Part shown: one piece after another, positions 1-47,162 of the stretch
How positions within the stretch are numbered: the stretch's first letter is position 1
Layout of the letters: every line of letters begins with the position of its first letter
Notes under the pieces: model-generated
Told to the model about the DNA's origin: nothing
What the model saw: the letters and a program-made list of their open reading frames with translations, nothing else
Database searches by the model: none
Assembly: GCA_947311625.1 (NCBI GenBank)
Contig: CAMZKW010000006.1
Coordinates: 1-47,162 of the forward strand
Direction: 5' to 3'
Source: Candidatus Campbelliibacteriota bacterium
GTDB taxonomy: Bacteria; Patescibacteriota; Minisyncoccia; Phycocordibacterales; GCA-2747955
Length of the DNA stretch: 47,162 bases
Translations under genes and position numbers: made by a program

Positions 1-1
1 T

Positions 2-100
2 ATAAACTATTTAGATAATATTGAATCAGATTCTGGTAATATCAACTCAATGGGAAACTCAGATAATGTGGTGGTGCAGGAAGAAATAATTGAAAATTAG
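2..100 (+). CDS. C-terminal fragment of an unidentified CDS (5' truncated by window)
   Basis: Open frame INYLDNIESDSGNINSMGNSDNVVVQEEIIEN ending in TAG at 98-100. Confidence 0.5.
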   Translation: MNYLDNIESDSGNINSMGNSDNVVVQEEIIEN

Positions 101-138
101 TTTTCAATTTTTTTTATTTTTGTTATAATAAAAAAATT

Positions 139-1122
139 ATGCCAGAATTACCAGAGGTTCAAACTGTCGTTGATGGCTTGAATTTGAAAGTTAAAAATAG
201 AAAAATAAAAGATGTTTGAACAGATTATTTTTCTGATTCTTACATTGGAAAGGATAATATTAAAAATAAAAAATATTTTCAGAAATTTAAGAAGGAAATT
301 ATTGGACAAAAAATTTTGAAGGCTGAAAGAAGGGCTAAAAATATAATCATTCATTTAAGTGGTGGAAAATATATTTTAATTCATTTGAAAATGAGTGGCC
401 ATTTAATTTATGGAGATTATATTTTTGATAAGAAAAAAAATGAGTGAAGATCAGAAAAGGGATATTTTGATAGAGAGGAAATTAAGAAAAATCCTAAAAT
501 TTTAGAAATGATTGATAGAGAACCTACTCGTGATCCTTTTAATAAATTTATTCATTTTGTTTTAGTTTTTGAAAATGGGAAGCAGTTGGTAATGTCAGAT
601 TTGAGAAAGTTTGGCTCGGTTAAATTGATAGATGAAAGGGGGTTAAAAGAATTAAAAGAAAAATTAGGTCCTGAACCCTTTGATTTGAGCCCAAAGGAAT
701 TTGTGGAGTTGGTTAGGAAAAAAGGAAAGGGGCGAGCTAAAAATATTTTGATGAAGCCAGAATTTATTGCTGGAATTGGGAATATTTATTCTGATGAGAT
801 TTTGTGAGAAGTTGGAGTTCATCCAGAATCAAATTTACAAAATTTGCCAGATGAAAAATTAAAGGAAATTTTAAGAGTAGCAAAGAAAATTTTGAAGGCT
901 TCAATTGATATTGGTGGAGATTCAATGTCTGATTTTAGAAATATTGAAGGGAGAAAGGGAAAATATCAAGCCAAACACAATGCTTATAAATTGGAGGGAA
1001 CTTTATGTAAGAAAAAAGATTGTGATGGAATTTTAGAGAAAAAAATGATAGGGCAAAGGGTTGGCAGATGGTGTCCTGTGCATCAAAAAAAAATAAAAAA
1101 TTATGATATAATAATAAAATAA
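139..1122 (+). CDS. mutM: Formamidopyrimidine-DNA glycosylase, TGA read as Trp
   Basis: MPELPEVQTVVDGL N-terminus, MSDLRKFGSV, IAGIGNIYSDEIL[W], C-terminal zinc finger-like CKKKDC...WCPVHQ; three ORF-track fragments in one frame; TGTTATAAT 10 nt upstream of ATG. Confidence 0.95.
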
Positions 1123-1352
1123 TGAAATTAACAATTTTGAAAATAGATAAACCTATTTATATGGGAGATTTTGATAAGGTGTATCTACCTGCATCAGAAG
1201 GTGATATTGAGATTTTACCAGGACATGCTCCTTTTATGACTTCTTTAAAATCTGGTAAAGTTAAATATTTTTTTGATGGAAAAGAAGAAAATATTGAAAT
1301 AAAATCTGGTTTTGTAGAAGTTAATAAATTAGAGGTGTTGGTAATTTTATAA
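1122..1352 (+). CDS. atpC: F0F1 ATP synthase epsilon subunit
   Basis: LPASEGDIEILPGHAPFMTSLKSGKV motif; own TGATATAAT box before ATG. Confidence 0.85.
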   Translation: MKLTILKIDKPIYMGDFDKVYLPASEGDIEILPGHAPFMTSLKSGKVKYFFDGKEENIEIKSGFVEVNKLEVLVIL

Positions 1353-1413
1353 AATAATTAAAAAGTTTAAGTAGTGGTTAATATACCGCTCGATAAATAA
1401 TAATAAAATAAAT

Positions 1414-1710
1414 ATGGGAATTTTTAGTAATTTAAAAGATAAAGTAAAAGCAAAAGCTACGGAAAAAATGTTGGAGAGTCAGATGAAAAATTTACCTCCA
1501 GAACAAAAAGAAGCAATGATGAAGATGATGGAAGATAATCCAGACTTTTTTGAAAACATTGCGAAAGAAATTGAGATTGAAGTGAAAAATGGAAAATCTC
1601 AGATGGTTGCTGGAATGTCTGTTATGAGGAAACATCAAGCAAAAATGCAAGAACTAATGATGAAAGCAATGGGTGGAGACCAAAGATTAAAAGATAGAAA
1701 TCTAAGATAG
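1414..1710 (+). CDS. Small Met/Lys-rich hypothetical protein
   Basis: Clean 98-codon ORF in intergenic position. Confidence 0.6.
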   Translation: MGIFSNLKDKVKAKATEKMLESQMKNLPPEQKEAMMKMMEDNPDFFENIAKEIEIEVKNGKSQMVAGMSVMRKHQAKMQELMMKAMGGDQRLKDRNLR

Positions 1711-1762
1711 ATTTTTATTTTTTTTATGATAAAATTTATAAAATTTTTAAAAAGGAAAAATA

Positions 1763-1876
1763 ATGAAAAAAGTGTGGAAAGATAATAAAATATTAATAAT
1801 AATAAATACAATTATTAATATCTTAGTGTTATCAATTTTATTCTGGATAGTTAAAATTCTAGGAGGCTTTTCATAG
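1763..1876 (+). CDS. Small single-pass membrane peptide (37 aa), hypothetical
   Basis: MKKVWKDNKILIIINTIINILVLSILFWIVKILGGFS*; AAAGGA upstream; TGG Trp codons. Confidence 0.4.
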   Translation: MKKVWKDNKILIIINTIINILVLSILFWIVKILGGFS

Positions 1877-1918
1877 TCTCTATTTTTTTATTTTAATTAA
1901 TATAGTATAATATTTTTT

Positions 1919-2608
1919 ATGAATATAAAAATTAAATCTGTGGCTATAATTATGGATGGTAATAGAAGGTGAGCTGTTGAAAATGGTATGTCAAAAATTG
2001 AAGGTCATAAATATGGAGCTGAAAAAATATCGGAAGTTATAGATTGAGTCTTAGAAGAAGATATAAAAAATATAGTTTTATATGCCTTTTCCACAGAAAA
2101 CTGAAATAGGTCAAAAATTGAAATAGATGCAATAATGTTTTTGTTTGAAGATTTTATTAAAAATAAATTAAATAAAATTATAGAGAAAAAAGTTTCCATA
2201 AAATTTATTGGAAAATTAGATATGTTTTCAAAAAAATTACAAATACTTATGTCGGAAGTAGAAGAAAAATCAAAAGGTTTTGAAACAGTTTTATTTATGG
2301 CTATGTCCTACGGGGGAAGAGTGGAAATAATTGAAGGGATAAAAAGACTTTCTCAAGAAAAAACAAAAGAAGATATAGAATCTTTAACAGAAGGTGAATT
2401 TGAAAGATATTTATGAACATCAGAATTAGATGATCCAGAAATAATTATAAGAACAGGTGGTGATAGAAGGCTTTCAAATTTTTTACTTTGAAAATCAAGT
2501 TATTCAGAATTAATATTTACAGATACAAAATGACCAGCTTTTAGTGAGAGAGAATTTAAGAAAATTTTAAAAGATTATCAGAAAGTGAAAATAAATAAGG
2601 GAAAATAA
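1919..2608 (+). CDS. uppS: Isoprenyl (undecaprenyl) diphosphate synthase, TGA=Trp
   Basis: AIIMDGNRRWA, YAFSTENWNRS, IIIRTGGDRRLSNFLLW, FTDTKWPAF; six Trp all encoded TGA. Confidence 0.93.
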
Positions 2609-2646
2609 TTTTTTTAAAAAAAAATATAAAATGTTATAATTCTTTT

Positions 2647-4122
2647 ATGATTAAGAAATTTTACATAACCACAACCCTACCATATGTGAATGGAAAACCT
2701 CATATTGGTTTTGCTATGGAAATTGTTAGAGCTGATGTCTTGGCAAGGCATAAAAGAATTCTTTTGGGAGAAGAAAATATTTTCTTTAACACAGGAACAG
2801 ATGAGCACGGACAAAAAATCGCAGACAAGGCTAAGGAGTTAGGAATGAGTCCGCAGGAATACACTGACAAAATGTCTCAGAATTTTAAGGATTTAACAAA
2901 AAATTTAAATATTTCAAATGATAATTTTATCCGAACAACCGATGATTATCATATTAAAGCAGCTCAAAAATTTTGAGAAATTGTTAAGAAAAATGGTTTT
3001 ATTGAAAAAAGAAAGTATCAGGTGAAATATTGTGTTGGTTGTGAAATGGAAAAAACAGATTCTGAATTGGTTGATGGAAAATGCCCAGACCATCCAAATA
3101 ATGAAATAGAATTTTTAGATGAAGAAAATTACTTTTTTAAGGCCTCAGAATTCACAGAAAAGTTAAAAGAATATTTTAAGAAAAATCCAGTTATTCCTGA
3201 ATTCCGTCAAAATGAAATTGTTTCTTTAATTGAAAGAGAAGGAATGAAGGATTTTTCAATTTCTCGTTTGAAAGAAAAAATGGAATGGGGTGTTCCGGTG
3301 CCTGATGATAAAGAGCATGTAATGTATGTTTGGTTTGATGCCTTGGTGGATTATATTTCAACCCTTGGTTGAGGCGGAGAAGATGAAACTAAATTTAATC
3401 AATTTTGAGGTTGAGCTGACAAACCAGTAGATAGCACAGTTTTTCAAATTGCTGGAAAAGATAATTTAAGGCCACAGTCAGCAATGTGACAAACTATGTT
3501 GATGGCAGCTGGAATTAAAAATTCTGATGTAATTTATATTAACGGACACATAACTTCCAATGGGCAAAAAATGTCAAAATCTTTGGGAAATGTTATTGAC
3601 CCAAATGAAGCGATTGAAAAATACGGAGTTGATGCTTTGAGATTTTTCATCATAAAACATTTACACAACCATGAAGATTCAGATTGAACTGAGAAAAGAT
3701 TTTACGGAGCTTATACTGCTGACTTGGTAAATGGTTTAGGAAATTTAACTTCAAGAATTTTAGCAATGTCATCAAAGGCAGGAATAAAATTATTTGATGA
3801 AGGGAGAGGATATCCAATTTTTGGAAGACAACATTCAAAGTTAGAAAATTATGATTTTAATGGTGAGGCGGAAGAAATTTGAAAATCAATTTCTGATTTG
3901 GATGAGCTGATTTCCAGAACTCAACCATTTAAGTTGGCAAAATCTGATGACTCAGAAGATAAGGAAAAATTAAAAGTTGTTTTACTTTCACTTTTGAATG
4001 GACTTTGAGCAGTGGCTGATTGGATAGAGCCAGTAATGCCAGAAACTGCTGAAAAAATTAAATTAGCCGTAAAAGAAAATAAAAAACCAGAAGAACCATT
4101 GTTCCCAAGAATTGAGAAATAA
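2647..4122 (+). CDS. metG: Methionyl-tRNA synthetase, TGA=Trp
   Basis: [54 protein letters not shown]; continuous frame through several TGA. Confidence 0.97.
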
Positions 4123-4209
4123 TTTTAAACAGTTTCAAGCTGTTGTTTTTTTATTTAAAAATGGGTAGTTTGAAGATATTAGAGCTATTAAAATTTTTTA
4201 AAAAATTCC

Positions 4210-4236
4210 TTGACAAAAAAAAAAAAAGATTATAAT
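4210..4236 (+). promoter_or_regulatory. Consensus -35/-10 promoter with poly-A spacer
   Basis: TTGACA-(A12)GAT-TATAAT upstream of the 4366 ORF. Confidence 0.7.
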
Positions 4237-4365
4237 TCAATCAGAATAAAAAAAAGAAGGTCTAGGGCGAGGTTCTAAAATTAAGAAGTTTGAAATTCTT
4301 TTTTAGAGCCTGTGGAAATGATGTGGCGAGAGCTTGAAGTGGCAGCATAATAAAAGGAGTTTGCT

Positions 4366-4680
4366 ATGAAAGATTTTTTTGCAGATGAGTTGATCATAAG
4401 GTATTCTAGAGTAGTTGTCTTTGTCTTTGATGATGGGAAGAAAGGCGTTGTTTTAGGAGATTATTTGTTGTTCAGAAAGAGCCCATATTTTGGTCAAGTG
4501 TACGAACTTGAGGTCGAAAAGGTACCGAAGGCTGTGGATTATTCTGATATCGAAGATGCTATTCATACAAAGAGGTCTGATATACCTGATTCTGTAATGG
4601 AAAAAATAGAGAGGGTGCTATCAGAAAAAGATTTCAGGAAGTTCGAATTAAGTATCGAACTAAATGAACTTAAATCATAA
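4366..4680 (+). CDS. Small hypothetical protein, SD-led class
   Basis: AAAAGGAG-N6-ATG; TAA stop followed by terminator hairpin CTTAGAGTTTTTACTCTAGG-T8. Confidence 0.75.
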   Translation: MKDFFADELIIRYSRVVVFVFDDGKKGVVLGDYLLFRKSPYFGQVYELEVEKVPKAVDYSDIEDAIHTKRSDIPDSVMEKIERVLSEKDFRKFELSIELNELKS

Positions 4681-4712
4681 TTGCTTAGAGTTTTTACTCT
4701 AGGCTTTTTTTT
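4681..4712 (+). terminator. Intrinsic terminator after 4366 ORF
   Basis: gcttagagtttttactctaggctttttttt. Confidence 0.6.
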
Positions 4713-4770
4713 AATAATTTATCTTTTTAAAGAAAGATTAAATTTTTCCTAAATCTATTATAATTCTCCT

Positions 4771-4809
4771 ATGGCTAAAAAATTTTATATCACAACTCCT
4801 TTTTTTTAA
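4771..4809 (+). pseudogene. Truncated metG-like start (MAKKFYITTPFF*) with intact leaderless-type promoter
   Basis: TATAAT (4759-4764)-N6-ATG; peptide resembles metG start [13 protein letters not shown] and then stops. Confidence 0.4.
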
Positions 4810-5027
4810 GATAGGGAATAACTTTTCAATCCTTTCCTTTCTGAACTAAACACAAAATGTTTGCTTCAGAAAGGAATAAACACCTTGTTGCTTCTATTCT
4901 GAATGAATAGATTAAAAGTATTTTATAATATTATTTTTGTTTTGTTAATTTTTTTGATTGTTTTAAAATTTTTAGAAAATAGGTGGCGCGTAGCGCCACC
5001 CATTTTTATTTTTTATTTTTCTTAAAA

Positions 5028-5462
5028 TTAAAACTTAATCTCCCTTGTATTTTCATCAATATATTTTAATTTAACATTAAACCTATTTTCTTTTGGCAAT
5101 CATTTTTCAATCATTTCTGGCCATTCCAAAAAAATCAAATTTTCTGTTTTTATTAAATCATCTAAAAGTCCAATTAAATCTAAATCTTCCTCTCTTTCTA
5201 GTCTATAAGCATCAATGTGAATTAATTTTTTTCAAGGAAAGTTTTTTGATTTAATTTTATATTTTTTTGAAATAACAAAGGTAGGAGAATTTATTTTTTC
5301 TTTAATTTCTAAAAGCTCTCCAATTTGTTGAGTGAAAGTAGTTTTTCCAGCACCTAAGTCTCCCGAAAGAGTGATTAGTGTTGCGGAGTTTTGGGGAGCA
5401 GAAATTTTCCGAAGCAAAATTTTCGCCACATTTTTAGTTTCTTGAATACTTGTTGTTTTCAT
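5028..5462 (-). CDS. tsaE: tRNA threonylcarbamoyladenosine biosynthesis protein TsaE, TGA=Trp
   Basis: TLSGDLGAGKTTFTQQIGELL, SPTFVI, HIDAYRL, LIFLEWPE. Confidence 0.9.
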
Positions 5463-5503
5463 ATTTTTCTATTTTTTTATCTTTCAAATTATGTTAAAAT
5501 TAA

Positions 5504-6277
5504 ATGAAAGAAATTGTTGTATTAATTGTAATATATTATGTAACAATTATCAATAAAATAACAAAAAATATGAAAAATAAAAATAAAATAATTTTATCTT
5601 TTTTAATGGTATCTTTTATGGCAAATTCAATTTTTGCTTTTGAAAACACAGATACAATTCGAGAAAAAGTAAATAAAGCTCTGGGAGAGAGTAAAGAAGT
5701 GAAAGCAATTATCAAAAAAGAAGTCACAAAGCAAGTTAAAGAAGAGGTTAAGAAAATAAAATCTAAAGATTATTTAGAATCAAAAAAAATAATCAAGGAT
5801 AAAAAACCAGAAGATATATTTTTTGAAAATATAAAAAATGCTAAAAATGAAGAAGAAAGAATATCTATTTTTACAAAATTTAAAAAAGATATAAAAGAAA
5901 AGCCAGAATTTATTAATAATAAAATAAAAAATATATTTACAAAATTTGATTTTATTTTAGATAAATTAAATAAAGTTAAATCAAGTATTGATAAAGAAAA
6001 TTTATCTTTGAAAGAAAGAGGTTTGGTGTTTGGAATATTGGAGGAAAAAAATATTGAAATTGAAAAACATATTGATATGGCAAAAAAGTCTAAGGCATCC
6101 GCTTGAATTAATATGGAAAATATAGATTTTTCTGGAGAAAAAGAATATATTATTTTGTCTTTGAATGATGTTAAATTAGATTTGATTTCTTCAAAAAATG
6201 AAATTAAAAAAGTGTCTCAATTACTAAAAGAAAATATTGCTTTTATAAAAGGAGCTTTATCAACATTTAAAAAATAA
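5504..6277 (+). CDS. Secreted/lipid-anchored-type Lys-rich hypothetical protein (start may be 5570), TGA=Trp once
   Basis: Signal peptide MKNKNKIILSFLMVSFMANSIFAF; frame continues through TGA to TAA 6275-6277. Confidence 0.65.
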
Positions 6278-6280
6278 AAA

Positions 6281-6541
6281 ATGATTGAAGAAGGAAATAA
6301 AAAAGAATTATGATTGATTATAGCAATAATTTCTATTGTGCTTCTTATTTTATTTTTATTTTATTTTTATTTTTTTAAAAATATAGAAAAAAAAACAGAA
6401 ATTAATAAAGATAAAAATAATGTTGAAGTAATTGATAATCAAAAAAATATTTTAAAAAATGATGAAATTGATATAAAAGAGATAGAAAAAAGACTTGATG
6501 ATTTAGATATAAATTTAGATGATGTTTTAAATCAATTATAA
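6281..6541 (+). CDS. Single-pass membrane hypothetical protein
   Basis: MIEEGNKKEL[W]LIIAIISIVLLILFLFYFYFF...; follows previous CDS. Confidence 0.55.
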
Positions 6542-6554
6542 AAAATATAAAAAA

Positions 6555-6583
6555 CTGGCACGGCGACTTCGTCGCCGTGCCAG
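6555..6583. terminator. Bidirectional GC-rich terminator hairpin
   Basis: CTGGCACGGCGACTTCGTCGCCGTGCCAG flanked by A and T tracts. Confidence 0.8.
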
Positions 6584-6602
6584 TTTTTGTTATAATAAAA
6601 AA

Positions 6603-7232
6603 ATGTCAAAACATGGAATACAGATAACATCCCAAAGGATTGGAAGTCTTGAAAAAGAATTAATTAAATATTCACTGGATATTCCAAAATCATCTTTAGT
6701 TTTAGATTTGGGTGGTGGCAATGGTTTTATATCAATAATATTATCTTTAATTCAAAAACAAGTATATTATTATGATTTAAAAATAGATTTTAAACTAAAA
6801 ATTTTTAAAAAATTATTTTCTTCTAAAAAATTAAATTTAATAAAAAAAGATTTAAAAAAAATAAAATATATTGATTTTCCAAAAAATATAGATATTATTT
6901 ATTCTGCAAGATTTTTTCATTATTTAACATATAAAGAATCAGATGATTTGTTAAAAAAACTTTCAAAGAATTTAAAAAAAGATGGAAAAATATTCTTAAC
7001 TCTTTCAGGAATAGACTCTAATATAGGAATAAATTATAAATGTAAAGATATAAAAATAGAGGAAAGAAGTTGTTTTTTATCAAAATCTAACCAATCTAGA
7101 TTCAAAATAAAAGAAAAAGTAACTTTATACAAAAAAGAAGAATTAGAAAATTTAATAAAAAAATATTTTAATATCCAAGAAGTTTGAGAATCTGATTTTA
7201 AAAATATTTTTGTAATTGCTGTTAAAAAATAG
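6603..7232 (+). CDS. Class I SAM-dependent methyltransferase
   Basis: SSLVLDLGGGNGFISIIL motif I; TATAAT-N6-ATG; continues through one TGA. Confidence 0.7.
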
Positions 7233-7251
7233 AAATGTTATAATAGTTTAT

Positions 7252-7560
7252 ATGAAAAAAGAAGAAAAAGAATATATTGAGCCAGAGATTATTAATGAAT
7301 CTAATGAAAAAGCTCATAAATTTGAAAATAAAAAATTTGATGATATAAACAATCAAGTTTCAAGTATAAAAAAAGCAATTTTATTAAAAGGTTTATCTTC
7401 ATTAATTTTACCAATTAGTATATTTTTGATAATAATTATAGCTATCGTGTCTTTGATTATGTATGTTATTGATACACACCCTTTTGACTATATAGTTTCA
7501 GGTATTTTTCTATTCCTTATATTAAGTCCTGTTTATAAATTAATTAAATATTTTAAATAA
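7252..7560 (+). CDS. Two-TM hypothetical membrane protein
   Basis: TGTTATAAT box shortly upstream of ATG; hydrophobic segments. Confidence 0.55.
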   Translation: MKKEEKEYIEPEIINESNEKAHKFENKKFDDINNQVSSIKKAILLKGLSSLILPISIFLIIIIAIVSLIMYVIDTHPFDYIVSGIFLFLILSPVYKLIKYFK

Positions 7561-7561
7561 T

Positions 7562-8551
7562 ATGTTTGAAATTACAGCAACTTTGTCAGTTTTGGTATTG
7601 GCAATTATTTTTATTATATCCCTAGCCTCATTGGTAAAAGGAGCTGACTTTTTACTTGAAGGGGCAGAAAGGGTAGGAAGATATTTTAAGCTTCCATCAT
7701 TTGTTATCGGAGCTTTGATTGTTGGAGTTGGAACTTCACTTCCAGAATTAGCCTCATCTATTTTTGCAGCAATGGATGGAAAAACAGAGTTTATTACTGC
7801 CAATGTTATTGGTTCAAATATTGCCAATATTTTACTTGTGGCAGGTCTGGCTTCAATTATTGGGAAAGTTATTTATACAAATAAAAATTTAATTCGTTTA
7901 GAAATTCCTTTGTTAGTTATTTCAACTTCATTATTTTTATTTGTAAGTTATGATGGGATTATAAATAAGTTAGAATCTTTTGTTATTTTATTTGCTTTTA
8001 TAGTTTATGTAGTTTATCTTTTAAACTCAAATAGATATTTAACCGAAGAAGACAAAAAAGATATTCAAGAGAATAATGAGGATGAAGAATATGAGGAAGT
8101 TAATAGTATTGGAATTAAGGAGTTTGCTTTATTAATTGGAGGTGGTTTATTGCTTTCTTTTGGAGCAGATTATTTAGTTCAGTCTGTAACAGCTTTTTCT
8201 CAAAAATTAAATATTGGAATTTCAATAATTTCAGTTTTAGCAGTTGCCATAGGAACTTCTTTGCCAGAAATTTTAGTTTCAGTAAAAGCAGTTTTAAATG
8301 GAAAAACAGATTTAGCATTTGGAAATATTTTTGGTTCAAATGTTTTTAATATATTAATGCTAACAGGAACCATTGGAATTTTTACAAATATTGAAGTATC
8401 AAAATCTATGCTAGAAATAGGATTACCATTTTTAGCAATTACAACTTTAATATTTTATGTTTCTGCAACAGCTAGAAAAATTTATATTTGAGAAGGGTTA
8501 ATGTTTTTAGGTTTTTATGTTTTATTTGTTTTAAAAATAATTGGATTTTAG
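7562..8551 (+). CDS. Calcium/sodium antiporter (CaCA family, YrbG-like)
   Basis: Duplicated GVGTSLPELASS / AIGTSLPEILVS and GSNIANILL / GSNVFNILM motifs. Confidence 0.92.
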
Positions 8552-8622
8552 AAAATTATATTTTTTGAGCTTTTTATTTAATTTAGTATATATGAAATAT
8601 GATATAATATAATAATTAAATT

Positions 8623-10365
8623 ATGAGTGAAATTGAAGATATTAAGAACAGACTCTCCATTGAAGAAGTGATTGGGTCTTATATAAAGTTAGAAAAATCA
8701 GGATCTAATTTTAAAGCTCTCTGTCCATTTCATAATGAAAAATCCGCTTCATTTTATATAACACCGAGTAAAGGGTTTTATAAATGTTTTGGTTGTGGAG
8801 AATCTGGAGATATATTTAATTTTATAGAAAAATATGAAGGGATTGGTTTTTCTGAAGCATTAAAAAAATTAGCTGATAAAGCAGGGGTCGAGTTAAAAAA
8901 AAATAGTTTTAAAAATAACAAAGAAGATAAAGAAAAAAAAGAAAACCTTTTAAATATTTTAAAAGATATAACGATTTTTTGACAAAAAAAACTTTTAGAA
9001 AATGAAGGTGTAAAAAACTACCTTAAAAAAAGAGGGGTAAATAATGAAATAGCTAAAAAATTTCAGTTGGGTTATGCTCCCGATGGTTGAGATAATACTT
9101 TAATTTTTTTAAAATCTAAAGGCTATTCTCAAGAAGAAATTGAAAAGGTTGGATTAATTAAAAAAAAAGAAAATGGTGGGTTTTATGATAGGTTTAGAGA
9201 TAGAATTATTTTTCCTATTTTTAATTTAGATGGAAAACCAGTGGCTTTTTCTGGTAGAGATTTTTCTGGTTCTGATAAGGTGGCAAAGTATTTAAATTCT
9301 CCCGAAACAATTTTCTTCAATAAATCATCTATTTTGTATGGAATGAACTTTGCCAGAGATGAGGCAAGACGTAGAAAGTATTTTATTTTAGGGGAAGGTC
9401 AAATGGATTTAATAATGGCTCACAAGGTTGGTTTTGAAAATATGGTTGTTACTTCGGGAACTTCATTGACTGATGAACATTTAAAAATAATGGGAAGATA
9501 CACAAAAAATATAATCTTTGCCTTTGATTCTGATAGCGCTGGAATTAAGGCGGCATATCGTGGAATTAAAAAGGCTTTGACAAATGACTTCGATGTAAAA
9601 ATTATTGATATGGATAAAGGTAATGATCCTGCGGACACTATTTTAGAATCTTCAGATAAATGAAAAGATTTAGTTGCCAATGCTAAAAATTTTATAGATT
9701 TCTTTATACAAAAAATTATTTTTCAAAAAAAATCAGATAGAGAAAAAATTATAGAAATGGAAGAAAAGATTTTACCATTTATTTTAAAAGTTCCGGACCC
9801 AATTTTAAAAGGAAAATTTATTTCAAAAATTGCTCGTGGTTTTGATGTTAAGGAGGAATTTGTAATTGAGGCTTTAGATAAGATAAAGATTGAAATTGAA
9901 AATGAAGAAAAAAAAGAATTATCTTTGTTAAAGGTTAAGTCAGAAAATATTGATATTTTTTCAAAAAAAGGTATAATATCAGATACTAGAAAAAAAATAT
10001 TGAAAGAGTTGTCAGCTATATATTATTGACAATTATCTTTGGAAGAACCAAAGAGATGAATAGAACCAAAAGAACTTTTAGAAAAAATAAAAAAAATTAC
10101 AGATAGAGATACTTATCAAAAGATTTTAGATTTAGATGATAAAGTTAAAAACTTTTGAATATTAGAAGTACAAGTAAAGTTTGAAATTGAAACAAAAGAA
10201 AATTTAATTTTTTCCCTAGAATCCTATGAAAAAAGATTAGAAAAGAATAATATTGATAATAAAATTTCTTTATTAACAAAAAAAATATCTTTTGCATCTG
10301 ATTCTAAAAAAAAAGATATTCTAAAAGAAATACAGGAACTCAGTGAAGAAAAAAATAAATATTAA
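8623..10365 (+). CDS. dnaG: DNA primase, TGA=Trp
   Basis: [32 protein letters not shown] zinc finger; [25 protein letters not shown]. Confidence 0.96.
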
Positions 10366-10379
10366 ATTATAAAATCGCC

Positions 10380-11468
10380 ATGGCTATAAAAAAAACTACC
10401 ACAAAAAAAAAAATAGTAAAAGAAAAAGTTCTTAGTAAAAAAGAATTAAAATTAGAAGAGGCAAGGTTACTTGCTTTAGAGGAACCAGATGATTTAGATT
10501 TAGAAGCAGTTGAACTTGATTCTCTTGATGATGTTGTAAAGCCTAAAGATGAAGTGGGTTTGTTTGATGATATTGATGAAGAATTTTTTGATAATTCTGG
10601 AAAAAAAGATAGAAAGGCTTATGATCCAATTCAAATTTATTTAAAAGAAATAGGAAAGAAAAATCTTATTACCCAGGCTGAAGAGGTAGAGTTAGCCAAG
10701 AGAGTTGAGGAGGGTGATGAAGAAGCAAAGAAGATTTTAGCTAAGTCAAATTTAAGGCTTGTTGTTTCAATTGCGAAAAAATATGTTGGTAGGTCACCAG
10801 ATTTAACACTCCTTGATTTAATTCAGGAAGGGAATATGGGTCTCTATAAGGCAGTTGATAAATTTGATTATAGAAAAGGTTTTAAATTTTCAACCTATGC
10901 AACTTGGTGAATTAGACAAGCGGTTACAAGGGCCTTAGCTGACCAATCAAAAACAATACGTATTCCAGTTCACATGGTGGAAACCATAACAAAATATAAA
11001 CAAGTTATGAGACAATTAACTCATGATTTAGGTAGACCACCGGAACCAGAAGAAACTGCTATAGAAATGGGAATACCTTTAGAAAAGATTTATCAGATAA
11101 TGAAAATTAGTCAGACTATGGTCTCTCTTGATGTACCTATTGCAGGTTCCGATGGTGATGAAAAATCTACCATGGCAAATTTCATATCAGATGATATGGA
11201 CTCTGGGGATGTAATAATGAGTCCTGAAGAGGAGTCAAATCAAAGAATTTTAAGAGAAGAAATTCTTAAAGTTTTGAATGTTCTTTCAGAAAAGGAACAA
11301 CAAATTTTAAAAATGAGAAATGGTTTGATTGATGGAATTTTTCATACCTTGGAAGAGGTTGGAAAAGAATTTGATGTCACAAGGGAAAGGATAAGACAGA
11401 TTGAGGCAAAAGCTCATGAAAAAATTAAAGATTCAATGGAAGCAAAAAGATTAAAAAACTTTTTTTAA
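10380..11468 (+). CDS. rpoD: RNA polymerase primary sigma factor (sigma70), TGA=Trp
   Basis: [31 protein letters not shown][W][25 protein letters not shown]. Confidence 0.97.
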
Positions 11469-11612
11469 AAAATTAAAACAATGCCCAGAAGCATTGTTTT
11501 TTTGATAAATATATTATATAAAATTATATTTATTTTATCAAGTATTGACACTGGACAAAATGTTTATATATATTTATTATATTTTTTTCATGTGATATAA
11601 TTTAAAAACTTT

Positions 11613-13472
11613 ATGTCACAAATTAAAGAACAAAACAATATAGAGAAAAAAACTTTTTTGAGTTTTTTTAGAAAAAAAGAAAGTAGAAAGGAAGAAGAAT
11701 TTAAATTAGGTTTTAATAGATTCAAAAAAGAAATTTTGAAAAGAAAATTAGATTTTTTTAAATTATTTATTGCTACTTTATTTATTTTTATCCCCGTAAC
11801 TTTTGGGAATTTTTTGAATGGAAAAATTTTAGATTCCTTAATTAAAGGTGGTCAAAAAAATATATTAGGTTATTCCTTTGATTTGATCTGATGGTTTGTT
11901 GGATTATATATTTTTGTCCAAATTTTATGAAGAATCTTTGATTTGTATGTTTATAAATATAAATCTCCAAGAGTTGCAAATGATATATATAAATCATATT
12001 CAAAAGAAATTTTCAAAAAAGTTATATCATATCCTATTTCATTTTTTAAGGAAAAATCTTTAGGAAGAGTAGTGCATTCTTTTACCACAGGTGTAGATAA
12101 AACTTCAGAATCTGTTTCTAAAACTATGTATTTTGTTGGTTACCCTTTTATGACAATATTTAATATTATGTTCCTATTTTATATTTCATGAAAAATTGCC
12201 TTAGTTGTTTTTATAGGTTCCATACTTTATTGAATACATTTAAAATTAACCATTGAAAAAAGAAAAAGAGTAACCAGGGAATTTAATAACATAAAAAAAG
12301 AGATAAGTTCAAAAATAACAGAAAGTATAAATTTTTCTATAGAGATTAAAAAAAATCTTAAAGAAGAAAAAGAGTTTAACTCATTGTCTAATCTTTTAAG
12401 TAATGATTTTCAAGATAAATTTTATAATAAAGTAAATTTTAACTTAATAAATTCTTTATTTTTAAAAATATTATTTCTGTCAGTTTCGATTATAGTTTTA
12501 TTTATGATTATTTTTCAATATAAGTCTGGATTTTTAACAGAAGGAGATGTTCTTGCAATTATAATGTATTCTAGTGCTGTTATGAGAAATGTGAATTTTA
12601 TAGTAAATTATATAAATACATATATAGAATCCTTTACTTTAATTGGCGACACTGAAAAACTACTACTCCAAACTCCAGAAAACTATGACAAAGATAAAAA
12701 ATCAAAAAAGGTGGAAGGAGAAATAGAATTCAAAAATCTAGATTTTGAATACGAATTAGAAAATGAAGAAAAAGAAAAAAAGAAATTTTCTTTAAAAAAT
12801 ATAAATCTAAAAATAGAAAAAGGACAAAAGGTAGCTTTTGTTGGTGAAAGTGGAGGAGGAAAATCTACATCCATAGAATTAATCGGTGGATTTTACTTTC
12901 CAAACAAAGGAGAAATATTAGTTGATAATATTTCTACAAGGGAATGAAATCTAAATGATTTAAGAAAATCCATAGCTTATGTTTCTCAAGATATAGCTAT
13001 CTTTAATACAACCATTAAAGATAATATAGCTTATGGTTCTTTAAAAGAAAATATAAGTGATGAAGAAATAAGAGAAGCAGCTAAATTAGCACATATTGAT
13101 GAATATATAGAAAACTTACCAGATAAATATGATACAAAGGTAGGGGAAAAAGGATTAAAACTATCGGGAGGTCAAAGACAAAGAATAGCTATAGCTAGGG
13201 CAATTCTAAGAAATCCAAAAATATTAATTCTAGATGAACCAACATCAGCTTTAGATATTAAATCAGAAACTTACATAACAGAAGCTTTAAAAGATTTAAT
13301 GAAAGGAAGAACTACCATAATAATAGCTCACAGAATTTCAACCATTAGAGATGCAGATAAAATCTTTGTATTCCATAGAGGTGAAATAGTTGAAGAAGGA
13401 AGTTACCGAGAACTAACAGAAAAAGATGGGAGATTTAAAGAAATGGTTGAGTTGAGTGATGGGTTAAATTAA
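11613..13472 (+). CDS. ABC exporter with fused TM and ATPase domains, TGA=Trp
   Basis: GESGGGKST Walker A, LSGGQRQRIAIARAIL signature, LILDEPTSALD; four track fragments in one frame. Confidence 0.92.
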
Positions 13473-13473
13473 A

Positions 13474-13513
13474 AATAACGACATAAATTGCTATAGCAAT
13501 TTATGTCGTTATT
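13474..13513. repeat. Palindromic hairpin repeat, copy 1 (probable terminator)
   Basis: AATAACGACATAAATTGCTATAGCAATTTATGTCGTTATT perfect palindrome; near-identical copies at 31625 and 35809. Confidence 0.85.
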
Positions 13514-13578
13514 TATTTTAAAAAAATAAAATTTTTTTATTTTAAATTTTATAAAATGCTATAATATATAAATATATT

Positions 13579-15069
13579 ATGTCTAAAAAATTTGCAATAA
13601 AAATAAATAAAATCACAAAGTATTTTGATGAAAAACTTATTTTAGATAAGGTGGATTTTTCTTTATATTTTGGTGAAAAGGTGGCTTTAATTGGACCTAA
13701 TGGTTCTGGAAAATCTACACTATCTAAAATTATTTTAGGAGAAGAAAAGCAAGATTCAGGAACCATAGAGGTTTTTAAAGAGTTTAAAATATCTTATTTA
13801 CCCCAGGAATTTAATAAAGATATTTTAGTGGAAAGATATCTAGAAATGGAAAAAAGAGTTAGTGATGAGCGAAGAAAAATTTTTGAGTTGTTTGATGATT
13901 TTGGGTTTAGTGAAGAAATTTTGCGAAGCAAAATTTCTTCTTTGTCTGGTGGTGAAAAAACTAAAATATTTTTGATTAAAGTGACTTTAGAAAATTCTGA
14001 TATCATTATTTTAGATGAACCAACAAATAATTTAGATAGTGATGGTTTAGATTATTTAGAGAAAATTATAAATAATTCAAAATCTTCATTTTTAATTATC
14101 TCCCATGACAGAAATTTTTTAGACAATACCGTTTCTAAAATTATTTCTTTAGATGGTGATTTTCATAGTATAAAAATTTATGATGGAAATTATTCTTCCT
14201 ACATATATCAAAAAGAGCAGAGCGATGAAAGAGATGAAAGGCTTTATGGAGAAAACCAAAGAAGAAAAAAAAAAATTGAAGAAGAAATAAAAATAAATCA
14301 AGGAAAGGCTTTTAGAAAAGAAACTGGAGTAAAAGTTAATTCTGATAATGATAAATTGGGAAATAATTTAAAAAAATCAAATTATGCATTAAAAGCATCT
14401 GGGGCTTTAAAAAATGCAAAAAATAAATTAAAAAATTTTGATGAGCTGGAAAGAGTAAAAAATAAAAGACCTTTAATTATTGATTTTTCAGAAATGAAAA
14501 ATTCTGGAGTAAATGTTTTAAAAATAGAAAATTTAATTTTAAATTTTGGTTTTAAAGAAAAAATAAATTATGAAATTTTTTCTGGAGATAGAGTTTTAAT
14601 TTCTGGTAAAAATGGTTCTGGTAAATCTACATTAATAAAAACTATTTTAGATTATAAAGAATATTCAGAAGAAATAATTTGAGGATCAAATATAAAATTA
14701 GGTTATTTACCACAAAACTTGAATTATGGAAAAGATGATGAAAAATTTATAGATTATTTTTTAGAAGAAACTGGAAAAAATATTACTGAAGCAAGAAAAG
14801 TTTTAAAACGATTTGGTTTCTTTGATGAAGAGGTAGTATCTAAAATAAATAGTTTATCTCCTGGGATGAGGGCTAGGGGAAAAATAGCTCTTATGTTAGC
14901 AGATAACCCCAACGTTCTTATTTTAGATGAGCCAACAAATAATTTAGATTTAGAAGTTTTAGAGGAATTTGAAAAAGCTTTAAAAAAATATAAAGGGACA
15001 ATTATTTTTGTTTCCCATGATAAATATTTTATAGAAAAAATATCACCAAATAAAATTTTAGAATTATAA
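13579..15069 (+). CDS. ABC-F family ATPase (tandem ABC domains)
   Basis: Two Walker A motifs (GPNGSGKST, GKNGSGKST), LSGGEKTK, LILDEPTNNLD. Confidence 0.93.
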
Positions 15070-15097
15070 AAAAAATCAAATTTTTGTTTGATATTTT

Positions 15098-15802
15098 TTA
15101 TAATTCTAAAATAAATTTTTCCAAAGAATTTTTTAAATTTATTTTTCCTCTTCGACTTTCAGAATGAATTTTTAAAAGATTGAAAAGTTTATCACTGACT
15201 TCATTTTTTTTTCAGTTTTTTAAATTAGATTTTGCTTTTTTATAGGGGAATGATTTTAGTCCAGATTCTTTCTCAGAAAATTTTTCAGATAAAGATAAAG
15301 TTTTTATTGACCAAAAAATAACATTGTAAATATCTTCAGGCAGGATACCATTTTTTAAACTTTCTTGGTAAAAAGTTCAAGCTTCTTTTTTATTTTTAGA
15401 TTGTAAATAATCTGAAATTTTAAAAAGATTTTCATCTATCTTTTTATTTTTTTTAAATTCTTCCAAGGAATATGAAAATTTTTTAACCTCTTTTTCTTCG
15501 CTGGCAGTTATTTTTTCTTCTGAAAAAATAAAAGCTGATTCTGATTTTTTAAATTCTTCTAAATTTTCTAAAATTCATTTTTTTAAATCTTTGTTGTAAA
15601 AAATATTTGTCAGTAAAATAATATTTTTTTCTTCAAAAAGACCTTGAGATTTTAATAATTCTTTTAGTTTTTCATCTGTTAAATCAAAAGAATCAAAATG
15701 TATAAAATTAGAGGAAGGTCTTTTTGATTTTACATTTATTAAAACAGACTGTATTTTTTTTTGTCTTTTTTCAAAATTATCTCCAAAGTAGAATAATAAC
15801 AT
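15098..15802 (-). CDS. holA: DNA polymerase III delta subunit-like, TGA=Trp
   Basis: MLLFYFGDNFEKRQKKIQ...; position and architecture of HolA; TGTTATAAT-N6-ATG on minus strand. Confidence 0.7.
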
Positions 15803-15994
15803 ATTTATATTATAACATTTCTGATATAATAGAAAAATGTTTTTTTAAAATTAAATCTTAAGCTTAGAAATCTTTTGATTTTTTTATTCCAATAGATTAC
15901 AGAGTTTTTGTTTTTTAGGAATGAGTTGTTTTTAATCAAAAATTTTATCCAAGAAAATATTATCAATAATATTTTTTAATGATATAATATAGAG

Positions 15995-16984
15995 ATGAAT
16001 TATTTATATTTTGGAATTGTTTTAGGAATCTTTACTTTAGTTTGAATTTTTTTAAAATGAAAAAAAAGAATGATTATGGTAACTCATTCAGGAGCATATC
16101 ATTTGGATGATGTATTTTCGACATCAGTTTTAATAATTAAAGCTAAAATGGAAGGAAATTTTTTTCAAGTAATTAGAACTCGGGATGAAAAGAAATTTGA
16201 GAAATGAAGGATGGCTAGGAAAAAAGGTAGAGAGGTGTATATATATGATGTGGGAAGAATTTATAATGAAGAAAAAAATGAATTTGATCATCACCAAATT
16301 GGAGGTGCTGGAAAAAGAAAAAATGGTATAGAATATTCTTCAGCTGGACTAGTGTGAAAAAAGTTTGGAAAAGAAGTGTGTGGTTCCGAAGAGATAGCTT
16401 GAAAAATTGAAAAAAAAATGGTTTTAGCAATTGACGCTTTAGATAATGGCCAGTCTATATATGAACAGAAATATGATTTTTACAACTATGATTTATCAAA
16501 TTTAATAAAATCATTTTTACCAGTTAAAAAAAATAAATTTAAATTAAATTTTGCCTTTTGTAAATCCGTTAGACTATTAGAAAATATTTTAAAAAAAGAA
16601 ATTAATTTTTCAAAAAAACTTGTAGATGATGAAAAAAAAGTTTCAGAAGTTTATAGAAAATCAGAAAATAAAAAAGTTTTAATATTTAAAGATTCTGATA
16701 TATCAACTATTTCTATTGTTGAAAAATATCCTGATGTTTTGTTTACCATAACACAAAAAGAAAAAAATGTTTGAGTTATAGAAACAATTTCTAAAAAATT
16801 TGGTTCTTTTGAAAGAAGAAAATATTTACCAAAATCCTGGGGAGGTCTGGAAGGCTATGATTTAGATAATATTACAGGTGTGGTTGGTGGAATATTTTGT
16901 CATAGAAATGTTTTTATTGCATCAGCAAGAACTGAAAAATCTGCTAGGGAAATGGTAGAAATTGCTCTGAAAAATAAAGAGTAA
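15995..16984 (+). CDS. MYG1/UPF0160-family DHH-like hydrolase with N-terminal TM segment, TGA=Trp
   Basis: MVTHSGAYHLDDVFSTS, FDHHQIGGAGKRKNGIEYSSAGLVWKKFG; TATAAT-N6-ATG. Confidence 0.85.
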
Positions 16985-17007
16985 TTTTTTTTCTAAAAAA
17001 ACCAATT

Positions 17008-18285
17008 TTAAATTGGTAAATTCATAGGAGCTTCTCCTTTTTTTGAATCAATTCTTTCAAATGTTGGTGTTGCCGTTGTAGCAGTGGGTGGGTGAAAAAT
17101 TGTTGCTAATTCTTCTGTGGACATAACAAATGTATTATATCTTTTTCCATTATGCTGTCAAACTTTTTTTTCTTGATTTGATGCTTCAAAAAATTTTCTT
17201 CTTTTAAAATCTCCAAACATTGTTCTCCTTAATTCTTCAGTTCTTTTTCCACTTGGGTCTTGTCATGTATAATCAAAGCCTGTATGGAACCCATAGCCTA
17301 GATTGTTAAAATCTATAGATGTTAGTGGTTGAAAAAAAGCTAAAGTTGGATTTATATTTCCGGCATCAAATTTACCATCTTCTGAAAAATAAATAATTCT
17401 CACACCTGTTCAATATGAAGGTTTATTTATATTATCAATAATAGAAGAAATAACTTCTTTCTCTCTATCGGTAGAAACTTTTTGAAATTTAATACCATCG
17501 GCATTTTCTTCCATTAAATCTTCTTTAATTTTTTCAATCTCTTCCTTGGCAATATCTTTTCAATCATAATATTCATCTTTTCCTATACCAAAAATTCTTT
17601 TCCAAAAAGGCTTTTCTTTTAGGTAATCTTTCTTTTGAGCTTTTATAACTATTTGCATTCAAAAATTTTCACCTTCTCCAATATTCCCAAGGGTTTCTAT
17701 AAAATATGAAATAGGGTCTATAACCTCCTCTGCTTTTAGTCCAGGTTTATCTAGACCAAATTTTTTATAAGTTTTGATTGGTAGAGGGTCCGGTTTATTT
17801 AATTTTGCTTCAAACCCAAAGAAACCTCCAGCAGCTTCCTTTTCATAGGAAAAATATTTTGTATAATCTGGAACTTGATTCATTTCTATGGTTGGATATT
17901 GAGCATAAAATGCAGATTCTACTAATTTAGAAAGTGATTTTCTTGTCAAAATATAAAATCTAACATTACCATCTATGGATGCAATCTCCAAAGAATATTT
18001 CGCTCTAGATTTTCCAGACCAACTTTTAGAAAATCAATTTCCTTCACCACCAGTTTGAACTAGAGAAGAAAGAACTATTTCCATCGCTTCGGGTGTTTTA
18101 AAAATTTCTTTTGGTGATTTTATTTCGTAGAGAACCGTTTCTTGACCCAATTCAAATTCCCAGGCTTTTAAATCATAGAACTTATTTTTTAATCTTATTA
18201 GAAGTTGAATAAAAATAATTATTGGTAGAAAAACTAAAAATACATAAAATGTTATTTCCAATGTGTGTAAAATAGTATCAAACAT
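17008..18285 (-). CDS. Large membrane-anchored hypothetical protein of a type common in CPR genomes, TGA=Trp
   Basis: N-terminal TM then soluble domain; one frame through several TGA; TGATATAAT-N6-ATG on minus strand. Confidence 0.65.
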
Positions 18286-18451
18286 AAGTTTATTATATCA
18301 AAAAATAATAATAATAAAAATACTTAGTTTGGATTCAAATCTAATTCAGAATTTTAGTGGTATTTTTTATAAATATTTAGAATATTCTTTTATTTTTTTA
18401 AAAAACTAAAGTATAAAATACGTCAATGGATCTAATTAACTCAAAAACTAC

Positions 18452-18478
18452 TTGACAAAAAAAAAAGACGATTATAAT
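18452..18478 (+). promoter_or_regulatory. Consensus promoter with poly-A spacer
   Basis: TTGACA-(A9)GACGAT-TATAAT. Confidence 0.7.
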
Positions 18479-18543
18479 ACAAAAAGATAAAAAGCGGAGC
18501 GAAAGCTAATAAATAATAAAACAGAAAAGGAGAAGTAATAGGA

Positions 18544-19149
18544 TTGTTTGATACAGAAGAGGTTAATATAGGCTTAAAAAACAGAAACAAGTTTATTATA
18601 GGAGGGAGTATCGATCAGAATATATTCTTTAGAGTTAGAGATTTTCTTACTTATTTTGAATCTAGAGCTGATTTAAGTACAGGTAAATATCCTGATATCG
18701 AAATCAAAATTGATTCTCCAGGTGGTGATTATTCGAAATACGGAAAGAACATCTGTATAATGCTAAATGAGTACAAAGGTAAAATTACAGGTATAGCTAC
18801 GGCTAATTGTAGCTCAATGGCTTTTTTAATTTTACAGAATTGCGATGTGAGAGTAGCCTATGAGAATGTAAGGATGGTTCCGCATTTGGTATCATACACA
18901 AATTTTCATGAAAGGCTTACATCGGTTGTTTATGAAAAGTTGATAAATGGCGACAAGAAGCTTTTAAAGGGGTTGAAATATCGTCTAAAAAAATTACAAA
19001 AAGATGATATGGATTTATCTAAATTCCTATCAAAAAAAAGTAATTTATCGGAAAAAAAAGTGTTGAAATTGTTGAAGAAAGATACAACTATTTCAGCAAA
19101 AAAAGCTTTAAAGTTGGGATTTATTGATGAAATAATTCCAGCTTTTTAA
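18544..19149 (+). CDS. Standalone ClpP/SppA-like serine protease, SD-led class (TTG start)
   Basis: IDSPGGDYSKYGKNICIML, IATANCSSMAFLIL (Ser nucleophile context), MVPHLVS (His), LGFIDEII. Confidence 0.7.
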   Translation: MFDTEEVNIGLKNRNKFIIGGSIDQNIFFRVRDFLTYFESRADLSTGKYPDIEIKIDSPGGDYSKYGKNICIMLNEYKGKITGIATANCSSMAFLILQNCDVRVAYENVRMVPHLVSYTNFHERLTSVVYEKLINGDKKLLKGLKYRLKKLQKDDMDLSKFLSKKSNLSEKKVLKLLKKDTTISAKKALKLGFIDEIIPAF

Positions 19150-19203
19150 TAATAAATTCTCCATGGTGTTTTAGTGGAGGATGTTTTTTTTAAAAAAAAA
19201 ATC

Positions 19204-19226
19204 AGGTGGCGGCGTAGCCGCCACCT
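19204..19226. terminator. GC-rich terminator hairpin
   Basis: AGGTGGCGGCGTAGCCGCCACCT. Confidence 0.7.
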
Positions 19227-19254
19227 ACATTATTAAAAATGTTATAATAAAAAT

Positions 19255-20196
19255 ATGTTTATTAGGAAAAAAAAAGTTATTTTAATCAATGGGCCAACGG
19301 CTTCGGGAAAATCTTCTTTAGCTATTGAATTGGCAAAAAAAATAAATGGTGAGATTATTTCAGTGGATTCTCGTCAGGTTTTTAAGGAAATTCCATATTT
19401 TTCTGGAGCAGTTTTGGAAAGCGAAATGGATGGTATAAAACATCATTTTGTGGGTGAATTATCTTTATTAAAAAATAATGAATTTAATATTTCAAATTTT
19501 CAAAAAAAAGTTTTTCAAAAAATTGATGAAATTTTAGAAAAAGGAAAAAGTCCAATTTTAGTTGGAGGTTCATCTTTCTTTTTTGAATCAGTGATTTATA
19601 AAAATTTTTTACCAGAAATTAAACCAGACTTGGAGATTAGAAAAGAATTAGAAAAAAAAACAAAGGAAGAATTGTATCAAGAAATTTTAGAAAAGGATAA
19701 AAAAACAGCTGAAAGAATTGATAAAAATAATCCTGCTCGTTTAATTAGGGCGGTGGAAATTATTAGAAAAAATGGTTTTGTGCCGGAGCAAAAAAAAACT
19801 TTAAGAAAAAAATATTTTTTCTATGAAATTTTTCTTTATGACGAAAGAGAAAAAATCAACAAAAAAATTGAAAATAATTTTTTGAAGAGAGCAGATGGGA
19901 TTTTGAAGGAGGCGGAAATTTTGCGAAGCAAAATTTCCATCCAAAAATTACAACAACTCGGATTGGCCTATAAAAATATTTTTAATTTTTGAGAAGGTAA
20001 AATAACAGAAAAAGAATTTATTAAATTAGGTATAAAGGAGGAGCAAAAATATGCAAAAAGACAAATAACTTATTTAAAAAAATTTTTTAAAAATTTACCA
20101 GAAAAAAAATGATGAAATTTCAAAAATATAAAAAAAGAAAAATTTTTTTCCCACAATGAGATGTTGTTTGAAAAAGTTATTAATTTTTTAAAATAA
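19255..20196 (+). CDS. miaA: tRNA dimethylallyltransferase, TGA=Trp
   Basis: LINGPTASGKSSLAIELAKKINGEIISVDSRQVF; KYAKRQITYLKKF. Confidence 0.95.
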
Positions 20197-20220
20197 AAAA
20201 TACATTTACGTATTTTATTG

Positions 20221-20293
20221 TCCACCCGGAAGGACTTGAACCTTCGGCCATCAGATTAAGAGTCTGGTGCTCTACCAACTGAGCTACGAGTGG
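20221..20293 (-). tRNA. tRNA-Lys (anticodon CTT)
   Basis: Reverse complement folds: acceptor CCACTCG/CGGGTGG, anticodon loop CTCTTAA, T-loop TTCAAGT. Confidence 0.95.
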
Positions 20294-20378
20294 ATATTTA
20301 ATTTATGAATTATAACAAATAATAAAATTATATCAATATTTTCTTTTTTTATAAAAATAAAAATGATATAATTAAAAA

Positions 20379-21008
20379 ATGATAATAACAAGATATGAAA
20401 ATTATTTTTTAAAATTTTCCTTTTCCGATAAAATAATTGGTTTAAATCCACCATCAAAGGATTCAAAATTAAAAACTTCAAAATTTGGTTCCGATGTAGT
20501 TCTATCCAATGTATTCCATAAAGATTTTAATGGTTTTGAATTTATGTCATTTGGGGATAGAGAACCGTTTGTTATTAAAGGTCCAGGTGAGTATGAAGTC
20601 TCTGATGTTTTTATAAAAGCCTATGGTTTTGTCTCAAAATTTGATGGAGAAGATAAAATAATAACTTCATACACAATGCTTTTGGATGGAATAAATATTG
20701 CAATTTTTGGACCTATCTCTTCCGGTGATAAATTTTCCAATGAAGCCTACGAAGAATTTTCGAAATCTGATGTTTTTATTTTACCCATTGGAGGCGGAGA
20801 TGCTTTTTCCCCAAAGGATGCTTGAAAATTTGTTAAACAATTTGGACCAAAAATTATTATTCCAGTTTTTGGAACAAAAGAAGATGTAGAGGAATTTAAA
20901 ACAAATGTTGGGGTTGATGTTTTAGTGGAAGAAAAATTAACTTTAAAACAAAAAGATATTCCCGAAGAGGGAATTTTAAAAATTTATGATTTAAAACTTG
21001 CTAAGTAG
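20379..21008 (+). CDS. Metallo-beta-lactamase-fold-like protein
   Basis: FVIKGPGEYEVSDVFIKAYG..., VFILPIGGGDAFSPKDAWKFVKQFGPKIIIPVFG; TATAAT-N6-ATG. Confidence 0.65.
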
Positions 21009-21049
21009 TAAGTTTTTTTGTATAATAAAGAAAAAAGTAAGGAGGAATT

Positions 21050-21232
21050 ATGGTGTGGTGGTTTTTATTGTATATTTGTATTGGATTTATAGTGTCTATT
21101 ATTGATAGCATGGTTAGAAAATCTGATATGCTGAGTATAGCAGCATTTATTATTTGGCCGGTGGTTCTATTTCTACTTTTAAAATTATTGGTAGACATAG
21201 TTTATATTATTTACAAAACAAAAAAAGGATGA
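21050..21232 (+). CDS. Small membrane protein, SD-led class
   Basis: AAGGAGGaattATG; three TGG Trp; ends TGA-TAA. Confidence 0.65.
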   Translation: MVWWFLLYICIGFIVSIIDSMVRKSDMLSIAAFIIWPVVLFLLLKLLVDIVYIIYKTKKG

Positions 21233-21235
21233 TAA

Positions 21236-21607
21236 ATGATATATTTTTTTAAAAAAATATGGTCCAAAGTATTTGGTCCAACGGTTAGAGGCTTATCGGA
21301 AAGTGATATCAAGAAATTGGTAAGTTTGGCGATAAAAAACAAAAGACGATGTTCTAGCGGATTTACTTTAAAAATAGGTTATACTCATCAAGGTTTTTAC
21401 CATAAAGAAAGTATGAATCTATTAGGTCAGTATCTAAAAAATTCAAAAAGTTTTTGGGCAGTTATCAAAGATGGATATCTTATTTTTGATTTTGAGATGA
21501 AAAAGGTAAAAATATTTGGTGACAAATTTGAAGATGGAGACGAAGCAACGCTTAAGATTTATCTCGAGGGTGTGGAAAATGATTTTTTTAGAAAGGAGAA
21601 AAGATGA
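21236..21607 (+). CDS. Small hypothetical protein, SD-led class
   Basis: Two TGG Trp; TGA stop overlaps next ATG (ATGA). Confidence 0.65.
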   Translation: MIYFFKKIWSKVFGPTVRGLSESDIKKLVSLAIKNKRRCSSGFTLKIGYTHQGFYHKESMNLLGQYLKNSKSFWAVIKDGYLIFDFEMKKVKIFGDKFEDGDEATLKIYLEGVENDFFRKEKR

Positions 21608-22011
21608 AAAAAGATAATATTATTGGAAAAATAATTCCTCTTTTAGGAAAGAGTGGTATCTTTGATTCAGAGTTAGAGACTATGGTCATTACTTTTGGTG
21701 ATTTTGATGGAGATTCTCTAGAAAGAATTAACATGGAATTTCAACCACAAAGTCTAATAATTTTTTCTGAGAAATATTCTTTTGAAAATAATAACGACTT
21801 CTGGTTCATCATCGAACAGGCAAAAAAGTTTAAAGATAAGAGGAATGTCGTTATCGTCTCAGATAATCAAGAGTTTCTAAAATTTGTTGTTTCAACAAGT
21901 TTAGAGCTTCTTGATACGGCAGCTGGTTTCTTTACCGGTGTGACTTATAATTTCACCGATGGGGTTAAAGAATTTAATTCCAGAAGTGGGATTTATAAGA
22001 ATAGATGTTAG
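21604..22011 (+). CDS. Small hypothetical protein, SD-led class
   Basis: AAAGGAGaaaagATG; TAG stop then tandem terminators. Confidence 0.65.
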   Translation: MKKDNIIGKIIPLLGKSGIFDSELETMVITFGDFDGDSLERINMEFQPQSLIIFSEKYSFENNNDFWFIIEQAKKFKDKRNVVIVSDNQEFLKFVVSTSLELLDTAAGFFTGVTYNFTDGVKEFNSRSGIYKNRC

Positions 22012-22039
22012 TTGTGGCGAGCGATAGCGAGCCACTTTT

Positions 22040-22100
22040 TTTTATTTTATTGTGGTGGGCTGGCTGGCTTTGCCAGCCAGACCACCACAATAAAATAAAA
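22040..22100. terminator. Very long inverted-repeat bidirectional terminator
   Basis: TTTTATTTTATTGTGGTGGgCTGGCTGGctttGCCAGCCAGaCCACCACAATAAAATAAAA. Confidence 0.85.
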
Positions 22101-22119
22101 AATATGTTAAAATTATTCT

Positions 22120-23025
22120 ATGAATAAATTTCAAAATATTAGTGACTCCAATGTAAGAAAAACTTGATTTTTAATAAGTATATTTTCTGGAATAATTATT
22201 ACAATTGGTTGATTTTTAGCAGACCAATTTCAAAACAATTTAATTTTATATGGTTCCATTGGTTTTTCTTTAATTTCAACCTGAGTCTCATATTTCTTTT
22301 CAGATAAAATGGCAATAAAATCTTCTGGTTCTAAACCAATTGATTTAAAAACTAAAGATGGTCAGAGGTTGAATAATATTGTTTCAGATCTAGTTTCTCT
22401 TTCGGGAATACCAAAACCAAAAATTTTTATTATGAATGAGGATGCAATAAATGCTTTTGCCACTGGAAGAAATCCAAAAAATGCTTCAGTTTCTGTGACA
22501 AAGGGAGCCTTGGAAAAATTAAACGATAATGAATTAAAAGGTGTTTTATCTCATGAATTAACCCATGTGATAAATAGGGATATTTTGATAATGACAATAG
22601 TAGTATCTTTGGCAGGAATATTAACTTTCTTTATAAGAATGTTTAATCAAATTCAAAGATCGAATAAAAAATCTCCTTTGAGTCCTTTGGCAACTATATT
22701 TTTGATTACATTGGCACCCATAACTGTTTCTTTAATTAGGTCATCTGTTTCAAGAAAAAGAGAATATATGGCAGATGCTGGAGGGGCTATGATGACTCAT
22801 AATCCAGAATATTTAGCTGATGCTTTGGAAAAAATTAAATTATATTCTAAACCAATGAAAAAAAAATCTTTAAATACATCTCATCTTTTTATATCAAGTC
22901 CTTATAGGTCTGATATTGCTGGAATAAAATTAAATTTTTTAGATAATTTATTTTCAACACATCCACCTTTGGAAGATAGAATAAAAGTATTAAGAAATGG
23001 TGGGAGGAAAGATATTTTAAAATAA
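22120..23025 (+). CDS. htpX: Protease HtpX homolog (M48), TGA=Trp
   Basis: GVLSHELTHVINRDILIMT, SRKREYMADAGGA; N-terminal TM segments upstream of the track ORF in same frame. Confidence 0.95.
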
Positions 23026-23097
23026 ATCAGATATGCTTTATGTATTGTTTGCATAAAGTCTTTTTTTATTATTTAATTTAAAAAAAAGGAGGTAAAG

Positions 23098-23425
23098 ATG
23101 CAAAACAAGACATTGTTCTTTGCATATAATAGCAAAGGTAAAAAATATTAAGGTGGGATTTGTTGTAGATGAAGAAATTCTCCCTCTAACAAATTTTAGC
23201 AATATAGATGTTGTTTCTGCCTATTTCAGTTTTCATAATATTATTTATCTAGAAAACATTGAGGTTTTAGAAAACAATGTTGTCCTGGAAACAGGTATCT
23301 ATAGTGTTGTTTTTATTAAGGGTGTAGAGGCCGCCAGAGGTTTTGGCTTGGAAATGAGAGAGGTAAAACTTTCAGATTTTCCTCTTTTAAAATCTTTTAA
23401 GGAGATGGCAGGTAAATTATTTTGA
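23098..23425 (+). CDS. Small hypothetical protein, SD-led class, with apparent +1 frame change (main ORF from about 23120)
   Basis: AAAAGGAGGTAAAGATG starts MQNKTLFFAYNSKGKKY*; the long ORF lies in the next frame; TGA at end directly precedes terminator stem. Confidence 0.45.
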
Positions 23426-23531
23426 ATAGGCATCTTATGCTTATTCTTTTTTTAAAAAATGTTTTTTTTAGTTAAAGATTTAATCTAAAATCAAGAACAA
23501 TTCATTTTAAAAAATATGTTAAAATTAAAAA

Positions 23532-24116
23532 ATGTATGAAATTTATGAAACGGAAGCCTATATTTTTAGGTCCTATAATAATTCAGAAAATGACAAAAGA
23601 ACTTTAATTTTTTCTAAAGACTTTGGATTACTTTGGGTTGATTCTTCTGGAAGTAGAAAAGAGGTTTCTAAATTTAGACCATTTATTCAAGATTTTTCTT
23701 ATTTAAAAATTTTTCTTGTGAGAGGGAAAATGAAATTTCGTGTTACCGGTGGAGATTTAATTTCAAATATTTTTTTTGATTTTAAAGATGCTAAAAAAGA
23801 AAAGGTATTTATTTTAAAAAATTTTTTTAATCTCATAGAAAAAATATTAATAAAAAATCACCCCGAAGAATATATTTTTGATTTGTTAAGTGAATTTATT
23901 TTTGAGTTAAAAAAAAATAATCTAGAAAATTTAAAAAAAATAGAGGTTATATTTACGGTAAAACTTTTAATTTTAGTTGGATATTTTTCCGAAGATTTTT
24001 TAAAAGAAAAGGGATTTGATTTTTCTCAAGAAATTAATGATATTATTTTAGATGAAAATAATATTAAGAGAATTATCAGGGAAATAAATGAGCAATTAAG
24101 AAAAATTGCATTTTAA
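23532..24116 (+). CDS. recO: DNA repair protein RecO-like
   Basis: YETEAYIFRSYNNSENDKRTLIFSKDFGLLWVDSSGSRK... typical RecO N-terminal OB region; TAAAAT-N6-ATG. Confidence 0.7.
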   Translation: MYEIYETEAYIFRSYNNSENDKRTLIFSKDFGLLWVDSSGSRKEVSKFRPFIQDFSYLKIFLVRGKMKFRVTGGDLISNIFFDFKDAKKEKVFILKNFFNLIEKILIKNHPEEYIFDLLSEFIFELKKNNLENLKKIEVIFTVKLLILVGYFSEDFLKEKGFDFSQEINDIILDENNIKRIIREINEQLRKIAF

Positions 24117-24149
24117 TTTTTAAAAAAAAAATTATGTTAAAATATAAAA

Positions 24150-24980
24150 ATGAAAAAAGATATTAAATTATTTGATATACATTCTCATCTCCACTCTAAT
24201 TTTTTTAAAGATGATATTGATAAAATTATTCAAGAAATGAAAGAAAAAAATATTTTTACTATTTCCATAGGTGTAACTTTGGAAGATTCAAAAAAGGCTG
24301 TGGAATTATCAGAAAAAAATGAAAATATTTTTTCCACCATTGGAATACACCCTGTTGATGAAAAAGAAGTTTTTAAACCAGAAGAATTTCAAAAATTAAT
24401 AAATAATAATAAAAAGATTGTTGGAATTGGAGAGTGCGGTTTAGATTATTATTGACCAAAAAAAGACTTAGAGTTAGGAAAAATCAATCAGGAAGAATTT
24501 CAAGAAGAAGTTCAAAGACAAAAAATTCTTTTTGAAAGGCAAATAAATTTTGCAATCAAGAATAATCTTCCTTTAATGCTTCATATACGTTCATTTAAAA
24601 ATTCCGATGCTCATTGGGATGCATTTAAAATTTTGGATAGAAAACAAAAAGAAAGTGAAAAAGAAATAAGAGCTAATTTTCATTTTTTTACCGAAGGACC
24701 AGAAATTGTTGATGAAATTATAAAAAGAAATTATTCAATTTCATTGCCAGGAGTTATAACATTTGCTGATCTAGATGAAACCATAAAAAAAATACCTTTG
24801 GAAAATTTAATGTCGGAAACAGATTCCCCCTTTGCAGCACCAAAACCTCATAGGGGAAAAACTAATAATCCAATATATGTTGAAGAAGTGGTAAAAAAAA
24901 TTGCCGAAGTAAAAGAAAAAAGTTTTGAAGAGACAAGCAGAGTCTTAATTGAGAATGCGAAAAAATTTTGAAATATTTAG
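24150..24980 (+). CDS. tatD: TatD family hydrolase, TGA=Trp
   Basis: FDIHSHLHS, STIGIHPVDE, VGIGECGLDYYW, LPLMLHIRS, LMSETDSPFAAP. Confidence 0.93.
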
Positions 24981-24986
24981 TTTTTT

Positions 24987-25021
24987 AAATTAGGTGGCGC
25001 GCGGAGCGCGCCACCTAATTT
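24987..25021. terminator. GC-rich bidirectional terminator
   Basis: AAATTAGGTGGCGCGCggaGCGCGCCACCTAATTT. Confidence 0.8.
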
Positions 25022-25042
25022 TTTTATAAAAAAACCCCAAAA

Positions 25043-25231
25043 TCAGAGTTCATAGAACTCTTTTTTTGGTTCCCATTCTTTAGTGAAGGGGTTTTGATAA
25101 AAATATTTTTTAACTGTGGTTAAATTTATTTTTCTCCAATTAGCACCTGTCCCATATTGAAAATAAAGCGAGTTGGATTTTTTGTTAAAAATCATTCTTC
25201 TGGCTTTATTTGTTGTTATTTTCTTTTGCAT
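25043..25231 (-). CDS. Small basic hypothetical protein, SD-led class
   Basis: GAGGAGaatgttATG on minus strand; two TGG Trp; TGA stop embedded in terminator stem GAGTTCtatGAACTC...TTTTGGGGTTTTTTT. Confidence 0.65.
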   Translation of the reverse strand: MQKKITTNKARRMIFNKKSNSLYFQYGTGANWRKINLTTVKKYFYQNPFTKEWEPKKEFYEL

Positions 25232-25295
25232 AACATTCTCCTCAAATTTTTTCTTAATTTTAACACATTTTTAAAAAATATGATATAATATTTTC

Positions 25296-25835
25296 ATGTC
25301 AGGACATAATAAATGATCAAAAATAAAACACAAAAAAGCAGCTACTGATGCTGCAAAATCAAAAATTTATACAAAATATAATAAATTAATTCAAGTTGCT
25401 GTTAAAAATGCTGGAGGAGATATAACGGCAGCTTCTGTAGTTTCTATTATTGATGCAGCAAAAAAAGAAAACGTTCCCAAGGATAATATCGATAGGGCTA
25501 TTAAAAAAGCTTCTGGTGCTGATGCAGCACAACTACATGAGGTTTTATATGAAGGTTTTGGTCCAGGAGGTGTAGGAATGCTTATAAAGGCCATTACAGA
25601 TAATACAAATAGAACCGTTAATGAGGTTAAACTTATTTACACAAAAAATGGTGGAACTTTTGCATCTTCTGGTGCTGTTTCATGAGGATTTACTAAAAAT
25701 GATGAAGGTGATTGGGAGGCAAATCCAGGGACAGAGTTAAAATTAAGTGAAGAAGATGAAGAAAAATTAGAAAATCTAATTGAAATTTTCGAAGAAAATG
25801 ATGATATCACTGATGTATATGTTAATGCTGCATAA
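25296..25835 (+). CDS. yebC: YebC/PmpR family protein (short form), TGA=Trp
   Basis: [27 protein letters not shown]...; YEGFGPGGVGMLI. Confidence 0.93.
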
Positions 25836-25905
25836 AAAAAACTACTGAGTAGTTTTTTTAAAATTTTATCTTTGGGAGATTAAAAAAAAATGTTAAAATT
25901 AAAAA

Positions 25906-26424
25906 ATGAAAAAAGTAGAAAAATATCCAAATTTGGAAGGCAAAAAAGCTTCGCTTTTTTGCCTTCCAAATCAAAAGGAAGAAAAAGTTTGTTTAAAAGA
26001 TTTATTAGATCAAGAAAAAAATATTTTATTATTTTTCTATCCCAAAGATATGACTCCTGGTTGTACCACCGAAGCTATTTCTTTTTCTGAAAATTTTAGA
26101 AAATTAAAAAATCAGAATTTAATTATTTATGGAATTTCAAAATTAGATTCAAAATCAAAGCAAAAATTTATTGATAAAAATAATTTAAAAATAAATTTGT
26201 TGTCCGATGAATATTTAAAAATTTGTGATAAATATGGAGTTTGAAGAGACAAAAATATGTACGGAAAAATGGTGAAGGGAATTGCAAGAGAAACTTTTTT
26301 GATTGATGGAGAAAATGGAAAAATTATAAAGCATTGACAAAAGGTAAAACCAGCAGAACATGTGTTAGAAGTTTTAAAATTTGTGAAAGAATTAAATAAA
26401 AAAAAAAATGAAAAAAGAAAATAA
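25906..26424 (+). CDS. bcp: Thioredoxin-dependent peroxiredoxin (Bcp-type), TGA=Trp
   Basis: LLFFYPKDMTPGCTTEAISFSENF; ISKLDSKSKQKFIDK. Confidence 0.92.
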
Positions 26425-26989
26425 AAAAATAAATAGGTTAATAATTTTAGCCCATCCTTCAAAAGATTCTTTCACTTGAAAAATTGCAAAAAATATCCAG
26501 GAAAAATACCCAGATGCTTTTACAATGGATTTGTATGATGAGAGGTGAAGGCAGAGTTTTTTAGAATTTCATGATGTTAAAAAAGATTGACCTTGTGATG
26601 AAAAAATAAAAAAAATTCAGGAGAAAATATCCTGAGCTAATGAGTTGATTTTTGTTTATCCAGTTTGGTGATATTCTCAGCCGGCAATTTTAAAAAATTT
26701 TATTGATATTAATTTTAGTAATGGTTTTGCTTTTAAGTATTCAGAAAAAGGAACTCCACAAGGACTTTTAAAGAAAAAAAATGCAAGAGTTTTTATGACT
26801 GCTGATAGTCCTAGATTAATTATTTGATTTTATTTAATCTCAATGAGATTAATTTTTGCTATTTCTACTTTAAAATTCTGTGGTTTAAAAATAAAAAATT
26901 TTACAATTTTTTCTGATATGGTAAAAAAAAGAAATGATTCAGATAGAGAAAAAATGTTAAAAAAAGTTTTAGGAATTTTAATTAAATAA
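26408..26989 (+). CDS. NAD(P)H dehydrogenase (quinone)/flavodoxin-like fold protein, TGA=Trp
   Basis: LIILAHPSKDSF, LIFVYPVWWYSQPAILKNFID; not in ORF track because of dense TGA. Confidence 0.88.
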
Positions 26990-26992
26990 TAT

Positions 26993-27826
26993 ATGTTTAT
27001 AGTAATTTCACCATCAAAGAGTCAAGATTTTGAAAGGTTTGAAAAAAATGGTGGAAAAATTGTCTTAGACAATTTTTCTATCTCCGAATTCCTTTCCGAA
27101 ACTACAAAATTGTCTAAAATTTTAAAAAAATACAAAAAGAAAGATTTAGAAAAAATAATGAAAATTTCTCCTAAATTGGCTGAATTGAATTTTAAGAGAT
27201 TTCAGAATTGAAATAATGATTTTGAGTTTAGGATATCAGATGAAATCACCTCTCCATCAAAATACATCTCCCCAGTAATTTTTGCTTTTACGGGAGATGT
27301 ATACGGAGGATTTGATTTAGAAAATTGAAAAAAAACTGACTTTAATTTTGCTCAAAAACATTTAGGGGTTTTATCAGGGTTTTATGGATTAATTTCTCCT
27401 TTAGATTTAATTAAACCCTATCGTTTAGAAATGGGGGTAAAAATTTCATTTGAGATTGAAGGAGAAAAATATAATAATCTTTATGAATTTTGACAGGAAA
27501 AATTAACAAAAAAAATTAGTAAAATTTTAAAAAAAGAAAAAGTTTTAGTGAATCTTGCTTCCCAGGAATATTTTAAAGGATTAAATAAAAAAGAATTAGA
27601 AAAAGATTTTAGAATTATTTATATAGAATTTAAAATTCAAAAAAAAAAAGAATTAAAGGTTATTGCAATCTATGCTAAAAAAGCTCGAGGAGAAATGGCA
27701 AATTGAATTATAAAAAATAAAATAGAAGAGCTTGGAGATTTAAAAAAATTCTCTGTTTCTGATTGAAAATTTTCTAAAAAAGAATCTATAAAAAATAAAT
27801 TAGTTTTTATAAAAAAAATTTTATAA
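26993..27826 (+). CDS. yaaA: YaaA family peroxide stress protein, TGA=Trp
   Basis: [60 protein letters not shown]. Confidence 0.93.
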
Positions 27827-27848
27827 AAAATGATATAATAAATTTATT

Positions 27849-28457
27849 ATGTTTACATTACCAAAATTACCATTTGAAATTGATGGGTTAAATCCACTTT
27901 TTACAAAGGAACAATTAGAAATTCATTATACAAAACATCACCAAGCATATTGTGATAATTTTAATAAAGCTTTAAAAAATTTTGAAGTTGAAGGTATGAG
28001 TGAATTAGAAATATTATCAGAGGTTTCAAAATATGATCAGGCTGTTATTAATCATGGAGGAGGTTTTTGAAATCATACTTTTTTCTGAGAATCTTTGGCT
28101 CCAGAAAAACAAGAAATTACATTAGAATTAAAAGAAAAAATTGAAGAATCTTTTGGTTCAGTGGAAATTTTTAAAGATACTTTTTTAACTTCAGCAAAAT
28201 CATTATTTGGTTCTGGTTGAGCTTGATTGATTTTAAATAAAGGGAGTGGAAAATTAGAAATTATTCAGACTCAAAATCAAGATTCTCCAGTAATGGATTT
28301 TATGAAAGAAAGAATTGGAGATAATATTCCACTTTTAAATTTAGATGTTTGAGAACATGCTTATTACGTTGATTACAAAAATGTTAGACCGGAATATGTG
28401 GAAAAAATTTGAGATTTTATAAATTGAGAGAAAGTTACTGAAAGATTAAATCAGTAA
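27849..28457 (+). CDS. sodB: Superoxide dismutase (Fe/Mn), TGA=Trp
   Basis: HHQAYCDNFNKAL, NHGGGFWNHTFFWESLAP, GSGWAWL, LDVWEHAYYVDYKNVRPEY, WDFINWEKV; seven Trp all TGA. Confidence 0.97.
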
Positions 28458-28475
28458 TTTTTTTATTAAAAAAAA

Positions 28476-28498
28476 AGGTGGCGGCTTCGCCGCCACCT
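28476..28498. terminator. GC-rich terminator hairpin
   Basis: AGGTGGCGGCTTCGCCGCCACCT. Confidence 0.75.
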
Positions 28499-28640
28499 CA
28501 GAAGTAATCAAAAAACTTATCCACATCTTGTCATTAAATAAATTTGATGTTTTAATTAAATTAGATTATAATTTAGTTAGTTTAAAAATGGTGCTTCTAT
28601 GAGATTAGAAAGAGGTTGGAAAAATAAAAAAGGAGAAAGT

Positions 28641-28996
28641 GTGAAAGACTTAAATTTAAAAAAAAAAACGTTTTGGTGGCGGTATTTTTTATACTTAGTG
28701 TTGTGATTGCTTTTGCAAGTAATAATGACAAGGTATTTATGAGAACTGGATTGGCAGTTATTACGGGAAATAAAGTGGATTTTCAAAATCCACTTCCCGC
28801 AGCTGGTCCAGGACAAAAACTTTGGTCCGTAAAAGGATTTGGGGAAACAAAAAACGGCTTAAAGGTTGCAAAACTTTGGAGCCTATATTTTGACTTCGAA
28901 TCCGGCCCGGGAGTAGAGGTCATAGAAAGTACAAAGTATATTGTACTAGATATGAACTCATATAAAGGTGGCGAGTACACCTTTTCAAATAAATGA
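28641..28996 (+). CDS. Small exported/anchored hypothetical protein, SD-led class; frame change at A11 tract
   Basis: AAAAAAGGAGaaagtGTG start; shift within A11 joins VKDLNLKKK to NVLVAVFFILSVVIAFASNNDK...; TGA stop directly before terminator. Confidence 0.5.
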
Positions 28997-29107
28997 CTCT
29001 TTGCAGGTATTCTTTTTTGAATATCCTGCATTTTTTATAGATACTCGTTTTTTATGAGCATTTTCATATTTTTATATTTCTTTTTTTTTTTTTGTTAAAA
29101 TAAACTT

Positions 29108-29959
29108 ATGAATTTATTTAAAAAAATAAAGTTATTAATATTATTTTTTATATTGATAATAATGATTACTAGCACGATTATTAATGCAGAAGATAGAGGG
29201 TCTTTTGAATGTCAACCTTGACAAGAAAAAAATTACCTTGGTAACTGTATTGATAAAGAATTAACAGTAGAAGAAGAATGTGAGAAAAATGGGGGTGTAT
29301 ATTTTTCAAGTGATAAAACATGTTTACCTTCTAGTAATATAAATGTCGATGATTTATCTTCTGATGGTAGTATAGCACCTATTACAGGTGGAAATCCAGA
29401 AGATGCATTAGATGGTGGTGTAACACCGATAATGATTACAGATCTTGAGACTGGGAAACAGAGATTAGAAACTCCAGAAGAAACTTCCGAGAGATTAAAT
29501 CTTGAAAATACAACACCTCCAGTAAATACTATAGAACCACCAAAACCCACAATAAACCCTCAAAGAAAAACCCTCACAGATTATTGTGAAGCTCGTGGAA
29601 AAGATGGAAAAAGCGGAGGTTTTATCAATTATGATGGAGCTTGTGAAAAGAATGAAAGCGCTTTTGGGGAATTAACTTCAACAACAAATAGAGTTTTGAA
29701 ATGGATAGTGAACATGTCTCTTTTGATAGCCGCGGCTATGGCATTTTATGCTGGTTGGTTATATATAGCTTCTGCTACAGATCCAGGGGCTAGATCAAAG
29801 GCAAATAGTATTTTTAAAGGTGTAGCCATAGGATTATTTATAATATTTTCAGCTTGATTAATGGTTAAATTCATATTATTCTTTTTTGCTAAAGGAGAAG
29901 CGACTACAGATAATATAAATGATTATGACAGCGATAATTTTACAGGTTTACAGGAATAA
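29108..29959 (+). CDS. Secreted protein with Cys-rich ectodomain and C-terminal paired TM region (pilin/VirB2-like topology), TGA=Trp
   Basis: Signal peptide; WIVNMSLLIAAAMAFYAGWLYIASATDPGARSKANSIFKGVAIGLFIIFSAW. Confidence 0.6.
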
Positions 29960-30008
29960 AATTCAATATAAAAAATAATTTTTATTTTTTATATTTTTTT
30001 TAATTTTT

Positions 30009-30042
30009 AAAAAACACTTTGTATTTTACAAAGTGTTTTTGT
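30009..30042 (+). terminator. Intrinsic terminator hairpin
   Basis: AAAAACACTTTGTattttACAAAGTGTTTTT. Confidence 0.7.
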
Positions 30043-30139
30043 TGTGACTACAAAGTGAATCCACCCGTCAACATCACCATATCAATTTTTTAACTGAAAG
30101 GTATGCTATGACATAATTTTACAATGTGTCAACTGTGTG

Positions 30140-30211
30140 TGATCCCACAGAGAATCGAACTCTGATTTCAGGAATGAAAATCCTGCGTCCTAGCCGTTAG
30201 ACGATGGGACC
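30140..30211 (-). tRNA. tRNA-Glu (anticodon TTC)
   Basis: Reverse complement GGTCCCATCGTCTAACGG...ATTTTCATT...CAGAGTTCGATTCTCTG TGGGATC. Confidence 0.93.
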
Positions 30212-30460
30212 GTTTATTTTTTATTTTTTACTTTTTTTAAAAAGTTCAAAGTAAGAATATTTTAACATAAAAAAAAATAAAAACAAGAGTTTTTATATAT
30301 AATATTCAGAGATATTTAGTGAAAAAATCAATTATTAAAAAATAATAAAATTAAATATTCTAAAGTTTAAATAGTAAAAAAAATATCATAACATTTCATA
30401 TTTTGAGATTTTCATCAATGTCTTTGTTATTGGTAGTCAAAATACAGACTTTTGTCTGTG

Positions 30461-31180
30461 TTATTTTTTTCCAATATTTTTCATTAAAATATTATGTTCC
30501 TTGTTTGTTAGTTTTCTTCAAGAACCTTCTTCTAAATTTCCTAAATTAATATTCATAAATCTTATTCTTTCTAGGTCTTCAACGGAATATCCCAAAGCAG
30601 AACACATTCTACGAATTTGGTGTTTTTTTCCTTCGGTTAAAATTAATTTAAAGCTTCTATTATTTATTTTTTCAATCTTTGCTGGTTTTGTAATATATCC
30701 TTCTATATCAACACCTCTAGCCATTGATTTTAAAAAATTAGAATCCATTTTTTTATCTATTGCAACGTAGTATTCTTTTTCATGTTTGAATTCTGGATTA
30801 AGCATTTTATTCACTAGTCTTCCATCATCAGACATAATCATTAGACCGTGAGACAACTTATCTAATCTTCCTATGGGTGATAATTTTTCTTTAAATGGTA
30901 AAAAATCATTTGGCTCTTCTTCGCTAAATTGTGGGTTATGAGAAACTACTCCAACTGGTTTATTAAAAATTATTATTTTTTTTTGAGATAATTTTTCTTT
31001 TCCTTCTTTCTTTAATTCTACCTTATCATTTTTTTTTATTTGCATTCCTATTTTAGCCATCTTTCCATTTACAAGTATAAGTTTTTTTTCAATAAGTCTA
31101 TCGGCTTCTCTACGAGAACAAATATTTTTTAAATACAGGTATCTATTTATTCTAATGGGGAATTCTATTTTTTCATTCAT
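30461..31180 (-). CDS. Pseudouridine synthase, RsuA/RluB/E/F family, TGA=Trp
   Basis: S4 domain; FNKPVGVVSHN, PIGRLDKLSHGLMIMSDDG, LTEGKKHQIRRM; TATAAT-N6-ATG on minus strand. Confidence 0.92.
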
Positions 31181-31345
31181 TTAATTATTATATCATAGAA
31201 AATATAGTGAAATTTAGAAATATTTTAATGGTATTTATATTTTTTTTGTGGAGATATATCAACATATAAGATTTAATTTTTTATTTTATATAATAAAAAA
31301 TTGATTTTAATTTTTAATTTTGTTATAATATCAAAACTTTAATAT

Positions 31346-31428
31346 GCGTCTTTGGCTGAGTGGTCAAAAGCAGCGGACTGTAAATCCGCCGGAGTTTTCC
31401 TACGCAGGTTCGAATCCTGCAGGGCGCA
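31346..31428 (+). tRNA. tRNA-Tyr (anticodon GTA), class II
   Basis: GCGTCTT...GACTGTAAATCC...GCAGGTTCGAATCCTGC AGGGCGC A; long variable arm. Confidence 0.95.
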
Positions 31429-31550
31429 CACTACTACAGAATTCAAACCTGCATAACGTATTTCTAAAGAAATTCAAATAGGTATTTTTCGTAAGCTCAA
31501 AAAAGGTTCGAATCCTGCAGGGCGCACACTACTACAGAATTCAAACCTGC
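31406..31550 (+). repeat. 47-bp direct repeat of tRNA-Tyr 3' end plus flank, 98-bp period (31406-31452 and 31504-31550)
   Basis: AGGTTCGAATCCTGCAGGGCGCACACTACTACAGAATTCAAACCTGC occurs twice, identical. Confidence 0.97.
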
Positions 31551-31577
31551 CAAGGTGTCTCCAGGGAGATTCAGATA

Positions 31578-31624
31578 AAAGGTTGAAAAAAATGATTGAT
31601 TTAAGTGAGGGGATTAAAATAAAG
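31578..31624 (+). pseudogene. Remnant of ABC exporter C-terminus
   Basis: RLKKMIDLSEGIKIK* resembles RFKEMVELSDGLN* at the end of the 11613-13472 gene, followed by the same palindromic terminator. Confidence 0.55.
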
Positions 31625-31660
31625 TAACCACATAAATTGCTATAGTAATTTATGTGGTTA
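31625..31660. repeat. Palindromic hairpin repeat, copy 2
   Basis: TAACCACATAAATTGCTATAGTAATTTATGTGGTTA; compensatory C/G change relative to the other copies. Confidence 0.85.
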
Positions 31661-31691
31661 TTTAGTTTTTTTTTGTTATAATATCTTTATT

Positions 31692-32588
31692 ATGAAAAGA
31701 ATTAAAAAAGGTTGGGAAGTTTTTAAACTTTCCTTTGATATAGCTCAAAAAATGAAATCGCTATGAGCTTTAATTTTAGCTTCAATTTTTACAGAATTTA
31801 TTTTTGTAATAATCACTGGGTTATTAATATTTTTTATAAATTTTGATTCTTTTACAAAAGAAAATTTAGATTTATTTATGGATAAAGTTCAGAATTTACC
31901 TAAATGAGAAATATATAGTTTTTCATTTTTAATGACATATATTTCTATTTTTATAGCAACTTTCTATAATTTTGCCATAAGTTTTAGTATTTTAGAATTT
32001 TTAAATAAAAATAAAAAAGTTTCTTTTGGAGAGGCTATATCATTTTCATCTTCTAGAATATCTGATATAACTATTTGAACTATGGTTTTAGTGACTGTTA
32101 ATATTATTTTTTCAATTTTAAACTCATTGGCAGAAAAATTAGGAAAGATTGGAGAAATAATTATGAGAATAATAAATGGATTTTTAGGTGCAGCTTGAAA
32201 TTTAATGACTTTATTTGTAATTCCTAATTATGTAGAAAATGAAGGTAAAAATGTAAAAGATGTATTGATGGAATCAAAAAATATGTTTGTAAAAACATGG
32301 GGTGAATCAGTGGTCGCCTCAGTCTCAGTTGGATTTTTTACAGTAGTTTTTACATCTGGAATAATTATTATATTAGTAATGGTAACTTTATTTAGTTTTA
32401 CAATAAATCCAGTTTTTGGTATTTCAATATTGGCTTTGAGTTTCTTGATCATTATATTTGTAATTGTTTTCAATTCTGCCATGGATAGAATTTTTAAAAT
32501 TTTATTATATCTTTATGCAAAAAATAATTCCTTACCAGAATGAATTAGTAATCAAGATGTTATTAAAGAAGCTTATTCTAAAAAATAG
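31692..32588 (+). CDS. Polytopic membrane protein (DUF6159-like), TGA=Trp
   Basis: Multiple TM helices; continuous frame through TGA; TGTTATAAT box before ATG. Confidence 0.65.
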
Positions 32589-32591
32589 GTT

Positions 32592-32658
32592 TTTTTTAAT
32601 TTAAAACAATAGGGGTCGGCGCTTCACGCCGACCCCCATTGTTTTAAATTAAAAAATT
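32592..32658. terminator. Long inverted-repeat bidirectional terminator
   Basis: TTTTTTAATTTAAAACAATagGGGTCGGCGcttcaCGCCGACCCccATTGTTTTAAATTAAAAAA. Confidence 0.85.
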
Positions 32659-32708
32659 TAAGTTTTGGCTTTAAATTTGCTATAATTAATTTATTAAATA
32701 AAAAATAT

Positions 32709-34715
32709 ATGACAAAAAAAGATGATTATGGAGCTGATGCAATTTCAGTTTTAGAAGGATTAGAACCCGTTAGAAAAAGGCCGGGAATGTATATTGGTTC
32801 AACTGGTCCCGATGGACTACATACACTTGTGAGAGAGATTTTTGATAACTCACGTGATGAAGCCATGGGTGGTTTTGCCGATAGAATAGAAATAGCAGTT
32901 TTACCAAATGACACAATTAGAATTGTAGATAATGGTAGAGGTATTCCCGTTGATAAACATAAAAAAACTGGAGTTTCTGCTTTAGAAACAATAATGACCG
33001 TTCTTCATGCTGGAGGAAAATTTGGTGGTGAAGAATCTGGTTACAAAATTTCAGGAGGTCTTCATGGAGTTGGTGCTTCCGTTGTTAATGCACTTTCAAC
33101 TTGAACAAAAGCTGAAGTACATAAAGATGGTGGAATTTATATTCAAGAATATGAAAAAGGTATTCCAAAATATTCTGTTAAAAAACTTAAAGAAAAAACA
33201 AAACATCATGGAACAGCAATTTCTTTTACAGCTGATCCATCAATTTTTAAAGAGGGAACAAAATATAATTATAAACTTCTTACTTCAAGATTTAGAGGGC
33301 AAGCATATCTTGTAAAAGGAGTAAAAATAACAATTTTAGATTTAAGAAATTATGAAGGAGAAATACCCAATGAATATTATTTAGAAGATGCTAATTTGCC
33401 AGTAGATTCAGAATCTTTCTATTTTGAAGGTGGATTGGTATCTTTAGTTAGATTTTTAAATAAACACTTAAAACCAATTCATAAAAATATTTTCCATGTA
33501 GAGAAAAAAGTAAATGATAATGGTGAGGCTGTTGAAATTACTTTTCAGTATGCCGATGATATTTCTTCAAGAATTTCTTCATATGCAAATAATATCCCAA
33601 ATCCAGAAGGGGGATATCATTTAACTGGATTTAAGACTGTTCTTACGAGGGCAATGAATTCCTATGCAAAGAAAAATAATATTATAAAAGAAAAAGATGA
33701 AAATCTTCAAGGAGATGATTTGCTTGAAGGTATTACTGCTGTTATTTCTGTTCATTTAGCTGACCCACAATTTGAAGGGCAAACCAAAACAAAACTTGGT
33801 TCTACAGAAGCCAAAGGGATGGTTGAATCTGTTTTTGGAGAAGCTTTAAATGAATTTTTAGAGGAAAACCCGGATGATGCAAAAAACATTCTTAGAAAGG
33901 CAATTATGGCACAAAAAGCTAGAAATGCCGCTAAAGCAGCCAAGGATTCTGTGATGAGAAAAGGTGCTCTTGAAGGGCTTTCACTTCCTGGAAAATTAGC
34001 TGATTGTCAATCTAAAAATCCTTCTGAGTCAGAAGTATTTATTGTGGAGGGAGATTCTGCTGGAGGTTCCGCTAAGCAAGGTAGGGATAGAAGAACTCAA
34101 GCCATTCTTCCACTAAAAGGAAAGATATTAAATGTGGAAAGGGCGAGAATTGATAGAATTTTAGGTTCCGATGAAGTTAGAAATATTATTACCGCTTTGG
34201 GTACTGGAGTTGGAGATTTATTTGATGTTGAAAAATTAAGATATCACAAAATTATTCTTGCCGCCGATGCCGATGTTGATGGAGGTCACATTGTAACTTT
34301 ACTTTTAACATTATTTTATAGATATTTTAAACCAGTAATCGAAGGGGGTTATTTATATATTGCAAACCCTCCTTTATATAAAATTAAAAAAGGAAAGGAA
34401 GAGCACTATGCTTTTACCGATGAAGAAAAACATGATATTCTATTAAAAATGGGTGTTAATGATGAAGAAGAATCCGATGATGAAAATGTTTCCATAGGAA
34501 ATATAAAAATTCAAAGATATAAGGGTCTTGGAGAAATGAACCCGGAAGAGCTTTATGAGACTACGATGGATATTAATAAGAGAATTCTAAAACAGGTTAC
34601 CATTGAAGATGGAGCCATGGCAGATTCGATTTTTGATACTCTAATGGGGGCAGATGTTGCACCGAGAAAATCATTCATTGTGGCAAATGCTAAAATGGCT
34701 GATTTGGATATTTAG
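32709..34715 (+). CDS. gyrB: DNA gyrase subunit B (type IIA topoisomerase), TGA=Trp
   Basis: [74 protein letters not shown]. Confidence 0.97.
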
Positions 34716-34751
34716 TATAATTATAAAATTAGATATTTTTAGAATTTAAAA

Positions 34752-34782
34752 AAAAAGAGTGCGCCTTCGGCGTGCTCTTTTT
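34752..34782. terminator. Terminator hairpin with C(TTCG)G loop
   Basis: AAAAAGAGTGCGCCTTCGGCGTGCTCTTTTT. Confidence 0.75.
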
Positions 34783-34828
34783 ACAAAAAAGTTATAAACA
34801 ATATATTAACAAAAAATATTAAAAATCC

Positions 34829-34857
34829 TTGACAAATAAATTATAGTATGATATACT
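34829..34857 (+). promoter_or_regulatory. Sigma70-type promoter
   Basis: TTGACA-N17-TATACT. Confidence 0.65.
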
Positions 34858-34862
34858 TCTTA

Positions 34863-35000
34863 TATAGTTTTTTTGTTTTTAAAAACAAAATAGCTGGATT
34901 GCTCACGCAATCCAGCCATCAAAAACTATAAAAGGCCTGAGTTGTCAAGATATTTTCTTTAAGAATTTTAAGAAACTTTTAAAGAAAATTATCTTGGCTA
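34863..35000 (+). ncRNA. Structured 5' leader candidate (three-way junction plus long hairpin)
   Basis: TATAGTTTTT/AAAAACTATA outer stem; GCTGGATTG/CAATCCAGC; AAGATATTTTCTTTAA/TTAAAGAAAATTATCTT. Confidence 0.5.
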
Positions 35001-35040
35001 AAAACAGCTGTCAAGCTTTCCAAATATCAAGGAGGATAAA

Positions 35041-35202
35041 ATGAAAGAAGAATTGTTTACAAAAAAAACACCAGCTATCGTAGAAGCAATTGCTGAGGCG
35101 AAAAAAACTGGTGGGGTTATATACAAAGACCTCGAAAGTTTCGATGCCTGGGTAAAAGTACCAAAGGCTCAGCCTACAACAAATGGAGTAGCGTGGATAT
35201 AG
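35041..35202 (+). CDS. Small hypothetical protein, SD-led class
   Basis: CAAGGAGGataaaATG; 53 codons; two TGG Trp; TAG stop. Confidence 0.6.
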   Translation: MKEELFTKKTPAIVEAIAEAKKTGGVIYKDLESFDAWVKVPKAQPTTNGVAWI

Positions 35203-35522
35203 GGGGGAAAGAAATCCCTTATTACCATGCTGGTAAAGGAGGAGGTGAGTTGGTGGTTCTGAACATGAGTTTTTTTGGAATTTCCAATAGTGATATTGGA
35301 AGAATAATAAAATTTCATGTTTGGATAGAGGCTAAGGTTTTCCCAGTAGGTAAATTTTATTTGGGAATCAAACTGATCAAAAAAGATTTTGATGATCATG
35401 ATGTGCCCATGTTGACGGTAGTGGTAGATAATTCTCTTCCAAGAAGTACCACTGCAACTTTCCAAGCAGTTAATAACTGGAAAAAAAGCCCAATCGTTTG
35501 CTTAAGGGACAAGAAAAAATAA
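35193..35522 (+). CDS. Hypothetical protein overlapping the previous ORF (GTG start or frameshift product)
   Basis: Open frame, overlaps the 35041 ORF by 10 nt in -1 frame; two TGG Trp. Confidence 0.55.
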   Translation: MDIGGKEIPYYHAGKGGGELVVLNMSFFGISNSDIGRIIKFHVWIEAKVFPVGKFYLGIKLIKKDFDDHDVPMLTVVVDNSLPRSTTATFQAVNNWKKSPIVCLRDKKK

Positions 35523-35566
35523 CTCATTTTAAAAAGGAGGATAAAATGATATAGAGGAAATAAAAA

Positions 35567-35745
35567 ACTAGTGTAGACTACTAGGAAACCGTGATGAGCG
35601 GGAAAATCGCTGGCATACCGAGGATAGTATGTTAAAAGTTAGAAAGTGAAGAGTAGTCTATTTTTCAGACGAACTACACTTTTGATTGACTGATTAGCAG
35701 TCAATTTTGACTGCGAAAGGTTCTTTCGTGGTTCTTTTTTTGAAA
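35567..35745 (+). ncRNA. Candidate structured RNA ending in intrinsic terminator
   Basis: TAGACTACT/AGTAGTCTA, AGTGTA/TACACT, ATTGACTG/CAGTCAAT, CGAAAG-GTT-CTTTCG followed by T-tract. Confidence 0.45.
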
Positions 35746-35760
35746 AATAATAGGATGTGT

Positions 35761-35783
35761 GGGTGGCGCCGAAGGCGCCACCC
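35761..35783. terminator. GC-rich terminator hairpin
   Basis: GGGTGGCGCCGAAGGCGCCACCC. Confidence 0.7.
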
Positions 35784-35808
35784 AACTTTTATTTATTTTT
35801 TTAAAATT

Positions 35809-35842
35809 ACGACATAAATTGCTATAGCAATTTATGTCGTAG
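35809..35842. repeat. Palindromic hairpin repeat, copy 3
   Basis: TACGACATAAATTGCTATAGCAATTTATGTCGTA. Confidence 0.85.
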
Positions 35843-35909
35843 TTTATAAATACTTTAAAATATTAAAAGATAAAATATTTTATAAAAAACAATATGATAT
35901 AATTACCCA

Positions 35910-37097
35910 ATGAATGAAAAATATTTAATTGCTAACTTTGGAGAGATTTTTTTAAAAGGGAAAAATATTAGAGATTTTGAGAAAAAACTTTTTGAAAATT
36001 ATAAAGAAAATTTAGGGGAATTTTTTGAAAAAATGACTTTTGAAAGAAAGTCTGGTGGTTCTTTCTGAATTAAATTAGATGAAAAATTTAAAGAAGAAGA
36101 AATTAAAAAAATTCTAGAAATTACAAAAACAACTCCAGGTTTTGCTACCTTTTATTTAGCTTACTTTACAGAATCAACCATTGAGGCTCTATCAAAATTA
36201 GCTAAAGAAATTACTAAAAAAGAATTGGAAAAAAGAGAAATAAAAAACTTTGGAATTTTTGCCGAAAGATTGGAAAAAGGTTTAGATTTTTCTTCAAAGG
36301 AAGTGGGGCAAAAAGTTGGTTCTGCCGTTTGAGATTTAATTCCATCTGTTAATTTATCAAATTCAGAATTAAAAATAAATATAAAAATTAGGAAAGAAAA
36401 ATCTTTTATTTTTACAGAAGTACAAAGGGCAGTTGGAGGTTTACCTGTGGGGAGTTCTGGAAAAGCCATTGCAATGTTTTCCGGAGGGATTGATTCTCCC
36501 GTAGCAGCTTTTTTAGCCATGAAAAGAGGTTTAGAAATAACAGCAATACATTTCCATTCAGTTCCTCAAACAAGTCCTGAGTCCATTGAAAAGGTGAAAT
36601 CTCTAGTGAATAAATTAAAAAAATATCAAAAAAATATTAAATTAATTTTAGTTCCAATTTTAGATATTCAAAAAGAAATTGCAAAAAATTGTGATGAAAA
36701 ATTAAGATTAGTTTTATTGAGAAGAATGTTTTTAAAAGTTGCTCAGGAAATTAATTTTAGAGAAAAAATAAAAGCTAAGGCTTATATAACAGGGGATTCT
36801 TTAGGCCAGGTTGCATCGCAAACTTTAGAAAATATGATTGTCACCGGTGAGGCTATAAAAGATGGACTTCTTTATAGACCTTTAATTGCTTTTGATAAAA
36901 CAAAAATTATTGAATTGGGAAAAAAAATTGGAACCTATGAAATTTCAATTTTGCCCCACGATGATTCTTGCTCTCTATTTACACCTAAGAGGCCAGAAAC
37001 AAAAGCTAATATAAATTATACTTTGAGTGAAGAAGAAAAAATTAACTTAGAAAAATTAATTCCAGAAGTTTTAGAAAAGATTGAAATTATTGATTAA
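35910..37097 (+). CDS. thiI: tRNA 4-thiouridine synthase ThiI (THUMP + PP-loop), TGA=Trp
   Basis: GEIFLKGKNIRDFE; AMFSGGIDSPVAAFLAMKRG; TGDSLGQVASQTLENM; HDDSCSLFTPKRPETKA. Confidence 0.95.
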
Positions 37098-37146
37098 TTT
37101 CTTTCTTTGTGTTAAAATATTTTTAGATTAAAAAAAAAGAGATAGA

Positions 37147-37530
37147 ATGAATTATTCTATGATAAAATCTTACAAAGAAACTTTGAGCGAGACCATGCAA
37201 TCGTTGGAATGTAAGTACGGTCACCCTTGCATAGAAGGACTTGAAAAAGCTGTTTATGTTGAAGACATATGTGAAATAAAAATGGCAAAAAAAATGAATG
37301 AGTTGAATTACAGTAGTAATAATATAAATTCAATGCCCACTATTGTTAAAACAACAGTTTTTTCTCACGGAGAAAGAAAATTGTCTTGGACAATATACTA
37401 TTCCATTGAACTACGAGATGATTTTTACTACCTAAACTATTTGGGTAGCAAACCTAATTTTGAAAATAATTATGGTGCAGTTCTAGATAAATATTATTTG
37501 CCTAAAACAAAATACCGTAATGCTTATTAA
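37147..37530 (+). CDS. Hypothetical protein, accessory class
   Basis: 127-codon ORF, one TGG Trp, TAA stop, followed by SD-led ORFs. Confidence 0.65.
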   Translation: MNYSMIKSYKETLSETMQSLECKYGHPCIEGLEKAVYVEDICEIKMAKKMNELNYSSNNINSMPTIVKTTVFSHGERKLSWTIYYSIELRDDFYYLNYLGSKPNFENNYGAVLDKYYLPKTKYRNAY

Positions 37531-37544
37531 AGAAAGGAGATAAA

Positions 37545-37649
37545 ATGACAGAGATGTTGATGGGCTATATTGTTCCAATTATTGTAATTGGGGCTATAAT
37601 TCTAATGCCATTTATGGCATGGGATATGGCAAATGGGAGTAAAAAATGA
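37545..37649 (+). CDS. Small membrane peptide, SD-led class
   Basis: AAAGGAGATAAAATG; MTEMLMGYIVPIIVIGAIILMPFMAWDMANGSKK then TGA overlapping ATGA. Confidence 0.5.
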   Translation: MTEMLMGYIVPIIVIGAIILMPFMAWDMANGSKK

Positions 37650-37795
37650 ATTTCGGTATTTGCTTTTTAATTCTATGTGGAATATTTCTTATTCTAGGAT
37701 TTATTGTCTTTATTGTTAATTGGATTGACGATAGAAGATTTAAAAAAGAAAAGGAGTTTGAAGATTATATGAGACACTGGAATTCAGATTTATGA
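37646..37795 (+). CDS. Small membrane peptide, SD-led class
   Basis: MNFGICFLILCGIFLILGFIVFIVNWIDDRRFKKEKEFEDYMRHWNSDL then TGA inside the loop of the terminator CTGGAATTC..GAATTCCGG-T6. Confidence 0.5.
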   Translation: MNFGICFLILCGIFLILGFIVFIVNWIDDRRFKKEKEFEDYMRHWNSDL

Positions 37796-37813
37796 ATTCC
37801 GGTTTTTTATTTT

Positions 37814-37860
37814 TAAAATAATTTTGCACCGCTGCGAAGCAGCGGTGCAAAATTATTTTA
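37814..37860. terminator. Long bidirectional terminator with GCGAAGC core
   Basis: TAAAATAATTTTGCACCGCTGCGAAGCAGCGGTGCAAAATTATTTTA. Confidence 0.85.
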
Positions 37861-37882
37861 AAAATGATATAATTTATAAATT

Positions 37883-38428
37883 ATGGATTTTACAAAATTT
37901 AAAAATGATATTGAAGAAGTAAAAAACTTTCTTCAAAAAGAATTTGCAGGAATTAGAACTGGAGCAGCTTCTGTTTCAATTCTTGACCCAATTAAGGTTG
38001 AAGCCTATGGAGCTCAAATGCCCGTTGATCAACTTGCTTCAATTAGCGTTGAAGGAGCAACAAGTATTTTAGTGACACCTTTTGATACTTCAATAGCTGG
38101 AGAAATTGAAAAGGCAATTACAAATTCAGGAACTGGATTAGCTGTTTCAAATTCAGGATCATCAATTAGACTATCTTTTCCAGGATTAACAGCTGACAGG
38201 AGGGTTATGTTGGTAAAATTAGCAAAGGAAAAATTAGAAACAGCAAGGGTTTCTTTAAGGAATGCTAGAGATGATATTAGGAATGATATTTTAAAACAAG
38301 AAAAAGATGGTGAGATTTCTGAAGATGATAAATTTAGATTTACTGAAGAAATGGAAAAAATTTCCAAAGAGGCTTCAAAAAATTTAGATGATATGTATGA
38401 GATAAAAGAAAAAGAAATTCAAGAATAA
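37883..38428 (+). CDS. frr: Ribosome recycling factor
   Basis: LQKEFAGIRTGAASVSILDPIKVEAYG; RISFPGLT-like LSFPGLTADRRVMLVKLAKEKLE; RNARDD. Confidence 0.95.
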   Translation: MDFTKFKNDIEEVKNFLQKEFAGIRTGAASVSILDPIKVEAYGAQMPVDQLASISVEGATSILVTPFDTSIAGEIEKAITNSGTGLAVSNSGSSIRLSFPGLTADRRVMLVKLAKEKLETARVSLRNARDDIRNDILKQEKDGEISEDDKFRFTEEMEKISKEASKNLDDMYEIKEKEIQE

Positions 38429-38509
38429 ATTATTTATAAATATATCTTTTTTTTATTTTAAAAATATGATAAAATATAATTATTAATAATATAATATAAT
38501 ATAATATAA

Positions 38510-38725
<216 letters not shown>

Positions 38726-38735
38726 TTAGAATAAT

Positions 38736-39176
38736 ATGGATCAAATTATTGAAAAATTTGGAATTGATTGAAAAATTTTTTTAGCTGAAGTTATTAACTT
38801 TTTAGTATTATTATTGATTTTATCATTTTTCTTTTATAAGAAAATATTTTCTGTAATTGAAGAGAGACAGAAAAAAATAGATGATGGTTTAAAGAAATCA
38901 GAAGAAGCTCAAAGAATTTTAGAAGATGCAGAAAATAAAAAAAAAGATATTATAGTGGATGCTAGGGATGAAGCCAACAAAAAAATAGATAAAGCTATTG
39001 AGATTGCTAAAATTAAAAAAGAAGATCTAATACTAAAGGCAAAAAAAGAATCAGAAAGAATAATAAACTCTTCAAGAAAGTTTGGAGAAGAAGAAAAAGA
39101 AAAAATTATCAATTCATCAAAAGATGAGATTTCAAAAATGGTTGTTCTAGGAGTTGAAAAAATATTGAAAGGGTAA
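38736..39176 (+). CDS. atpF: F0F1 ATP synthase subunit b, TGA=Trp
   Basis: N-terminal TM plus long coiled-coil VIEERQKKIDDGLKKSEEAQ; directly downstream of atpE. Confidence 0.88.
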
Positions 39177-39206
39177 TTTTTTTTTTAAATATGTTAAAAT
39201 ATATTT

Positions 39207-40898
39207 ATGAATATTACTTTTAATGAAGATACACCCCAATTGCAAAAATTAAAAAAAATTAAGATAAAATCAGAGGAAAAATTAATTAAAATATTTGCAG
39301 AAAATGCTGGTTTAAAATATGTAGATTTAAGTTTAAAATCAATTAATACTGACGCACTAAAATTAATACCAGAAGAAAGGGCTAAAGCAGGTGGTATGGC
39401 AGTTTTTGACATGCAAGACAAGAAGGTTGATATAGCATTGAGATCTCCTTTGCCTCAAAAAACTCAAGAAGAAATAGAAAAATTAAAAGATAAAAAATAT
39501 AAACCAACTATTTATATTGCATCAAAAAAATCATTGAAAAAGGCATGATCAAGATATGGAGATATTTCATATTCTGTTAAAACAGAAAAAGGAATAATTG
39601 ATTTATCTTCCGCTGATATTCAAGATGTTTTAGAAGAAATTAAAATATTAGATGATGCAAAAAATATTTTAAAAGAAGCTGTTAATTCAAATAAATCATA
39701 TAGGATTTCTAAAATAATAGAATTATTTCTTTATGCTGCTTATGCTCTGGGTGCATCCGATGTTCATATTGAAACATCAGAAGATGATGCAAGAGTTAGA
39801 TTTAGAATGGATGGTATTTTAACGGAAGTTGTAAAATTTGATATGAAAACTTTTAACAGAATTCTTAATAGAATTAAGCTTACTGCTGGTTTAAAAATAT
39901 CAATTAAAAATAATGCCCAAGATGGCCGTTTTACTATTCGTTTAGCAGATTTAGAATTAGAGATCAGAACATCAACGCTTCCAGATGCCTATGGTGAGTC
40001 TATAGTTATGAGGCTTTTAGACCCAAAAGCTATCTCTGTTCCAATGGAAAGACTTGGTTTTCTACCATATTTTCAAGAAATTGTTTTAAATGAAATAAAT
40101 AAACCAAATGGTATGGTTATAAATACTGGTCCAACTGGTTCAGGTAAATCTACAACACTTTTTGCTTTGTTAAAAAAATTAATTAAACCTGAAAATAAAA
40201 TTTTAACTATTGAAAATCCCATAGAGTATCATGTTAAGGGAATAACTCAGTCCCAGGTTAATGTTGAAAAAGGATTTACTTTTTTAAATGGTCTGAGGGC
40301 TGCTCTTAGACAGGACCCCGATGTTATTATGGTTGGAGAGATTAGAGATGGCGAGACAGCTTCCATTGCTGTTAATGCTGCCTTAACGGGTCATCTCGTA
40401 TTTTCTACATTACATACAAACTCAGCAGCTGGAGCTTTTCCAAGGTTTATGGAATTAGGCGTTAATCCAAAAATTTTAGCTACTGCTATGAATATGGTTA
40501 TTGCGCAAAGGCTTGTTAGAAAACTTTGTTCTTTTTGTAAAACTCAAGTGGATGCATCTGATAAAAAAAATAAAAGGCAGATTGATAAAATTGTAGATAT
40601 TTATTCATCCATAGAAAATAAAGATAGGTTTGTAGATACTTCTATTAAACATAAAATATATAAAGCTGTAGGTTGTAAAAAATGTAATAATACTGGATTT
40701 AAAGGGCGAGTGGCTGTTGTGGAAGGAGTTATTATGGATGAAAAACTAGAGGTTCTTTTGGCAACCGAACCAACGGAAAGAGAAATTGTAGCAAATACTA
40801 GACATCAAGGGATTTTGAGTTTAAAAGAAGATGCTATTATTAAAATAGTTTCAGGAGTAACATCCTATGAGGAAGTTTTAAGAGTTGTAGAGTTATAG
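39207..40898 (+). CDS. pilB: Type IV pilus/type II secretion ATPase (PilB/GspE), TGA=Trp
   Basis: GASDVHIE, INTGPTGSGKSTTLFALL, LRQDPDVIMVGEIRDGETASIAVNAALTGHLVFSTLHTN, CxxC zinc motifs. Confidence 0.95.
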
Positions 40899-40922
40899 TT
40901 TTTTTATGATATAATTTTTCGT

Positions 40923-42669
40923 ATGAAAAGAATTTTTTTGTTTTTAATAATTTTATTTGGTTTTTCTTTTTCAATTTTTGCTGAGGAGATTAAAAATTAT
41001 GAGGTTGATTTACATTTGAATAAAGATTCATCTATTGATATGGAGGAAAAAATTAATTATCATTTTGGGTCTTTTTACAGGCGTGGGATTTATAGATACA
41101 TTCCATATACTTTTGAAGTTAAAGGGCAGAAAAATAAAAAATAGTGTATCTAAGAGAAAAATTAAGATTGAAAATTTTCAAGTTTATAGAGATGGAATGG
41201 CAGAAAATATTGCTGAATTAGATGAAAATTCTAATGGACAATTTTTCGCTAAAATTGGAAGAAAAAATCAAACAATTACAGGCGAACATAAGTATATTTT
41301 AAAATACAAAGTCCGTGGTTCAATTAGGTATTTTGATAATTTTGATGAAGTTTATTGAAATGCCATGGGAACTGGATGAACTATTCCAATTAAAAAGGCA
41401 AAGATAAATTTGTATTTTGATCAATGGGAATTTAAGGATAAATCTTGTTATCAGGGAAGATTAAAATCAACTGAAAAATGTGATATTCAGGGAAATACTT
41501 TTTATTCCACAAGGGTTTTAAATTCAGGAGAGGGTTTGACTGTTGTGGCTTCTTTTAATAAAGGCTTGGTAAAAAAAGAAATTTTTTGAGATGAAAATGT
41601 TTTAAAAATTTGATGAAAGGAAATTTTAGCCTTTTTAGCAACTCTAATTTCTGGGATTGGTTATTGGATTTATTCTTATAAAAACAAATATAATCCACAC
41701 AAGCCAATTATTCCAATTTATGAACCTTATCAAAATTACCACCCAACTTTAACCGGTTACTTAATTGATGGGAAGTTGGATGGTAGAGATTTGACTGCTG
41801 GTATAATTTCTTTAGCACAGAAAGGTTATATTAAGATTAAAAGAACAACAGAAAAAGTTTTATTTTTTGATGTCGATAATTACGAGTTTATTCTTTTAAA
41901 AGAGACAGATGAAAATACCGATAAATTAGATAGATTTTTAATTGAGTTTTTATTTAGTAATAAAACTTTTGATGATATTATTAATTTGATAAGTTCTAAA
42001 GAAAAGGAAGATAAGTGGGATAAAGAAAGATTGGATAAGTCGGTTAAGTTGTCAGATTTAAAGATGGTAACCCATCAACTTTATGCACAAAAAAAAGAAA
42101 TTGATAAATTTTTAGAGAAATATTCAGAAATTAGTAGTTTTATTGAAAAAAATTCTTTTGTTAGGATATTTGTTAGGATAATAATCTTTATGTCTCCGAT
42201 AGCTGCACTTTTGGTTTCATTATTTAAAAATTTTAATTTTGTATTTTTTGTCTCTGCATTAATTTTTCTAAGTTTTTTATTGATGGCATTTTTAGCAAAA
42301 AGAAAAACTAGAAAAGGTTGAGAGGTTGAAAATAATTTAAAAGGATTTAAGAAATTTTTATCTTATACAGAAAAGGAAAGAATAGAAATAATTAATAGTC
42401 CAGCACAAAATCCAGAGGAATTTTTAAAATATTTAGCTTATGCTATCGCCTTTAAGGTTGATGATAAATGACAAAAACAATTCCAAAATATTACAATTTT
42501 ACAACCAGATTGGTATGTTGGATCTGGTCCATTTGTAGCAGGAAATTTTGTTTCAGATATTTCTAATTTTAGTGATGCAATTAACTCAGTTACAACAGCG
42601 GCTTATAGTTCCGGAGGCGGGGGGTTCTCTGGCGGTGGAGGTGGAGGTGGAGGAGGTGGTTCTTGGTAG
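40923..42669 (+). CDS. DUF2207 family membrane protein with Gly-rich C-terminus, TGA=Trp; apparent +1 frame change at 41136-41141
   Basis: Signal peptide, FYRRGIYRYIPYTFEVKG in one frame, then NSVSKRKIKIENFQVYRDG...GGGGFSGGGGGGGGGGSW in another. Confidence 0.75.
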
Positions 42670-42701
42670 AATCGCTTTTTTTACTAAAACTTTTTAAAAA
42701 T

Positions 42702-42737
42702 AAGTGTTACAGTGTTACGTAATATTGTAACACTTTA
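42702..42737. terminator. Intrinsic terminator
   Basis: AAGTGTTACagtgttacgtaatattGTAACACTT. Confidence 0.6.
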
Positions 42738-42982
42738 ATATTATTTTTATTGAATTTGTTAGTTAATTTTTCTTTTAAATAATAAATATTTTATAAAATA
42801 TTTAGTACTCAATAAATTAAGTTATTAATTATCTGGTATATTGTAAAATATTTTTTTTAAAAAAATATAATATCAAGTTCAGATTCAAATTTAAGTTGTA
42901 GTTTTTTTTTTTGCTATAATTTAGATATTATAAGTTGGGACTGGTGGCGAAGATACCAGCTAAAAAATAATTAAATAAAAAC

Positions 42983-43564
42983 ATGACAATTATATATGCA
43001 ATCATCGGAGCAGTTGTGGCTATTTTAGCCTGAGTCGCTGGATCCTATAACTCATTGGTTAAGGCAAAACTTTTGGTTGAATCATCATGGGCTGATATTG
43101 ATACTCTTTTGAAAAAAAGATTTGATCTAATTCCAAATTTAATTGAAACAATTAAAGGATATACAGATTATGAAAAATCAACCTTAGAAGAGGTTGTAGA
43201 AGCAAGAACAAAAGCAAGTCAAATTAATATTGATATTTCGAAGGCTACTCCTGAGCAAATGCAAGCATTTCAGGCAAGTCAGTCAGAATTATCAAAAGGT
43301 TTAGGGAAATTATTTGCTTTGGCAGAGGCATATCCAGACTTAAAAGCAAATCAATCATTTTTAGATTTACAGGCTCAATTACAACAAATTGAAACTGAAA
43401 TCAATATGGGGAGAAGAATGTATAATGGGGCAGTGAGAAAATTTAATGAATTAGTTCAAATGTTTCCATCAAATATTATTGCAAATATTTTTGGTTTTGC
43501 TAATAAAAAATTCTTTGAAATTGAAAACGAAGAAGAAAGAAAAAATGTTAAGGTTAAATTCTAA
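42983..43564 (+). CDS. lemA: LemA family protein, TGA=Trp
   Basis: YNSLVKAKLLVESSWADIDTLLKKRFDLIPNLIETIKGYTDYEKSTLEEVVEAR; ETEINMGRRMYNGAVRKFNELVQMFPSN. Confidence 0.95.
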
Positions 43565-43810
43565 ATATCTTTTTTAATTTGAATAGAGGCTCACTGACTT
43601 CATCAGCGAGCCTTGTAAGTATTGTTTGAAAATATCTTGATAAAAAACGATTATAATTTATTTAAACTAAAAATAAAAAATAGAGTAGTTAACCTAAAAA
43701 AAGGGCAAAAATGAAAATATTTCTCAAAAACTTTTTTTTAATGAAATAAAAAATTATAAACCCATTAAAAAATATTTTTAATTTCTTTTTTTTGTTATAA
43801 TAAAGATATT

Positions 43811-44707
43811 ATGAAAACAAAAGAACAATTATGGGGAGAAATAAAACAAGAGCCTCAAAAAGATTTAGATAATAATCAAAATATTATTGAATATAAGTAT
43901 GTTGGTTTTTGATACAGGAGTGGGATGTTTATATTAGATTTTTTATTATCTTTCTTTTCTTTAATATTATTTTTAGCGGGATGATATTATGAAGATTATA
44001 TAATGACTGATAATATGGTCGGAGTTTTTATTTTATTTCTGATAGTCAATATATTTATTGTTTTTTATAATTTATATCTTTATTATACACAAGGGCAGAG
44101 TATTATGTATAAACTTGCCGGAGTAAAAATTGTAGATGAATTTAATTATCAAAAGCCAGGTAATTGAAAACTTTTTAGTAGGTTCAGTTTTAAATTATTA
44201 TTATTAGTTTTGATATTTATTCCATATGTAAATTTCATAGGAATATTAGTATGAGCTTTTATGATTGGATTATCAAAGAAAAAACAAGGACCACACGATG
44301 ATATTACAAATACAATCGTAATCATACCTAGAAATAGATCATATAAAAACATTTTTTTTGTTAGTGGAATATTACTACCAATATTGCTTATAAGTTGGAT
44401 TGTTACGGGGATAAATGATACAGAAAATAAAGAAAATGAAGAATTTTGAGCTCATTTAGAGTTCCAAAAAAGTATGTTATATCAAATGCCAAAAGAGGCT
44501 AATAAATATATTAGTCATAGAAAAAGTTATAAAGGATTTTGCTCTAGTTATTTTAATCTTATTATTGACAATGTATGTGTTGACACAGATGATAATATTT
44601 TGAATGCCTATGAAATAGAACCGAATCAGTATTTATGTATTACACTAAAAGATGAAAAGGTGGTAAGCACGAATAGAATAGACTTAATCAATTTAAAATG
44701 TAAATAA
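43811..44707 (+). CDS. RDD family membrane protein, TGA=Trp
   Basis: YVGFWYRSGMFILDFLLS; GQSIMYKLAGVKIVDE; HDDITNTIVI. Confidence 0.8.
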
Positions 44708-44751
44708 AAGTTGTAAAATTATTACAACTTTTTTTATGTTATAATTTAAAA

Positions 44752-44811
44752 ATGAAACATAAAGGTAAGCCCAGTACTTTAAAGTTTTTGATAAAAAGAA
44801 TAAAAAATTAA
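44752..44811 (+). CDS. Predicted 19-aa basic peptide
   Basis: TATAAT-N6-ATG; MKHKGKPSTLKFLIKRIKN*; followed by terminator at 44834. Confidence 0.3.
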   Translation: MKHKGKPSTLKFLIKRIKN

Positions 44812-44833
44812 AGAATTATAATTTATAAATTTT

Positions 44834-44862
44834 AAAAGAGCGCGCCTTCGGCGCGCTCTTTT
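44834..44862. terminator. GC-rich terminator with C(TTCG)G loop
   Basis: AAAAGAGCGCGCCTTCGGCGCGCTCTTTT. Confidence 0.85.
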
Positions 44863-44900
44863 TAAATAAAAAATTTACTCACAACTTTGTCAATATTATA

Positions 44901-44929
44901 TTGACAAAAAAAAAAAAAACGATTATAAT
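44901..44929 (+). promoter_or_regulatory. Consensus promoter with poly-A spacer
   Basis: TTGACA-(A13)CGAT-TATAAT, 17 nt spacer. Confidence 0.75.
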
Positions 44930-44987
44930 TCATCTAGACTAAAAATAAAAAAGGGATTGGTCATCCATTGTTCAGAAAGGAGCAAAA

Positions 44988-45290
44988 ATGGAGAAGTTAA
45001 CCCAAGAAGAAGGTGTCACCGAAGAAGATATTTTGAATGCTATGAAAGAATTTAAAGCCTCCTGGGATGAATCTATGAAAGAATTTAAAGCCTCTATGGA
45101 TAGATTGGAAGCCTCCTGGGAGGAATTTACTGCAGAACTTTCAAAAAAAATTGATAGAAACAGTAGATCAATTGCCGATATAAATAATAGAGGTGGGAGA
45201 ATAGGACCTCCTGGCTTCAGAGAAGCTTTAGGTCATGGCAGCGCCGTAGGTGGCCCTAATAGAATGGTTAATAGAGCATATTATAGGTAA
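44988..45290 (+). CDS. Small coiled-coil protein with 11-residue repeats, SD-led class
   Basis: AAAGGAGcaaaaATG; repeated MKEFKASWDES/MKEFKASMDRL; TGG Trp only. Confidence 0.7.
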   Translation: MEKLTQEEGVTEEDILNAMKEFKASWDESMKEFKASMDRLEASWEEFTAELSKKIDRNSRSIADINNRGGRIGPPGFREALGHGSAVGGPNRMVNRAYYR

Positions 45291-45403
45291 CTTCTCGGGT
45301 TCGCATTCATTTGTGAACCTAATTTTGTGGAAAAAATCTTGCAAAATAAAGTATTTATGATAAAATATCTCTATTGAAATTTAAATTTTATTTGAGTTTC
45401 ACT

Positions 45404-45437
45404 ATAAGGTATTTCAATCCCCTTTGAAATACCTTAT
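45404..45437 (+). promoter_or_regulatory. Perfect 14-bp hairpin directly abutting tRNA-Asp 5' end
   Basis: ATAAGGTATTTCAA-TCCCCT-TTGAAATACCTTAT. Confidence 0.85.
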
Positions 45438-45511
45438 GCGGCCGTAGCTCAATTGGTTAGAGCACCCGCCTGTCACGCGGGAGGCTGAGAGTTCGAGTCT
45501 CTTCGGCCGCG
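45438..45511 (+). tRNA. tRNA-Asp (anticodon GTC)
   Basis: GCGGCCG...CCTGTCACGC...GAGAGTTCGAGTCTCTT CGGCCGC G. Confidence 0.95.
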
Positions 45512-45549
45512 CAATAAAAAATGTATAGGCATTTTTTTTATTAAAAAAA

Positions 45550-46335
45550 TTAGTGATGATGAGCAAATTCTTTCACTAATCACATTATTAAAATTCCTAA
45601 AAGAACAAATAAAAATTCTATTACAATTTGTGATTTTTTATCATGTTTATGGTTGTGTAATTCTGGAATTAAAGATGCTAGGGCTAAATAAATGAAACTC
45701 CCGCCAGCCAGAGCTGTTAAATAAATTCCAATATTTTGAATAAAGTTTGAAGCAAAGATTGTTAAAATAGCTCCTAAGATTGCAGTTAAACCTGATAAAA
45801 AATTAAATCACAAAGCCTTCATTTTTTCAAAACCAGCATTTAATAAAATACCAAAATCTCCAATTTCCTGAGGTAATTCATGAGCAAATATAACAATAGT
45901 TGTTATAACCCCAAGATGAATATCTGTTAGAAATGCTGAGGCAATAGCTACTCCATCTAAAAAATTATGAAAAGCATCTGAAAACAATATTAAATATCCG
46001 CTGGTTTTAATTTTATTTTGTTGGCAACTTTCACATTTATTTCTATTAGCATTATGATGTAAATGCAAAACCTTTTCAATAATAAAGAATAATAGAATAC
46101 CTACTAAAATTAAATATGTTAAGTTTTGGAAGTCAATATTTTTTTTAATAGACATCATTTCTAATTTTGGAAGTAGGTGAATAAAGAATCCTCCAAGTAA
46201 GGCACCAGTTGAAAGTGCCACCAAGAAAGGAATTATTTTTTTTATTTTTTCTTCCTTAAAGCTTAAAGTTAAAATTCCCACAAAGGCGGTTAGTGAAATT
46301 ATAAAAACTGCTGTTAAAATATATAAAGTTGTCAT
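45550..46335 (-). CDS. ZIP family metal transporter, TGA=Trp
   Basis: ALSTGALLGGFFIHLLPK, DAFHNFLDGVAIASAF, FAHELPQEIGDFGILL, His-rich motifs; TATAAT-N6-ATG on minus strand. Confidence 0.93.
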
Positions 46336-46396
46336 TTTTATATTATAACATAGCTGTCAAGTTTTAATTTTTAAAATAATTTGGTATAATATTTTT

Positions 46397-46822
46397 ATGA
46401 AAATTTTACTATTGGATAATGTAAGAAAAGTGGGACAAAAAGGTGATGTAGTTGATGTAGCCGATGGATATGCTAGAAACTTTTTGATGAAAAATGGCTT
46501 AGGAAGACCAGCAATTGGAGCAAATTTAAAAAATATTAAAAATGCACAAAAAATAAAAGAAGATAAAAAAAATTCTGAAAAAAAAGAATTGGAAGATTTA
46601 TATAAAAAAATAAATAAAAAAACTTTTATTTTAAAACAAAAAGCTTCTGAAAAAGGTCATCTTTTTGGTGGTGTTCATAAAAAAGATATTTCAGATTTAT
46701 TTGGAGGAAATCAAAATATGATTTTATTAGAAAAAGATATTAAAGAAGTGGGAGAATATGATTTAAAAGTTAAATTAGGGGAATTAAAAGCAAAGATTAC
46801 TTTGATCGTGGAAGCTGAATAA
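46397..46822 (+). CDS. rplI: Ribosomal protein bL9
   Basis: MKILLLDNVRKVGQKGDVVDVADGYARNFLMKNGLGRPA. Confidence 0.96.
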   Translation: MKILLLDNVRKVGQKGDVVDVADGYARNFLMKNGLGRPAIGANLKNIKNAQKIKEDKKNSEKKELEDLYKKINKKTFILKQKASEKGHLFGGVHKKDISDLFGGNQNMILLEKDIKEVGEYDLKVKLGELKAKITLIVEAE

Positions 46823-46841
46823 TAGTTAAGAATTATAATTT

Positions 46842-46865
46842 AAAACTGGTGGTGCCACCAGTTTT
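46842..46865. terminator. Terminator hairpin
   Basis: AAAACTGGTGGTGCCACCAGTTTT. Confidence 0.75.
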
Positions 46866-46882
46866 ATTTTTATAAAAAATAA

Positions 46883-46910
46883 CTTGACTTTTTTATAAAA
46901 AAGTATATAA
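46883..46910 (+). promoter_or_regulatory. -35/-10 promoter upstream of dapD-like gene
   Basis: TTGACT-N16-TATAAT followed by AT-rich leader and CAAGGAGG SD. Confidence 0.6.
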
Positions 46911-46989
46911 TATTTGGCAGGTAAGATGTTTAGATTTTTTAATTTATTAAAAAATCTTTAGGAAAAAGAAAAAATCCAAGGAGGATTAA

Positions 46990-47162
46990 ATGGCGATTGA
47001 AACCATCACAAGTACAGAAGCATTTAAACAATTGGTAGAAGAGATAAAACAGAGTGAGGGCTACAGAGAGCCGATCGCATTTGGTATCGCGCGTGTCGAT
47101 CGTGGACAGCTAAGTGTAGAGGCGGTACTGCAGGCCAACTATGCGATCGTCAACTGGATGGA
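46990..47162 (+). CDS. dapD: Tetrahydrodipicolinate N-succinyltransferase-like (DapD), 3' truncated by window; resembles Campylobacterota proteins
   Basis: EGYREPIAFGIARVDRGQLSVEAVLQANYAIVNWM; AAGGAGG-N5-ATG; markedly higher GC than surroundings. Confidence 0.7.
   Translation, partial: MAIETITSTEAFKQLVEEIKQSEGYREPIAFGIARVDRGQLSVEAVLQANYAIVNWM

Follow-up and report, generated by a model that had tools for sequence, protein, structure and literature searches.

The window examined here is a 47,162-nucleotide stretch of a Candidatus Campbelliibacteriota contig, and it raises the question of why an organism that reads UGA as tryptophan from leaderless mRNAs should carry, among such genes, a second set led by Shine–Dalgarno (SD) sites and written in the standard code. 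A sequence-only reading had listed about 15 such ORFs and offered recent acquisition, ambiguous UGA decoding or, marked as speculative, portability to a standard-code host as explanations.

Two gene classes in one genome

The native genes of this organism, a tiny, probably parasitic bacterium, are leaderless throughout the genome, being transcribed from a home promoter of the extended −10 type, and they end at UAA or UAG and write tryptophan mainly as TGA (887 TGA to 259 TGG, TGG making up 23% of native Trp). UGA sits at invariant Trp positions, in agreement with code 4; in the SOD of the window, all seven hallmark Trp codons are TGA, including those of the motifs GSGWAWL and DVWEHAYY. A tRNA with anticodon UCA occurs besides tRNA-Trp(CCA) (L012:2943-3014 and L012:2661-2732), both apparently with G73. 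The RF2 gene prfB was unseen in the incomplete assembly, where prfA (RF1) likewise went undetected, so the absence of RF2 leans on relatives: G001 to G003 have RF1 only (G002 plus a fragment), and most others have both factors. With UGA at invariant positions, tRNA(UCA) present and RF2 not found, ambiguous decoding finds no support. The single 16S rRNA ends ...GTGGATTATTTCAAAG and lacks the anti-SD CCUCC (CCTCC in DNA), which is also missing from the 16S of every relative with a readable 3' end. An SD can thus serve no purpose at home; such sites precede 357 native genes at chance level only, and we reject the SD as a general start signal in this genome.

In the second dialect, genes have a sigma70 −35/−10 promoter, their mRNAs a 5' leader and an SD, and the code is the standard one with its three stops. 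Genome-wide, about 45 scattered ORFs belong to this class; they contain 89–92 TGG but virtually no internal TGA (89:0 in the comparison of SD-led with leaderless genes that had been proposed). The earlier count of 21 TGG codons in the listed window ORFs is exact; read by the standard code, these ORFs have 0 TGA to 21 TGG, versus 110 to 34 in the native window genes (Fisher test, 4e-12). When the 13 intact window ORFs are read through by code 4 to the next TAA or TAG, 5 TGA and 20 TGG are found (1e-7), and an unbiased subset defined by its promoter and read wholly by code 4 gives a TGG:TGA ratio of 31:6 (2e-14). SD-led genes with internal TGA at the native frequency, which would have contradicted the two-class view, were not seen genome-wide. 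The one real exception is L009:4246, an ORF with the class promoter: its codon 31 is an in-frame TGA, and the 62 codons after it are plausible.

TGA is the stop in 12 of the 45 class ORFs versus 5 of 359 native genes of the standard-code sister G004, and the distance from class TGA stops to the next in-frame TAA or TAG looks random, not short. In the window, each of the TGA ends at 23423, 25043 (minus strand), 28994 and 37793 coincides with or precedes a terminator hairpin, and the ATGA overlaps noted at 21604 and 37646 were confirmed; the stop of the ORF at 21050, which ends in TGA TAA, is uninformative. Most of the listed ORFs stand as well (Table 1), except that those at 23098 and 28641 are not intact and that at 46990 is the truncated 5' end of dapD. 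The continuing frame of the 28641 ORF encodes a signal-peptide-like stretch. The strong SD reported for most ORFs is generally present, but 37147 has a weak one or none, and at 18544 it lies 10 nt from the start.

Table 1. Promoters, leaders and ORFs of the SD-led class in the window
Feature	Position	Strand	Remark
Class promoter TTGACA-A13-GATTATAAT	4210–4236	+	
Structured leader with SD AAGGAG	4237–4365	+	76% identity to leaders of L032:9201 and L009:4246 (unrelated ORFs)
SD-led orphan ORF, 104 aa	4366–4680	+	Stop TAA
Class promoter TTGACA...CGATTATAAT	18452–18478	+	
SD-led ClpP-like (S14) protease, 201 aa	18544–19149	+	TTG start; family also SD-led elsewhere in the order
SD-led ORF, 60 aa	21050–21235	+	3 TGG; end TGA TAA
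Coupled ORF, 123 aa	21236–21607	+	2 TGG; TGA stop within ATGA overlap
SD-led ORF, 135 aa	21604–22011	+	Stop TAG
SD-led ORF	23098–23425	+	Frame change at A-run near 23140; continuing frame ends TGA (23423) before terminator
SD-led ORF, 62 aa	25043–25231	-	2 TGG; TGA stop in terminator
SD-led ORF	28641–28996	+	GTG start; frame change at A-run near 28662; continuing frame ends TGA (28994) before terminator
−35/−10 promoter TTGACA-N17-TATACT	34829–34857	+	
SD-led ORF, 53 aa	35041–35202	+	2 TGG; stop TAG
Coupled ORF, 109 aa	35193–35522	+	GTG start; 2 TGG; stop TAA
ORF, 127 aa	37147–37530	+	1 TGG; SD weak or absent
SD-led ORF, 34 aa	37545–37649	+	1 TGG; TGA stop within ATGA overlap
Coupled ORF, 49 aa	37646–37795	+	2 TGG; TGA stop inside terminator hairpin
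Class promoter TTGACA-A14-CGATTATAAT	44901–44929	+	
Leader	44930–44987	+	Last ~50 nt identical to ilvC leader (L019:18521-18578)
SD-led orphan ORF, 100 aa	44988–45290	+	2 TGG
−35/−10 promoter TTGACT-N16-TATAAT	46884–46911	+	
SD-led 5' end of dapD (THDPS_N, PF14790)	46990–47162	+	GC 48%; cut by contig end

Promoters, proteins and relatives of the class

The promoters of sixteen unrelated class ORFs are near-identical, TTGACA-A(n)-CGATTATAAT, and class leaders recur before unrelated ORFs and differ from those of a sister genome. Overall, a −35/−10 promoter precedes 18 of 43 class ORFs, where 0.7 would be expected, and 13 of 340 leaderless genes. Rfam contained no known RNA scoring above threshold in the leader/RNA region 34800–35850.

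The majority of class proteins are orphans; the others include IlvC, the DapD start, lipoproteins, ThyA and ClpP-like proteases, with IlvC present without IlvD and the DapD start without DapA. Strict lipoprotein signals occur in 3/30 and 2/46 class proteins and in 0/359 and 0/470 native ones. The protein at 18544 matches PF00574 with 46.1 bits (gathering cut-off 20.2), and its invariant S91 and H114 correspond to the triad Ser and His. Across the order, an SD precedes 26 of the 34 copies of its ClpP-like family, compared with 0 of 21 for the housekeeping ClpP (p = 5e-9). A TraR/DksA-like protein and a reverse transcriptase also turned up, the latter being the sole match in PADLOC, with no assigned defence type. 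The window further encodes a T4SS pilin (PF18895); a VirB4-like ATPase was found, and VirD4-like matches were weak.

The class pattern is repeated in the recoded sister G001 (0 TGA to about 48 TGG) and in the standard-code sister G004, whose class has ThyA, a SleB-type hydrolase and an SPFH lipoprotein. It is not universal, as 400 kb of the order-level relative G011 showed no clear SD-led class. Campylobacterota, named earlier as a place to search, are not established as specific host or donor: a scan of genome contigs for IlvC yielded only relatives of 62–66% identity, in Gamma-, Beta- and Campylobacterota, and class codon usage, being nearer to the native genes than to Campylobacterota loci, gives no hint on the host.

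Proposed expression in a host and competing explanations

Because the organism's ribosome lacks an anti-SD altogether, portability to a standard-code host has become the best-supported of the three suggestions. In SD, promoter, stop and Trp codon alike, the class carries a recipient's signals, not the donor's. We propose, with a probability of roughly 0.5, that the class genes stay written for a host that uses the standard code and SDs, in order to be expressed there. The fuller scenario, to which we lend slightly less credence, is that an ultra-small symbiont delivers these dispersed genes to its host for expression, with the code change and the loss of the anti-SD separating the two sets. 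According to this scenario, the second set would be maintained for the cytoplasm of a bacterial host; its DNA (or mRNA) would arrive by contact, possibly via type IV secretion machinery, or by release inside the host; and host RNA polymerase and ribosomes would then yield products of benefit to the symbiont: metabolic enzymes, envelope lipoproteins, proteases and orphan effectors. Owing to the UGA-to-Trp change, the host would fail to read home genes, and anti-SD loss would hinder efficient reading of the host set at home. Some leadered mRNAs can be translated even by ribosomes without an anti-SD, and the class may thus also be expressed at home. Delivery itself we infer, and the relaxase is usually missing from patescibacterial T4SSs (PMC12102498).

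Repeated recent acquisition from standard-code, SD-using donors, whose genes are not yet recoded and in many cases bound to decay, is unlikely, although it is the foremost competitor. It would account for the higher GC3 of the class (0.287 vs 0.149 in native genes), with several genes at 40–53% GC, for the fact that genomes within one genus mostly do not have their class genes in common, and for the two frame-broken ORFs (23098 and 28641). However, the sharing of one promoter and leader family, local to this genome, by 16 unrelated genes weakens it. Slow amelioration alone does not explain the TGG bias either: the AT-rich members (GC3 <0.30) have 41 TGG and 0 TGA, although among their AAR/GAR/CAR/AGR codons those with a final G make up only 24.6% (about 75% have A). 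Likewise, IlvC, the one class gene placed in this way, reaches 66% identity at best and forms a long end branch (1.07) with no resolvable donor beside it, and the ClpP-like family retains its SD across the order.

A cargo of phages, satellites or plasmids, kept compatible with the standard code to allow spread among recoded and standard hosts alike, appears quite unlikely. ThyA, the SPFH lipoprotein, the cell-wall hydrolase, the TraR/DksA-like protein and the reverse transcriptase are phage-like gene types, the 18544 protein has PHROG matches to head maturation proteases, and the code-11 phages of Gracilibacteria provide a precedent (PMC10746230). Against this, the class genes do not cluster around phage hallmarks, but are scattered between core genes, as singles to triples that bring promoters and terminators of their own, on contigs without phage modules. 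Two class proteins searched against phage records and one searched against IMG/VR gave no match; overall, phage and plasmid searches with three class proteins found nothing. Moreover, SD sites that the organism's ribosome cannot read would bring no gain to its phage.

Expression at home by other means we regard as improbable. In this view, translation would start at the SD-like purine tract because the tract is unstructured or bound by a protein, and slow or ambiguous UGA decoding would be the reason for retaining TGG. Leadered translation without SD pairing does occur in other bacteria, the organism's own sigma factor is encoded in the window (10380–11468), and the remaining share of TGG among native Trp codons would fit. 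This explanation is countered by the TGA stops of 12 class ORFs with their random-looking distances to the next stop, by the wide native use of UGA as Trp, as in the SOD, and by the lack of purine-tract use among native genes. Finally, an assembly chimera or binning contamination, as might be suspected from the separate phage-like, standard-code contig C12 (L043), which was left out of the analysis, and from dapD at a contig edge, is very improbable, since the class is interleaved with leaderless TGA=Trp genes on most contigs, shares local promoters and recurs in independent genomes.

Comparison with known systems

Agrobacterium T-DNA consists of genes that reside in a bacterial genome with the recipient's expression signals, are transferred by a T4SS and serve the bacterium once expressed in the recipient. 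The class resembles it in its recipient-type signals and perhaps in a T4SS, of which candidate components were found, but its signals are bacterial (SD, sigma70, standard code), its genes lie dispersed with no bordered segment, and transfer is presumed. Phage auxiliary and host-control genes may offer a further parallel for genes kept for expression by a host. If the proposed host expression is true, a cellular bacterium would be applying a phage or T-DNA strategy to another bacterium, the separation of self from host expression would provide a selective reason for anti-SD loss and code change, and SD-led genes in anti-SD-less genomes would form a signature by which host-directed genes could be found across the Candidate Phyla Radiation.

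Host expression, if real, would also suggest a cargo for the patescibacterial T4SS, which is conserved, of unknown cargo, and encoded by genes essential for epibiotic growth in one strain tested; although we consider it a possible delivery route, DNA delivery is not a demonstrated role of these systems (PMC12102498). The phages of code-25 Gracilibacteria and Absconditabacteria are code-11-compatible in that they avoid TGA and thereby stay readable for a standard-code cell (PMC10746230), whereas the genes described here are scattered ones of the recoded bacterium itself, with SDs its ribosome cannot use. Recoded phages, according to work cited in PMC10746230, split their genes by code to time expression; they thus also hold two gene sets with differing stop-codon use in one genome, but in the other direction and for another purpose, and our genome has no suppressor switch.

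Our literature search, which covered few subscription journals and no preprints, returned nothing on the lack of an anti-SD in CPR bacteria, nor on recoded bacteria with SD-led genes in the standard code. Even without delivery, the coexistence in one genome of two gene classes with different start signals, promoters, stops and Trp codons is apparently new. UGA=Trp is known from Mycoplasma and insect endosymbionts (PMC8629427), which this organism resembles in having tRNA(UCA) and, in its incomplete assembly, no RF2 found; unlike them, it belongs to a Patescibacteria-like clade, has lost the anti-SD and keeps a second gene class in the standard code. A review of that clade reports UGA=Gly only (PMC13293708), and the order-wide loss of the anti-SD, together with a UGA-to-Trp change inside one genus, also appears to be new, irrespective of delivery.

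Two coexisting dialects

Long native genes of this genome (624 kb in 22 contigs, 27% G+C, 92.6% complete; the window is its contig C6) place their AUG 6–9 bases past an extended −10 element (TGNTATAAT), with no Shine-Dalgarno (SD) site seen at their starts. In native genes TGA encodes Trp, with 887 TGA to 259 TGG codons genome-wide; in the window's superoxide dismutase, TGA stands at all seven Trp codons, including those of GSGWAWL and DVWEHAYY. Both tRNA-Trp(CCA) and a tRNA(UCA) were found. RF2 was not found in the incomplete assembly, but as RF1 was missed there as well, we infer its loss mainly from relatives: recoded sisters have RF1 only (G002 with an additional small fragment), and the majority of the other relatives carry two release factors. 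The only 16S gene found ends in GTCGTAACAAGGCACGGCTAGCGGAAGCTGGTCGTGGATTATTTCAAAG, where other bacteria have GGATCACCTCC, and CCTCC is gone from the 16S of all relatives with a readable end, in both genus and order, leaving SD sites partnerless at home. An SD site of at least 4 bases stands before 6 of the 357 native genes, where 3.6 would be expected.

The sequence-only reading had proposed a standard-code class from about 15 listed ORFs, which we compared with native genes of the window. With corrections, this class stands and extends genome-wide. Our census of stretches totalling about 609 kb required an SD start with at least 6 matching bases outside native genes; from 47 raw candidates, false ones were dropped and promoter-defined and coupled ORFs added, giving 46 ORFs with 92 TGG. 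Under the standard code, 21 of them end in TAA, 12 in TGA and 12 in TAG; one is truncated by a contig end. With three doubtful or compositionally odd members removed, TGA:TGG is 0:89 against the native 887:259, a zero that is partly circular, the ORFs having been ended at TGA; the class was therefore also defined by promoter alone and read wholly by code 4, which gave 6 TGA to 31 TGG (p = 2e-14). The class has one true exception, L009:4246, which carries an internal TGA. The two dialects coexist, and the second is ill-suited to initiation by the cell's own ribosome, which should read its TGA stops as Trp. Contamination was excluded as the source of the interleaved class genes.

Promoters and gene content

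Sixteen copies of the promoter TTGACA-A(n)-CGA-TTATAAT, close variants included, were found, always with an SD-led ORF downstream. Promoters with at most one mismatch precede 18 class genes out of 43, against an expectation of 0.7, and 13 of 340 leaderless genes. Such common promoters and leaders before unrelated ORFs, together with TTGACA promoters that are built differently in the sister genome G004, argue that class promoters were probably assembled locally, not brought along gene by gene.

Most class proteins are orphans without Pfam matches; those recognised include IlvC, the start of DapD, a reverse transcriptase and a ClpP-like protein. IlvD and DapA were not found in the genome, and single enzymes from missing pathways make sense only in a cell supplying the remaining steps. 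IlvC shares 62–66% identity with proteins from Gamma-, Beta- and Campylobacterota, and its long branch allows neither donor nor host to be named.

The class among relatives

The code differs within one genus (G000–G009), UGA having been reassigned to Trp in the genome studied (G000) and its sisters G001 and G003, whereas G004 uses the standard code; the genus is a natural series in which code change can be studied. G004 has RF2, and TGA stops are almost absent from its native genes (5 of 359). It carries some 30–38 SD-led ORFs with −35/−10 promoters, the G004 entries of the table among them. The recoded G001 repeats the finding: its plausible SD-led ORFs lack internal TGA and hold about 48 TGG (native TGA:TGG 140:93). 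Among ClpP-like genes across the order, an SD of at least 4 bases precedes 26 of 34 copies, against 0 of 21 housekeeping ClpP genes of equal fold from the same genome group (p = 5e-9); TGA stops number 7 of 34 and 0 of 21. A crude scan for lipoprotein signals gave 3/30 and 2/46 in the class versus 0/359 and 0/470 in native proteins. No SD-led class was found within 400 kb of G011, from a different family.

Proposed expression in a host

The most speculative suggestion of the sequence-only reading is the best supported: class genes would be kept so that a standard-code host can express them. Such a host would use SD sites and would probably be diderm. Known codes and phages are only partial parallels, and the literature searched holds no description of a bacterium with a host-dialect gene set. 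A serious rival is that the genes are mobile-element cargo, for which phages provide a precedent (PMC10746230); however, they are dispersed between core genes, and no matches came from those phage searches that were made. Recent acquisition would account for the higher G+C of the class but is unlikely, as it leaves unexplained the common local promoters, the SD sites of ClpP-like genes throughout the order and the lack of TGA in AT-rich members (GC3 under 0.30; 41 TGG:0 TGA, with only 24.6% G-ending AAR/GAR/CAR/AGR codons). Home expression with ambiguous, slow UGA decoding is very improbable, as it does not account for the TGA stops.

If the genes are meant for a host, contact delivery via a T4SS is conceivable, given a T4SS pilin within the window and a VirB4-like ATPase. 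Genome size, gene content and the pilin suggest that the organism belongs to the Patescibacteria/CPR. Patescibacterial T4SSs are widespread, mostly without relaxases, and essential for epibiotic growth in the single case tested (PMC12102498).

Features of the genome and its relatives (L, stretch, with position after the colon; C, contig)
Location	Feature	Observation
Window 4366; L032:9201 (310 aa); L009:4246	SD-led ORFs	Leaders 76–84% identical, ORFs unrelated; L009:4246 is the sole true exception to TGA avoidance
Window 44988; L019:18579	SD-led ORF; ilvC	Leaders almost identical, ORFs unrelated
Window 18544	ClpP-like gene	Homologues across the order
L017:12352-13899(-)	Reverse transcriptase	SD-led, 25% GC, 6 TGG, no TGA; defence-RT profile matches confined to RT domain
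L029:3024-3098; L055-L078	16S 3' ends of this genome and of relatives across the order	CCTCC gone
G004	ThyA	PF00303
G004	Cell-wall hydrolase with signal peptide	PF07486
G004	SPFH lipoprotein	PF01145
G004	DksA/TraR-like protein	Identified by eye
G004	ClpP-like proteases	Two
G000:C2:89201-91227	Weak VirD4-like match (PF02534)	About 0.7 kb past L032:9201
L043 (C12, 17.4 kb, GC 37%)	Solely standard-code, non-leaderless, phage-like genes	May be a host phage that was binned into this genome
Window 23140; 28662	A-run frame changes in two SD-led ORFs	May stem from a sequencing error, slippage or decay
Window 35544-35765	Stable folded RNA (z = -2.7), 3' of the SD-led 35193 ORF	AAGGAGG-ATGATATAG start; no Rfam family found
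Window 4772-4815	Fragment after the 4366 ORF	Like the start of neighbouring metG (MAKKFYITTPFF)
Window 1-129	Assembly-graph overlap	Duplicated at one end of C17
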